Shown: positions 1 through 64,000 of the stretch, in pieces
How the letters are laid out: every line of letters begins with the position of its first letter
How positions within the stretch are numbered: position 1 is the first letter of the stretch
Source of the DNA: Phlyctochytrium arcticum
Lineage: Eukaryota > Chytridiomycota > Chytridiomycetes > Chytridiales > Chytridiaceae
Direction of reading: 5' to 3'
DNA length: 64,000 nt
Assembly (NCBI GenBank): GCA_025602905.1
Contig: JAHLKI010000030.1
Coordinates: 272,036 to 336,035, forward strand
Translations under genes and position numbers: made by a program
Notes under the pieces: model-generated
Database searches by the model: none
What the model was told of the DNA's origin: nothing
The model's input: only the letters and a program-made list of their open reading frames with translations

Positions 1-2400
1 GATGCGGTTGCGAATGGCAGTGTCATCTTGATGACGGACTTCGAGCTTCCGGAACCTGAAGGCGATGATGTTGATATTTCTGAAACATCAGGACCATCTC
101 CTGCGACTCTTGCTGATTTTCACCAAGAAATGCGCAACTTCATTGCTCATCCGTTCGGAGGAAATCCGTTCGTCGAGATGGATGAATTTGTCGCTCAGTA
201 TCCCCGCCTATATGAGCTCAAGTCACTCATGGTCGGACATGACGAAAGCCGGTATTCTGTTCTCTACAACGATCGAATGAAGCGGCACTTGATCTTTGCC
301 ATATGCTATGAGGGACAGTGTATGGACCGGAAGACTGATTACGTCAAACGATATATCGGATCTGTCTTCATCACGGGATCCCACACAGACCAACGGCTTC
401 TTTCACGGGTGAATCTGGGCTATCATCCGTCAAAATCGATTACGCGGATGAACAACATGATCATGACGGCCCACGAGCGCGTTGTGAAAGATATTTTGGA
501 GCATGACCCACTCTTGGTCGTCACCATTGATGACTTCCATTGGTGTCAAGTCCGCCCTGTACCAGATGCCGCAAACGCACCCGGAAAGTTTACGAGTGCG
601 AGGACCACCGCCAACTATGCGGTAAAGCTTCACAGGGAACTGCCACCTCTTCCTCCTGCAATCACCGATGTTCTAGCTTCTGTATTGCAGGACACAACAT
701 GGATTCCCTCAGTCCTGTGTGCTCCCGCAACGCAGACGTATGCGGAACTACGTAACGGTGAAGTTTTGTCCAAAAAAATGTACGCCTACAGTATGGCTAC
801 CAAGGCCGGATCGCAAGAGGATTTCCACAATATCGGCAGCGACAACAACCCTATGAAGTCCGCTCTCGATTTGGAACCAGTGATGGACAATATCGAGACA
901 TTCTTGGCGAAAGTCAACTATCCTGACAAAGACGGTTCATTTAGTAAGTCTGTGGTTTTGGCCGGCGATTACTATGTTTGGATGTACGCTAGCAAATTGC
1001 TGCGATCAGCCAAGTATAGTAATCTCAGGCCTCACGTCCTACCGGTCCCGGACAATATGCATATAGCCCTGAACATACAGGAGGCAGTCCTTGTCCATGG
1101 TTGGACAATCATACACCGGCTGTGGGTTGCCGGGTATCCGGACGTGGAAAACACAGCTCCCATCAACATGCGGCCAAAGCGCAGGACGGCAATGTTGGCC
1201 CTCTCTATGACCGCTTGGCAAGAGTGCCGTAAGGAAGTCTTGCGTTCCTACAAGGCGGCGGCATCCAGCAATATAAAGGCAACACCTGTCCGCAAGGCGA
1301 TGGTGGATTCGATCATCTCGCTTTTCGAAGATCACATTCCTCTTGCGGTGGATTGTCCGTATTTACTGTCTAGTGGGGATCTCGAACAGATCAAGATGTG
1401 CCTCAAGCGGCTGTTCCCGTTGTTCACTCTTTTGGGAAAGAAAAACTACGTGAACATTGTCCTCTACCAGCTTGGTCTCTTAGAAAAGCTTCCCTCCCAC
1501 CTACCAAAAGATGTTGCAATGGCTTTCCTTTTCTCCACTTTCTCAAGTGAGGATTTGGAAGTATTTCACTCCATCCTCCGGGCCGCCATCCGCTTTCAAG
1601 ATACTAATGCGCAGGTCTCAAGAAAGGCAATGTTGATAACCGCCATGAGGGGTGAGTCTGCCATCAAGCAGCTTGCGGCTATGACAGAAAGGGAGTTGGC
1701 GCTACGTGGACAACCAGTTTCGCCAATCAAAGTCGAGCCAGGTACCTCTGGTCCGGCCCGTACTCCCGCCCTATCCCCGCTAGAAAAGGCAGCCGATGAT
1801 GTCGTCCCGAGGATGGTTGCGTATCTCAAGGACCTGTTCTCCACACTTTCTCAGTTCACTTTTGACGTCGTTGGACAACATGATAAGATTCCATATGCGT
1901 CTGCTCTGCCGCATTACAACCTGATTCTCCGCCCTCCAGCTCCAGCCCCACCCGTCACCAACCCTGTACTCTCTTCCGGGTCAGCTACAACCAACAAAGG
2001 GAACACTACGGTAAACCTCCCTCCAGCCAGCGCAGAAGAGATCCCCGTGGTAGTCTTAGCTACCATCCGGGAGTCACTTCTGCCTTTGCCGCTGCGCCGT
2101 CAACCCTTCGTAAATCTCGGCAACCACATCGATGTTGAAGGGTTTCAAAGTGTTCCAATGCCGGTCGCGAAGACCCCTCTTGCTGACATTACGAATGGGC
2201 CATCTCCCAGTAAGGCCAAAAAAGTCACAGTGCGAGATTTCTTAAAATCAGACTCGCTGAAGCAAGATCTGACCGCTTGCGGTTGCGTGATCTTCAACTG
2301 CCAATGTACAGCAATGTACCAGTGGATTGCAACCAAGTCCCTGAAGCATTTTTCAAACAACATTGACAAGGAACTTGTGGGTGATGATGAAGGTAATTAA
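1..2400 (+). CDS. Left-truncated hypothetical protein, possibly transposon-derived
   Basis: The reading frame is open from the first base of the window to a TAA at 2400, so the 5' end lies outside; the first in-window ATG is at 31. About 790 residues are visible without an intron. Two hydrophobic strand-like stretches each end in aspartate (VVTIDDF near residue 170, VVLAGDYYVW near 310), followed by an HVLPVPDNMHIALN segment and a helical half. That pattern recalls the RNase-H-like cores of fungal transposon proteins such as DUF6589, but I cannot assign a family. The last 150 residues are proline/serine rich and end with a short CGCVIFNCQC cluster. Single-exon structure among intron-rich neighbours supports a mobile origin. 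The function is unknown. Confidence 0.6.
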   Translation, partial: DAVANGSVILMTDFELPEPEGDDVDISETSGPSPATLADFHQEMRNFIAHPFGGNPFVEMDEFVAQYPRLYELKSLMVGHDESRYSVLYNDRMKRHLIFAICYEGQCMDRKTDYVKRYIGSVFITGSHTDQRLLSRVNLGYHPSKSITRMNNMIMTAHERVVKDILEHDPLLVVTIDDFHWCQVRPVPDAANAPGKFTSARTTANYAVKLHRELPPLPPAITDVLASVLQDTTWIPSVLCAPATQTYAELRNGEVLSKKMYAYSMATKAGSQEDFHNIGSDNNPMKSALDLEPVMDNIETFLAKVNYPDKDGSFSKSVVLAGDYYVWMYASKLLRSAKYSNLRPHVLPVPDNMHIALNIQEAVLVHGWTIIHRLWVAGYPDVENTAPINMRPKRRTAMLALSMTAWQECRKEVLRSYKAAASSNIKATPVRKAMVDSIISLFEDHIPLAVDCPYLLSSGDLEQIKMCLKRLFPLFTLLGKKNYVNIVLYQLGLLEKLPSHLPKDVAMAFLFSTFSSEDLEVFHSILRAAIRFQDTNAQVSRKAMLITAMRGESAIKQLAAMTERELALRGQPVSPIKVEPGTSGPARTPALSPLEKAADDVVPRMVAYLKDLFSTLSQFTFDVVGQHDKIPYASALPHYNLILRPPAPAPPVTNPVLSSGSATTNKGNTTVNLPPASAEEIPVVVLATIRESLLPLPLRRQPFVNLGNHIDVEGFQSVPMPVAKTPLADITNGPSPSKAKKVTVRDFLKSDSLKQDLTACGCVIFNCQCTAMYQWIATKSLKHFSNNIDKELVGDDEGN

Positions 2401-3821
2401 GCCAGAGGTACCGCTCAGTGTCTCGCGAGTTGCGTCCTTTTCCCGGCTATGAGCGATTAACAACCTTCTTTCAAACACTATTTAGAATCATCAGTTTCAA
2501 CATCAACTCAGTAGCTCGTGTATCTCACCATGCTTACGCATTTCACGTACCCCATCAAATTCTTAGATGCGCTTAGACTGTTGGTTTTTCGGGTCAAACT
2601 CTATCCTTTATATAGTCTGAGGTAGCGGCCACGTTTTCCCTAGCTTCTTAGATATGTTTCCTTCATTCTCGTTTACTCGGTTTCGTTATTTTATATAAAG
2701 TTTGGGTGAAATTGGGTCACTTTCAGGTATCCCTTCATTCTCGCGGAAATGGTTCGGGCTGTCGGACATTGCTTATGTAAATTTTTGGCGCCAAAATCTT
2801 GGGTTGCGCTGAGGCCAAACATCTGAACTATGTCCAAGAGCACGTCAGGCATCTCCGCGGCATTCTTACAAGCTTCCAATCCTTGTAAATGAAAACGACA
2901 AGAGTTCGCTAGACTTTCCTCCTGTACGACCTGTAGTGGAAGATCGACTCAATGCTTGCGATGAAGGCTAGAAGGAGATGGGTTTCGCCAAAAACCTACA
3001 GTATTGTGAACAACGAAATGAGCTGCTACATACTTGCTACAACACAAATGTTCCAGATACGCAACCGAATCCAGTAAAGTGCCTCAAAATCGCTGCCTGG
3101 CGGCACATAGTTATTTCGCTTCCTGGGAAATTGGTTGGGTTGAGGATATATCAGACTACCGCCTGTATCAAGTTCCATTTCGATTGGCGTAGAACCAGTT
3201 CCATTAGATTGTCGGAATTGTGTCCGTTCCATCCAGCAAGGTTGAGGTCTATCTGATCCATACGAGATCCAACTTGTTTGGCGATTTCCACTGATATTGC
3301 AGGGATGTGGGAAGGCCGGAAAACGAATGACCCGAACGATGGGTGTACTGTATCTGGCTTACCCTATGATACCAGAGACATCTGCTTCATTTGCCGTGTC
3401 ATCTTAAAGTAACTGGAGGTCGCGTGATATTAACTATTATTAAAGGAGTTCGTCAATGGGAGAGAGAGTCTCAAGCGGAGAAGCCTTTGCCTATCGTAGT
3501 GTTTAGCGCTCATTCTGATGTCAAGGCATTCCCCGAGATGCTTTTCCACACGTCCGCAACTCCTACCACACGCCACCTCAAGTAAAATTACTAGGCGGGT
3601 ATGTCACTAACCAGTCCTAGGGCGCCAGGGCGAGTGCTTTCCTTGTCCGCAATAATGGGGCCCGTAGTCCCCCCTCCAGTGCGAGACGCCATAAAGCGGG
3701 TATGTGATCCTGTCGAATTGGTGGCATGACCGCTTTGTTGTCGATAGTACTTGCCTCCGGGTAACTTGTATTGCTCTTGGTATACACTAGGAAGTGCAGG
3801 CGTTAGTATCCATCCAGTTCA
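2401..3821. other. Intergenic stretch, nothing recognised
   Basis: No reading frame longer than about 100 codons with plausible composition, no RNA gene and no repeat was seen. An AT-rich TTTATATAAAG string lies near 2,690. Confidence 0.5.
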
Positions 3822-4972
3822 TCAAAGCGCAGATAAAAACAAACAATACCCATGCGCGAGGAAAAGGCCAATAATGAACATCAAACCCGGTGCGGAGAAA
3901 TTCCACAGCGTGCAGAAAATAAGCGAAACCGCACGAGATTTCGTAATGATCGCTCTCTGTCCCGTAGCATAAGCAATGATAGCAATAGTATATGCAAACA
4001 GCACCATGGTGACAGTGAAGGTGACGCGGGCGAGCTAGAAAAGGGCAACGTATCAATTAAAGTCTTCCAGTATGGGTATACACGTTTGTACGTACACGCA
4101 TGCGAGCTGCTTCAAGCGTCGCGACATTCGTTGGGTTCTTGGATTGCCGTTGTTGGTTAATCGTTGCCGCGATCAACCTGTTCAACTGGCGACCGAAGAA
4201 AATGCAGGAGAACATGAGGAGGAGACACCACGCTCTGCGACAGAAAGGAAATCATGCGTGAGAAGATTGTGAGACGCGCTAGCACGACAACATGTAACTC
4301 ACCCCCACACCCAATAATGCGCTTGTGTAAGGCGCAACGCCATTGTCATGTTGGCCACATTAAAATAATATCCGGCGATCCCGGCAAACAGATTCGCAAG
4401 AAACATGGGCAGCGCAATCATAAATAAACAGAAAATGTTCATCTGCTGTGGCGACGGCAAATATACCGCGGAAAGCGACGGATCTTTGATTGAATCTGGA
4501 GTCGCAAACATAATTCCAACCAGGTATAATGCGATTCCTCCATATCCAAAGCCCCAGGGCCATTCATGGAAGGCCTCCATGATGTATCCCTCGTTCTGCA
4601 CTTTACCATACCTAAATCAGTAGTTATCAGGACGTGCGTTGTTTGTGTGCGCGAGTGCTTACAGCAAGCTAGTTACCCGAATTTCCCACTAATCATCATG
4701 GCCGAAAATACCATGCGCCCAACGACAAAGATTGTTGTGGAGACGAGGTATGCTTGAACAGGTGACGGTTTAAACACTCCATTCATGAATCGGAAAACTT
4801 TGTGCTTCTTGTAGACGATGTAGTACCAGAGTAGTGGTGTGTGGAGCAAAAGTACCACGGTGGCTGAAACCAGACCGACTACATAGAGTATCCAAATGGC
4901 ACTCTCCTCTTTCCCGAGGAGGGAGACTCTCCAGTCTGAGTAGGGATGGAAAGGGTTGTTTTCTGCGTCCAT
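3822..4972 (-). CDS. Seven-transmembrane membrane protein, four exons
   Basis: The gene runs leftwards from ATG at 4972 to a stop at 3822. Exon 1 (to about 4674) ends SGKFG; a GTAACTAG...GATTTAG intron joins in frame to YGKVQNEGYIMEAFHEW. Exon 2 ends near HYWVWG at a GTGAGT donor; exon 3 begins WCLLLMFSCIFFGR; exon 4 begins LARVTFTVTMVLF. The joined protein is about 320 residues with seven hydrophobic helices: IWILYVVGLVSATVVLLL, YLVSTTIFVVGRMVF, IALYLVGIMFA, MNIFCLFMIALPMFLANLF, WCLLLMFSCIFF, VTMVLFAYTIAIIAY and SLIFCTLWNFSAPGLMFII. The topology is receptor-like, but no ligand or G-protein motif was recognised. Membrane location is well supported; function is not. Confidence 0.7.
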
Positions 4973-5085
4973 TACAATCTTGCAGGTATTTCAGTGAGTT
5001 CAAGTGTGTTACGGCAGACGTATAGATTGTCGAGGTGCTACAATATGTTAGTCGTTGAGAGGGGAGGAGTATGGCGCCCTCGGCT

Positions 5086-5305
5086 TTCAAGAAGAGCACT
5101 ATACACAGTCTACACTCGTCATTAGCAAGAACTACATGTATCTAAACTTAGCCGTAATAGGAATATTCTCTGGTTTATGATTCGTATTGTTTCCCACCAA
5201 CTAGTTTTTAAGAAGAACATCATACACAGTCTACACTCGACATCAAAAAGAACTATATGTACTAAACTTAGCTGTAATAGGAACATTCTCTTGTTTACGA
5301 TTAAT
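5086..5305. repeat. Two direct copies of a ~95-bp sequence
   Basis: The block starting near 5,086 (ACACAGTCTACACTCG, AACTTAGC.GTAATAGGAA) recurs about 120 bp later near 5,209 with scattered substitutions. It lies between the seven-transmembrane gene and the next membrane ORF and is probably a local tandem duplication. Confidence 0.65.
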
Positions 5306-5317
5306 TATACCGGAGTG

Positions 5318-5828
5318 CTAAGAATCTCGGACCATCCATGGTATAAATAAGGTAGATTTCGTATTGTTTCCCAACAACTTAAATAGTCTCTGAGCGAACA
5401 AATAAGGAAACCATGAACCATGTTCCGGGATTTCCCCAATACCGTAAATAAAATACCAGGTATTCATCACAATGTTAATTAAGAACAAACCAACGGAAAG
5501 TAAAAGTAGTTCTGAGCTAACTAACATTAAATGTTTACCTCCAAAAACATTTCTATCCTTGTTTGTGAACAGGAGAGCCTGAACAAAGGCAAGCACTTTT
5601 TTCAGAAATGCTCCACAAAATAGTCAACGTGGTCCAGCATTATTTTCTAAAGCTGTAAAAATGCTGCTGTGAAAAGCAAACAAGTTCATACAAATAAGAG
5701 AATTCAAAGTAACGATCTCTGTATAATGAAGTTGTGAAAGACACCGCAAACAGAGGATCTGACTTTCCTGATGTTGGATTACGAAGGTTGGAAGATGTGT
5801 ATTCTAAAGGTAATAGATTCGTTGACAC
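5318..5828 (-). CDS. Possible membrane protein, at least two exons
   Basis: Two minus-strand frames are probably exons of one gene. The upstream one starts at ATG 5828 (MSTNLLPLEYTSS) and ends near FYSFRK at about 5,640. The downstream one (5596-5318) contains hydrophobic helices LMLVSSELLLLSVGLFLINIV and NTWYFIYGIGEI and ends LFIPWMVRDS. The join between them was not resolved. It neighbours the seven-transmembrane gene on the same strand and could be a fragment of a related protein. No family was recognised and coding status is uncertain. Confidence 0.35.
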
Positions 5829-6564
5829 ATCGCAGGGTATACAGGAGGATAATTCAAATTTCGTCTACTCGAACTTTTTCTTTCAGTCGATTGATGGGTG
5901 GATCACCCAAATTTCTGTGGATAGACAACGGAACTTTCCCTCTAGGTTATAAAAGAGTCGAGCGTTTCCACTTTCCCCCTCTTCAAATCTTTCTCTCCAA
6001 TTCATCTTCTTCCAACCACCTCTTCACAATCCATGAGTGATATGACGCTCGTATTCTGTAGCCTTGCTTTTACAAAAAATCCTGTGCTCTTAGACTTGCT
6101 TTACTACAATCCCGTTCAACAATTTTGGTCTCGAATTATTGCCATGCAGCCAAATTTTTAATCTCTGAGAGACCTACTTCTTCTCGAGCGCGTACACTCA
6201 TCCAAGATCTGTATAAGGATTCTCTAGTTTTTTTCCGATTCTTGGGTTTATGAACTAGAGAAACAAAAAGAAGACCCTAATCCACAAGTTAAGAGGATGT
6301 GCCGATAGTAGTGACAGTTTCCACCATTCTTGAGCTTTCTCAGCTGTCAGAGCTTACTCAGTTCAGTGTACTGGGTGTTCCCGGTTGTGTCGGCGGAGTT
6401 TGAAGCCAAGCCACGTCTACTTTAACCGTACAGGGTCAAATGACATTTTACCGGTCGGGGACACAAACGAAATTTTGGTCTGAATTTTGGCAAAAACCTC
6501 AACCGAACATTTTGAGAAACCACACCGTACACACAAACAACTCAAACCTCTCCTTGCCAGCACC

Positions 6565-7602
6565 ATGGCCAAAACGAGTAAAGCCGATAACGACGAGTCT
6601 ACCCCGTCTGGGTTTGGCCGACAGCTTGCTCATACCGGTACGTAGTAGCGTAGCATCCGTAGGAATAGTGCAAGTGCTAATTCTTGGGGGTTATTTTAGA
6701 TAAAAAGATTCGAGACCGAGCCGTCCGGTCACTAGCCAAATACTTGACCGAGCAACAAGGCACACTGACCGAACTCCAGCTTCTGAAACTCTGGAAAGGC
6801 CTCTTTTACGCATTCTGGATGTCGGATAAACCCCTGATACAGCAGCATTTGGCCGATAAACTGGCATCCCTTGCACTCCGCCTTCCGGATCCGTTGGCAT
6901 TATCTTATATTGAAACATTCTGGAAGACGATTGTCAAGGATTGGCATGGGATTGATCGATTGCGGTATGTTCGAGCTTTTTTGTGGATATGTTTGATGTG
7001 AGAGACTGACTTTGATGCTTTTAGGTTGGATAAATATTACATGCTGCTCCGGAAATTCCATTATTATGCATTCCAGTATTTGCAGAGTAAAGAATGGGAT
7101 GCGGTGCATGTTGCATCCTATACCAAGATATTGGCCGAGAACCCCCTGCGGTAAGAGAAAGATGACTAATGTTCTTGGAGGAAGTGTTATTGATGTTTGA
7201 TGCAGGATAAATGACCTACGAGTGCCTGATTCATTGCGATACCATGTTGCCGAAGTGTTTGTGGAAGAGTTGGAGCGGGCCGTAGTCGGTGGGGATGATC
7301 AGCAGCAAAAGGCGATACCAGACACGGCATTCCTTCTTCTCCTGTCCCCGTTTTTCGACAATGTAACGCAATCCCGCAACGATATTTTCGTGTCTAAAAT
7401 CCTGGAGAGCGTGTTTGAGCCGCTTCTCTTCCCATCGTCCTCCGAATCCGAGGATGCTGATGCTGAAGATGAGCAAAGTCAAGAGAAGAAGCTGACTGTG
7501 CCGGTTGCGTTGCTGGGAGAGCGGTTAAAGGCGCTGGCGGTGGGCGAGGAGGGGACGGCCAAGAACCGCAAACGGGTTGCGGCGTTGGTGAAGAAGCTGT
7601 AG
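6565..7602 (+). CDS. RRP1: Ribosomal RNA processing protein 1 (RRP1/NOP52)
   Basis: Nucleolar protein needed for late 27S pre-rRNA processing to 25S and 5.8S rRNA. ATG at 6565 encodes MAKTSKADNDESTPSGFGRQ. An intron at 6638-6699 joins in frame to DKKIRDRAVRSLAKYL, the characteristic N-terminal Nop52 block with LWKGLFYAFWMSDKPLIQQ and YIETFWKTIVKDWHGIDRLR. Further introns begin at about 6,963 and 7,152. The third exon gives LDKYYMLLRKFHYYAF; the fourth gives INDLRVPDSLRYHVAEVFVEEL and an acidic patch before the basic C-terminus AALVKKL. Total is about 285 residues, typical of the family. The gene is tightly spaced with FUN14 downstream. Confidence 0.92.
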
Positions 7603-7835
7603 TTTCTGTGTATCTATCTAACTTAATTTATTCCTTTGGCCTTGACTATGTATCTCGAACACTTTTTCCATAAGTCCTGGGTCTACTCATAAGGAATCTA
7701 CTTATAAGGAATGCAAATGCGCAGCACTGAATGACCTGACGTCACGCCCAACTCTCTCGCGATAATAGTCTTTTCCCTCTGTTCCCTGGCCAGCCCCACC
7801 AACTCCCTACAAAACAAAACCGCCTAAGGAAAACC

Positions 7836-8645
7836 ATGGCCTCCTTTGCTCCAGCGACCGCCGCCGTACGCCGTCTTTTCTTTTCCACTTCTACCAAACA
7901 ACTCATCTTGCAAAAACCGCAATGTCTCGCGCACCAACTTCGACCACGCATCCCGGCGCGAACACTCCAGACAGTCCCGAGGAGATGTAGTAGTAATGCA
8001 ACCACCGGATCCACCATGACCGCAAAGATACTCGCGGGGTTGGCGGGTATTACTGCTTGTTCGGCTGTAGCAACCACTCTTTACCCATCCCATGCTGAAC
8101 CCGCTAGAGGTACCTATCACACACCCCCTCTTACCTCTAGATACTCTCACTCATTTCACTATCATTAGAACCAGCAACTATCCTTACTACTGCCCCACCC
8201 AGTGCCGCAACAAAAGTCAATGATCCAATCCCACCCCCACCACCAGGATGGTTCAGATCTCACATTAAACCTGAAGTCATTACAATGGGTGGGATCTTGG
8301 GGGCATGTACCGGGTTCTTTGCCGTCAAGCTCGGTAAACTGGTGGCTTTTGGGATTGGTGCGGGATTCATCTTGGTTCAGGTAAGGGGCCTACGTACCCT
8401 CAGATTACCCCTATACCAACAATTTCTCCTTCTCACAGTTTTTGGTCCACGCCGGTTGGATCAATGTCCACTGGGCCGACGTCCAGCACCGGTTTGACAA
8501 ACGGCTGGAAACGGACCAGGCAGGGAATATTGCTCCTACCAAACTATGGCGGTTGACTCGGGCCACCATGCGATGGCTGACTGCCGATGTACCCTTTGCT
8601 GGAGGGTTTGCCGCTGGGTTTGCGCTTGGGTTTCGGTTGGGTTGA
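7836..8645 (+). CDS. FUN14-domain mitochondrial membrane protein
   Basis: FUN14-family proteins sit in the mitochondrial outer membrane; the animal member FUNDC1 is a mitophagy receptor. The ATG at 7836 begins a Ser/Arg/Ala-rich N-terminus that looks like a mitochondrial targeting region. Two introns (about 8,108-8,168 with AG at 8,168, and 8,381-8,439) join in frame. The FUN14 domain is clear: TMGGILGACTGFFAVKLGKLVAFGIGAGF, then FLVHAGWINVHWADV, and a Gly-rich final helix FAGGFAAGFALGFRLG at the extreme C-terminus. An LC3-interacting motif was not obvious. Length is about 215 residues. Confidence 0.88.
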
Positions 8646-9653
8646 AAGCTTTGGAGATGTGTAGGCAGGAGAGAAATCTCTTCCTGTCGATTATTTTATT
8701 TTCTGCGTCAGTAAATTACAAAGTACATGTGTGTCCAAGTCCAATTTTGCAATGGCCTCCATGCAGCGGAGCGTGAAATGTTTAGTCTCGTCCATTTCCT
8801 CATTACAAACTGTACTTGCGCGATACATCTGGCGATTCATACGGCATTCGTACATGAGCAAGTCGATGAAGGGGATCTTGATCACAAAAGTACAATCCAC
8901 GACCGATACACGGCGTGTATATTCAAGAACTGGTCGCGTAGTATGATTTCGGATGCGGATCAAGCAGGACGTGTTGATCAGCGTGTTGCCGCGTGTTGAT
9001 GGCCAAAGTGCGAGTTGGTGAACCGGTTGGTGAAGGTGGTTCCTCCACTTTCAACGTTTGGAATTGATAGTAGGATCTTCACACAAAGGGTAAATCCTGC
9101 GGTGGATCACTGACCGACGTTGGCCGTGCTGCAGACTTTGCAACAACTTGCTTTGCCTTATGGTAAATAATGCTTCACATATGCCTTCTTTCATCCTTAT
9201 AAATGCAAGAGTGTGTAAAACAGGAGACCGCCGCGCGAACGCAACGACTCCCACTACCAAAAATTATCCGATCACGCTGAGCCCGAAGACCCAGGTGAGC
9301 AAAGACCTCCGAACGGTTGTGCAATGTCGGGAATCCTCACTAGCCGCCGCCTGCTTGATCACGGAACAGCCCTCGGCAGGTAAGTATGAAGAAAAAACCA
9401 GAGGGGGGCCGGGGCGACGCGTCCTTTTATACTCTGAGGGCCGTGGCTTGTACTGGAAAAACGAAAACGCGTCTGATTGGCTGGAGAATTGAGTCGCTAG
9501 GATGCACTAGTCACAGGAGCTGCCGAGTTCGGACTCGATCTCGGACGCTCTGCACGCGAAGTGGGATGTGGGGAAGATACATAAGGAGGACCATGTAATT
9601 GGAATGAAAGTATGTACAATGAAAGAGAGCATGGATGGGTTGTATGGACGGGA
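8646..9653. other. Intergenic stretch with one doubtful ORF
   Basis: No gene is called. A minus-strand frame at 8691-8963 (IKIPFIDLLMYECRMNRQMY, LRCMEAIAKLDLDTH) has protein-like composition and could be a terminal exon, but no splice partner or family was recognised. Confidence 0.35.
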
Positions 9654-10647
9654 TTATTTGCCCTTGGTTTTTCGTTTCTTGGGTGCCCGGGCTTTCGCTT
9701 CTAACCCCGCAATCAAGTCATCCATCCGACTTTTCCCCCGTTGCTGAATCAGAGCTCGAAGCGCATCCTCATCCCCAATATCAACACCAGGAGCCTTCTT
9801 CTTTCCGCTGCCGCCCTCATGTTTATCCCGTATCGCTTCCCAGGCTCTGGTGGCCTCCTCGGCTTCCCGCGCCGCGGCCCGTTTCCGCTTCTTGACTTCC
9901 TTGTCATCCACCTTTCGAAACTTTTTGTAATTGGCCACCTCCTCCTTCTCCACAGCTTCACGAATGATGTCTTGGAAACGCGTGATTTCGTCTATTTCAG
10001 CTAATGGGACTCGATCCACAATGTCAAACATGTCTCCTTTGCTTTGCTCGTATGCATTCAGGATATCAGCTCTCTCATCTTCTGAACCTATTCATAATAT
10101 GTCATGTCAGCGAAGGTTTAGTGCAAGGATGGTATGCCCATATTTTACCTTTATACTGCTTGCGGAATTCCTCTATCGTCTCTTTTGTGATGCTACCCGT
10201 CCACAGCTCCCGGAAATACTCATCCCACGTCGCGTCACCCTTATCCCCAAACAACCCATCAAACTCGTCCACCGACCCCGTCTCATCATACCGTTTCCGT
10301 TTGATCGGATCACTCAAGATTTGGTAGGCGGCAACCAGTTTTTGGAATGTAGCGGTCGCTTCGGCCTTTTCTGCTTCAGATCGGGAGGCGAGTTTGTCGG
10401 GATGGTATCGTAATGCAAGCTTTCGGTAGGCTTTTTTAATTTCATCCTGGTGGAAGTTTTTTGAATGTCAGCGGTTTGTATCAGTGTGAAGGGGATCCCA
10501 ACCAACCTCGGTACAGTCTCGGGCAACATTCAATTGTTCGTAAAGATCCTTCGCGTCTTCCTGATCACTGGTCTCGTCCACAAGGTCATCCTGCTCTGGC
10601 TCAGACTCGACCGGCTCCGGTTGTCGTTTTCTGGAAGGCCGCCCCAT
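9654..10647 (-). CDS. DNAJC9-like J-domain protein
   Basis: J-proteins stimulate Hsp70 ATPase activity; DNAJC9 also binds histones H3-H4. ATG at 10647 starts MGRPSRKRQPEPVESEPEQ, followed by DLYEQLNVARDCTE. An intron (donor GTTGGT, acceptor CACCAG near 10,450) joins to DEIKKAYRKLALRYHPDKL, which contains the catalytic HPD. Then follow YQILSDPIKRKRYDETGSVDEF and the DNAJC9-type segment YFRELWTGSITKETIEEF, KQYKGSEDERADILNAY and DMFDIVDRVPLAE. A second intron lies at about 10,032-10,101. The C-terminus is basic and coiled (KKRKRAAAREAEEATRAW). The domain order matches DNAJC9 throughout. Confidence 0.9.
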
Positions 10648-10923
10648 ACTGTATATATATGTTTGTTTGTCGTAGGAACAAAGTCGGAGTTTGGGCCAAA
10701 GTCTGCTCTTTGGGACAACTTCCCCTCCAGATGGATTTCACAGCCGGATGTACTTTATCTCAAATTAGGCATATTGTCAAAACCCTAACCCTCGATTTGG
10801 CGATTTGTCGGGAAATTTCCAAAGTGTTCGGAACGTTTCGCAACGATAAAAAGCAAGATCGGGAGCCCTCCACGCTCATTTCACCACCACTAGACGGCTT
10901 ATCCCGCGAGAGAACACACATTC

Positions 10924-12224
10924 ATGATGACCCAGGACCAGGAAAGCAGCGGCACTAACTGGAAGAACGTCAACAACTGGTAAAGTGGATCGCCCCAATT
11001 TCCCAACTCCGCATAATATTAACGAGATAATACATTATAGGCATTGGGTGGAGAAGAACTGTATGCCATGGGCCAAAGAATACTTTAACGATCAGCTTCC
11101 TGGGACAACAGTTGAAAGCGACGGCGTCAAAGTCGAGATCAAGGAAGTGACGGATCTTTCGGGAGATGCCGATATAAATCAGCGTAAAGGGAAGATTATC
11201 ACCATCTTTGATATTGCACTGACGGTGACATGGGAGGGTAAGATGCTGCTGTAATAGCATGTTCCTAATTTGAATGCTTATCGGATCTTGTTGTTATGCG
11301 CAGGCACGGTCGGTGAATCGCTTACGAAGGGAAAGGTCGTCATCCCAGAGTACATGCACGACACTGATCCAGACGATATCGTGGTATGTTGATACATTTA
11401 CTCCACGCGGCACTGCGGGATAATACTAAAGATAATATTTAGTTTGATGTGTCTGTCGACAAGACCAACCTGCAGAGCGACAAAGTCAAGGCTGTTGTAA
11501 AGAAGGACCTGACCAAAGTTTTGCGACAAAAGATGGTTCAGTTCCACAAAGATCTGAAAGAAAGTACGTTACTTCTCAAATGTATTTTGGAGATTTGTAT
11601 CCAAACTAACTTGACCATTGCAAACAGCACACCTCAAGGATGTCATCATTGCCCCCGAACACATGAAAGGTCACCCCGTCCTTCAAACCTACCGCCCCAA
11701 ACCTCCCGCTCCAACAACCGCTTCGTCCTCATCATCCACCACATCGACGGGAGTCATTGGCGGCCTGACCGCTATTGATCAATCCATCGAGTTTGTCGCA
11801 TCCGCCCACGACATTTTCGAGACCCTTCTCGACAAGCAACGCGTCCAAGCATGGACACGAGGCAAAGCCGACATTTCTCCTGAAGTCGGAAGCTCCTTTA
11901 GTCTCTTTGACGGCAACATTAGCGGAACCATTGCCGAAGTTGTGCCAGACAAGAAGATTGTGCAAAAGTGGCGGCTCAAGAGCTGGCCTGCCGGTCACTT
12001 TTCGACCGTGACCATGACCCTGGAGGAAGGTACCGACAATGTTGTCTTGAAGATTAAGCAGACGGAAGTACCCATTGGGGAAAAGGACATTACGGAGAAC
12101 AACTGGAAGAACTACTACTGGAACTCGATCAAGGCTACCTTTGGGTAAGTTCGTTGTCGCTCGCTTCTGCGCTTTCCTTGGCAAATCCCTGATCCTTTGT
12201 AACAGCTTTGGAGGTCTTTTGTAG
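10924..12224 (+). CDS. AHA1: Activator of Hsp90 ATPase (AHA1)
   Basis: Cytosolic co-chaperone that stimulates Hsp90 ATPase. ATG at 10924 (MMTQDQESSGTNWKNVNNW) is spliced to HWVEKNCMPWAKEYFNDQL, the conserved AHA1 N-terminal motif. Introns follow after TVTWEG, after DPDDIV, after HKDLKES, and just before the final residues FGGLL (acceptor AACAG near 12,205). The N-domain runs to LKDVIIAPEHM, a Ser/Thr-rich linker follows, and the C-terminal AHSA1 (SRPBCC) domain begins at IDQSIEFVASAHDIFETLLD and includes WRLKSWPAGHFSTVTMTLEE and NNWKNYYWNSIKATFG. Five introns in 1.3 kb reflect the intron-rich host. Confidence 0.95.
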
Positions 12225-12448
12225 ACTGCAACGTGTAATGCACTGTATATTAGTATTAGAGCACAATCATGGTCGTAATATAAGCTTATTGTTGGTCAAT
12301 GTCGCAGTCCCCTCGCCAGAGTGGTTGCACTGGTTGCAAGCGCCTGTTTGGAATCATGGCAAAAACTACTCTCGCAATTCGGAGTCATCTCCTGGTGATC
12401 TCGTGTGAACCGCGCGTTGCCAATTTCGTGACAAGACCACCGGCAACT

Positions 12449-13188
12449 ATGAAATGTATGTCTTTGGGTTGGCAGAAGTTTGGCAGTATCGGAAACTTAC
12501 ATTGACGTTCCAGGGCCAAAAGCACCAAAAGCACTTCAAGTAAAGCCAAAAACTCTCCCATTCCATCCGCCAAGCGACCAAAGGTAACGCGGGGGCCTTT
12601 CCCAATAACTCCTTCACCAGAATCACCACTAAAGCTTTTTGCCTCCAATAAAAACAGTTAGATGATTCTGCCGTCGATTCTCCTCACTCAAGCCCCCCAT
12701 CTACTCCAGGTGCAGCCCGCCCATCTGTACCTGACTACTCATCCATCAATGTAAACGCTTTCCCAAAACCGTTCAAAAATCCCCGGTTTGCGACCCCGAA
12801 AACATTCAAAAAGTTGAAGCAGATTGCGACCGCGGAAAAGGGATTGGATGTGCCTGTCAATGTACCAACTTGTAAGTGTGCGCCCCCGGATGTCATTATT
12901 GAGTTTATTTTTTTTAATTTCCCATTAGACTGGAACATTGAGGCACCTCCCTCATTCATACCGCAGAAAAAGTACTGCGATATTACGGGTTTGGAGGTAT
13001 GATGCGTAACAAGATCATGCTGAGCAGCGTTTACTCATACTAGTTACTTGATCTAGGCACCCTATACCGATCCCAAAACACGCTTGAGGTATCATAATTC
13101 AGACGTCTACCAGTTTATTCGGACTCTGCAACCTCCCCATATACAGTCCTATCTCGAGCTTCGCAATGCGGCAGTCAACCTGCGTTGA
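12449..13188 (+). CDS. INO80 complex subunit C / Ies6-like (YL1 C-terminal domain)
   Basis: Ies6/INO80C is a subunit of the INO80 chromatin remodeller. The proposed start at 12449 gives MK, and a GTATGT...TTCCAG intron joins in frame to WAKSTKSTSSKAKN. The middle carries INVNAFPKPFKNPRFATPKTF and KKLKQIA, then WNIEAPPSFIPQKKYCDITGLE and APYTDPKTRLRYHNSDVYQFIRTL, the hallmark YL1_C domain. Introns interrupt after RPK, VNVPT and GLE. The C-terminus is LELRNAAVNLR. The first exon is short and less certain than the rest. Confidence 0.85.
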
Positions 13189-13302
13189 GCAAATTTTGTG
13201 GACAAAAGCGCATCAGATTAGAGTGACTACCAAGTGTCCTTTTATAAAAAAAATTGACCGTTTATGATGAACAGAAAATAGAATGCAGCAGAAGATACTT
13301 TT

Positions 13303-14935
13303 TTAATTACCGCGGCCCCGACCGCGACCCCAATCTCCCCGCCCTCTGCCCCGGCCCCGACCCCAGCCCCGTCCTCGGCCTCGATCGCCGCCGTGGCCAT
13401 ATGATGGTGGACGAGGTGGCAAATATTGCGGTTCTTGGAAATGAGAGACTTCTGGTTCTGGTTCACCCAATTCAATCCCCAGCTCGGCGAGTGCTTGTGA
13501 TGCGCCCGGTATGCCCCACAAGAGATCTATATCCACGTCCTCCAAGTGGAACTCGTCAGCACCTTCCTCAGGGCTGGTTGCTTGGGAAGCTGCACCACTC
13601 GGCCCATTCGCAGCAGACTGAGGTGGTATTGTTGTGCTCGGTATATCAGCGCCAGCCGCTTTGGCTTCACCACTACTACCCTCCCCGCCCGCACCAGTAT
13701 CGGGTACATCCAACTTTGTCTGATCTATCGTACCGCCTTCCGCAGGAGTTCTTATTCCCATAGACTTTAGGTAGATACTCATCCAGTCTATTGGTTGGCG
13801 ATCACGCATGCCGGGTTCCTGGCGCTCCTCTTGTTTCGTCACTCGGTCCACATACCGAGCTTCCTCGTGTACCAGCCGAATAACTTGATCTTCGGTCAAG
13901 TGGTCGTGAGAAAATAGACATGAGGCGCCTTTGATACAGCCGCCGCGTGCATGATGGTATACGCAAGGTTCGAGCTTCAGGTTATGCGACCACGGACATT
14001 CAGACCCTCGAATACACTGGCCAGACTTGAAGAAGCGGCAGGGCATCCGCTCGCTGGGAAGGTATGGCTTTCCTTCGCCCGCATGGGAAAATTGACATTT
14101 GTCGCCTTGGTAGCACCGCCCCATTGGCCAGTACTCGCAGGCCACCTTTTTGGCCTTTTGGGCATGAAACTTTTCCCGCTGGGCGGCGTGCCGTCGGGCC
14201 ATTTCTTCCATGGTTGGAGGAGCCGGTTGGGGTGGATTGCGAGGGTCGAGGGTTGGTATAGGTGCAGCAGCTTTCTCCGTAAAGAGGGATGGATTTGATA
14301 TTGATGTCCCAAACAAGTTTTGCAGGCGATGTAAAGGGTCGTCTTCATTCTTCATATGTTCATTCACCCTTGCCCGTTTCTGACCATTGATTCCGGCATC
14401 ATCATTCATGTTGACAAAGCCTCGCTTCCCCGGTCCTTGCTGTTCTCCCGCATAGGACCCATGTTCATGTTGGGCAACACTGTCCCCTTCAACAACATCA
14501 TCAGAGAGCTCGCCGTCTTCCAGTTCGCCTTCCTCCCGATCAGGCCCTGCTCCTCCAGGAGCAGGATTCATTGCGTGTGATAATACAGCAGCTTGACTGG
14601 GCAAACAAATGTTTTAACATATATGAATAATACCAAAATGTGACTTCTCATTTTTTTTCTTACAGTGAATTCATAAGGGCGGATGCTGACGGTGCGCTAC
14701 TACTACTACTGGCGACGACCGCTCCTCCTCGTTTATCGGGTTCCATTTGGAGGATTTGGTTGTACATTGTATAGAAGTCTCTAATTCTTTTCTTTACAGC
14801 GGAATGGTACGGGAAAAGCAAAAGGTTGTCATCAGAATCGAGGATCCCAGTCAACGGCGGCGGCGGCAGATTTGAGGCTTTTTGTTGCCATGGTGGTGGT
14901 GGCAAAGTCATGCACACTGGAGTGTCATCGCCCAC
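13303..14935 (-). CDS. CCCH zinc-finger protein with RGG-type tail
   Basis: Two exons: ATG at 14935 begins MGDDTPVCMTLPPPPWQQ; the exon ends at 14664. A 67-nt intron (14,663-14,597) joins in frame to QAAVLSHAMNPAPGG. The second exon encodes three tandem CCCH fingers (CEYWPMGRCYQGDKCQFSH, CRFFKSGQCIRGSECPWSH, CVYHHARGGCIKGASCLFSH), an arrangement like ZC3H4/ZC3H6/ZC3H8, then an Asp/Glu-rich segment and a long GRGRGRG tail from about 13,380 to the stop at 13,303. The fingers and RG-rich tail predict RNA binding, probably nuclear. The exact orthologue was not resolved. Confidence 0.87.
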
Positions 14936-15024
14936 ATATACAGTACTCGAGTATACCCGCTGAAGATCTCAAACATATTCTTGATTGGATACCCTTATCC
15001 ATCCTTTACGACTCGTGTAGAAGC

Positions 15025-16458
15025 ATGTCTAGCGATATGGACACCGATGAAGGCGAACGGATTGTCAGTAGCGCACCGTCAGCATCCGGCCTGATCATCA
15101 CACTGTAAGATTTTCACGCAATTAGAAGTGGGAAACACACGTCAGAAATGTTTACCTCAGTTGTCCAGTCATCCTCTAGTCATCATGAACATGTCAGATC
15201 AATGGACTCGCACAAAGATGCAGACGAGCAATCCCAACCCTCAAGGTGTGCAGCTACTTTGTTGCAGAAGGCGGCGGATCATAGAGAAAAAACTTACCCG
15301 CCAATAACGAATGACAGTGATTGGAGCATTATTGGGAATACAGACGGGACGAGAGATTGAGATTTTTGACTCTTTCGAGTTGCCATTTACGGATGTAGAG
15401 GGGAGTCTTGTTATCGACAAAGCCTATTTTGCGCAAAAGCAGGAGCAACGTATGTCAAACTGAAGACTATCCGATGTGAAAATACGGTCAAACTCACTTG
15501 CTGTAGACAGTCAAGCAGGTGTTTCCAAAATTTGAGCTTATGGGCTGGTACTCCACAGGCAGTAACCCAAGCGCACAAGATGTTGTGCTGCACCAGCAGG
15601 TTCGTTTGCCACCATTACAGCCCCTATGGTGGGCAAGCGACTTACATTTTTTCCCAAGGTTACGGAATTCAATGAAAGCCCACTGTTTTTACAACTGAAC
15701 CCGGTCGCCCCAGCAAACTCCAAAGAGTTTCCAATCTCCATATACGAACCCAATTTGACAGCACATGCCCAGCTCACATTCACCAAATCGCAATACAAGA
15801 TTGAGACGGGAGAAGCTGAGCGTATAGCAGTAGATCACGTAGCTCATATCAAGAATGAAACATCAGAAAAGACGTCCACGTGTAAGTTCAACAAGGTTTA
15901 GGTATTGTTAGCGTCGTGCGTTGACTCTTTGGTAGTGACTGCAGCCCTTGTGGGTCAGAAAAATGCCATCAAGATGCTTCACTCCCGGGTCCAAATCATT
16001 TGCCATTACGTGAATGATGTCCGTTCCGGTAAATTTGGATACACGAACATGAAAAAGATTTGCCATAACCTGAGCAATTCCTTTTTCAGGTTCGCTGCCT
16101 ATGGATCACAATGTTATGCGACAAATTTCAAGTCTGACATCCCGGTTGCCGACCATTGAAAGCCCGGACTTTGGCAAAGAGGTCCTGATGGTATGTTTGT
16201 CACCTATAATGCCCTAACCCACGACACAAAACTAAAGTTTCGCACACCAGGACTTTACAGATGTCTTACTCATGTCATATCTGGCTTCAATAACAAGAGG
16301 CACCCACTCGGTCGCTGAGGTATGACTGATCATACCGTGAATGCGGTAAAAGTCTGATTCATGAATTCTTGGGCAAAAAGGTATCAGAAAAGTTCAACAT
16401 TATCGGACCAAAAAGACCAGCATCGCACACGCGAGGACTTGGAGCATACCTCGGATGA
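15025..16458 (+). CDS. CSN6: COP9 signalosome subunit 6 (MPN domain)
   Basis: CSN6 is the MPN-minus subunit of the COP9 signalosome, which removes NEDD8 from cullins. ATG at 15025 begins MSSDMDTDEGERI. The exon ends GLIITL and is spliced at 15,106/15,169 to HPLVIMNMSDQWTRTKM. Later exons give VIGALLGIQTGREIEIFDSF, KQVFPKFELMGWYSTGSNP, a long exon with VTEFNESPLFLQLNPV and EAERIAVDHVAHI, then KNAIKMLHSRVQIICHYV and DVLLMSYLASITRGTHS. The last exon ends RGLGAYLG. A JAMM zinc motif is absent, as expected for CSN6. At least seven short introns are needed. Confidence 0.92.
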
Positions 16459-16569
16459 GGTCATATCCCTTCTCACCCCGTCGCTCCAAAACACAAGACA
16501 AAATTATGTAAAGCAAAAAAGTACTATGATACAGGTGAAAGGGGCGTTCCATCCGCTATCCAACGTTCG

Positions 16570-19500
16570 TTATGAAAGTCCTGATTGCCGCTGATCCTCA
16601 AGCTCGCTTAGCCGGCATTTGAGTTCCTGTAAATAAATCAGTCATACGGATCATTCAAAAGCATTTTGCTTCGCGTGCAAACCTTATAACGGGCATAATC
16701 ATCTTCCACGGGCGCTCGGTCTTCAGATGTTTTGAGCGGTCGCCCATGCTTCTCCAGAAAGTCTTCCTGGTATTGGTGCAAATTCATTTGCAACAATTTC
16801 TTCTCATATTTTAGCCTGAGGAACCTGATTGCGAAACATGAGTTGTCCAGTTCATCACTGCCTTCTGTCGAACTTACTCGTCTTGATCTGATGGACTCGT
16901 GGATGTCTCACTGGGAGCTTTGCTCGACTCTGGTATGGACTGGCTTTGACGATATATATTGAGGGCGCAGTATCGCCCATACAATTCACGGATCTGGGCC
17001 TTTTGCTCAGCAGTCGCTGCACCTCCCGCTTTGGATTGTCCCTTTAGGTTGGCAATTTGCTGTTTTAACGCGTTTATTTCTGCCGTCGCCTCAGATGCTG
17101 GTAGGGAATGGACAGATGTGTCTGGAGCTGGGGTGATTGGAGTAGTTGACGGATATGCTGGTGAAGGGGGCGACAGCTCTACAAAAACAAAAATTTCATT
17201 CAATAAAATGTGAGGTTTGGTTCACTGAAAGTGGTACACCTACTTTTCAGCATGGCTTGCAGCTCTCGATAGCGTGATATATTGGCGTGCAAGTCTGGGC
17301 CAGTATTTCCCGCGGCTTTGGCATCTTTGATTTTGTGATATAGGGTTTTTATTTCGGCCCGTATGGCATGCTCGGATGCCGGTGAGCCGCTGATCTGAGG
17401 TACAGAGGGTGTAGGGGTATCTGCTGGGACTTTACGCGTCGCTTGACTACTCAATAAAGTTTAGAGAACGATGCGTGGGGTTTTCACTCATGGTCTTACT
17501 GTGAAACAGAAGATGGCGCAGTCTTAGGTAGTGCGATAAAGGGTGTTACTGCTGATGAGCGCTTATGACCAGAATCGGCTGGCGCGGTCTTGATTGTTGT
17601 CTCATTGTTGTGATTTTGCGGCCATAGCGGGGTGACGGGGGTAAACGGTAGGGCACTAGGCTCCGGTCTCAAATCGATCGGTCGCGTCGGTGGCGACGTA
17701 TGAAACCGCCTATTGGCAGAGGAAGCGGTAGGTCGAATCAGGGTTGGTCGGGTGTTTGCTGCTGCGGGCAGTGGGGTAGGAGCAGGAGTGACGGGTTTTG
17801 CGGTGGTATTGACTTTAAGCCCCGTCCGGCGGCGCTCCCCCAGTTTGGGGCTTTGACCGGGTGACGATGAAGCACTGTTGATCCCTGTCCCGTGTATGGC
17901 CGCCTCGGACATTCTTTTGCTACAGAAGTCCTTCATCAGCTAAAAGGTTCTATGTGTCAGGAAAAATGTCCAGCACACACCTTTTTGTCTCGCCGGCTTC
18001 GGACGCCTGAATCGTATCTGGCTGGTCAAGAGCAGGATGCGGAGGCGCAAGAGCGTGCGTGTCGAGGTTGTCATCCGGCAACCTTGAGATCGTAACCGTT
18101 TTCGGACCGGGTGGCAAGGGCGCTGGTCGGGATGGTGCTGCGCGCGACGCAATCCTACCGTTTCCGTCGGGTTCGGCATCAGATACTTCGCTTTCCGACG
18201 GATCAGCCGACTCGGAAATACTGGCTGTCTCCTCAATTTGAACGCTACTATCCTGGTCGGTCTCAATCTCACTTTCGGTGGCTGACTCGTTCATGGAAAT
18301 CTCGCTAGAGTACTGTGACGTGTTTGATGTCCCGTCTCCGCCATTCCAGCTCCGTACATCGCTGGTTGTCATATCATCACTGCTCATCGTGGGCAAGAGA
18401 AATGATACTGATTTTCGCTTGCTGGCGGTATTCAGCGCTTGAAGTGAGTTGGCAGAGGACGTGGATGGTCGGTGCGGAGGAGAATCTCTGCCTATGCCCG
18501 CTAGTGGTTGGGTATAAATAAGCTGGTCATTCTCTATTATCTCAATATGTGGCGTATCCGCCGGGACTGGACGAGATGCAGGGAGTTGCGATGGTACTTG
18601 TGGTAGGAGCCTCGGGTCCTTTGAATAGGCGTTAAGAGCCAAATCCTCTAAGCAGTATCACGCTAGAAATTACCTTTATTGCATCTACAGCCGCCCGACT
18701 CTCTGGTACATCTAAGTTGACCTTCAAATCCTGTCGACCTGTCTCGACCAATGGACGATCAGTATCGGCTGTAGTCACCCCACTTTTCTTCTTGCCAGGA
18801 GCGGCGGCCCTCGGACTCGTCAACACCCTTTTCGAAGGGTTCAATGCATGGGTATCGCTGTCCGATGATGATGAGCGAGCAGACTGTGAAGAAGCACTGG
18901 ACGCCTCCCCCTCCTCGCCGTCATTCTGGAGGTTGTTGGTAATGCTGAACTCTGTTTCCTTGGGCACTCCATATTCCGTTGGTACCGGAAATCGCGTCTA
19001 TTTTGAATGTCAGTCCCGGTTCACACACTGGGAAGAGCTAGCCAGACCTTGATTTCTCGCGCAAGAATGTCTTGGTTGGACAGTAGTCGGGGGTCAGAAG
19101 ATGATCGGGCTCGTCCCACAACCGCGTCAGTAGAGGCAGCTTTAGATTTCTGGATATGTTTTGCCAAAAACGAGTCAATATCGCGCTGAGATATGTACCA
19201 GAGTTTTTTTTTACCTCGCCAACAGTATTGCCACGCTTTCGATTCATCAGTTTACTGAGCATACTACGCTCTAGTCGTGGACTGCCCTCAAATGAGCTGC
19301 GCAATAGTTGGTTTTAGCGAAAAAGCACTTTAGTCCAAAAGTAAGTTACCTTCGCGGAGCAGAGTCCATGCTGCTCACACTACCACTATCCGAATTATTG
19401 TCGGAATCCAAATCGGGCGCTTCCCGGCTTTGCAAAATCTTTTGTTGAGCAGCTTCCTCTTGCCCTGCTTTCTGCGTGGCGGCCGCTTGCATGGCCCGTC

Positions 19501-20547
19501 GATCATCTTTGAAAAGATCCTCATCGTCCTTTATTTCCCAAAAGAAAAAGTAAAAAAAAAGTATGAAATCTCCCAGTTAGTACCTCTCATTAACATATGG
19601 GAAAAAGAAAAAAATGGACCATAAAGAAAAAAAGAAATTGTCCGTTAACTTCCAAACGTACCAGTCACCTACCGCCCCAAAGACACTACTATAATTCTCT
19701 AGTAGAAACGACATAACTTTTGTCACCACCAGTGTTTCCGCAAAATAGGATGCCTGGTCGGCAGTAGATAACCCGCCGCCGGGGGGTTGAAGTCGGGGTT
19801 CGGAAGGGCAGCGAAAGACGTTGATGGCAAAAACGACGGATAAGTTGGAAATAGACATTTTGTTGAGGTCCTCGTTGGCGGATACTTTGAGGAGATACCG
19901 GAAGAGGTAACGGATGCATTTGAGGTGGAGGGGGGGAAGGGTTGATAGGGTTAAGCGAAGGTCTTCCGATGAACCTGGTGAAAAAAGTTATGCTCTTCAG
20001 TCAGTAATCTGCTGGCATTTTTGGCAACATGCCGCCAACGAACCCGCCGATTGCATGATTTTATCGTAGAACGTCTCGGGAATAAGTGCTTCAGGGAGTT
20101 CCCGGATCCATTGCTTGAACAGACTAGCCACAGCCGAAATATCCGCATCCGACACATCACTGAAATTGACCACCCCCGCTTTATAAGAAAAAAACTGGTA
20201 TAAATTTCACAAGAACTCCTATACATTTCTTCATGTCTTACTTTTCTCAATCCGTTCACGAATATCCTTGACAGCCTTTCCCGATCCAGCCAAGCGAAAA
20301 ATGCCCTCCGTAGCCAAAGCTATGATTCCCCAAATACAAAAAGAGTAAGACACTCACTTTCGTTAATTAAATTGAGAAGACATTAAGTACCCTTTTCCGT
20401 GCTCAAAAACCGGACAAATTCTCGCAGGATAGTCGGTACAGTTGCCTCTGGGTCCAGCACTTGGTCGCGCGCGAGCAGACTCTCCAGTGATGTGGCAAAC
20501 ACTTGTGGAGACACTGCCGATGAAAACCGACGTAGAAATTTCTTCAT
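16570..20547 (-). CDS. FAM13-like RhoGAP protein
   Basis: Multi-exon minus-strand gene. The likely ATG at 20547 gives MKKFLRRFSSAVSPQVF, then FATSLESLLARDQVLD. The next exon carries TEGIFRLAGSGKAVKDI with the catalytic arginine finger, followed by VASLFKQWIRELPEALIP and NLSVVFAINVFRCPSEP, together a complete RhoGAP domain predicted to stimulate GTP hydrolysis by Rho-family GTPases. The central 700 residues are low-complexity Ser/Pro/Thr. The C-terminus has two short helical repeats (IRAEIKTLYHKIKDAKAAG, EINALKQQIANLKGQSK) and ends LRYEKKLLQMNLHQYQEDF, EKHGRPLKTSEDRAPVEDD, YARYKELKCRL, resembling the conserved FAM13 C-terminal block. Individual exon edges in the linker are not all fixed. Confidence 0.85.
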
Positions 20548-21001
20548 TGCTTTTTTCTTTAATGTGGAAAGACTATCTGCCAAGTTATTGTTTATTTTCG
20601 TTGGCCAAAATGTGAACTCTGGTAGGTTTGCTTCAATGGGCTACGTAAGCGATGGGAACGGGACGCGACGCGTGAGATTGACAGTCTCTTCACAAAATCA
20701 TTCCTCGCCCATCCATTTTCTCCGAATAAAATGTATGGACCAACACTGATCATTCCTATGTACCCCGCAAGTACTTTGTAATGAGGAAACGGAGGAGACT
20801 ATATTTCACGGTCCATCTATAAAGGTGGGCATTGGATTTTTGACCTTGCACGCCTGCATTACTCTGCCATGCCACGACGGACGAAATCTTCGAAATCAAA
20901 GTATACGCATAAACGAAATGATAATTTAAAATGAAAAAGTAATATGTGCAAAGATGACAGGGGATCAAAGCCTCAGGCTGAAGGAAGCAAAAAAAGATCC
21001 A
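20548..21001. other. Intergenic stretch, nothing recognised
   Basis: About 450 bp between the RhoGAP start and the next minus-strand gene. No gene-like frame was seen. Confidence 0.5.
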
Positions 21002-21762
21002 TTAGTACACGAAAGAACGATAAAAAATACAACGTGGGTAATTACCTGGCATTGATGCATAGCCAATGAAAGTGCCGAACTTCAGTAGCCTGTTGGCGTC
21101 ATCATCACCCGTAATGATACCAAAGGTATCATTATAAAAAACGGCCAAACGGGCGTAGTCTTCCTTGCTGAGCCGGAGCAAACTGACGGTGTCGACAGGA
21201 AAGCCCGTGGGAACTTCGCCAACGGCTGAAGCAGCTGCCGGCATCGGTAAGGCTCGCGGTCCCCAGGCTGGGCGAGGGCCCAAGCCTGCTGGTTCCTTGA
21301 CCAGTGGCAGGAGTGTGGTGGGTCCTTGTCGCGAGTTCCAATTGCGGGCACGTGCGTTATGGAACTTGGCGTCTGTGATGGCCTGGTTGGCCACGATACG
21401 GGCCTCGATGCGGGCCTGGTTGGCCACGATGAGGGCCTGGTTGGCCTCCAGTCGAATCAGCGCCGCCTCCCAATTGGGGGCACCTCCAGTACCGGCCGCC
21501 TTCGTTCTCACCTTGTGAAGGCGGATCTCGGCTTCCTCCTCGTCAAAACGGGTGATATGGGCATCACCCGTCAGATGGCGCATATGCTTGATACCACGGA
21601 CGTGGTCAGCCTCCTGCACGACCTCGCCAAGTGTCATATCGGCGGAGGCAGCAACACGGGGAAGCGGGAGTGGAACAGAATGAGCCTGGAGGGTTTGTAG
21701 GGGCTTTGGTGGAAGTGAAGCGGGGGGATATCACCAGGGTTGTTGTTGTCGTTGTCAGCCAT
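21002..21762 (-). CDS. Hypothetical protein with repeated ANQA/IEA helix
   Basis: The main frame (21637-21002) encodes 211 residues: a helical segment with repeats LIVANQARIEARIVANQAI, a proline-rich linker and a C-terminal DTVSLLRLSKEDYARLAVFY, DANRLLKFGTFIGYA. The layout resembles the many fungal proteins with a Mug135-like C-terminal region, an identification made from pattern only. An ATG at 21762 (MADNDNNNPGDIPP) opens a different frame, so a short unresolved intron or a frameshift separates it from the main frame. A TATATAAAG box lies near 22,030 on this strand, supporting transcription from there. Function is unknown. Confidence 0.5.
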
Positions 21763-22136
21763 CTATCGAGGGTAGTTTCAAATTAGTTTCTGCCAAGGAA
21801 AGGCTTGCCACATGCAACTTACAATTATGTTAATACAGGTGTTGATACGATGGATAATTCGGAAAAGAGTATTCGCCGTTGTGGTGAGGCAAATGAGTGA
21901 TCTAAGTTTTGACAAAAAGTGGATGAGCAGGCTGTTCCAGCATTTAGCACGACAAAAGCAAACGCAAACGTACCGTGGGGCAGATAAGCTAAAGGAGAAG
22001 GGGAGAGGTCTGGGGACCCCCAGCGCTTTATATACTTCAAACAACATGACTGGTCATGATCGGTCATGACCCGAGTCCCGGGTCATCTCGTTCCGCATTG
22101 GGTAAATGAGCTGCGCAGCCCGGCGAGGCCCCTAAT

Positions 22137-22168
22137 CACTATGGCACAGATGAACTTCATTTATGAAC
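22137..22168 (+). repeat. Left terminal inverted repeat of the CACTA element
   Basis: 32 bp starting CACTATGGCACAGATG and matching the reverse complement of 28,585-28,616 without mismatch. Confidence 0.92.
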
Positions 22169-22501
22169 CGTGATGAAGTGTTTATAAATGATTCATCAAT
22201 GATTCATCAATGATTCATCTCCCAGTCCATTCTTCATCCCAAAAGTTCATGAATGAAGGTCCCAAATTAGAAAGTAGTGCCATGGTGGGGGTACTTTTTG
22301 CTGGGGGGTAGCCACTACTAGGTATCCAATTGATTGTGGGAAACGATCTCTGTTCATGCATACGTACAAAAGAAATACTACAAAGATGATAATAAAAAAG
22401 ACAAGAAGTGTTCTACATAAAAATAAAGAAATACAGAGATGACCTGTAAAAGAGCGTAAGAACAATAGAACGATGCGAATATCCGTCATTCTGGACGCTA
22501 C

Positions 22502-24940
22502 CTAGAAATCTTCGACGGGTGGCCACGACGCGAGTGGGAACGGCTCTGACGGGTATGCCACCATCAAAGAACGAATGTGCTGTGCTCCACGAGGAGGAAT
22601 GGGAAAGAGCGTCTCGATGTCGCCAAAGACACCGTTCCGCACACCGGGAGAAGAATGGTTCCATTGACCAAAAACCCCGGCTAGCAGGTACGGGGCGGCA
22701 GTGTGGAAGGCTCGGACGCCGTCCCACGTTTGCTGCCAGTTGTCCACGAGAGGTCTGAGGATCTTTTTGTTGGCGTTGCGGGACCCGGTTTCTTGATATC
22801 TTGTTATGAGGCGCTGCTGGACGACATTTTCTGAATGGTGGTTCCGAGTGCTTGCGATGATGAGGCGCGAGAGGAGGGAGTGGGCCCTCGTCGACGAACA
22901 TTCAGAAGACGGGACATCGAAATCGTAGATGAGATCGAAGATTTGCGCGTGAATACGCTCGAGGTCCCCCTCGAAACGTTGTTGCCCGGTCGCGGCAGAA
23001 ATAAAAGTACAAAGTATCATAACAAGTGAATAAATACCATTGTCCACGGTACTTGATTCCGAGTTGTAGTAGAAGTCCAGTATTCTGACAAATTCTCCGG
23101 CGGGTTGACTCGGACTAAGTACCTTGACAAGGCCTGCCAGAAATTAAGTAAGTCAACCGCCTGAATTCAGCATCGACCAGAAAATACGGAGCATACCTCC
23201 TATTAAATCTCTTAATTTGACCATGTAATCGACCACGGCGACCACTCCCCCTTCGGTGGCGGGTGCTATTCGAATTATGAGGTGAGTGAGGGCTTTAACC
23301 ATCATAGAAGAAAGCAAAGCCTTGTCCTTGCGGGCAGGAAAGCAGGCTTGTTTGATGCAGCCGCCTACGTGGATAGTGGCCAATCCGAATATGAGGTTTT
23401 TGAGAGAAGTAGGATATTGCTCGCGTTGAAATTTGCCGTTGTTCCACTTGATTTTCCAAAGCTGGGCTGATCCCGCCAGGATGTCTGGCCAGGCTTTCAG
23501 TGCCGCATCGCTTTTTTCTAGGAACCCCACGATGCTCGCTTCATCCGAATACAAGCCGATGCCGTCTCGAATGATCTGGTCGGCGGCATCAGTAATGGCC
23601 GTGTCTAAAGAAAGGTCAGCCAACTTGGACATTTTGACCGACTCAGCTGCTCGCTTCGACAGCGTCTTCATCTGGCCAGCCTGGGAAGCAATGGCTGCTG
23701 ACTCGCGGACGGCCTCCGCCACGCGCTCCGCGGGATCGTCCAAGATATTGAAATCGAGTCTGTCGCCTGAGGTCGAGGAAGTGAGACGAGGTTGGGAATC
23801 TTGATTGGGACGAGCGGGGCGAGAGTGGTGGTGAGGTTGGGAAGAATGAGGCCGGGAATTCGGTTGTAGTTCAAGAAGAGATTGGATCGCGTTGATTGCA
23901 TCGGTGTCGTTGTCAACGGGAGATGACCGAGCTGGAGGTGATCCAGCAGACGGGTCGAGAGTAGAAGGATCGTTGGTGGGACGCGTTTCGGGGGTGGATC
24001 GTTTCTGTGGAGTTTGGATGAGGTCCTGGTCCTGGTGAGGTCGTTTCAGTGGAGTTTGGATGAGGTCCTGGTCCTGGTCCTGGTGACGTCGTTTGCGGCT
24101 TGGTTGCAACGGCTCCTCGTCCGAGTCAGATAAGTCACATGAGGTACGGCGAGCATCGACTCGGGCGCATGGCAATGTCCGGGAACTGGTGTTGGCATTG
24201 GTAGCGGTAGGAGGTGTTGGACGCAAGAGATTCGTGACATCCTTCAGCGGCCCTGGCGTGTTTTGTTGAGAACGCTTGCCGTTGAAAAATTTGTTGTAAA
24301 CAATCTCCCGAACTGCCGTGTAGAAATGTTTTTTGTCGTGTTCTAAAATGTCTGGGAACCGTTGGCTGTATTTGTTATAGACATCGTCAAGAAAAGAGTA
24401 ATCTTTCGTGGGCTCCCGCTCCACAAGTGAGGCCAGTAATTCAGGAATATTACTGCGACTCATTCCGAAATGTATGAGTTTGTCGTAAGTCAGACAAGAG
24501 AAGTTCGGGATATGAGTTAAAAAGTCACGAGCGATTTGACGCATTTCTCTGGGTGGACCAGCCTTTGCTGCTTGAGGTTTGCTATTTGGGGACTGGTTAA
24601 AAGTTTCGAATTTGTTGTCAATGTATTGACACATTGATTTCAATAGGACTCTTAGCTTAGAATCCAAGGCGTCATTCACAAAATCCTCCACCTGTTCTCT
24701 GAACAAGTCTTTGAGGTCGAATAACAGATCTTCACGGAATTGTTGCAGAGATTGATCCAGCATGAGTTCGGTGACAGGATTCGCTTGATTCTCTGCTCCA
24801 AAATGGGGCAGAGACCTTCGCGGGGTTCGATTCTCTGGTTGGAGGAACGGGGGTGTCGTGGCGGTCGATCTCTGGGCAGATGAGTTTTGCGACATGAACT
24901 CTTCGACATTCGCGAAGCGAGTAGCTCGTTGTGAGGGCAT
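22502..24940 (-). CDS. Second protein of the CACTA element (accessory)
   Basis: ATG at 24940 (MPSQRATRFANVEEFM). The long exon ends KLRDLIGG; an intron at 23,134-23,196 (donor GTATGC, acceptor TGGCAG) joins in frame to LVKVLSPSQPAGEFVRIL and then NGIYSLVMILCTFISAATG, ending at 22502. The joined product is about 790 residues. The N-terminal third is helical (LFREQVEDFVNDALDSKL); the middle is a Gln/Asp/Pro-rich linker with a duplicated KRRHQDQDQDLIQTPLKR stretch; the C-terminal half is well-folded in composition. It is probably the element's second conserved gene, comparable in position to TnpA-type DNA-binding proteins, but no family was recognised. Confidence 0.72.
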
Positions 24941-25126
24941 GTTGAGTGGAGGGTGTGAAAGATTGAAGGTGTTGTGGAGAGAGAAAAGTTGGTAGATGAT
25001 GTTGTGATTGGTTGATGTTGGTGGGGGAAGATGATCTCAGACCGCGTCTTTTTTAAATCTCGGAAAAACCGGAATTTCGAGAACTTTCGGAAGTGCAAAC
25101 ACATCACCAAAAACGACCATGACTGG

Positions 25127-28100
25127 CTAAATTCCGTTTATATGGACGACTAAGTAATTTAGACTACCCATTTCTTCAACATCACCCTCCGCCTCCAACC
25201 GGCAAACCTCAGCTCTACCTTTGACTCGAGATTCTGGAACTGCTACGAGTGGTCCGACCTGCAGAGACAGCCGCGGACGCAGTGTTTGCGGGTCATTGGT
25301 GCAATCAGGCAAAGAACGAAGAACGAGCACCGATGCGAACTCAGTATGAACCCCCGAAACCAGCCTGCCGAACAGGACATTACGATAATTGATTTGTACT
25401 CGATCAGTGGCTCTTCTCGAATATGCCACGATGTCGCCTTCCCGATAGTCCACGAACCTGAGACGAAATCGTAAGTGGACGCTGGCGTTTTGCCAATCAT
25501 CCATTAAGTATTGACCGACAATATCTCTCAGTTCTTCATTCCCCGGCAGGTCCAGGTATGAGCACTCGTTAGGCCACATGTTGTCTTCGCGCACGCCAAT
25601 TCGGGGATTGATTGTTGCTTCGAGTACGTTTGCTACCCAGAAATTTTCCAGTGCTGAGTTTGCCAGTGATTGATGATTCGTATTCCGAGTTCTGCCCATA
25701 CTGAATTTCGAGATCAAGGATTCGAATCCGAACGTTGAAAACTCCCTCGGACAGCCAAATCTCAACGTATGTTCGGCAATATGGGTACAGTAATGTGAGT
25801 TGATAGTTAGGAATCCAGCGTCATAAAGCACGGTCCCAAGCTTAATTCCGTCGATAGTCATTCTGTACAGTGGCCCCAGCAGTTCCTTTTCAAGGTGGTG
25901 GCGCAACATTATTTCCACCCGTGTACGATGACCCAGCCAAGACTCCCACTTGTGTTTCAAATTGGGCTTGTCGCGCACGAAGTAATGGACGATTGCGATA
26001 GACCGCACGATGAAGGTAAGCTTGTTTTCATGTGTCTGGCCAAATCGCCAATGATTCCAACTAGAAACTTGCGGCTGCGAAATTCGATTAAATGGCTGGG
26101 ATGCAAAAGATCGATACTTTTTGTCGAATTGTTTCCAGAAACCCTCTTCACCGTATTCCAGGACCAGCGCCTCCGAAAACTCCTTCCACTCCTTTTGGAT
26201 TTCTCCCTCTCCAACGGCATGCTGAAAGTCTACGGCGGCCAAGCAACATGGATCAAGTCCGGGCCATCGCCAGGCTGAGCTTGGGTATGCAATTCCGAAG
26301 AGTTCGGCGTGAATACGAAGAGGATGCGTTGCATGGCGTATATTGTGCCATTGCTCGCGGAGTCTGGTAACGATTTCCGCCGTTTCGTTCCTCTGCTCTG
26401 AGCACCGATGCGCAGTACATTCGCATCTTTGCTGGTGGTCGTCGTGGTTTAAAAACATTTCAAGATGATGCTCTCGCAAGATCCCACAGTCGTGGCACAT
26501 ACGTTTACTCAAATCTGAACTTGACTTGAATCCAAGGAAGCTGGTGCGACCGGGTCCGTCCCCAATCACGGAATGCATAACCAGTATGCACTTCTCCACT
26601 CGTCCGCTCACGCTGTTGTAAAGATCAAATCCCCGACTCAGGGTTTCCATCTCAGTTGTCAGCAAGTTTGCCCAAAATTCAAAGCCAACAACCAGCTCAT
26701 GGCTTAGTTCCAGAAGACTTATTGGTGCCATCGCATGGGATGTCGAACGATTGCGGATGCCGTGGCCGAATTCTGCTAAGCTGATTGCCAGGATATGCAT
26801 ATTCTTCAAACCATGTTTGTAGATTTTGAAACCATCCATGAACACAACAAGATGGACGAAAAAGACATTGCCGTTGTTTTGGTCATAGCAAGACCTCCAC
26901 TTGTCTTGGCTTGCAACGATGCTGAGGGCCCATTGATACCCCGTGTGGGCTTCCGTTTTTACTGGGAACTTGCGCGCGTAGTATTCCTGAATCTGCACCC
27001 TTGTCATATTCAACACTCCGTCTGCAATCAGAGCCTGGGTATAGTCTCGATTCGCGCTAGCAATGAGTTCTGCCAGATGACGGTGAAGGAACCAGAACTG
27101 GATCACTTGGCTGACAGGCACGTACGGAAGCGGTGATTTAACATTGTTGATGCGCAGTTTTTTGATGGAAATTACTGGAGATGTCAGTCTTTTTACTCTT
27201 CGCTTGGCGGTCTCGTGCTTTGTCGGAAGGCCATGACCACTTGCGGCGCCTTCTGTTATGAATTTGATGGCAAAAAACGACTCGTATTGTCTCCGTGTCC
27301 ACTTCTGCTTCAAGGTGTGCAGCATGAATTCCGCAAACTCTTCATCCCTATGAGTGAAGCGCAATGGCTGCGCAACTCTTGGACGCCAAAGTATCTGCTG
27401 GCTAGCATAGCCAGTGTTTGTCAACTGGTTTCCGTCGCTTGGCTGGTCGTCGTCAGGTTCATCGCGGGAGGAAGAGTGGTTGCTGGAGCTCGAACTTGTA
27501 CTAGTTTCCGAACTGCTCTCGTCCCCGGGGTCTATTTCATCGCGGTCAACACCCTCCTGTGCTGCATTTTCTTCTGGACCATGGAATATGTCGTTACTAT
27601 CCCAACCCTCCTGTGCTGCATTGCTTTCGGAACCGTGCGATGGGTCATCGTTACCCAAACCAGCATCGCCATCGTAAATATCTGAGGAGTCCGCAAAATG
27701 GTTTGACATCTCGTCCGCCTGCTGCTCTGGCTCAGGTGCGCCCAAATTTTGGTTGAAGCCGTCGTGGGCCGGTCTCCCTGTCGTTGCAATCAAATTGTCG
27801 AATTGGGATAGTGCGGAACTCAGAGGATCTAAACATTTTCTGTTGTTAGAGAATGTTACTAGCAGGTAAGGATTGAAACCAGTACCTGGATTATTGACTT
27901 GGCTCCCCTCGCTTGTTAGGTCTCGAACAGGGCGGATGTGCGCAGGGTAGTGTATTCGGACAAAATGAGCATAGTCTCTTGCGGCAAAGGATCGAGATGT
28001 CTCGCACATTGGACAGTGGTATGCTTCCGGCTGGGTGTCTGTCATCCTTCGTCGCATCAGGCAACGCTCGATATGCCTGTAAACGTTCGAGAGAACGCCA

Positions 28101-28165
28101 TCATGCACTCTGATAGTACTTAGGCAGTTGGGAATGGGGCAGGGGACTTGGACAGTGTTGTTCAT
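25127..28165 (-). CDS. CACTA/Plavaka-like DDE transposase
   Basis: A single 1012-residue frame from ATG 28165. The N-terminus has two zinc-finger-like motifs (CPIPNC...H...C and CPMC...H...H), then a Ser/Asp/Glu-rich linker of about 120 residues. The core shows VVFMDGFKIYKHGLKNMHI (first acidic residue), VGFEFWANLLTTEMETL, HSVIGDGPGRTSFLGFKSS (second acidic residue), a Cys/His cluster RMCHDCGI...CECTAHRC, and STFGFESLISKFSMGRTRN near the C-terminus (candidate third acidic residue). This order matches Tnp2/Plavaka-type transposases of the CMC superfamily, which cut and paste DNA at the terminal repeats. No frameshift is seen. Confidence 0.85.
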   Translation of the reverse strand: MNNTVQVPCPIPNCLSTIRVHDGVLSNVYRHIERCLMRRRMTDTQPEAYHCPMCETSRSFAARDYAHFVRIHYPAHIRPVRDLTSEGSQVNNPGTGFNPYLLVTFSNNRKCLDPLSSALSQFDNLIATTGRPAHDGFNQNLGAPEPEQQADEMSNHFADSSDIYDGDAGLGNDDPSHGSESNAAQEGWDSNDIFHGPEENAAQEGVDRDEIDPGDESSSETSTSSSSSNHSSSRDEPDDDQPSDGNQLTNTGYASQQILWRPRVAQPLRFTHRDEEFAEFMLHTLKQKWTRRQYESFFAIKFITEGAASGHGLPTKHETAKRRVKRLTSPVISIKKLRINNVKSPLPYVPVSQVIQFWFLHRHLAELIASANRDYTQALIADGVLNMTRVQIQEYYARKFPVKTEAHTGYQWALSIVASQDKWRSCYDQNNGNVFFVHLVVFMDGFKIYKHGLKNMHILAISLAEFGHGIRNRSTSHAMAPISLLELSHELVVGFEFWANLLTTEMETLSRGFDLYNSVSGRVEKCILVMHSVIGDGPGRTSFLGFKSSSDLSKRMCHDCGILREHHLEMFLNHDDHQQRCECTAHRCSEQRNETAEIVTRLREQWHNIRHATHPLRIHAELFGIAYPSSAWRWPGLDPCCLAAVDFQHAVGEGEIQKEWKEFSEALVLEYGEEGFWKQFDKKYRSFASQPFNRISQPQVSSWNHWRFGQTHENKLTFIVRSIAIVHYFVRDKPNLKHKWESWLGHRTRVEIMLRHHLEKELLGPLYRMTIDGIKLGTVLYDAGFLTINSHYCTHIAEHTLRFGCPREFSTFGFESLISKFSMGRTRNTNHQSLANSALENFWVANVLEATINPRIGVREDNMWPNECSYLDLPGNEELRDIVGQYLMDDWQNASVHLRFRLRFVDYREGDIVAYSRRATDRVQINYRNVLFGRLVSGVHTEFASVLVLRSLPDCTNDPQTLRPRLSLQVGPLVAVPESRVKGRAEVCRLEAEGDVEEMGSLNYLVVHINGI

Positions 28166-28584
28166 TGTATCGGTACTTAGTATTGAAGAATGTATGTATG
28201 CTTTAAAGTATAATCAATAGAACATTGACTTTCTGTACCTTTTTTTTTCTATGTGTTTCAAGTTTCTATCACGTGTTGCAAATTTTCAAGATACCGACCA
28301 CCCATGGACTGTCCGAAGGAAAGAGACGCTACATTCTTTCTTATTTCTTTACTTGTGCATACCAAAATTCAAGCTATTGCAAGGTCTTCATCATCAAAGT
28401 CGTGCATCATAAATTTTAACAACCCCGCCGACGACTGCGCGGTGCGCAGCTGATGACTCAATTGTTTGTGAATGAAACGTGATGAACACCTGTGTTCATA
28501 AATGATATGTGATGAACATCCATGTTCATAAATGGTTCATCCCTGTTCATAAATGATTAATGATGAACTTCCTGGTTCATCCAA

Positions 28585-28616
28585 GTTCATAAATGAAGTT
28601 CATCTGTGCCATAGTG
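28585..28616 (-). repeat. Right terminal inverted repeat of the CACTA element
   Basis: Perfect inverse of 22,137-22,168, ending GTGCCATAGTG. Tandem TTCATAAATG and TGATGAAC motifs lie just inside. Confidence 0.92.
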
Positions 28617-28813
28617 TTATAATCTGCGGCGGCGCGGGCAAGGCCTGGCCTATTCAGTTGTGATTTCGTGGACGGCGGTCATAAGAGTGGAAGAGCCAGA
28701 GGAAAAGCCGGGAGGGTTTGACGAATACAATACATACAAAGGATGGAAAAAGACTGCTGGAACAAGGGAAAAAATGGTCCATTAGGACAGCATGAAAGAA
28801 TGAAAAAAGGGCA

Positions 28814-30334
28814 TCAGCGACCAACCTCCAGATGGGCAATCGAGTTAGTTTTGGAGTTTTTCATGTTAAAGACAACTGCCTTCATCTTCATCGGATGCTC
28901 GTCATAGTACTGTACGAGAAGATGAAGTTAGAATGTATGCCAAATGGGGACCGAGTTTGTCACGAATGTAACTAACCGTTTGCGACAACTTTGCCCCCTC
29001 CATGTTTTCGAACCGACATGAGCATATGCAGTGACAGAAAAAGAGCTCTCTGGGAGTAAATATCGGAACGAGGTCCGCTGATGGTGTCCCGCAGAATGCT
29101 GTCACAAATTTTGAAAAATTCGAGCTTGTCGTAACCATCCTTGATGGTTCCCAGGGCCTTGTCCTGGTATGAGGCGGCTTCAAGCTCCCCTTTTCTTACT
29201 TCGTCATAAAAGCTTTAAGAAAAGTGCCTTCTCCTGGATTAGGAAAAGGTGATGTTTGCCCCACAGTCTGGTTTCTGTGCAGGTCCAAGACTGCCTTGAT
29301 ATCCGCTTTGATACTTTCAAAGCTCAAGTTGGGGTTGTTCCTTAGTACGTAAAAGCTGTACGACCAGTTTGAGACAAGCCAGATTGCGAGATAACGGCTC
29401 CCACGCCACTCCTACCGTAACCAGATTAGAATCTTGTTCTCGCTCACTAGCACGGCCTTTTGATATAGAGAATCGATTTCTGCTTCAGAGGCACCCGGAT
29501 TTTCCCTTAGGTGAGCTTCATGGACATAATTCAGGTAAAATCGCTGCAATGAATACAATAAGTCTCAAGTAGGAAAGATCGTTTATCTTCAACCAATGAA
29601 GCAGCAAGCAATGAAGTTTAAAGGGACCTATTCAGATTATGCGCTTACCATGAATCGTGTTTTTCTAGGATTCCAGCTTTGATTCGTATTTGTGCTTCGG
29701 GTACCTTCTCGGATCGTTCTGGCAAACTTCATGGTGTTTGATATGACTAACTGGGCACTGACCGGCAGATCCTGCTCAGAGCGATCACGGTAAAGCTGGC
29801 TAATATATCATCTGCCAATTGTATTAGTGTCAGTGCTTTTCCATGCCTAAGGTTGTTGAGTACCTGGGATTACGACTGCTTGATGTTATCCTCCTGCCAA
29901 TCACCGTAGACAGAATATGGCGTATAATTCGTGAGCTCCCCCAGAAATGTCGCCACGTACAGCGGGCCGCCCAACGGCGTCATGTAATTGGGTAGGTTGA
30001 TAAGTTTCTCCTTGAACATTGCTGGCTTCGTATGTGTGTTTTGTAATCCATTAATGACATATCTGATGCTTTCACTTAGTAACCAGTATATCAACAGCAG
30101 TGGAGAGCAAGAATTTCATACTTACGGTTTTCTGATCTTCTGGACTTGGGCAGGTAAATCGCTGTCGCTGTCCGGCGGGGTTGAGCCGTTGGGGATTGCT
30201 ACATCGAACGTCGGTCCGTCCAGAGTCTGTTCGTCAACTTTGGGTTCTTCGGTGATGGGGGCTCGCGATCTTCCTGCAACGGATGAGCCCTCTCCAGACC
30301 AAGCTTGGCCGAAGTGGGTGCTTGCATCTAGCAC
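28814..30334 (-). pseudogene. Unknown multi-exon gene, probably degraded (copy A)
   Basis: Exon-like pieces run leftwards: PAQVQKIRK spliced (GTAAGT donor near 30,125) in frame to PESIRYVINGLQNTHTKP; then LYRDRSEQDLPVSAQLVISN; RFYLNYVHEAHLRENPG with SLYQKAVLVSENKI; FYVLRNNPNLSFESIKADIK; DKALGTIKDGYDKLEFFKIC; LSLHMLMS; and a last exon HPMKMKAVVFNMKNSKTNS ending at 28814. The frame breaks between LHMLMS and ENMEGAKLSQTV, suggesting a frameshift. The family was not recognised. Homologous segments in the same order occur on the plus strand on both sides of the large element, so this is a real gene family. Its tail stops close to the CACTA element's right end. Confidence 0.5.
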
Positions 30335-30585
30335 TATGCTCGCCTACACCATCGTGCTTCGGACTTGACAGGCTGGTTGATATATGCCATCTCAGAGAGA
30401 CGATCCAAGAAATTTGAACAATACTCCAATTTTTTAGTTTCGTCGATGGATAAAACGTCTTTTCAAGGTTTCAAGGTAAAATATCTCGTAGCAATTCGAT
30501 GCTGTCCTCCCTCCAGAACGTCGTATGCTTCCATTGAGTAGAACACGCCGGATGATATGGCTTAAATCATGAGTTCCACTGCACT

Positions 30586-30966
30586 TTATATGCACTCCCG
30601 TCGGAGCGAGTGACAGGTGTCAGTCAGGTCGTGGTCGAGCACGGCACGTTTGAGGCAAGAGTCGCTTTGTTTTGCGATGAAGGTCAGTTCTTCCATATGA
30701 GACTGGAAAGTGAGATGATTGACTAGGGATCGTACAGGGGATTGCCAGGGGGATTGAGGGGGATTGTCCTTGTTGAGATGGCAGATCGCGCAGATCGCGT
30801 TCTGATCGCGTTGCATCTCTTCCATCTCATCCTGATTGTCAGGTAAGTCCATAGTGCTTCGGCCAAGCTTGCGGCAAGGCCATTTACGACTTTTCACCAG
30901 CTTTTTGACAAAACCGAACGCCCCGGCAACAACAATAACAAACCCAGAGCGACACCGCAAGGACAT
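30586..30966 (-). CDS. Hypothetical protein or 5' exon with C2H2-like motif
   Basis: A 126-residue frame from about 30,966. It starts with a hydrophobic signal-like stretch (SGFVIVVAGAFGFV) and contains ICAICHLNKD followed by NHLTFQSHMEELTF, a possible C2H2-type site. It may belong to the adjacent unknown minus-strand gene; no splice join was established. Confidence 0.25.
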   Translation of the reverse strand: MSLRCRSGFVIVVAGAFGFVKKLVKSRKWPCRKLGRSTMDLPDNQDEMEEMQRDQNAICAICHLNKDNPPQSPWQSPVRSLVNHLTFQSHMEELTFIAKQSDSCLKRAVLDHDLTDTCHSLRRECI

Positions 30967-31169
30967 TGCAGCTTCCGTGGAGCTTATTGAAAGAGGTTGA
31001 GCACGACTTGCAATATTGGGTCATGCCTGACGGCCTCTTCACGACCAGAACTTGGGGTATAGTCTTTGCCGGAAACTGGATCGAAAAACGAGTTGACTCC
31101 TTCTTACTATGGGAGGGTGTTTCGGTTGATCCCAGTGACAGATGGAAAACATGATATTACCCACGCTAT

Positions 31170-31672
31170 ATGTGGTGGATTGCGGGATATACACAAGAAG
31201 CCAACCTCATGCCGGAACTACACGTCAGGTTGACCAACAACAAGTCCAACACCTTAGCGAAAAACAACGCAAATCCTGCCTCTGAGATCCCAGGAACGCC
31301 TTCAATCCCATCGCAAGAGCCACTCAGAGAAGCATGCGCGACAAACGCAATAGACAGCTCCACTCTTTTCAAAATTCTTCGCCTGAAGCAGACCGGCACA
31401 ATTCCCCGGTACCAACAAGAATTCAACGGGTTTCTGCGTCAACCACCAATGGCTTCACAATTGCCATCTCAAGCTCTATCAGTTATCATCGGCTGCTCTA
31501 CACGATGTCTCTCAATAAATCGGCTAGTGGTGGTGCGGATATGAATACACTGTACCGAAAGGCAGCACTAGTGACTGAGCAAAAGCTACTTACGTGATTA
31601 CTGTAAGAGTAACATACGCGGTTAGATCTGTTTTACAACTGGCCTCAATCCCTTGTCTGACAGGTTCGACCG
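31170..31672 (+). pseudogene. 5' part of unknown gene, copy B, split by the giant element
   Basis: The segment with ADMNTLYRKAALVTEQKLL (31,540-31,595) matches EIDSLYQKAVLVSENKI of copy A on the other strand. A downstream acceptor-like CTGACAG at 31,657-31,663 precedes GTTCGACCG, where the 30-kb insertion begins. Removing the insertion and one target copy restores an exon start reading FDRLRNNTYLS, matching FYVLRNNPNLS of copy A. Exons upstream of 31,334 are uncertain. Confidence 0.55.
31668..31672 (+). repeat. Target-site duplication GACCG, left copy
   Basis: GACCG lies directly outside TGTGACAG at the left end and recurs at 61,744-61,748 directly outside CTGTCACA at the right end. A 5-bp duplication fits an RVE-type integrase rather than a tyrosine recombinase. 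Confidence 0.8.
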
Positions 31673-31725
31673 TGTGACAGTGCACAATTCATAAACCTTA
31701 GGTTTATGAATTGTGCACTGTCACA
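31673..31725. repeat. Left terminal palindrome (25-bp arms, 3-nt centre)
   Basis: Perfect inverted repeat beginning TGTGACAGTGCACAATTC, with centre TTA. It could extrude as a hairpin and forms the physical end of the element. Confidence 0.93.
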
Positions 31726-31922
31726 GGGGCGGTTTATCCTATTAGTGAATAAACCATGGTTTACCTATGATTAGGGCTTTTGGGCATTTCTGGCTCTCCA
31801 AACCCCCAAAACCCACCATTAACCTATCAAAAACACCCATTTTTCGACATTCCCATTACACAGCATAACACAGGATAATCCCTGGTTTACACAGGATTAA
31901 AATAATCCTCTACATAATCCAA
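31673..31922 (+). repeat. Outer part of the left terminal inverted repeat
   Basis: Matches the reverse complement of 61,490-61,743 and the direct sequence 63,524-63,770. It contains further short palindromes (TAAACCATGGTTTA; GGATAATCC pairs). The arm resumes at 40,279-40,281 after the Helitron. Confidence 0.88.
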
Positions 31923-32143
31923 TAAGGGCCCCGGGCTGCGCTGCGGGGATTAGCTCTGGTATATGATGGTTAATGCAATGGTAACGGGGGAATGGAGTGT
32001 ACGAGGAAGTTATCATATTAGCGAAAATAAACGAACAGACATGAACGAACAAATTGTCCAGAAAAACGTCATAACAAGTAATACAAACTTGAAGCAAGGA
32101 AAGTTATAAAACGATGAAGAATGGCACTGTCAAAGTAAGGAGG

Positions 32144-33103
32144 CTAATCATAATAATTGCGCAGGCGGTTGTGGGTTGAGAGAGGGGCGTCGTCGTCGTC
32201 GTCGTCTGATTCATGATCGAGCTGCACGACAGGCGACGGGTTATTGGAGCTCCTAGCCATGGAGAAACTGTCGTAAAGCTTTCGAGCCTTGGCAGGCGGG
32301 GTATCCGGGGTATCGTAAACGTCGGCAACAGCAGCAACTTTGGACTTGGGAGGCCGACCACGCCGTTTGCCGCTGGCAGTTAGGGTTGACATCGGGGCTG
32401 GGGGTAAGGGGTGTATGACTGGTTGGGGCTCCGATTGAACCAAGAAGATGGTGCGCGATGGGGGGGTGGCAACTCCAGAGGACGACGAACTTGGCGAAGA
32501 GAGAGAGGTGGAAGAGGTTGCGGTTGCAACCGGCCCGGTAGGCTTCCGGCCCCAAATGTTCGCAGCTTTAGAGGAAACAGCGGTGGTTGAGGTTGAGGGC
32601 AGCTTTCCGGTGCCGCCGTTAGTGTAAAAGTTGGTGAAGGCGATTTCCCCGAGAGAAATCAGCTCACCGACCACCTCGACAACGGTATTTTGGCGGAGAA
32701 CATTGGCTCTTGGTCCCCAACCTCCGGGATGGGTAACTGTGACGGGCCTGAAGGACTCAACGTTGTTTCGATAGACGCGGAATAACACCTTAGCGGACTC
32801 CTTCTGCGTGGAGTGTACGAGTCCGGTGCAACAAACTTGTGCAGGGAAAGGTTCAGCATCGTCGTGGAGGCGGTGGAGAGTATAGATTTGTAATTCGTCA
32901 GTTGTGGGATCGAGGACCGCGGCAACACAGAAGTAGCAGGCATCGAAGACAGGTTCTTCGATACGGTTTTGCTTAACCCACACGGATGCGGGGAGATGGA
33001 GTATGTCGCCACCTACGATGGGGACCACGAGTTGGACATCGAACTTGTACTTGTCCAACGGAGTAAGCTCGACGACTTTGACGATTGAAGTGATGATGAG
33101 CAT
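32144..33103 (-). CDS. AT-hook protein carried by the Helitron, possible OB-fold
   Basis: A 319-residue frame from ATG 33103. The N-terminal 170 residues are beta-rich (LDKYKFDVQLVVPIVGGDIL, EVVGELISLGEIAFTNFY) and could be a single-strand DNA-binding OB fold, comparable to the RPA-like proteins carried by some Helitrons; this is inference from composition. A Ser/Thr/Pro linker follows, then GKRRGRPPKSK, a clear AT-hook, and an acidic tail with ESDDDDDDAP. It is transcribed opposite to the Rep-helicase gene. It may help bind element DNA or be captured host sequence. Confidence 0.6.
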   Translation of the reverse strand: MLIITSIVKVVELTPLDKYKFDVQLVVPIVGGDILHLPASVWVKQNRIEEPVFDACYFCVAAVLDPTTDELQIYTLHRLHDDAEPFPAQVCCTGLVHSTQKESAKVLFRVYRNNVESFRPVTVTHPGGWGPRANVLRQNTVVEVVGELISLGEIAFTNFYTNGGTGKLPSTSTTAVSSKAANIWGRKPTGPVATATSSTSLSSPSSSSSGVATPPSRTIFLVQSEPQPVIHPLPPAPMSTLTASGKRRGRPPKSKVAAVADVYDTPDTPPAKARKLYDSFSMARSSNNPSPVVQLDHESDDDDDDAPLSTHNRLRNYYD

Positions 33104-33980
33104 TATGATGGCGTTGACGGTATGGAAGAGGGAGAAGGGAGTTTGGAATGGCGCTCTTTATGTAGTGAGAGAGGGAGAGGGGCGGAGATAGCAGAATCGG
33201 TTTGAACGACCTACAAAGCCCAATGGGTAAGAAGGGAAATGCAATGTTTGGCCAAGGTCGCTATGTCCAATCTATTATTGGGGAGGACATGTGAGCACAA
33301 ACATGAACAAACAGCACAGAACGGTCTGGAATGGAGCGGATCCTCATAAGATAGAGGCCATTACAGCCTTCGGCCAATGGTCCCATTGTAGGCAGGAGGG
33401 GAAATGCAAGTTTTGCAAAGGTTACATTGTCGACTGATCTTAATTGAAACGAAAGTGACTATTTACGGCAAGAGCCACGGATGCAAATTAAGGTTGTTTT
33501 TCGTCACAAATAATGAAGCAAACAAGTAACAAGCAGCAAAATATGGTAAGATAAACCTTAAAAAAATGGCAGGTACGAGCTGGAACACCAGAGAACATGA
33601 ATAAGATCGAATATATAAGAGGAATATAAATATGAATGCCCTTGTGGAGTACTGTAAGATTGGAAGAGGTACAGAAAGGCCCCATAATTGAAGTAGCTGT
33701 TATTGCAAGGACGATACAGTGAAGACAACGTAATAAACAATAAGTAAATCGGTTAAGCAGAATGCCGCGGAAGCCCAAGGCACGCGCGCAAAGGAACAAT
33801 CCAATGTGAGTGTAGTACATGTAAGCAAGATCCACATCATAGCAGCTAAATGAGTATGATGTTAGTTCGCGTCCTTCAGAAGAGGAATGTGCGCGGCATC
33901 GTCTGCATCGAAATCAGGCGCGACAAAGGCAACGTAAGAACCATGCACCCCAATTTTACACCCCCGATGAACTGGCGACA
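33104..33980. other. Helitron internal non-coding stretch
   Basis: Lies between the divergent AT-hook gene and the Rep-helicase gene and presumably contains both promoters. No gene was recognised in it. Confidence 0.5.
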
Positions 33981-36900
33981 ATGGAGGATAACCCCATCCT
34001 CGGCCCAATAACATCAGAAACCTTGAAGAGGGTGTACAAAGACACAAAGGCGGCGATGTCGGATGCCAATATGTATGAAGAAGTATGCGCAGTTTGCGGG
34101 GCACTGGCCACTCAGTCGCATATCACGAAGATATCACTGCAGTCACCACATGTTCCAATCAGTGCGATGCGTTCTCGACTACGCTGCCCGGAAGATGTCC
34201 CACAACGACTCGCAGATGAATATGATGTCAGCGATTTAGACACGCGGTTCACAGGAATTATGCTATCACGCAGCGGTTTCTCCTCCAATGGATCCGCAGG
34301 AACGTCCGATATGAAGATGCACTTCTGCCACCCGTGCCTGGAATCTTTACAGCGTCCAGCGGAAACACCACCACGCTTTGCCATTGCGAATGGGAACTTT
34401 GTGGGATCCCTGCCGGAGGAACTCTTCGAGCGAGCGACAATGGTTGATTTCAGCATGGCGGCCCCTGCGCAGTGCGCGCATTACATTGCAGTCGTTTACG
34501 GAGGAAGTTTTAATAGATTGAAAGGACACTCGTATGCAATGTTGGCCGATCCTGCACCCCCAGCACTTCTTCTTCCCAGAGATATGGCACCGACCGGAGA
34601 CATATTCGTTACGACTGTTGGTGCGTTCACCAAGGAAGAGTCGATCCGTGTCGCAAAGGAGTATCGCGGTGATCGGGAGACCATATACTCTCTCCTATCA
34701 TTCTATAAAGAGCACAACAGAATATACGAGCACATCACGGTCGACAGCTCCTTACCGGATAAGGTCTTTGAGGAAGCCACCATCATCACCAATATTTCGA
34801 AAGACGACCCGGAGTACGCTGAGATATCAGCAACTCTACAAGCGTCTACCAGTACTCATCGCGTGCCTTCAACACCTGAAAGTGAAAACTACGTGAGCGC
34901 GGAAGTCCAAATGGAAAGCGAAACATCACTTATCATCCAAAGTCGAACGGACGAAAGCAATGGAACCCAAGTAAAACGAGTAATTCAGCTCCTTGTGGAT
35001 CATCAGGACCCCAACCGTGTACTCATGAAAAGGTCAACAACGTTTGTATCAGAAGACGACCCCGAATCCTGGTACTTGCGGATCCCGGAACTTCTGTCAA
35101 CGGTCGAGGAGGACCAAGTGAAAGACGAAAGAATCCGATATCCCTCGAAGAATGGATAGCCTATGTACTCAGGCTTCCCAAGCAGCGATTTGCCAAGCAT
35201 CCAGCATTCATATTGATGGCATTCAACATTGCGGCAAGGACGCGAGCTCGATCGTCAGTATATCTCCGATGTCGTTTGTCGCCCAAAACGGCCGAATTAG
35301 CAGCTACAGTTACGGTGGAGGAAATCCAACGCTACGCCGAACGGGAAGCAGCGAGGACGGAAGCTGCCAGGCGCTCCTTGCCGGTGGCAAATGTAGCACC
35401 CGTGGGCGCAGGAGTTTTGGCGTTGCAGAATGGTGTTCAGGCTGGCATGAGTTCGTACTGGGGTTCTAATGAAGAGCGAGTCGCCGCCATGAATCGTTTG
35501 AACGCGTACACGAATACGCTGGGTCTACCGAACATTTTCTTCACCGTCACACCTGACTCAATGAATTCTTTTCGGGTTGTGCAGTATAGCCAGTACGAAG
35601 GTGCAGACAGGGCGGTGTCGGGAATCAATAAGCGCATTAAAGCAATGTCACGAGAGGAACGGAAGGCGGAGGTTGGCAAGAACCCAATGGCGGTCGCAAG
35701 GCACTTCGAACGCGTCATTGATGTCATTATTTCTGAATTCCTGGGATGGGATACTGCGAAGCAACAGCCGAAACGAGGCGGAGGGGCTTTAGGGGTGATA
35801 AAGGCGTTTTCGGGAGCAGTGGAGACGCAAGGGTCTGGAAATCTTCATGCCCATTTCTTACTATGGGTATATAATCTTCCCTCAACGACGCAGCGATACA
35901 TGGCACTAGCCAGCGGCCCAACAGCATCAATAAGCCTTCAGCAAATAGCGGATTATGCCGCATCTGTGGTCAGCAGCACATCACCGATTCCACTACATCC
36001 TTTCTGTCCTTCATGCACGTCACCGCTCGAGTTCCAACCAATTCCACTACGAGCATATCGTCGGGCGCGTGCGAACTGGTCGGCACCGGTATCAGCAATA
36101 TGTGTCGGGTGCGGGGAAAGTATGTCGGATAGCGATGTAGCAAGCAACTCTGCTGAATATTTTGCGACACGGAGCGGCATTTTGAGCGTGGATCTGTGGA
36201 CACAGACGGATGTTGATTATGCAAACTGCACTTGGGATCCTGTTCCATTAGAGTCTATTATTGAACCACGATGTGCAAAAGATGTACTCAACTTTGAGAA
36301 GAGTCTGTTCGCGTATCAAGAGCATTCGTGGAAACACGCTCGGAGTTGCTACAAAAAGAGTGTCCGCACCCCCAGTGGTACCTATTGTCGGTTCTTGAAA
36401 CCAGAGAACCCAGTTGCCAGCACGCAAGTTTCAGCCATGACAGTCTCATTTCAACGCCAGAATGGGTCGCTGTATTTGAACAACTACAATCCATTGTTTG
36501 CCGGCACGTTTCGTTTTAACCACGACATACGCCTGTTGCTGGGAGGGGAAGCGGCCGATATCAAGCAGTATGTCCTTAAATACACGTATAAACCACAAGT
36601 TCAATTCGAAAAGATTCACACAATCTACTTATCTGCGCATCGCAAAAGTCAGCAACGGGAGAACAACTCCGTGGATGGTGAAGAGACTCCTGCATGGACC
36701 AAAGGGTTTCGTCGAATGAAACGGCAGGTCACGGAATTGACCGGCAAGATGGAAGTGACGTCCACGATGGCAGCGCTCTATCTTCTCCGGAAGTCGGCAT
36801 TCTACGAGTCGCACGATGTTGAAAACCTGTACATAAAATCGATCATTAACGCAATGACACTTGAGGGAGAAGTAGATGTGGTCTTTGGGCGGGGAGCTGA

Positions 36901-39571
36901 TGGCGCGGACGATGAAGATGCGGGCATCGGTGAAGAAGAAAGCATGGGAGATAACAGTATAGGCCCCGCGAAGAAATTGATAGCCGTCAACAAAGGGAGC
37001 GACTACTTGGGCCGACCTGCATCCAACGACTTTGAGAGTATGTGTCTATACTCCTTCACTGCCGAGTACATGAAACGTAAGACCAGGAACGTGGCAGGAA
37101 CGCACGAGTTCATACAAGGGCACCCACAACGGAGATCGCACCGATTGGAGAAGCGCAAGAAGACGGTGTTTGTCAATGTAGTTACGAAGCGAATAGCTGA
37201 TTTGACAAGGGATGATGTGACCGAGACCGAACGTGAGCGCACGTTCCAAATACTTCTGTTTCTCTTCAAACCGTATCGGACGCTAGCGTGTTTGAAGACT
37301 TCCAGCAGCTGGGAACAATCATTTTACGACTATACGGCACTTGACGACGGTTCCGCCAACTTTTTAGCGCTAGGACGATTCCTGCGCAACACGGAGGACC
37401 ACTACCTCGGTAAAAGACGTGCAGCGGAGCAGGGGCGTCGCAACAGAGAGGCCGAATTGCGCGAAAACCATCCCGAACTTCCCGTGATATTGAGGACATC
37501 AGACGAAACGGAATGCATGGATGGGGATGACAGCGTCTCGGAGACATCGGACACGTCCAGTGAGGCGAGTTACGAAGATTTTTACCCAGAGGACGACGAG
37601 GAACCCATGACGGATTTGAGGGACGTGCCTTGCACTCAAGAAGCCATGGCGTTCGCTACAACATTGGGATCGGTACCGACGTGGCAAACAGAGATCGGGC
37701 ATGTCAGCAATCTTCACGAATTTGATGCAGCGGCCAACGAGGTGGAAGATCCCGTCACTACGGAGAACGCCATGCCTGACCGACGGGCACGAATTTATGC
37801 ACTGTTTCCAACGATGGCGACTCAAATTGAACACTATGAATGCTGCTTGGGAGATTCGGAATGGAGAGAGGCGCATGCAAACTCGCCCAACGCACAGGTG
37901 GACGAATTCCCAACCATTGCACAAGTATCGCAACATTTCGGATTGACCAAAGAGCAGCACCGTATCTTCGTTCTGTTTGCGGCAGGCTTGATATTCGCAT
38001 TTGCAGCAGAAGATGATGTGTCTCTAAGCAAATCGAGAGGGACCAACGGCAGTTCATGTCGTGTGACAGCATCTATGTGGGGGCAGGCAGGTACCGGCAA
38101 AAGCTTTATTCTCAAAGCACTTCTTCACTTGGCAAGAAGCTGGGGGCGGCCTGATGCAGTGATGACAACTGCACCGACAGGGATGGCAGGCGCAAACGCG
38201 GGGGGAGTACATCTACACAAAATGTTTAACTGGACTACCATATGTACACGTCGCACACGAGTCACTCCTACCGAAATACTCCGATTTGCACCTTTGAAAT
38301 TACTGATTGTTGATGAGACAACACTTCTCAGTAAGCAGTATGTCGCGTTGCTAGAAGAAACCCTGAAGATGGTGATGGATAAACCGCACTTGCAGATGGG
38401 TGGAGTGTCGATACTTATCTGTGGGGATTGGTACCAGTTATCAGCATGGTCAGGAACTAAACTATACACCCGATTGAAGGCTTCGGATGCAGCCAGAATA
38501 GCAACGGGCCATCGGATATATCACGGAATTCGTAATGTCTTCTTTTTGACCCGGAACATGCGACAAGGCGCACAAACTCCGTATGCGAAACTGATGACCA
38601 ACATGCGAACCGGTCACTTAAGCAAGGACGACATAGCACTGCTTAACGGACAAGTGTTGACGCCAGGAGAACGACCAATTGTGAATGATACGGAGCTTTT
38701 TCGACCAATTCTTACAACAGCCAACTTCCATCGCGTTGCATTTAACAGGGGTTGCATAGAGAAATTCGCGCTCGGACGGCAGGAGGTCGTGTATCGATTC
38801 AGCGCTGTCGTAAAAGCAACGCGAAAAGGAAATGTGACGGCAGAAGAGAGGTGGAGTTTGCGAAAGTTGCCAGATACATCAACAGGTTCATTGGCCATGA
38901 CGCTGGATCTGTGTGTTGGAGCTCCGGTGCAAATCACTAAGAACGTGGATCACAGAAGAAAATTGCTGAATGGAGCGCTCGGTACGGTAGTAAAAATTCA
39001 GTTAAACGATGCGGGCACATTGACAGAGTCGACACTTGGTAACGGAACACGCCTTTTGATCTCCGACAAATTGCCGGACATAGTTTTCGTGGCGCTGAAA
39101 AATCACGAAAATGTTCAACTACAACCAGGTCTACCGCGCGGCGTAGTGGGGATCCGTCCGTTTCAAGCAACCAGTGCAGTGCAAGTGAAGCTACCCCACC
39201 GCAGTTTCAAGATTCGCATCACCCAGCTGCCTTTTGTGTTAGCGTTTTCTTTGACTGTCGACAAAATCCAAGGACTTACCGTACCTGGCGTCGTATTAGC
39301 ACCGCTACTGACACCACTTCGGAAAAGTCCGCAGCGCGCCTCTATGTACGTTGGTTGGTCACGGGGAACGACACTGGAAGGACCCATGGCGACTCGAATA
39401 TTACAGCCGCTGACTGCTGCCGACATAGAATACTTCAAACCAAGTCCCGAAATTGTCAAAGAGCTAGAGCGATTAAAACGACTAGCAGGTCAGACGGACG
39501 TTAGGATGGAACAGTTTGTACGCACTGCCAGCACAAAAGAGAGTTTCATCGAACTGTTCGGGGATGACTAG
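33981..39571 (+). pseudogene. Helitron Rep-Pif1 helicase, one frameshift
   Basis: The protein initiates rolling-circle transposition (HUH nuclease) and unwinds DNA (SF1 helicase). The first frame (33981-35159) has CAVCGALATQSH, LPEELFERATMVDFSMAAPA and RLKGHSYAMLADP, a DUF6570-type N-terminus. The frame then shifts: the second frame carries NGRGGPSERRKNPISLEEW and QRFAKHPAF, upstream of its first ATG at 35216, so the break is near 35,095-35,102. The Rep part has NPMAVARHFERVIDVIISEF, HUH motif GNLHAHFLLWV and YVLKYTYKP. The helicase has Walker A GQAGTGKS, VDETTLLSK, CGDWYQL, RNMRQG, DKIQGLTV and YVGWSRG. It is complete apart from the frameshift. Confidence 0.88.
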
Positions 39572-40260
39572 TAGAACTCATGTAATATAGAAGTAGTTTC
39601 AATCAGATTTTTATTCTTGGAAGGTACAAGTAGCACTGTGGGTCACTCTATGGTAAAGTACCTAAAAAAGTTGTATTGGTCAGACCTTCGCGCAAGTGGA
39701 TATTGAAGGACGCGATGGAATACTTACAGGATAACAGACAAGTTGTATTATCGCCCAAGTGGATATTAAAGGACGCGATGGAATCCTTACAGGATAACAG
39801 ACAACGACCAGCGGGAAAGGAAAGTGAGGTATGATATCAAGGATCGCTCACAACGCACCAACATTGAACGGGACCGGCACCGTGAAGATTCATCGCAAAA
39901 GGCACGAGCAAAAACGGTGGCAGTGAGGTGGACCGTGCTTACGTAAGCAAAATTTGAGGAACTCTGCTCCGGACTCAGCTGAGAAAATCCCACGCGCGTT
40001 TGAAAATTATTTGAGCACACTATGATGCTGACCACCCAAGGAAAATCATATGGGATGCAAGAGAAAAAAATGACCGATTTTCCGAATGTCTTAAAAAATT
40101 TCAGCTCGTAGGAAAAAGCGTGGGATCTGGAGAAAATGCAATTTGATCTACGAAAAAACAAAAGAAATACCCCCATTCTCCATGGAAACAAGGGTCTGGG
40201 GTGACTGGGCCAGGGGCGTTTCAAAGGCGACACTTGGTGGTGCCCCAGACCCCTCTAAGA

Positions 40261-40278
40261 CTCTGGTATATACCAGAG
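40261..40278. repeat. Palindrome at the Helitron right end
   Basis: CTCTGGTATATACCAGAG is a perfect 18-bp palindrome two bases before the junction with the host arm, in the position of the 3' hairpin of Helitron-type elements. Confidence 0.85.
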
Positions 40279-40470
40279 AACAATCGAGTCAACACTCCTA
40301 AACCGAATCATCTCGCTCCACAATTCATCGAGTGCCGCCCTGCCTCCGGCACCACGGGAATTCTAATCTTTACTCAAGAACAACAGCATCTCAATCAAGT
40401 GGGATGTTCTCCAGTATTCACCGGGATGTCACCATGTATTCATGTATTCATATATACAAAGAAATTATAT

Positions 40471-40815
40471 TTATGTATCCACATTTTCTTCCTTCTTTAT
40501 TTCCTCAACTAAACTACCCATATCTAGTACATTCACAGTCTTCCACCATACATCCGACTCTTTCAGATACTGTTCCCTTATGTCTGGCGGTAGAGCATTG
40601 GTATCTACTCGGTTCATCTTTCGAATATTGAATTGTAACTGTTTCAGTATTCGTCCTTTTCGGATCTTGACTTCTGTTATTCCTTTCGCTTTCATGCTTG
40701 TCTTGACACTCGCCAGAATATCCGTGTGCCTTTTGACTATTGCTGCGGCTTTTTGGTATTCTTCTGATTGATCCAAGTCAATAAACTCTTCGGCTTTCTT
40801 CTCTATGAATTCCAT
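40471..40815 (-). CDS. Small helical protein, left copy (114 aa)
   Basis: ATG at 40815 is chosen because the right-arm homologue starts at the same residue (MEFIEKKAEEFIDL). The protein is charged and predicted helical (EYQKAAAIVKRHTDILA, IRKGRILKQLQFNIRKMN, DIREQYLKESDVWWKTV) and ends EEIKKEENVDT. It differs from the right copy at about ten positions, mostly conservative, which suggests purifying selection. It is the outermost gene of each arm. No family was recognised; a structural or DNA-end-binding role is conceivable but unproven. Confidence 0.7.
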   Translation of the reverse strand: MEFIEKKAEEFIDLDQSEEYQKAAAIVKRHTDILASVKTSMKAKGITEVKIRKGRILKQLQFNIRKMNRVDTNALPPDIREQYLKESDVWWKTVNVLDMGSLVEEIKKEENVDT

Positions 40816-41859
40816 TATTCGTTGTAGATTGCTGGATTTGTGGGGGAATTCCTGCAATGCTTCGCAAGTCTTTTTATGTCTTTGGCAAATTGCATATCGA
40901 TCGATCTGAATTGCCAAAGACTGGCGAGAAATTATCAACCATGTGAAACCTCTATTTATCTCACAGTCTCTTTGGTCTTTTACAACTTGCATATCGATCG
41001 ATCTGAAAATACTGCTTAAAGACTTTGTGAGTAGAAAAACCGGTCGATATGTCGGCACCTTTAGAACTTGCTGAATATATATGTGTACTTTTCTAGCCTT
41101 TTCAGAATTTGCCCCAAAATGCCACAGATTTCACCAGTTTTCAACGGCTGCCTCTGGCATTTACGGGAATTCTATTCTGTGGTAGTTTTGTGGGGGGTAT
41201 TATCAGCCATCTCCAGGATGGGGGGTATTATCAATCATCTTCACAAGTCAAAATACTGTTTAAAGAAATTGGTAAAAAGCACAGATAGATTTTCCACCTT
41301 TTCCATCTGTGCTCTACATCACTTTCTCCCCACTTTTTCACATCCATACAATCTCGACATTATGGAAAGAACGGTGTATAATATTCTGCAACTTTATGGA
41401 GAAGCACAGATGGAAAATGGTGAAAATCTATCTGTGCTACTACATATTTTTGATTCTTTCTTTTTTCTTTTTCTTTTGACTAGAGAGAATAGAGAGAAGA
41501 GAATAGAAAAAGGAATGGGTTTTATGGAGAGGCACAGATGGCACAGATAAAAGGTGATTTTGAAGTCGGGAAAAAAAAAGGGGAAGGTTGAAAAAAATAT
41601 ATGAAAAATATCCACTTTTATCTGTGCCATCTGTGCCTCTCCATGCCCGAGTCAAACAGTATTGCCTTATTAATGAACAGTGGAACAAATTCATGGAGTG
41701 GCACAGATAGATTCAAGAAAAATCTATCTGTGCCTACATCTGTGCTTACATCTGTGCCAATTTCTGGAGAACCCGATTTCTGCTTCTTTTTGTATGGGTT
41801 TCTATCATTTTCTATCAATTTCTGTTCTATTTCACATACTTTACACTTTTTCTATCATT
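40816..41859. repeat. Non-coding block with CACAGAT hairpins, left arm
   Basis: Holds many copies of GCACAGAT/ATCTGTGC. The strongest structure is a 29-bp perfect inverted repeat, 41,524-41,552 against 41,616-41,644 (ATGGAGAGGCACAGATGG...), around a 63-nt centre. Smaller ones pair CACAGATAGATTTT with AAAATCTATCTGTG near 41,281-41,440 and 41,701-41,735. GCATATCGATCGATCTGAA occurs twice, near 40,890 and 40,990. The block is repeated in the right arm beside the helicase 3' end and could be a replication origin or an old hairpin-type insertion. Confidence 0.75.
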
Positions 41860-43842
41860 CTAGTCCGCAATTCTCTCTATTTTTAATGTTATGGGTGTGC
41901 CCCCATGTCTGTGTTCACTAGCATTCTTTATCCATACCTTCTTTCGAATTAATCTTGAGAATCCAATCTTTGACAATTGTTCTGACATTCTGCCACCTTG
42001 TTTGTCTTCATAGCAGAATTTGTGATAATGACCAAACAATTCGTCCATTGTAATTTCATATTCCACCCCTGGCAAAAAGAATTCGGCTTCAATATCTACT
42101 TCATGTGCTGGTATCCATTTATCATCCTTTCCATACTTTCCAGGAATCCATTTTTTTCGAGAAGGGGTCCTGATGATGTTGCCATCCAGTAATTCATCCA
42201 CAAATAGGTCGATAGGTGATCTTGTGAATACTGCCATCTCCCGCTTCTCCTCTGTCATGGGGACTTCTCGTGGATCGAAGTCAGACAAGTCCATATCGAG
42301 CAAATATGTGTAGAAATGATTGGCAACATCTTGACGCATTTCTTCACCATTTAACCTTGCAAAATAGTCTCTGAAATACTGTCTTGATGGTTTGCTTGCG
42401 GTTCTTTTGACACCAAATCTTCTATCACCATCGCCGCCATCTTCGATACGAATTGCATCTTTATTATTTGACAAGAACACGAAATGCATATACGAATCAA
42501 TAAGAAGGAGGTCAATGCCTTTTTTCTCCAATGGAATCTGTGTTTCAGTAATTTTAGACTTCAGTATGTTATTCTGTTTGTGTTCACCCGCAAACGTAAC
42601 TTCATTTGCTACAGTGTATAGACATTTTGCTTGATGGGCATTAAATCGTCCGGTAATTTGATCCATGGAACTAGTGGAAAAAAAGTGACTTTTCCCATAA
42701 ATGTAATTACCAATGAAGTCAAAGAATGCATTCTTTCCAGTGCCTTGTGGTCCAATAATTACTGGCGCTGTTCCCATCTTGATCCAAGGGAACTGTAAGG
42801 CATGTGCCTGCCACCGGATGAGCCAATCATAGAATGTTTCATCGCCGTTGCATATGATATTCTTGCAATGGTCAAGTAGAAATTGGATTTTGCTCATATC
42901 ACAATTTTCTACCCGCTTTGCTTGGAACCCTTGGAAGAGATTGATATATTGACCTTCAACATCTCCTACATGCTGCGGATTCAAGCGTACGTTCTTGAAG
43001 GTATGAGTATTAGGACAGTAGATCCAATCCCCACATTTGAATTTCTCTTCAACAGTTTGACTCTTGCCCTTTTCATCCGTTACAACATACTCGTACATGA
43101 ACCATTTATTCTCAAGATGACTCAAGAAAGTACTTTTCCCCCGAACTAGCCATGGTGAATCAATTGAATCTCGTATACAATACCATATTGCATCTTCATG
43201 AGTGACTTTTGCAAAGTAATGATTCAAATAGTGGATCAACATTTCTCTTCCTTGTTTTTCCATTATCTTACGCGCCTTACGTAGGTCAAGTTCTTCTCCA
43301 GGTTGAACCAACGCCTTGACATTCTCGGGAAAATGATCAGCAATAATTGTGTTATCGTGGGTTTTAACAAATGATTTGTCACAAACATCACACTGATATT
43401 TCACCTTTTTGCGAGATACTGAGATATACATCTTGGGATTGGATTCAGAATGTTCGCATTTGGTATGCAAACAGTAGTATGGCGCTTTGATGTATGTGAC
43501 AAAAGCGTGTTCAAGTAATGAAGTATCCCCTAAATCGCTTTTTCTAATGTTGAACGATTCGACAATCAGTTTTATAACCTCATCTTGTACAATCTGTGGA
43601 CATTTTTCGGAATCTACAGTTTCTGGGCATGCTACTTTCGCCTTCTTTTGCATTGGATCATCTGATTCTACATGTACAAAGTCGGAATCTTCATCATCTT
43701 CATGTACCCTTTTCATGGTCGCTTTGGGAACATTTACTATGGATTTCTTCTTAGTATTGAACGCTGTGTGTTGACTCCATTTGACAGGTTCGTCATCGGG
43801 TTGAACATTCTGGATAAGATAATTCTCCAAAGGTTCATTCAT
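41860..43842 (-). CDS. SF3/D5-type replicative helicase, left copy
   Basis: A 660-residue protein from ATG 43842, which overlaps the primase stop by 8 nt (ATGAATGA). An N-terminal linker (LENYLIQNVQPDDEPVKW) is followed by a zinc-binding primase-type segment with CLHTKCEHSESN...YQCDVCDKSF. The D5-like ATPase has NGDETFYDWLIRWQAHALQF, Walker A IGPQGTGKNAFFDF, a middle block NEVTFAGEHKQNN, and motif C FLSNNKDAIRIEDGGDGDRRF. The C-terminal part resembles winged-helix tails of D5 helicases. It should unwind element DNA during replication together with the adjacent primase. It is identical to the right copy except I/F after HEVD. A downstream read-through of the overlap could yield a primase-helicase fusion. 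Confidence 0.92.
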   Translation of the reverse strand: MNEPLENYLIQNVQPDDEPVKWSQHTAFNTKKKSIVNVPKATMKRVHEDDEDSDFVHVESDDPMQKKAKVACPETVDSEKCPQIVQDEVIKLIVESFNIRKSDLGDTSLLEHAFVTYIKAPYYCLHTKCEHSESNPKMYISVSRKKVKYQCDVCDKSFVKTHDNTIIADHFPENVKALVQPGEELDLRKARKIMEKQGREMLIHYLNHYFAKVTHEDAIWYCIRDSIDSPWLVRGKSTFLSHLENKWFMYEYVVTDEKGKSQTVEEKFKCGDWIYCPNTHTFKNVRLNPQHVGDVEGQYINLFQGFQAKRVENCDMSKIQFLLDHCKNIICNGDETFYDWLIRWQAHALQFPWIKMGTAPVIIGPQGTGKNAFFDFIGNYIYGKSHFFSTSSMDQITGRFNAHQAKCLYTVANEVTFAGEHKQNNILKSKITETQIPLEKKGIDLLLIDSYMHFVFLSNNKDAIRIEDGGDGDRRFGVKRTASKPSRQYFRDYFARLNGEEMRQDVANHFYTYLLDMDLSDFDPREVPMTEEKREMAVFTRSPIDLFVDELLDGNIIRTPSRKKWIPGKYGKDDKWIPAHEVDIEAEFFLPGVEYEITMDELFGHYHKFCYEDKQGGRMSEQLSKIGFSRLIRKKVWIKNASEHRHGGTPITLKIERIAD

Positions 43843-44449
43843 TATCGTCCTCTTGATACAAGATTCGATTATCATACTTCGATTTGGTCTTTCCAACACA
43901 TGCCATGGAGCGATTGACATCACTATATACACCGGTGTCAAAGAGTGAATCATTGTCAAAGGAATAATTGCGCACACATTCTGGAAATGTTGATAAATCA
44001 GGCATGAATCCCTTTAGATGCTTTGACAAGTCTTGACGAGAAGTGAATGCATTGTTTGCATAAAGCCGATAAGAAATCTTATACTTTCCATGTTCGATAT
44101 ATTCTCCAGATTGTTTATCTCGTTTCTTATTGGTAGCAAACCCCTTTTCGCGGTATGCAGCAAGAATTTTTATATTGGTATTTAAAAAGAGACTGTAAAA
44201 GATATTTTTAAAGCCTTCTCGAATTTTCAGTTCTTCATCATCTGAAGGAAGCGCTTCTTTTGATTTGAATGACATATCGAAGTCAATGAACGGTCTGATT
44301 TTCTTTGTTTCAATGCTGGCACTTTTGGCAAAAAAGTCAACGAGATGGGGGTATTTCTCGTGATTTTCTAGGTACTGGTTAACAGTCCAGTCAAAGGTTT
44401 CAACCGGAAACTTTTTTGAGGTACTAAGGTAAGAAGTTTTGAAATACAT
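43835..44449 (-). CDS. AEP-type primase, left copy
   Basis: 204 residues from ATG 44449 (MYFKTSYLSTSKKF). Archaeo-eukaryotic primase motifs are visible: catalytic acidic pair in KIRPFIDFDMSF (motif I), GKYKISYRLYANN (motif II) and TGVYSDVNRSMACVGKTKS (motif III). Such primases of the herpes-pox type make primers for linear element or virus replication and are usually fused to the D5 helicase; here the two frames overlap by 8 nt instead. A TATATAAAG box lies upstream at 44,486-44,494 (this strand). About a dozen substitutions separate it from the right copy, in contrast to the single one in the helicase. Confidence 0.87.
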   Translation of the reverse strand: MYFKTSYLSTSKKFPVETFDWTVNQYLENHEKYPHLVDFFAKSASIETKKIRPFIDFDMSFKSKEALPSDDEELKIREGFKNIFYSLFLNTNIKILAAYREKGFATNKKRDKQSGEYIEHGKYKISYRLYANNAFTSRQDLSKHLKGFMPDLSTFPECVRNYSFDNDSLFDTGVYSDVNRSMACVGKTKSKYDNRILYQEDDNE

Positions 44450-44485
44450 GTTATCTTGATTAATGTATAAAACATAGGATTGAAT

Positions 44486-44519
44486 CTTTATATAGCATTT
44501 GAAACGCACCTATATAAAG
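44486..44519. promoter_or_regulatory. Divergent TATA promoter between primase and HTH genes
   Basis: CTTTATATA at 44,486-44,494 reads TATATAAAG towards the primase; TATATAAAG at 44,511-44,519 reads towards the small helix-turn-helix-like gene. Confidence 0.7.
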
Positions 44520-44557
44520 ATTATCGGTTATACATATACAACAAGAAAACAGTAATA

Positions 44558-44761
44558 ATGCCGACCTGTTACGATTATATGGCAATGATAACGATTGATG
44601 GGAACAACATGTTGATTCAGGCCAGATCCTTAAGAGATCTGGCTAGTAAATTGAATATGGCCGTTTTAACCTGTATGCGAATAATGGCAAACGGTGATGA
44701 TTACAAGCCTGGCAAAACGATCAAGATTCAACGAAAACCACGCGAACTGAAAATCAAGTAA
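44558..44761 (+). CDS. Small helix-turn-helix-like protein, left copy
   Basis: 67 residues from ATG 44558 (MPTCYDYMAMITIDGNNMLI). A short beta hairpin is followed by ARSLRDLASKLNMAVLTCMR, which looks like a helix-turn-helix, and a basic tail KTIKIQRKPRELKIK. The right-half counterpart (57,212-56,982, opposite strand) has the same layout (SSIRELARKLNISHVTAHKM, EILRKPKQ). It is transcribed divergently from the primase and is a good candidate for an element regulator or DNA-binding factor. Confidence 0.7.
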   Translation: MPTCYDYMAMITIDGNNMLIQARSLRDLASKLNMAVLTCMRIMANGDDYKPGKTIKIQRKPRELKIK

Positions 44762-45112
44762 ATTATATGCAAAGGTTTCCAGTGTCCCAGTATTCGACAG
44801 GTTTTTTTACTCATTTCTTATGAATAAGTAACTCGCCCTATCGAATACAAAATACAACTTGAAGGGAACCGATCCTGAAACTGAATGACTGACATCCTCA
44901 GCATTTCATACCGGAAACAGCAATAAACGGCTACATTTGCAAATTATGTATCAATTTCATACATAATTGGGCATAATCGGGCAAAGGGTGCCATTCAGTA
45001 AATTATATACAAAGGTTTGAGTGTCCCAGTATTCGACAGGTTTTTCTACTCATTTCTAGTAAATGAGTACTTTACCCCGTCGACCACAAGTGTAACACGA
45101 ATGCTCCACTAT
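44762..45112. repeat. Two copies of a palindrome-bearing ~90-bp repeat
   Basis: The sequence from TAAATTATAT through GTGTCCCAGTATTCGACAGG occurs at 44,759-44,850 and again at 44,999-45,090. Each copy contains an imperfect inverted repeat: GTATTCGA...TCGAATAC at 44,790-44,848, and ACTCATTT...AAATGAGT within 45,029-45,086. A third partial site (TATTCGACGGGGC..TACTCATTT) lies at 45,503-45,530. Between the copies is a hairpin AATTATGTAT/ATACATAATT near 44,942-44,968. These look like binding or recombination sites. Confidence 0.7.
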
Positions 45113-45379
45113 TTATAAGTATTCACCAACTATACTTTCAATTTGGCGCAATTGTTCGCTTTTCTCAACCTTGTACACGTTGATATCTTTGACAATTTTC
45201 CGCTTTATTCGCTTGTTTTTATCATATTTGCCACATGTGCATATTGACGGCAATGTATAACAATTTCCACAAACATTCTTTGTGAATATTCGATTGTTGT
45301 CAATGAGGTATCTTTCATATCTATCAAAATGGTTTCCTTCATACTTTTCCATAAATGCTTCGGTTAGAGTTATTCTCAT
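45113..45379 (-). CDS. Small Cys-rich protein
   Basis: 88 residues from ATG 45379. It contains a compact knuckle NVCGNCYTLPSICTCGKYD with four cysteines, likely zinc-binding, between a helical N-terminus (EKYEGNHFDRYERYLIDN) and a basic tail KNKRIKRKIVKDIN. A Cys-rich ORF occupies the mirrored place in the right half (56,718-56,963), but the sequences are only loosely alike. No family was recognised. Confidence 0.55.
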   Translation of the reverse strand: MRITLTEAFMEKYEGNHFDRYERYLIDNNRIFTKNVCGNCYTLPSICTCGKYDKNKRIKRKIVKDINVYKVEKSEQLRQIESIVGEYL

Positions 45380-46097
45380 ATGATTGAACTCTGGCACATG
45401 TCAATTTTGCACAAAGTGCCTTAACTTTGCTATAAAGCGAATACTTTCCAGGCTCATTGTAAACTTGCATAATCTGAATCACGTCCATTTTTTAGTGTTC
45501 CTGTATTCGACGGGGCAAACTACTCATTTATATATTCACAATCTACATCGGACTTTGCAATCGTTGCATCGAACTTGAAGTACTGCGCAAACAAGCCAGA
45601 AACGCGGCCTTGACTTGTCAAGGGCGCGTCTCTTCACAGCCACCTGGAATTTGTCAAGCGGGATCTTGTAATACAATATGAGGATGGTGATCAATATGTA
45701 TTCGGATTGTGTGTATGTAAAGAGGAAACAGAAGAAGTCGGGTTGGCATGTAAGGGATTACAATGAAACATTTTGTATTATTTTTACTAGTCCTGGATGG
45801 CTGTATCACCTACAAGATGCTGTCACAACAAGTATTGGTCCTCAAAAACAGGATTCTCGCTGTTATATTCGATGTTATTTGCCGGCACCTCACTCTTACG
45901 GAAAATCTACTTGAACGCTTCTAATACAGAGTTCCAGATTCAAAAGTTAAATGAAACACAGGCTGTGAAAACAGAACAGTTTTCATGGCAATGCATCTAC
46001 AGTTAACAGACAGGCACCAGTGAGAACCAGTCATAATAACATACCTAGCAATCGCTAGTAATGTTGAAGTCATTGTTACCTTGTTACACCCTGCGCG
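45380..46097. other. Non-coding stretch inside the element
   Basis: No convincing gene. A plus-strand frame near 45,678-45,914 lacks recognisable features. The third TATTCGAC site lies at its left edge. Confidence 0.4.
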
Positions 46098-46453
46098 TTA
46101 CACACCACCTATCTGATACTGAATTGCCTCGCTGAGAATGATATGCCAATACCATCGGTTGCTGGGCCTAGCCTCTGCGACTCTTTTGATGGCTTCCAGC
46201 GCAGCCTGTGCGTCCCGAACAGTGTGGAAGGTACAGAAGTATACATCAAATTGTCCGGCAACTTTGAACCATTCCTCGTGGAGGTCACGACGTCTCTGAC
46301 GAAGAACCCGGTCGGCTATGTAAGTCATCCCTTGACCACGGGCATCGTTTGCGTCCGGTTTTCGTTCACGGTGGAATGTAAAAGATAGATTTTGGGAGCG
46401 TTGGCGATAGCATCCCGAAGATCCTCTCTTCTAACTCGTGGGGGCAAATCCAT
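46098..46453 (-). CDS. Two small ORFs overlapping by ATGA
   Basis: The first ORF starts at ATG 46453 (MDLPPRVRREDLRDAIANAP) and ends at 46325; the second begins MTYIADRVLRQRRRDLHEEW at 46328, its ATG overlapping the TGA (ATGA), and ends at 46098. A palindromic CCTTATATAAGG box lies at 46,529-46,540, about 80 nt upstream of the first ATG. The products are 42 and 76 residues. Either they are translationally coupled or a single-base shift split one 118-residue protein. No homologue was recognised and no counterpart in the right half was found. Confidence 0.5.
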
Positions 46454-46983
46454 GTTTTTTTGGAGGAGAATGCACACAAAAGTTCTCTGAATGACAAGCC
46501 AGTTGGTTCCCACAGCGCGATACCCGTCCCTTATATAAGGTACGAAACTCCGACGATGGCGTAGCCAAGCCGCCTTGTGAGTCATCAAACCTCTGATACT
46601 ATTCATAGCATACTACAATGTTTAATTATGGAAACAATGGCAGCGGTGTAAATTCCATGGCGGTCTCTTTTCTTTGTCCGAGCATGGAAAAGAAATTCTC
46701 CGAAAGGAACCCTCATAAGAAGGGATCAAAGTTACCGACCTTTGTATTTCGGTCTATTGAATGATGTGGCATGGATGTGTACAATTGTATGGGTCGTAGC
46801 GCCTCATAATTGGCTGGACCAACGTTATAAAGGACCAGAACTTGAAGGTGGCGACCATTGGTCTCAACGTTTCTCGCCTGGTCACGAAAACTTTGGTCAA
46901 GAAAAGTTTGGTCACGAAAACTCTAGTGAAGAATATCCATATTGAGGTGTTCCAATGGTTGGTACATATCGCCGTCCAGATAG

Positions 46984-48093
46984 ATGATGGACTTCTCATC
47001 TTCAATGTACAGCCTGAACCACTTCCAAGTGACGCTGCGGGGGCTTCTACCAATGATGACTTTCAATCGGATCAATATGTATGTGCCTGCCGAAGATACC
47101 ACCACGGCCTTTACTGATGAGGATATTCGGTCGAGACTCCGAACTGCACTTGGTTCGGAAAGAATCTCTCTTAATGACCGCATCCGAGCGGTACACGACG
47201 TTTTGAAGCAAAAAAAGAAGTTCAACATTGTCGCTTCAACACTTGTTGAACTGTCGCAAGATAGTCAAAATGAAATCGAGAATCTGAAGCGACAGTTACA
47301 TAAAACTCAAATGAAGATGGAGCAAGGTCTTGAAGACAAGGTTGGATACCAAGTGGATGCCGGACAACAACGTGCTATCAATACAGGATTGAAAGCAAAG
47401 GTTGCGGAACTTGAAGCCGAAATCGAGCGATTGAAAAAGAACCAAAAACGACCGTTAGCCCTTCCAGAGGATTGGGGAAAAACCAAGAAAGCCAAAAAAC
47501 AAGAAGGATACGGTCCCATTGAAAATATCATCAACTTTATCGCAAAACATGATTGTACATACGACATCACGCCTTCTGTAACTATCTCCCTCTCCAACAT
47601 ATGCGGCTTATCAACATACGATGAACTTACTGCCCAATTGACAAACCTCGAAAACGCTCAGGTTATGGGTGTATTCCTGCGGGCGGTTATGTCTTGTGTA
47701 TATTTCGAATTGTTTGGAACCAAAAACCGCGATGCCAAACGTTGGCACACATTGAACACCCACTTGAATGCGTGCATCATCCCGGTATTCTGCGACAAAC
47801 CTAGTTTGAACCATGTAGCCGATGACAACTTCAAACTCGACCTCCTCCAGCAGTGGTTGGATGAACAACGCCGCAAGCCCACCAATGAGCAAATACCATT
47901 TATCGCTCGCGAGAAACTGTTGTTAAAATTTTTAACCCATATTCGTTCAGGTGAGACGGATGAGGCGTTGAATCTTGTACCGAAGTTGCGTGGAAAGCGC
48001 AATATGAGTTTGCCGCAAGATCCAGCGGGTACCCAAGAGCCACCGGAAGCCGAGGAACAGGAATTAGATCTTGAGGAAGATGACACAGTTTGA
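46984..48093 (+). CDS. Conserved element protein with coiled coil, left copy
   Basis: 369 residues from ATG 46984; an internal start at 47053 (MMTFNRINMYVPAED) is also possible. A TATAAAGG box is at 46,825. The middle is a coiled coil (VELSQDSQNEIENLKRQLHK, KAKVAELEAEIERLKKN) followed by a basic KTKKAKKQ patch and a folded C-terminal domain ending DLLQQWLDEQRRKPTNEQIP and EEQELDLEEDDTV. The right-half gene shares the C-terminal pattern (DLLAEWVAEEREKPTVERLP). It is probably an element-specific structural or DNA-bound protein; no family was recognised. Confidence 0.7.
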   Translation: MMDFSSSMYSLNHFQVTLRGLLPMMTFNRINMYVPAEDTTTAFTDEDIRSRLRTALGSERISLNDRIRAVHDVLKQKKKFNIVASTLVELSQDSQNEIENLKRQLHKTQMKMEQGLEDKVGYQVDAGQQRAINTGLKAKVAELEAEIERLKKNQKRPLALPEDWGKTKKAKKQEGYGPIENIINFIAKHDCTYDITPSVTISLSNICGLSTYDELTAQLTNLENAQVMGVFLRAVMSCVYFELFGTKNRDAKRWHTLNTHLNACIIPVFCDKPSLNHVADDNFKLDLLQQWLDEQRRKPTNEQIPFIAREKLLLKFLTHIRSGETDEALNLVPKLRGKRNMSLPQDPAGTQEPPEAEEQELDLEEDDTV

Positions 48094-48280
48094 TGCCCGT
48101 CTAGGTGGTTTAGGATAGGCTTAACAGGTTTTCTTCGTCGTAGGTCTGTTAGTATAATCATCATCGTTTTATCAATATATCATCGGTTTCATTGGACAAC
48201 ATCGTTTTGTGACGAACAATTTGCATCGGATACTATAGTTTGCGTCCTTTTCTAAAGGACATCCGATGCAAAATACATTC

Positions 48281-48290
48281 TTATATAAGG
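48281..48290 (+). promoter_or_regulatory. TATA box of the left tyrosine recombinase
   Basis: TTATATAAGG lies about 60 nt before the ATG at 48348. The same box and leader (AACCATTAAGAACAATG) precede the right recombinase. An 11-bp inverted repeat TTGCATCGGAT...ATCCGATGCAA lies just upstream (48,220-48,272). Confidence 0.7.
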
Positions 48291-48347
48291 CCACAAATTT
48301 TCTTATTGTTCATAATCATTAAACCATTCGTTTAACCATTAAGAACA

Positions 48348-49507
48348 ATGAATATCGAAACTGCCAAACGTTACCTCGCAAATGCCACTCTTTCCGACAG
48401 TTCCAAGCGCAATTATGCATCTGGTATCAACCGGCTCGGTGAATTGAAATTCTTTACCGATAACTTGTTGTTTGACCCGGTTACTGCCATCGCCAGAATC
48501 AATGCGGCATATCCCAATCAGTCAAGTGCTTCCAATCTCACCAAAGCACTTTCCGCGGTTTTCAAGGGAATGTCAGATATCGAGAAAATTGCCATATTGA
48601 ATGGTTATATTGCGAAACACCCAATGCTAATACAAAACTCACTCACAGCGCTCAAAGATGCCGATAAGTTGAAACTTTTCAAAGATTCACTCGTAAAACC
48701 ATATGAAGAATTACACCATCAGAAATGTAAAGCAATTATTCCCAGAGTTGTCAAAGAAGCCGATATCACAATGAGTGACAAACAAACGGTCCATGCCGAT
48801 GTCCTGAATGAGAAGTTGAAAAAGGCGATAAAGAAATCTTTAGACGAATGCAAATACACTGATGCGAGTTATCTCATTATCGCCGCGTTGTACGGAGAGG
48901 CAACAGATGAAACACTGCGGACAGATCTTCTCCATGCCCGCTGGAGGAACTGTACCGATAATGACAATGTGACATATGATCTGTAAATTCTGTGTTTCAT
49001 GTTAGTTCATCCCGGAAACAAGGTAACGAAACATATATCCAGGTGCTGGATAATGAGATGAAAGAGTTTCTGAGTACATCATGTGCGGCAAGAGATACTG
49101 AAAACTGGGATTTTCTTGTTCGAAAGCAACGGAAAAAGAACGATGTTCCAAATGACAACATTGCTCAATGGAGCAACACTCATGGAACGGCTTTGTCGAA
49201 AACCATGAAAACATATTTTGGTGTTCCCATTAGCAATAATGATCTACGAAGAAGTAACGCAATGAAACTATCTGAAGGAGATAATGGAGACATCATCGGA
49301 CAAAGAGCAATTGTCAAGAAGATGAATCATTCATATCCAGTCCATCAAATATTCTATAACGAACGAATTCATTGTAATGTTTGCAGTCAAAGAATTACAG
49401 GCGAAGACCTCCAGGATGTCATTGATGGTAAATGTTTATCGTGTCAAACGTCGCCGATGGAAACCGATGACGATAAAGATCCTTTTAGCGACATGGATGA
49501 AATGTAG
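48348..49507 (+). pseudogene. Tyrosine recombinase with zinc ribbon, left copy, broken
   Basis: Catalyses strand exchange through a covalent 3'-phosphotyrosine. The first part (48348-48986) has a core-binding domain (RYLANATLSDSSKRNYASGI) and the first catalytic arginine region DETLRTDLLHARWRN. After VTYDL comes a TAA and a shift; the second frame resumes FHVSSSRKQGNETYIQVLD and carries NNDLRRSNAMKL (second Arg) and MNHSYPVHQIFY (candidate nucleophile). The tail is a CXXC...CXXC zinc ribbon (IHCNVCSQRITGED...KCLSC). The right copy reads straight through this site, so the break is a real lesion of one nonsense codon plus one indel. The histidine usual in the HxxR box is replaced by Asn. Confidence 0.85.
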
Positions 49508-49559
49508 AATGTTGTGTGAATTGTATAAATCAAATGTATTGTGATCTTTCCTATGTAAA

Positions 49560-49860
49560 TGATCAATTATTCTGTTCAAACTCGTAAATTGCAGAAATTG
49601 CTTCCCTGTCGTCTCCGAAATCATCAAGGGGCACCCATGAATTATCCTGCGAATTGTTATAGCCGATCCAACGAGGAATTCGACAACTTCCTCTCCATCT
49701 ACCATGCGAGTTCGCTTGTCAATGATGTAGTCTACCTCGTAATATCCTTCCTGATTTGGTGGAGGTTTGACGGGCTGAGCGGGTAATGGAGTCGTTTGTG
49801 CTGGAACAAGCCGCAAAGTGTATGCTGGACAAAGTCCTTGGAGGGCCTTTTCCTTGAGAA
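49560..49860 (-). pseudogene. Chromodomain remnant of a second integrase
   Basis: The minus strand reads EGYYEVDYIIDKRTRMVDGE, then after one frameshift near 49,650 RWIGYNNSQDNSWVPLDDFG, together a chromodomain. It lines up with the C-terminal chromodomain of the plus-strand integrase at 52.5-53.8 kb and sits tail-to-tail with the left recombinase, mirroring the right half. The rest of this integrase is missing; the Crinkler-like gene begins 200 bp further on. Confidence 0.8.
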
Positions 49861-50072
49861 TCTATATGACTGCACTGTACTGGTTCTAGTGCTGCATCTA
49901 GTACTGCCCTCTGTACAGAACAAATGTTTTCACGCCGCCCACGCGCTACTTTTTGATATCTGTGCCACTGACATAAGCCACCTGCGGGGGGGCGCCTGCG
50001 GTTGTTGACTGGCCGACCATTTAAGTAGCCGAAATACGGCGAAATACCGCAAGCAACATTCAGGGAACAACC

Positions 50073-51982
50073 ATGACGACAATCTGGTTTCAACTAACTA
50101 CTGCCAACGGAGAGTCGTATACCACTCCCGACAAAGTCTCGCTTCCAAACGCCAACAGCGACGTTGCCGACCTGCGCGAGGCTGTGAAGACAAAGTGCCC
50201 CAACGACTTGGAGAAGGTTGACGCAAACAAACTCCTCGTCTACGCCAGCGCAAAAGCACTCAAGGCCGATATTGCCGCAAACAAAACTCTGACCGGGCTA
50301 AAGCCGGGCAAGAAGGTGGATACGCTAGGAGACACGGATGACGACCACCCGATCCTCATTGTGGTGCCGGAGCGAGGTCAACCGACAACAAGTGGTAAGG
50401 GAGTTTGAAAGCAACTACAGGTACATTAGCCTTTCTAACGCATGCCTTTCCTTTCCCGCTACCGCCACACAATTTAGCAACCTGGCACGATCTCTTCACC
50501 CAACATAATGACATCAACGTGGACGGCTTTTACCTCCCCCGTATTAAATTGCGAGATCAACTGCTAAGTAAATTACAACGGAATCAGATTGTGGTGATAT
50601 CCTCGCCGGCCGGCTCCGGTAAAACCTCACTATCCAGATTGTTTGAGGCCAATATCGGGAATGTCATTTGTGCTTCACTTCTCAGAAGTGATTTCGCTCA
50701 GTTTATTGACCGTTTGCGCACCGGAAGCATCATCGACCGCCACGCTAAAACGCATCTACTCAACAATAATACCCGCTGTATTGTATGGCTGGATGACGCT
50801 CAAGCAACGTATGACCAACATTCCCACTGGGCAGAACTCGTCAAAGATGTGATACCATTATTTGGGTGCACGAATTTTATTTTATCGGCAACACATTTAC
50901 TGGAAACCCGGAATGAAAGTCCTCCCGCGCTTCGATCCTTACCACGAATCAAATGGAGTGATTTTCAAATTACGTACAAAGAGGCACTTGATCTGCTCCA
51001 AGCGCCGTCACCTTTTGGTCTGCCGAAAAATTGGCAGACTGATCTGCTTGAGCAAGTTCTAATTCGAGAGTGCAACGGACTGATTGCTGCACTCCGCGTT
51101 TCGATTGATGCCCTTGTGGACAGGTATTCAAAGAATTCATTTGGAGAAGAGCCTTCGGAATCGACATTACTGCAATATTTTTTTTCTTCAAGTGTTGCTG
51201 AGCGGATGACGCGGTGTTTTGGCGAGAAACAGTCGACCCCGGTGGATAGAAACCTGAAGACGTTTCTGGAAAGTTGTTTGCTTCAACCAGGGCGGATCCT
51301 ACAAGTAGCATCACTTGATGAAGAGGCAAAGCGCCACCTCAGATGGTTGACCAAATCTGGAATTCTGTCTGACACTGGACAGGACGAGACTGCGGTTGAG
51401 ATTAAATTCTCATCGCCTTTGGCCAAGCGGTTTTACACCAGGTTCCTCTTCCCAAACAGAAGTTCATCTGTGGCGCTGCCGACTTCTCTTGAAAGTTTGA
51501 TGAAGGTTGCCATTTCCCGTTTGTCAGGTTCGCTGCTTCGTCAATCTACGGTTGATGATGGGGGCTTTCCAAACGAGACAACCTTCCAACATCTTCTGAT
51601 GGCTGCAGTTGCCGCTTCAACCCCGCCAACTTGTCAGATATGTCCAGAATTATCAGACGTGTTTCCCGAGAATGACAAGGAATCGAACGAAAAAATCCAA
51701 GGAAGGGTTAATTTTTATCTAAACGGACTTTTACGCTGGGGAATCGAACTCCTTGTGAGCGGTCGCGGCATTGGAGAACACATTGATCGATTTTCTCCCG
51801 GAGGAAAATACTATGGGCTTCGTGTGAAGGATTACGTCGTCGTAGATTTTCGGCTGGGTCCAGTCTCGAACATTCTGCGTTCTCGAAATCGGCTATCGGT
51901 TTTTTTTTGGTCTCTCGAATTCAAAACATGCCACTTTGTATATGGCTATGACACCCCTTTGGTACTGGAATTGTCGCCTTAG
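50073..51982 (+). CDS. Crinkler (CRN)-type effector with NTPase and nuclease-like tail
   Basis: Two exons: 50073-50394 and 50478-51982; the 83-nt intron (GTAAGG, branch CTAAC, pyrimidine tract, TTTAG) joins in frame after TTS. Exon 1 is a ubiquitin-like CRN header (MTTIWFQLTTANGESYTT, VADLREAVKTKCPN, VDTLGDTDDDHPILIVVPE). Exon 2 has GFYLPRIKLRD, Walker A SSPAGSGKT and Walker B IVWLDDAQ, a STAND-like P-loop ATPase. The C-terminus GRVNFYLNG..RWGIELLVSGRG..EHIDRF and KDYVVVDFRLG matches the PD-(D/E)XK-type end of fungal CRNs, with Asn where an acidic residue is usual, so nuclease activity is doubtful. CRNs act in nuclei of interacting cells or in self/non-self conflict. It is cargo at the centre of the element. 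Total about 608 residues. Confidence 0.85.
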
Positions 51983-52518
51983 AATGAACTGTTGTACAAA
52001 TGCATATATGGAGCGGAACGATACACTCTTACTCACTTATATCCGTGCGCCTACACGGAAAGTAGATGGAAAGTGTGAACATATGTAACGCGAGAATGGA
52101 TGCTGAAAAGTGAGGGTAGGTGAAAAGCGAAGAAACTGCGGGTGTAAATCTGATGAAAGATTCATGTAGTGTAACCCTTGTAACAGTATGGTACTTGATA
52201 AGTGTGTAGAGAATAAAGAGTGTTCGTATTGTATGTTGGTAAAAATGTAGCAAGTGAGGCGTGTCTGTGGGAAAACTGCGGGTAAGATTTCTTGTTTCGT
52301 CCCGCCCGGTGAACAGTGTCGAGAAGGTAGCGTTTTGAGTTGATAAAGTCATATCAATTGACATTTTTTGTATGTTTTGACGGTTTATCAACACAAACGG
52401 GGTGAAAACTGGGTGAAACATGTTTTTCACACATTCCCAATTTGGCATAATTAGAATGACCCTGAGTTGTCTCGATGAATTCAAACATTTTAGTTTTCTA
52501 AATTTCTGAAATCATGGA
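51983..52518. other. Non-coding stretch
   Basis: About 530 bp between the Crinkler-like gene and the truncated integrase. No gene-like frame with recognisable features was seen. Confidence 0.45.
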
Positions 52519-53822
52519 GTGCTGCTCACTGGTTCGCAGAGGTCAGTTTTGAATTCGTTTCTAAAATACAAGCCCGAATGGCAAACACACATGAAACCTC
52601 CAAAGGCATCGAGTATCGCACCATTGCAAATAACGAAACCGGGCTATTTTCAAGCAGATTTAGTATCAATGCGGACATATGCCGATCGCGGATATATTGG
52701 TTTTTTTCATATGATTGATGGGTTTACCAAAAAGGGGTACGCTGCATCGCTAAGAGGAGAATCGGAAGAAGAAGTAACGGAAGCCTTGAAAAAGTGCCTT
52801 GAGAAAGCCCGACGAGAAGGGAAAAAAATGTCCAGTTTGCAAACTGATCAAGGGCGCACTTTCAACAAATCTTCAAACAAGAACTCAAAAACCGTGGAGT
52901 GAAACATTTCTATTCACAGGCTGCAAGGCCGCAAAGTAATGCATTTGTGGAGCGCCGTGGAGGCGATATAAAAAGACAATTATACCAGATTATGGAGTCA
53001 AATAATGATAAAAAATGGGTGAATTATCTGCAAACGGTTGTCGATAACATCAATTCCGTGAAATCTTTGTCTACCGGGTATTCGCCCGATCAGATGGAAA
53101 CAGGAGATGAAAATATTTCAGAAGAAGCAAAGGCTCGTATTGAAAAGAATATCGCCGGCCGTTACAAGACGAGGCAAGTTTCAACACCTCTTTTCGTAGG
53201 TCAAAAGGTGAGAAAAAAACGGATATTAAAAGGCGGTTTAAAGAAACCGGGTTTGCTCGGTTTTTGGGATAAAGAGATATATACTGTTTCGCAACGATTG
53301 GATTCAACTCATCCGAATTTCATACCATCTTATCGAATCTCGGCTGCAAATGGAACCGTTTTGTATGGGCGATTCCCCAGAACCTCGTTGTTACCAATCC
53401 CCCCAATTCTATCGAGTGATGAAGTTGTGAATGTCGAAGATGATCCCGAAGCGGAAGAAGAAGAAGAAGTAGTACCAAATGATTTGATTAACAACCATGA
53501 AGAAGAAGAAGAACATGAAGAGGAAGAAGATGAAGAGGAAGAGGAAGACGAAGAACCTGCCGCAGAAGAAGAGGAGGAGGAGGAGGAAGAGGAACCTGAA
53601 GAAGAAGAAGAAATTGCTCAACCTACTCGTCAATCTTTACGACAAAACCAACCAGATTTCTATGAGGTTGATTTCATAGTGGCTAAACGAAGACGACGAC
53701 GTCGAGTCGAATATCCAGTGAGATGGCTAGGATATGATGAAGAACAAGACACTTGGGAACCAATTAGAAATTTACGACAAGTTATGGACTTGGTTAAAGA
53801 ATTTGAAGATGGGGCAAGATGA
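52519..53822 (+). pseudogene. RVE (DDE) integrase with chromodomain, truncated and frameshifted
   Basis: Integrases of this fold join element ends to target DNA and leave short duplications. The catalytic core shows GYFQADLVSM (first Asp), IDGFTKKGYAASLRGES, SLQTDQGRTF (second Asp) and NAFVERRGGDIKR (Glu). Between the second Asp and the Glu the frame shifts near 52,862: the first frame ends at 52,902, and the other continues QIFKQELKNRGVKHFYSQAARP into the 52899-53822 frame. The N-terminal zinc domain is missing. A long Glu/Asp tract (53,450-53,620) precedes a chromodomain YEVDFIVAKRRRRRRVEYP and RWLGYDEEQDTWEP that could tether insertion to histone marks. It resembles Polinton or chromovirus integrases; no reverse transcriptase is nearby. 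Confidence 0.86.
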
Positions 53823-53887
53823 TCAAAAATTGAGATACAATATATTGCCAGAATCCGACATTGAGAAAATTACTACTATTGAACAAT

Positions 53888-55131
53888 TCATTCATCCATT
53901 ACTTCACTATATTTATCGAGCAACTCGAATAATGTATCCATTTCATTATCATCAAGATCATCCTCCATAGGATCCTCTACGTCGCTAAAAAGATCTTTAT
54001 CGTCGTCGTTATGAACCAAACTTTGACATAATGAGCATTTACCGTCAACGATATCTTGTAAATCTTCGCCCCTTATTCGTTGGTTGCATTGCACACAATG
54101 AACTCGCTTGTTGTAGAAAATTTGATGAATCGGATATGAATGGTTCATTTTCTTGACAATTGCGGACTGTGCGATAACATCCCCATGATCGGCTTCAGAT
54201 AGTTTCATTGAAATGGATCTTCGGAGATCATTGTTGCTAATGGGAACACCAAAATATGTTTTCATGACTTTTGACAACGCCAAACCGTGTGTGTTACTCC
54301 ATTGTGCAATGTTGTCGTTTGGAACATCGTCTTTGTTCCGTTGCTTTCGAATAAGATAATCCCAATTTTCAATATCTTTGCCGCACATAGTGTACTTAGA
54401 TATTCTTTCATATCATTATCAAGAACATGAATATATGTTTCGTTACCTTGTTTGCGTGATTTTTTAACATGGAATACACCATGTTCCATATCATATGTAA
54501 CAAGATCTTGTTCGGTGCAGTTTCTGTAACGGGCATGGAGAAGATCCGTTCTCAATGTTTGATCAGTTGACTCTCCATACAAGCCAGCCATTATGAGATA
54601 TGACGCATCGGAATAATGTGCCTTGTCGAGCGCGTCTTTGATTGCTTTTTTCAATTTTGCATTGAGAACGTCGGCATGAATAAAGCGCGCCTGTTGTTTA
54701 TCAGTCATAATGAGATCTTCTTCTTTGTCAATTTTAGGAATAATTGCCTTACAGTTTTGATGATGCAACTCTTCATATGGTTTGACAAGTTGATCTTTGA
54801 AAAGATTCAACTTTTCGTCATCTTTCAACCCTTTAAGCGATTGCTGAATAAGCGCTGGCTGATCTTTGATATATTTATCAATAATGGTGATTTTGTCGGC
54901 ATCTGTCATCCCTTTGAACAGAGCCGAAAGAGCCTTTGTCAGATTTGAAGCGGATGATGTGTTGGGGTATGCCGCATTGATTCTGGCAATAGCAGTAGCG
55001 GGGTCAAATAATAGGTTATCGGAAAAGAATTTCAATTCACCAAGCCGGTTGATCCCAGACATATAATTCTTCTTTGACGAATCGGAGAGACGGGCATTTG
55101 ATAGATAACGTTTGGCAGTTTCGATATTCAT
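53888..55131 (-). pseudogene. Tyrosine recombinase with zinc ribbon, right copy, frameshifted
   Basis: ATG 55131 (MNIETAKRYLSNARLSDSS). Same domain order as the left copy: core-binding domain, QTLRTDLLHARYRN, then across the site broken in the left copy (VTYDMEHGVFHVKKSRKQ). A one-base loss relative to the left copy after TLCAAK shifts the frame; 54388-53888 continues with IENWDYLIRKQRNKDD, NNDLRRSISMKL, MNHSYPIHQIFY and a CVQCNQR...KCSLC ribbon. It has about three quarters amino-acid identity to the left copy. The two lesions are at different places, so the two genes were inactivated independently. Confidence 0.85.
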
Positions 55132-55195
55132 TGTTCTTAATGGTTAAACTAATGGTTTAATGTTTAATGATTATAAAAAAGAAGAAAATTCACGT

Positions 55196-55204
55196 CCTTA
55201 TATA
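55196..55204 (-). promoter_or_regulatory. TATA box of the right tyrosine recombinase
   Basis: CCTTATATA reads TATATAAGG on the minus strand, about 65 nt before the ATG, the same arrangement as the left copy. Confidence 0.7.
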
Positions 55205-55430
55205 ATGATATATTTCACATCGAGAGTGGAGATTTCGATGTAGAATGAGGCCCCTTTTGTGCGATGTTTCATGGGAAGGAATGATGAAGATATTGATTGA
55301 TAATGATGTAGAATAATATGTACAATGCAAGAAATACAAAGGATAGAACAATGAATATGCCGATACACTCGAAGATGACATAATATATACAAGGAACACG
55401 GCTAAACTATTTAGACTAAACTTTCCCAAC

Positions 55431-56444
55431 TTACACTAATTTTTCCGGACGAGACGCTTCCGTTGCAAGTTCATTCAACAATACCTGCATACCTTCTTCA
55501 TCCAACCCTTCCCGCATCGCATGCACAACCAAGAGGTGGAAAGGTTTCTCAATTCGGAAAATGGGGAGACGTTCAACTGTGGGTTTCTCACGTTCCTCCG
55601 CGACCCATTCTGCCAAAAGATCCATGCTGTGATTGCTCATATCGCGGACAAGAGCACCGTTCGAGAACAAAGCGAGAAGGGCAATCGTTCCCATACCATC
55701 CTTTCCAACTAGTTTTTGCCAGGGTGTTGCCGAGTTGTTTTTCTGGTAGTATTTAGGATAGGCAATGTAGCGCATCACTCTGAACAGTTTCAAGTGGTTC
55801 GCAGTGTACTCATCGGTTTCCTCCTGTGCTTTGATGGACTCGTCACCATCAAGACCGCAATTCCTCATAAAACTGACAACCAACTCCAGGCGGATCTTGA
55901 TGCTTCCAGGTTGGCTTGTAAAATATCTGATGTGGTCGCGGATCATCTTGAGTTTGTCAACTTTTGCCCGAGGTTTCTTGCTAGCGGGTTCCGTGATCAC
56001 GTCGGTATCAGCGGCAACATTGCCAATCAATTTCTGCAAGGCGTCGGTGGTAATTGACTTTCTTTTCACTGCGGTTTGCGATGGTGGAACAATGCCGAGA
56101 AAAGGAATCGGTGCCGGAACCGATCCAGTTGCCGATGCCGATGCCGGAGGTGTCAAAATAGGTGGGACACCAGTTGAAGACGATCCGCCGGGTGTAGTTA
56201 AGTTAGATGGTGGATCGATGGCTTTCCTGTTGATCTTGGCAGATAATGTGGCATTGTCTGCTTCCAAGATTGCCTTGTCGTTCAACAATTTGCAAAACAA
56301 GGCAATGAGAGACTTCGTTCCGGGGTGCTTTTGTGCAATTTCTTGTAATTCCTCCTGTGAGACCAAAGTATCGTAATTTGGGAATTCGGCGACTAGGTGA
56401 AGGAACTTGATGATGTCCATTGGCGCGGCAGTGGGTCTCGTCAT
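55431..56444 (-). CDS. Conserved element protein, right copy
   Basis: About 337 residues from ATG 56444 (MTRPTAAPMDIIKFLHLVAE). The first 90 residues are helical, then a Pro/Ser/Ala-rich linker, a basic KKPRAKVDKLKM patch and a helical C-terminal domain with DLLAEWVAEEREKPTVERLP, aligning with DLLQQWLDEQRRKPTNEQIP of the left-half gene. Overall identity is low, so the two halves diverged long ago or came from different lineages. A TATAAAAG box lies about 90 nt upstream (near 56,537). Confidence 0.68.
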   Translation of the reverse strand: MTRPTAAPMDIIKFLHLVAEFPNYDTLVSQEELQEIAQKHPGTKSLIALFCKLLNDKAILEADNATLSAKINRKAIDPPSNLTTPGGSSSTGVPPILTPPASASATGSVPAPIPFLGIVPPSQTAVKRKSITTDALQKLIGNVAADTDVITEPASKKPRAKVDKLKMIRDHIRYFTSQPGSIKIRLELVVSFMRNCGLDGDESIKAQEETDEYTANHLKLFRVMRYIAYPKYYQKNNSATPWQKLVGKDGMGTIALLALFSNGALVRDMSNHSMDLLAEWVAEEREKPTVERLPIFRIEKPFHLLVVHAMREGLDEEGMQVLLNELATEASRPEKLV

Positions 56445-56717
56445 GATTGCAATAGGGAGGTTCAATCACTGTTTGGTGGTTTGTTGAGTGTTTGTGGTTT
56501 GTTGTAATGACGGAAAAACCAAACAAACAACACATTCTTTTATACTTCTCTGAAACCGGTGAAATGTTTGTGGTAGTTCTTGCTTTTCGCGGTCAAGATC
56601 CTCAAAATACCGCTGCCGTTGAGGGTTTTGAGGATCTTGACCGCAACGGTACAGTTTACGGATATCTAAGTTTACGGATATTGCGGCTTACCGCATATTT
56701 AAACATTGTGGTATGCT

Positions 56718-56963
56718 ATGAATAGTATCAAAATGTCGACACCACTAGATTGCGAGCCTTACATTGTTAAATTTGACATTAATGGAATGCCATTAATTCC
56801 CAATGATAGTAGATTGTGTAAATCTTGGGATCCAAGCAATGAAAAATGTTCTATTGTTATTCCCTACATGAAATGTCGACAAAGATGCTATAATTGCTGG
56901 TTACAGCATAAGGACTCAAAACTTGTGGATTTCAAGTTGACAAGAGATGAAGAAGTCGCTTGA
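56718..56963 (+). CDS. Small Cys-rich protein, right half
   Basis: 81 residues from ATG 56718 (MNSIKMSTPLDCEPYIVKFD). Six cysteines, including a cluster KCRQRCYNCWLQHK that may bind zinc. It sits in the mirrored place of the left Cys-rich gene but is not clearly homologous. Ends EEVA at 56963, close to the convergent helix-turn-helix-like gene. Confidence 0.5.
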   Translation: MNSIKMSTPLDCEPYIVKFDINGMPLIPNDSRLCKSWDPSNEKCSIVIPYMKCRQRCYNCWLQHKDSKLVDFKLTRDEEVA

Positions 56964-56981
56964 GCGCGTTTCTGGCTTGTT

Positions 56982-57212
56982 TCACTCGAATGGTATCAAG
57001 GGCGCGTTTTTGGCTTGTTTGGATTGCTTCGGTTTTCTTAATATCTCTGCACGAATTTGAGTTTTCTTCTCTGGGTGCTGAATCATTTTATGAGCAGTAA
57101 CATGACTAATATTCAATTTCCGGGCTAATTCTCGGATACTGGATGCTTTGACGGTCTTTTTTTCACCCAGAAAATCAATAATGGCCACATAATCAAAAGT
57201 CGATGCTGGCAT
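56982..57212 (-). CDS. Small helix-turn-helix-like protein, right copy
   Basis: 76 residues from ATG 57212 (MPASTFDYVAIIDFLGEKKT). KASSIRELARKLNISHVTAH is a clear helix-turn-helix-like pair, followed by a basic tail (RAEILRKPKQSKQAKN). It is transcribed divergently from the primase, as in the left half, with TATATATAAGG at 57,244-57,254 on its strand. About 40% similar to the left protein. Confidence 0.7.
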   Translation of the reverse strand: MPASTFDYVAIIDFLGEKKTVKASSIRELARKLNISHVTAHKMIQHPEKKTQIRAEILRKPKQSKQAKNAPLIPFE

Positions 57213-57327
57213 TGTTCAATGTTGAAGTATACTCACTGCTTTCCCTTATATATATGCATTTAAGAATTTCGATGTGCGTCTCATAGGTCGATGTAAATGA
57301 TACATCAACCGATGTGTGTGCGTTCCC

Positions 57328-57336
57328 TATATAAAG
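57328..57336 (+). promoter_or_regulatory. TATA box of the right primase
   Basis: TATATAAAG, 45 nt before the primase ATG at 57381. Confidence 0.7.
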
Positions 57337-57380
57337 ATATAATTTAAGTTAGTTAGTAGGATAATATTTTACGACCAAAT

Positions 57381-57995
57381 ATGTATTTCAAAACTTCTTA
57401 CCTTAATACCTCAAAAAAGTTTCCGGTTGAAACCTTTGACTGGACTGTTAACCAGTACCTAGAAAATCACGAGAAATACCCCCATCTCGTTGACTTTTTT
57501 GCCAAAAGTAACAGCATTGAAACAAAGAAAATCAGACCGTTCATTGACTTCGATATGTCATTCAAATCAAAAGAAGCGCTTCCTTCAGATGATGAAGAAC
57601 TACAAATTCGAGAAGCCCTTAAAGAAATCTTTCGCAGTCTCTTTTTAAATACCAATATAAAAATTCTTGCTGCATACCGCGAAAAGGGGTTTGCTACCAA
57701 CAAGAAACGAGATAATCAATCTGGAGAATATATCGAACATGGAAAGTATAAGATTTCTTATCGGCTTTATGCAAACAATGTGTTCACTTCTCGTCAAGAC
57801 CTGTCAAAGCATCTAAAGGGTTTCATGCCTGATTTATCAACATTTCCAGAATGTGCACGCAATTATTCCTTTGACAATGATTCATTATTTGACACCGGTG
57901 TTTACTGCGATAATAACCGTTCTATGGCATGTGTTGGGAAAACTAAATCGAAGTATGATAATCGAATCTTGTATCAAGAGGACGATAATGAATGA
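57381..57995 (+). CDS. AEP-type primase, right copy
   Basis: 204 residues, start ATG 57381 (MYFKTSYLNTSKKF). Motifs KIRPFIDFDMSF, GKYKISYRLYANN and TGVYCDNNRSMACVGKTKS match the left copy, with about a dozen substitutions concentrated between residues 8 and 185. It overlaps the helicase ATG by 8 nt (ATGAATGA), exactly as in the left arm. Confidence 0.87.
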   Translation: MYFKTSYLNTSKKFPVETFDWTVNQYLENHEKYPHLVDFFAKSNSIETKKIRPFIDFDMSFKSKEALPSDDEELQIREALKEIFRSLFLNTNIKILAAYREKGFATNKKRDNQSGEYIEHGKYKISYRLYANNVFTSRQDLSKHLKGFMPDLSTFPECARNYSFDNDSLFDTGVYCDNNRSMACVGKTKSKYDNRILYQEDDNE

Positions 57996-59970
57996 ACCTT
58001 TGGAGAATTATCTTATCCAGAATGTTCAACCCGATGACGAACCTGTCAAATGGAGTCAACACACAGCGTTCAATACTAAGAAGAAATCCATAGTAAATGT
58101 TCCCAAAGCGACCATGAAAAGGGTACATGAAGATGATGAAGATTCCGACTTTGTACATGTAGAATCAGATGATCCAATGCAAAAGAAGGCGAAAGTAGCA
58201 TGCCCAGAAACTGTAGATTCCGAAAAATGTCCACAGATTGTACAAGATGAGGTTATAAAACTGATTGTCGAATCGTTCAACATTAGAAAAAGCGATTTAG
58301 GGGATACTTCATTACTTGAACACGCTTTTGTCACATACATCAAAGCGCCATACTACTGTTTGCATACCAAATGCGAACATTCTGAATCCAATCCCAAGAT
58401 GTATATCTCAGTATCTCGCAAAAAGGTGAAATATCAGTGTGATGTTTGTGACAAATCATTTGTTAAAACCCACGATAACACAATTATTGCTGATCATTTT
58501 CCCGAGAATGTCAAGGCGTTGGTTCAACCTGGAGAAGAACTTGACCTACGTAAGGCGCGTAAGATAATGGAAAAACAAGGAAGAGAAATGTTGATCCACT
58601 ATTTGAATCATTACTTTGCAAAAGTCACTCATGAAGATGCAATATGGTATTGTATACGAGATTCAATTGATTCACCATGGCTAGTTCGGGGGAAAAGTAC
58701 TTTCTTGAGTCATCTTGAGAATAAATGGTTCATGTACGAGTATGTTGTAACGGATGAAAAGGGCAAGAGTCAAACTGTTGAAGAGAAATTCAAATGTGGG
58801 GATTGGATCTACTGTCCTAATACTCATACCTTCAAGAACGTACGCTTGAATCCGCAGCATGTAGGAGATGTTGAAGGTCAATATATCAATCTCTTCCAAG
58901 GGTTCCAAGCAAAGCGGGTAGAAAATTGTGATATGAGCAAAATCCAATTTCTACTTGACCATTGCAAGAATATCATATGCAACGGCGATGAAACATTCTA
59001 TGATTGGCTCATCCGGTGGCAGGCACATGCCTTACAGTTCCCTTGGATCAAGATGGGAACAGCGCCAGTAATTATTGGACCACAAGGCACTGGAAAGAAT
59101 GCATTCTTTGACTTCATTGGTAATTACATTTATGGGAAAAGTCACTTTTTTTCCACTAGTTCCATGGATCAAATTACCGGACGATTTAATGCCCATCAAG
59201 CAAAATGTCTATACACTGTAGCAAATGAAGTTACGTTTGCGGGTGAACACAAACAGAATAACATACTGAAGTCTAAAATTACTGAAACACAGATTCCATT
59301 GGAGAAAAAAGGCATTGACCTCCTTCTTATTGATTCGTATATGCATTTCGTGTTCTTGTCAAATAATAAAGATGCAATTCGTATCGAAGATGGCGGCGAT
59401 GGTGATAGAAGATTTGGTGTCAAAAGAACCGCAAGCAAACCATCAAGACAGTATTTCAGAGACTATTTTGCAAGGTTAAATGGTGAAGAAATGCGTCAAG
59501 ATGTTGCCAATCATTTCTACACATATTTGCTCGATATGGACTTGTCTGACTTCGATCCACGAGAAGTCCCCATGACAGAGGAGAAGCGGGAGATGGCAGT
59601 ATTCACAAGATCACCTATCGACCTATTTGTGGATGAATTACTGGATGGCAACATCATCAGGACCCCTTCTCGAAAAAAATGGATTCCTGGAAAGTATGGA
59701 AAGGATGATAAATGGATACCAGCACATGAAGTAGATTTTGAAGCCGAATTCTTTTTGCCAGGGGTGGAATATGAAATTACAATGGACGAATTGTTTGGTC
59801 ATTATCACAAATTCTGCTATGAAGACAAACAAGGTGGCAGAATGTCAGAACAATTGTCAAAGATTGGATTCTCAAGATTAATTCGAAAGAAGGTATGGAT
59901 AAAGAATGCTAGTGAACACAGACATGGGGGCACACCCATAACATTAAAAATAGAGAGAATTGCGGACTAG
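57988..59970 (+). CDS. SF3/D5-type replicative helicase, right copy
   Basis: 660 residues from ATG 57988. All motifs of the left copy are present (Cys/His segment, IGPQGTGKNAFFDF, FLSNNKDAIRIEDGGDGDRRF). Only one residue differs (HEVDF instead of HEVDI). The reading frame extends 45 codons upstream of this ATG without stop, overlapping the primase, so a minus-one frameshift could fuse the two products. Both copies are intact, unlike the recombinases and integrase. Confidence 0.92.
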   Translation: MNEPLENYLIQNVQPDDEPVKWSQHTAFNTKKKSIVNVPKATMKRVHEDDEDSDFVHVESDDPMQKKAKVACPETVDSEKCPQIVQDEVIKLIVESFNIRKSDLGDTSLLEHAFVTYIKAPYYCLHTKCEHSESNPKMYISVSRKKVKYQCDVCDKSFVKTHDNTIIADHFPENVKALVQPGEELDLRKARKIMEKQGREMLIHYLNHYFAKVTHEDAIWYCIRDSIDSPWLVRGKSTFLSHLENKWFMYEYVVTDEKGKSQTVEEKFKCGDWIYCPNTHTFKNVRLNPQHVGDVEGQYINLFQGFQAKRVENCDMSKIQFLLDHCKNIICNGDETFYDWLIRWQAHALQFPWIKMGTAPVIIGPQGTGKNAFFDFIGNYIYGKSHFFSTSSMDQITGRFNAHQAKCLYTVANEVTFAGEHKQNNILKSKITETQIPLEKKGIDLLLIDSYMHFVFLSNNKDAIRIEDGGDGDRRFGVKRTASKPSRQYFRDYFARLNGEEMRQDVANHFYTYLLDMDLSDFDPREVPMTEEKREMAVFTRSPIDLFVDELLDGNIIRTPSRKKWIPGKYGKDDKWIPAHEVDFEAEFFLPGVEYEITMDELFGHYHKFCYEDKQGGRMSEQLSKIGFSRLIRKKVWIKNASEHRHGGTPITLKIERIAD

Positions 59971-60947
59971 AATGATAGAAAAAGTGTAAAGTATGTGAAA
60001 TAGAACAGAAATTGATAGAAAATGATAGAAACCCATACAAAAAGAAGCAGAAATCGGGTTCTCCAGAAATTGGCACAGATGTAAGCACAGATGTAGGCAC
60101 AGATAGATTTTTCTTGAATCTATCTGTGCCACTCCATGAATTTGTTCCACTGTTCATTAATAAGGCAATACTGTTTGACTCGGGCATGGAGAGGCACAGA
60201 TGGCACAGATGAAAGTGGTTTTTTTTTCATATATTTTTTTCAACCTTCCCCTTTTTTTTCCCGACTTCAAAATCACCTTTTATCTGTGCCATCTGTGCCT
60301 CTCCATAAAACTCATTCTCTTTCTCTATTCTCTTCTCTCTATTCTCTCTAGTCAAAAGAAAAAGAAAAAAGAAAGAATCAAAAATATGTAGTAGCACAGA
60401 TAGATTTTCACCATTTTCCATCTGTGCTTCTCCATAAAGTTGCAGAATATTATACACCGTCCTTTCCATAATGTCGAGATTGTATGGATGTGAAAAAGTG
60501 GGGAGAAAGTGATGTAGAGCACAGATGGAAAAGGTGGAAAATCTATCTGTGCTTTTTACCAATTTCTTTAAACAGTATTTTGACTTGTGAAGATGATTGA
60601 TATTACCCCCCATCCTGGAGATGGCTGATAATACCCCCCACAAAACTACCACAGAATAGAATTCCCGTAAATGCCAGAGGCAGCCGTTGAAAACTGGTGA
60701 AATCTGTGGCATTTTGGGGCAAATTCTGAAAAGGCTAGAAAAGTACACATATATATTCAGCAAATTCTAAAGGTGCCGACATATCGACAGGTTTTTCTAC
60801 TCACAAAGTGTTTAAGCAGTATTTCCCTATCGATCTGAAGAACCCAGAAAAGTAGATCGATATGCCATTGCCAAAGACATAAAAAAGTGCAAAGCATCGC
60901 GGAAATTCCCTCAATATTCAGCAGAATTCCACACAAACCAGCGAATA
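59971..60947. repeat. Non-coding block with CACAGAT hairpins, right arm
   Basis: Inverted copy of 40,816-41,859. The long inverted repeat is at 60,186 to 60,306. A CGACAGGTTTTTCTACTCA site lies near 60,785, matching those at 44.8 and 45.0 kb; the left arm has its diverged inverse near 41,030-41,050. Confidence 0.75.
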
Positions 60948-61292
60948 ATGGAATTCATTGAGAAAAAAGCCGAAGAGTTTATCGATTTGAATCAATCAGA
61001 AGAGTACAAAAAAGCAGCAGCAGTAGTTAAGAGGCACACGGATATACTGGCAAGTGTCAAGACCAGCATGAAAGCAAAAGGCATTACGGAAATCAAGATA
61101 CGGAAAGGACGAATACTGAAACAGTTACAATTCAATATTCGAAAGATGAACCGAGTAGACACAAATGCTCTACCACCAGACATAAGGGAACAGTATCTGA
61201 AAGAGTCGGATGTATGGTGGAAGACAGTGAATGTTCTAGATATGGGCAATTTGGTGGAGGAAATACAGAAGGAAGAAAAGTTGGATACATAA
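60948..61292 (+). CDS. Small helical protein, right copy (114 aa)
   Basis: ATG 60948 (MEFIEKKAEEFIDLNQSEEY), same length as the left copy and about 90% identical; it ends EEIQKEEKLDT. Substitutions are mostly conservative (D/N, Q/K, I/V). Outermost gene of the right arm, 450 bp from the end of the element. Confidence 0.7.
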   Translation: MEFIEKKAEEFIDLNQSEEYKKAAAVVKRHTDILASVKTSMKAKGITEIKIRKGRILKQLQFNIRKMNRVDTNALPPDIREQYLKESDVWWKTVNVLDMGNLVEEIQKEEKLDT

Positions 61293-61692
61293 ATATAATT
61301 TCTTTGTATATATGAATACATGAATATATGGTGACATCCCAGTGAATGCTTGGGAACATCCCGCTCGAATAAAATGCTGTTGTTCTTGAGTATAGACTAG
61401 AATTCCCGTGTTGGCGGAGCCAGGGGCGGCACTCGATGAAAGATGGAGCGAGATGATTCAGTTTATGAGTGTTGACTCGATTGTTGGATTATGTAGAGGA
61501 TTATTTTTAATCCTGTGTAAAGGATTAAACCAGGGATTATCCTGTGTAATACTGTGTAATGGCAATGTCGGAAAATGGGTGTTTTTGATAGGTTAATGGT
61601 GGGTTCTGTGCAGTTTGTGAGTGTTGAAAATGCCCAAAAAGCCCTAATCATAGGTAAACCATGGTTTATTCACTAATAGGATAAACCACCCC

Positions 61693-61743
61693 TGTGACAG
61701 TGCATAATCATAAACCATAGGTTTATGATTATGCACTGTCACA
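61693..61743. repeat. Right terminal palindrome (24-bp arms, 3-nt centre)
   Basis: Perfect inverted repeat TGTGACAGTGCATAATCA..., centre ATA. One more base pair (C/G) flanks it outside the element. Both arms differ from the left-end palindrome in matching ways. Confidence 0.93.
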
Positions 61744-61748
61744 GACCG
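61744..61748 (+). repeat. Target-site duplication GACCG, right copy
   Basis: Directly follows CTGTCACA and equals 31,668-31,672. Confidence 0.8.
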
Positions 61749-63523
61749 CCTGAGGAATAATACTTATCTCAGTATGAAAGTGCCCGGTCCGACATCAAGG
61801 CAGTTGTGGATCTGTACCGGGATCAAAGTCTTGCCCGGTCCTCTCCCTTTCCTGGACCTAGTGGCGGGACACTCCTAAAAACATTCAAGTATTTACACGG
61901 CAAAAAATCACCAGCACAAAATGCTCCCTTGCTGGACAAGGCACTGGGAACCATAAAAGACGGTTATGACCAACATGAATTCCTTAAAATTTGCAGTAGC
62001 CGCTTGCATACGGACTTTGGCGAATCTTCCGCCGACATGTATCATCAGAGAGCGGAAGGATGGACTCTTACAAATGCAGCCGGATTCAAACGCACGGGCG
62101 GCGCAACCCACTCTTGCGGCCATGTATGCACTGAGACCCAACCTAATCTCGTACAACACATTGCGGACGGGACCCGACCCCGTTGAGAACTCATGTCAAA
62201 GAGAGCTAGCACGCTAAATTCAAGGCATCTCCGATGAAGACCTTCAAGATAGCGAGTCAAAAGTTTATGGGATTACCCGTCATATAATGGTTAGTTTCAA
62301 ACCAGGGAGTTTTACTTTTTGGATTTTACTAACAACATAATTTGTTGGCAGCAATGAACGACTTTCCCGGTGCGCGTCTAGAGGTCCAGCTGCTGTTGGA
62401 CACATGGAAGCCGAAGGGAACATTATCTCGCATTGGGACAGGTTCGCCAGTTCCCTTGTGAAAAACCATGCCCTTGTCAAAAAAGGCCGAGATTTTTGGA
62501 CCGATTTGTGGAAATCGTCATCCAAATATTTCAAATCCAATCATCTCGGCGCTTTACCGGTCTTTACAACGTTTTTGACTTGGAAGTACGCGTTCTCGGG
62601 CGAGGTCAAACAGCGATTTTTTGTTCCTTCGACCTATTTCCTCGCTGAGTTTGTACCCGAGTCGCTGTATCGTCAGTGGAACCTAGGGAAGAAACACGTT
62701 CGATGGGTGACAAATGCGCAGCAACACACCATCACCTCGGCAGAAGTGAATGAGATGGAATCGTTGACTCGAGAATACCATGCCGAATTTTATAATATTT
62801 ACCAGGCAGTCGCCATCGTGGTATCATCCTGGCATATGCTAATGAGCCGCTCAGAAAATATAGTGGGAGCGAAGTTGTCCGGTTTGATGCTACACAGCGT
62901 AGGTTACATATGTTCGGTATTCATTTGGTATAAATATTAATTTTCTTTCTCCTCCAGTCTGATGACGAGAAGCCGCTGAAAATGAAAGCGTTCTGAACAT
63001 GCGGGAGTCGAAAACAAACTCGGTAGGCCGTGTCGAGGTTGGAATAGCTATCCTCGCAGAAATGACGGGGTACCTCAAGCACGGGTTGTACCGAGGCGGG
63101 AAGTTTTGGACCAACCTCGCCACGGCCATATTCACGTCTCCCCTCAACAGGGTGGACCAACCTCTCTCCCTCACTGGCCTCCAGGCCCTAGGATCGGACT
63201 TCCTGGTCCAACTATCCCGCGACAACGATGGGCGCATCACTGGTTACGATGAGTGCCCGACTGACGATTTCGGACCTGGCCAACACAGCTGACGCTGGAG
63301 GAGTTATGGGTGTAAAGACGCTGATAGAGAGGCACATGAGTGGCCTGGGGTCTGACGAAAGCAGTCAGGACCTGCATGATCTTGTTGCCAAAATTGACCA
63401 TCGTTGGCGGGGAAAACCCGGGGGGCTCCACCCCCGATGCCCTGGACGAACCCTCCCGTACCGGAGGTGGGAAGGCGCCCAAGGTCAGGTCAAGGCCAAT
63501 GCCGCCCAGGGTCGCCAGGCCTC
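61749..63523 (+). pseudogene. 3' part of unknown gene, copy B
   Basis: Continues the split gene: LRNNTYLS, then after a one-base shift YESARSDIKAVVDLYRDQS, DKALGTIKDGYDQHEFLKIC, a long segment 62,404-62,940 with SSWHMLMSRSENIVGAKLSG, an intron with CTCCTCCAG near 62,957, KPLKMKAF and NMRESKTNSVGRVEVG. Each block matches copy A on the minus strand in order. Beyond the end of copy A it continues HGLYRGGKFWTNLATAIFTS. The frame is broken at several points. The second giant element begins inside its 3' region (after PPRVARP). Family unknown. Confidence 0.6.
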
Positions 63524-64000
63524 TGTGACAGCGCATAATCATAAACCAATGGTTTATGATTATGCACTGTCACAGGGGCGGTTTATCCTGTTAAGATAAA
63601 CCATTGGTTTACCTATGAATTACGGCTTTTGGCTTTTCTGGCTCTCAAAACCCCCAAAACCCACCATTAACCTATCAAAAACATCCATTTTTCGACATTC
63701 CCATTACACAGCATAACACAGGATAATCCCTGGTTTACACAGGATTAAAATAATCCTCTTCATAATCCAACAATCGAGTCAACATTCACAAACCGAATCA
63801 TCTCGCTCCACAATTCATCGAGGGAAACCGCTGCCTTTGGCACTACGGGAATTCCAATTCCAATTACTAAAACATATAACAATCAGTTCGGATTACACAA
63901 CCTTACTCCCATCTGGAGATCATCAAGAGGATCAAGATCATCAGTTTTACCCCTTTCTTCAAAACACAAATTTTTCTAGGTTTTTATGGACTTTGCAGCA
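63524..64000 (+). mobile_element. Left end of a second giant element, truncated by the window
   Basis: Starts with a palindrome (63,524-63,574, centre AAT, one arm mismatch) and continues GGGGCGGTTTATCCTG, the TAAACCATTGGTTTA palindrome, the GGATAATCC repeats and AATCCAACAATCGAGTC, as in the first element's left end but without the Helitron. It diverges from the first element after about 63,850. Same orientation as the first, 1.78 kb downstream of it. Confidence 0.88.

Follow-up and report, generated by a model that had tools for sequence, protein, structure and literature searches.

A probable capsid-less member of the chytrid Polinton-like viruses, integrated with palindromic ends in Phlyctochytrium arcticum

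Polinton-like viruses (PLVs) that carry an AEP-SF3 fusion in place of polymerase B, as well as rve integrases with a chromodomain, are described in the available text of two papers (PMC11071308, PMC11071296), and a PLV integrated in Spizellomyces punctatus is reported in the accessible part of a third (PMC7805220). A database record also holds the 'hexon' of Powellomyces chytrid fungus MELD virus 5, which is named among the chytrid relatives. According to the excerpts available, integrated elements of the PLV type are generally 15-30 kb long and three fungal or oomycete elements have duplications of 5-7 bp; sources of the same partial kind give a 6-bp target duplication for Polintons/Mavericks, a chromodomain integrase for adintoviruses and a Tlr1-like SF1 helicase for transpovirons. 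Poxvirus ends occur in flip and flop forms (PMC8956199, available text), and phage N15 has hairpin ends, proposed for phaeoviruses too, with a telRL palindrome of 56 bp (PMC13236599, available text). In the mainly open-access literature we found no description of palindromic or hairpin ends in PLVs, or of such elements in P. arcticum, and the string 'palindrom' is absent from the accessible text of seven PLV and virophage papers (PMC12220804, PMC10120064, PMC10328495, PMC7805220, PMC11071308, PMC11071296 and PMC8547959).

Here, we analysed a stretch of 64,000 nucleotides of the Phlyctochytrium arcticum genome (the window), in which positions 31673-61743 comprise an element of 21.7 kb with an 8.35-kb Helitron inside it. 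Insertion of the element left a staggered target duplication of 5 bp, GACCG, at 31668-31672 on the left and 61744-61748 on the right (neither assigned a strand); a 5-bp duplication was found in all five elements compared, and 6 bp fits none. Its ends are unstranded palindromes of 51-53 bp, the left one being perfect over 53 bp (31673-31725) and the right one near-perfect over 51 bp with a single central mismatch (61693-61743). The right arm (57378-61743, minus strand) is the inverted counterpart of a left arm whose outer part (31673-31925, plus) and inner part (40279-44452, plus) are separated by the Helitron (31926-40278, plus; DUF6570, Helitron_like_N and PIF1), the edges of which are accurate to a few bases. 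The Helitron, which is also present in C52 at 99.7% and 99.3%, is foreign to the element and is not counted in it. A third terminus at 63524-64000 (plus), with a palindrome at 63524-63574, is probably the start of a further copy lost at the contig end. A second complete copy, C58, lies elsewhere in the genome; the window element is called C30 where the two have to be told apart.

From left to right, the genes of the window element run end ORF, PrimPol/SF3, orf, recombinase, then Crinkler/STAND and integrase, followed by recombinase, orf, PrimPol/SF3 and end ORF. The end ORFs lie at 40471-41130 (minus; no function assigned) and 60816-61292 (plus). An SF3 helicase gene sits in each arm: the left copy (41860-44013, minus; DUF5906) is broken in frame from its PrimPol-like part (43835-44509, minus), and the right copy (57817-59970, plus) accompanies a PrimPol-like part at 57360-57995 (plus). 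The SF3 part of an AEP-SF3 replication gene is thus present, and the AEP (PrimPol) part is represented in both arms by sub-threshold PPL4 matches alone. AlphaFold modelled the primase-helicase poorly beyond residues ~384-865, and the fold comparison spanned residues 398-861, a stretch outside the presumed primase region. Further inward are orfA (46984-48093, plus; no function assigned) and its homologous mirrored partner orfB (55431-56465, minus; 24% aa, E=6e-10), and two tyrosine-recombinase-like genes, each in two overlapping frames, at 48336-49507 (plus) and, as a mirrored copy with 77.7% DNA identity, at 53888-55143 (minus). The label of the latter pair is based on what we take to be the family's motif, and their identity drew no support from Pfam, PHROGs, NCBIfam or PDB sequences. 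The centre holds a Crinkler-type N-terminal domain (50025-50408, plus; sub-threshold Pfam match, E=0.0049), a STAND-type P-loop NTPase (50399-51982, plus; sub-threshold nSTAND3 match, E=2.5e-4) and an rve integrase in two parts (52510-52902 and 52848-53822, both plus), the second with an acidic stretch and a chromodomain; the rve match falls just under the Pfam cut-off and the chromodomain was matched too. Four assignments are weak, namely PrimPol, tyrosine recombinase, Crinkler and STAND. As the integrase, the PrimPol/SF3 gene and both recombinase-like genes are broken in frame, the window copy is not itself active.

No significant match to a capsid protein or to polymerase B was found in either complete copy; for the hexon, C58 gave no match and C30 gave just a 50-aa match at E=0.07, taken as chance. 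The Pfam scan covered 20 ORFs, host and Helitron ORFs among them, and with its general profiles, none of them PLV-specific, it returned no packaging ATPase; the sole SF1-type match in this set was the PIF1 of the Helitron. Protein-primed family B polymerase has 14 matches genome-wide and none on the contig of the window element. The initial annotation had seen here a large mobile element with GACCG duplications, palindromic ends and inverted arms, having an integrase gene and its own primase-helicase with no detectable capsid or polymerase B, and all of this was borne out, C58 being likewise capsid-less. Of the replication and recombination genes that it listed, the SF3 helicase and the chromodomain integrase stand, the AEP primase is sub-threshold and the tyrosine recombinases are motif-based.

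The symmetric build with its mirrored gene pairs points to an inverted dimer at the origin of the window element. A second instance is C24, a 12.2-kb inverted dimer whose halves differ at 7 positions, one of them at the loop centre, and the architecture is found in two elements; it did not figure in the earlier description.

The double-jelly-roll capsid protein has 58 matches in the P. arcticum genome, and capsid-bearing elements there have the end type, the 5-bp duplication, the SF3 type or the integrase in common with the window element. Among other chytrids, Spizellomyces, Powellomyces, Geranomyces, Gaertneriomyces and Thoreauomyces also have hexon relatives. At eight loci adjoining capsid genes, the integrases are 60-78% identical to that of the window element. 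Capsid-bearing C44 and hexon-less C24 agree at their ends at 88% over 370 columns and 97% over 273 and in their SF3 DNA at 80%, and one end that carries SF3 aligns with the terminus of an interval containing a capsid gene at 89% over 550 columns. Searched against PDB sequences, the capsid profile returned nothing meaningful; fold searches settled the capsid, for P0016 alone, a relative of the capsid protein whose modelled structure has the predicted fold of a double-jelly-roll MCP. In IMG/VR, exact short patterns retrieved no relatives of the primase-helicase. Two hexon-less elements, C13 and C24, were also considered as true capsid-less lineages, a status weakened by penton-like gene remnants that are strong in C13 (E=3e-26) and doubtful in C24 (25 aa, E=0.003), so that capsid loss in these two looks like decay.

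We consider it more likely than not that the window holds a decayed and integrated copy of a chytrid Polinton-like (MELD-type) virus that belongs to a capsid-less branch and would be hairpin-tipped when free. The capsid-less state would be meaningless if the element were an ordinary capsid-bearing chytrid PLV whose capsid genes decayed after integration, as the broken frames of the window copy and the remnants in C13 and, doubtfully, C24 might suggest. However, C30 and C58 are separate insertions with different duplications (GACCG and GAGCC), they agree in their capsid-less gene set and neither retains a significant remnant of a capsid gene. Of the close integrase loci, 27 in number, 9 lie beside a capsid gene, 7 beside Crinkler/STAND, none beside both and 11 beside neither (hypergeometric P 0.036 for the missing overlap at these loci). 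Since the two copies share a gene set and the loci split in this manner, the lack of a capsid is not one accident, and we hold post-integration decay to be unlikely. The close-locus count took in 31 of 117 integrase rows, leaving out gene pieces, chromodomain-only matches and a class of 26-33% identity; this distant class has 24 loci (15 with hexon, 0 with STAND, 9 with neither), and the close and distant classes together have 51 (24 capsid, 7 STAND, 0 both, 20 neither). The first count used 48 of 58 hexon and 16 of 27 STAND rows, and was unchanged with all rows restored; of the 18 merged STAND loci, 11 are without a close integrase within 6 kb, which, like the 11 integrase loci with neither partner, speaks against the preferred reading. 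The initial annotation had instead proposed a distinct class of large fungal mobile element that initiates its own replication, a view taken here as that of a transposon of non-viral descent. Both complete copies do lack a significant capsid or polymerase B match, and that part of the proposal stands, but the integrase and the end type are common to capsid-bearing elements, and the available text of PMC11071308 and PMC11071296 already describes PLV/MELD viruses with AEP-SF3 fusions for polymerase B and with rve-chromodomain integrases. A capsid gene in relatives, named at the outset as evidence against a distinct class, was largely found, for the wider group and in the same genome. Given the common ends, integrase and helicase and the gene types already known, the element is better placed within a virus-like group, as a branch without capsid genes, than in an unrelated class, and non-viral descent appears very improbable.

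Genome-wide, 126 palindromic ends (113+13) fit one pattern, with none for the reversed-pattern control, and their conserved outer 11 bp read TGTSAYAGTGC. We examined 83 palindromes in two sets (71 and 12), made up of 81 of the 126 and the near-matches C30:335559 and C24:328000; C30:320342, which is without the motif, and 8 of the group of 13 among the 126 were left out, and one class was taken in completely (28 sites). The arms were perfectly paired in 76 of the 83, with unpaired positions at 7 of 2224 arm pairs, of which only the inner pairs (~1076 of the first 1857) are unbiased because the outermost 11 bp of either arm were preset in the search pattern; C4:1158961, outside the 83, is visibly imperfect. 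Between related palindromes of the 71 set, changes affect both sides at 165 positions and a single side at 13. Loops occur in both orientations, one family reading inward GTT three times and AAC four times. Some palindrome copies, e.g. C7 and C23, are probably segmental duplicates. IMG/VR held no match to the GAC-class palindrome. The genome-wide pattern of palindromic ends, the paired arm changes and the loop inversion are new here.

Palindromes with flip/flop loops thus stand at the ends of integrated copies, as in hairpin-telomere replicons, and paired change, both loop orientations and inverted dimers together suggest a linear replicon with hairpin ends, known here from its integrated copies alone. 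The palindromes might instead be paired integrase sites, their symmetry kept by selection or by cruciform repair in the chromosome; the conserved outer 11 bp, the TGT start and ACA end as in integrase ends, and the absence of any match to the known telomere resolvase family (PF16684, 0 matches in the genome) agree with this. Selection on a binding site would, however, fix sequence rather than pairing, whereas the inner arms differ from family to family (24 distinct ones among the 71) without losing their pairing, and loops face both ways; we therefore regard this account as doubtful. It has also to be asked whether the capsid-less element is a satellite packaged in its relatives' capsids, in the manner of phage-inducible islands or transpovirons. 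Common ends are enough for sharing an integrase and packaging is not needed, and we think this improbable.

Under the capsid-less PLV reading that we prefer, the chromodomain rve integrase would have made the insertion. Outside the chromosome, the element would be a linear molecule with its 51-53-bp tips folded as hairpins, on which the primase-helicase would start copying and a host polymerase would extend. Copying round the hairpin would restore perfect palindromes with the loop in either orientation and would also yield head-to-head dimers, and the integrase would insert one unit at the TGT/ACA ends. Without capsid genes, the element would spread within the genome, possibly with trans-acting help from capsid-bearing relatives whose ends are similar; that these would also package it is speculative. 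A bolder version, to which we give little credence as a whole, is that chytrid PLVs have flip-flop hairpin telomeres and replicate through inverted dimers, with a capsid-less branch, in which Crinkler/STAND replaced the capsid block, living as a satellite on the ends, integrase and perhaps virions of its kin; at its boldest, the recombinase-like gene would be a eukaryotic hairpin-end resolvase acting on palindromes of 46-102 bp, as TelN does on telRL. Hairpin ends, if real, would explain how PLVs that lack a protein-primed polymerase replicate their termini and would tie these viruses to telomeres of the poxvirus type. With more than 100 palindromic ends and both capsid-bearing and capsid-less elements in one fungus, how a virus turns into a transposon or a satellite is testable there, and the repeated linkage of Crinkler/STAND with an integrase suggests one route by which such genes spread.

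Among known systems, Cryptons make no target duplication and have a recombinase as their sole mobility gene, unlike the window element with its 5-bp duplication and rve integrase. The primase-polymerases of phage NrS-1 and ASFV are related at the level of the gene only. Transpovirons, which are linear, resemble the window element in being capsid-less and virus-linked, but their helicase is SF1 and that of the element SF3. Polintons/Mavericks and adintoviruses share the rve integrase with it, whereas the element lacks their protein-primed polymerase B and capsid and has a 5-bp rather than a 6-bp duplication. Poxviruses and N15, in the text available on them, show terminal palindromes of ~50 bp, two loop orientations and head-to-head dimers as seen here, and differ in that the present elements are integrated copies in a genome with no resolvase of known family. 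The chytrid PLV/MELD elements differ from C30 and C58 in that the latter are without capsid genes and have Crinkler/STAND and palindromic ends of 51-53 bp. The double-jelly-roll major capsid gene by which the PLV/MELD group is recognised is absent from the window element and present in its same-genome relatives, and of the other marks of the group, an SF3 helicase, an integrase of the rve or tyrosine-recombinase kind (here rve) and terminal inverted repeats with a 5-6-bp duplication are found in it; for the remaining two, the Pfam scan of 20 ORFs gave no packaging ATPase and sub-threshold AEP matches. As far as the available descriptions go, the window element and the chytrid PLV/MELD elements are alike in being integrated, with inverted repeats, short duplications, an rve integrase and an SF3 helicase in a replication gene putatively of the AEP-SF3 type.

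The element in the window runs from 31673 to 61743 and is bounded by palindromes of 53 bp on the left and 51 bp on the right, each with GACCG on its outer side. In the host assembly, 31.5 Mb in 91 contigs, the window occupies one end of contig C30. Homology of the left arm ends at 31925 and picks up again at 40279; the intervening insert (31926-40278) encodes a Helitron rep/helicase protein, without which the element measures about 21.7 kb. The same Helitron is present in C52 (C52:2993-11000), adjoining capsid genes there, and the identity of the two copies (99.7% across 5.6 kb and 99.3% across another 2.4 kb) suggests recent activity. Another terminus of this family, the third, starts 1.8 kb past the element and is truncated by the contig end (63524-64000). 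Since several related termini likewise lie near contig ends (C44, C64, C91 and C7), these elements are probably under-represented in the assembly.

From left to right, the element carries an end ORF, an SF3 helicase with a PrimPol-like part, orfA, a recombinase-like gene, a Crinkler N-domain with a STAND NTPase, an rve-chromodomain integrase, a second recombinase-like gene, orfB, a PrimPol-like/SF3 gene and a second end ORF. SF3 and the chromodomain scored above the Pfam cut-offs, and rve, PrimPol, Crinkler and STAND below. Frames are broken in PrimPol/SF3 of both arms, in both recombinase-like genes and in the integrase. The build is mirrored: identity is 98.5% between the outer arms (3459 columns), 77.7% between the recombinase-like genes at the DNA level, and 24% between the orfA and orfB proteins (E=6e-10). 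We read the whole as a putative ancient inverted dimer whose centre is present once.

A second complete copy of 17.9 kb, flanked by the duplication GAGCC, was located at C58:50572-68509. Its ORF set is the same, but the centre is inverted and there is just one recombinase-like and one orfA-type gene. Its 922-aa right-arm primase-helicase ORF (C58:64206-66971) is 85% identical to that of the window in the PrimPol part, but what follows aligns to the window SF3 over 290 columns at just 40% identity; the helicases of the two C58 arms therefore differ. No significant capsid match was found in either copy, the best in C30 being 50 aa at E=0.07. Target duplications were 5 bp in all five elements compared (GACCG, GAGCC, AACCG, AACCT and GAGGA), and 6 bp fitted none of them. 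At a sixth palindrome pair (C13:606105 and 628141), TGGTT flanks both palindromes on the outside, although the inner side of the left one does not resemble that family. We infer that the window element was inserted by its own integrase.

Palindromes of this kind are widespread in the host genome, where the pattern TGTSAYAGTGC-N(20-81)-GCACTRTSACA matched 113+13 sites and the reversed control pattern none. Among 83 examined (81 of the 126 matches and two near-matches), the arms paired perfectly in 76, with 7 of 2224 pairs unpaired; at least one long palindrome outside this set (C4:1158961) is visibly imperfect. The arms covary: in the first 71, comprising 24 distinct arm sequences, related palindromes differed at 165 positions on both sides vs 13 on one side only, the outer 11 bp being set by the search pattern and about 1076 of 1857 pairs being unbiased. 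Within one family, the three-base loop reads inward as GTT in C78, C91 and C52 and as AAC in C7, C10, C18 and C23; the C7 and C23 palindromes may be copies of one segment. A 24.5-kb element (C24:303568-328046) consists almost wholly of two 12.2-kb inverted halves differing at 7 of 12191 positions, the loop centre among them. Nested palindromes at C6:97321-133912 and C15:723430-729592 share a 6.16-kb spacing, the pattern that a moved or duplicated composite element would leave.

End types and integrase are shared with capsid-bearing elements. A C6 protein adjoining an SF3 gene, which gave 58 hit rows in the host genome, has relatives in several chytrids, one of them recorded as the hexon (capsid protein) of a MELD virus; the predicted structure of that relative (pLDDT 79, pTM 0.81) matches PBCV-1 VP54 (E=7e-17), the Sputnik and mavirus capsids and others. 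The element at C44:44542-67207 (duplication GAGGA; arms 99.7% identical over 3342 columns) has an SF3 gene and a hexon whose frame is broken, and within the element lies a 4155-bp tandem duplication of 99.98% identity (C44:53751-62059). Its ends are held in common with the 24.5-kb C24 element (88% over 370 columns, 97% over 273), their SF3 genes are 80% identical in DNA, and the C24 element had no hexon match in the genome search with the C6 protein. The SF3-bearing terminus at C24:422712 matches that of a hexon-bearing interval (C4:875379-900156) with 89% identity in 550 columns, and its 62-bp palindrome is that of another (C4:900741-925880). At eight loci (C17, C23, C6, C3, C2 and three in C4), integrases 0.5-2.6 kb from hexon genes are 60-78% identical to the window integrase. 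On contig C52, too, a broken hexon and a penton-like ORF accompany a terminus akin to that of the window element, the Helitron lying between; these parts, read save for about 2.7 kb, probably make up one element. At C25:411495, C54:13338, C7:987073 and C3:282466, PolB genes have within 8 kb a hexon of a second, less closely related class (27-32% identity), so this genome houses elements of both the PolB and the PrimPol type. SF3 relatives of 35-45% identity on metagenome contigs P0005, P0006 and P0007 indicate that the group probably exists beyond P. arcticum.

At the integrase loci compared, hexon and Crinkler/STAND genes were never found together. Within 6 kb of 27 loci closely matching the window integrase, hexon occurred at 9, Crinkler/STAND at 7, both at 0 and neither at 11 (hypergeometric probability of zero overlap, 0.036); within 12 kb the counts were 12, 7, 0 and 8. 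A distant integrase class (26-33% identity) added 24 loci, with hexon at 15, STAND at 0 and neither at 9, giving 24, 7, 0 and 20 for all 51. Of the STAND loci, 18 after merging, 7 have a close integrase no more than 6 kb away. These gene neighbourhoods are suggestive of mutual exclusion.

Copying round a hairpin would account at once for arms that pair though their sequence is not conserved, for loops in both directions and for inverted dimers. We favour a free form with hairpin ends, replicated by the primase-helicase via inverted dimers; more speculatively, the element might be packaged in trans and its recombinase-like gene might act as a resolvase. A telomere-resolvase route, as in the bacterial protelomerases and N15 and as proposed for phaeoviruses (PMC3558466 and PMC13236599), is possible, but the host genome yielded no member of the Pfam family of known resolvases. 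AEP-SF3 fusions and chromodomain integrases are already described for Polinton-like and MELD viruses (PMC11071308 and PMC11071296), as is a Polinton-like virus in the chytrid Spizellomyces (PMC7805220). Neither palindromic ends in Polinton-like or MELD elements nor a capsid-less branch with Crinkler/STAND genes was found described in the literature searched, as far as its text was accessible. Flip and flop forms of this sort, and concatemers, are described for poxvirus hairpin ends (PMC8956199); the loops read both ways and the inverted dimers of the host genome are known here from integrated copies.
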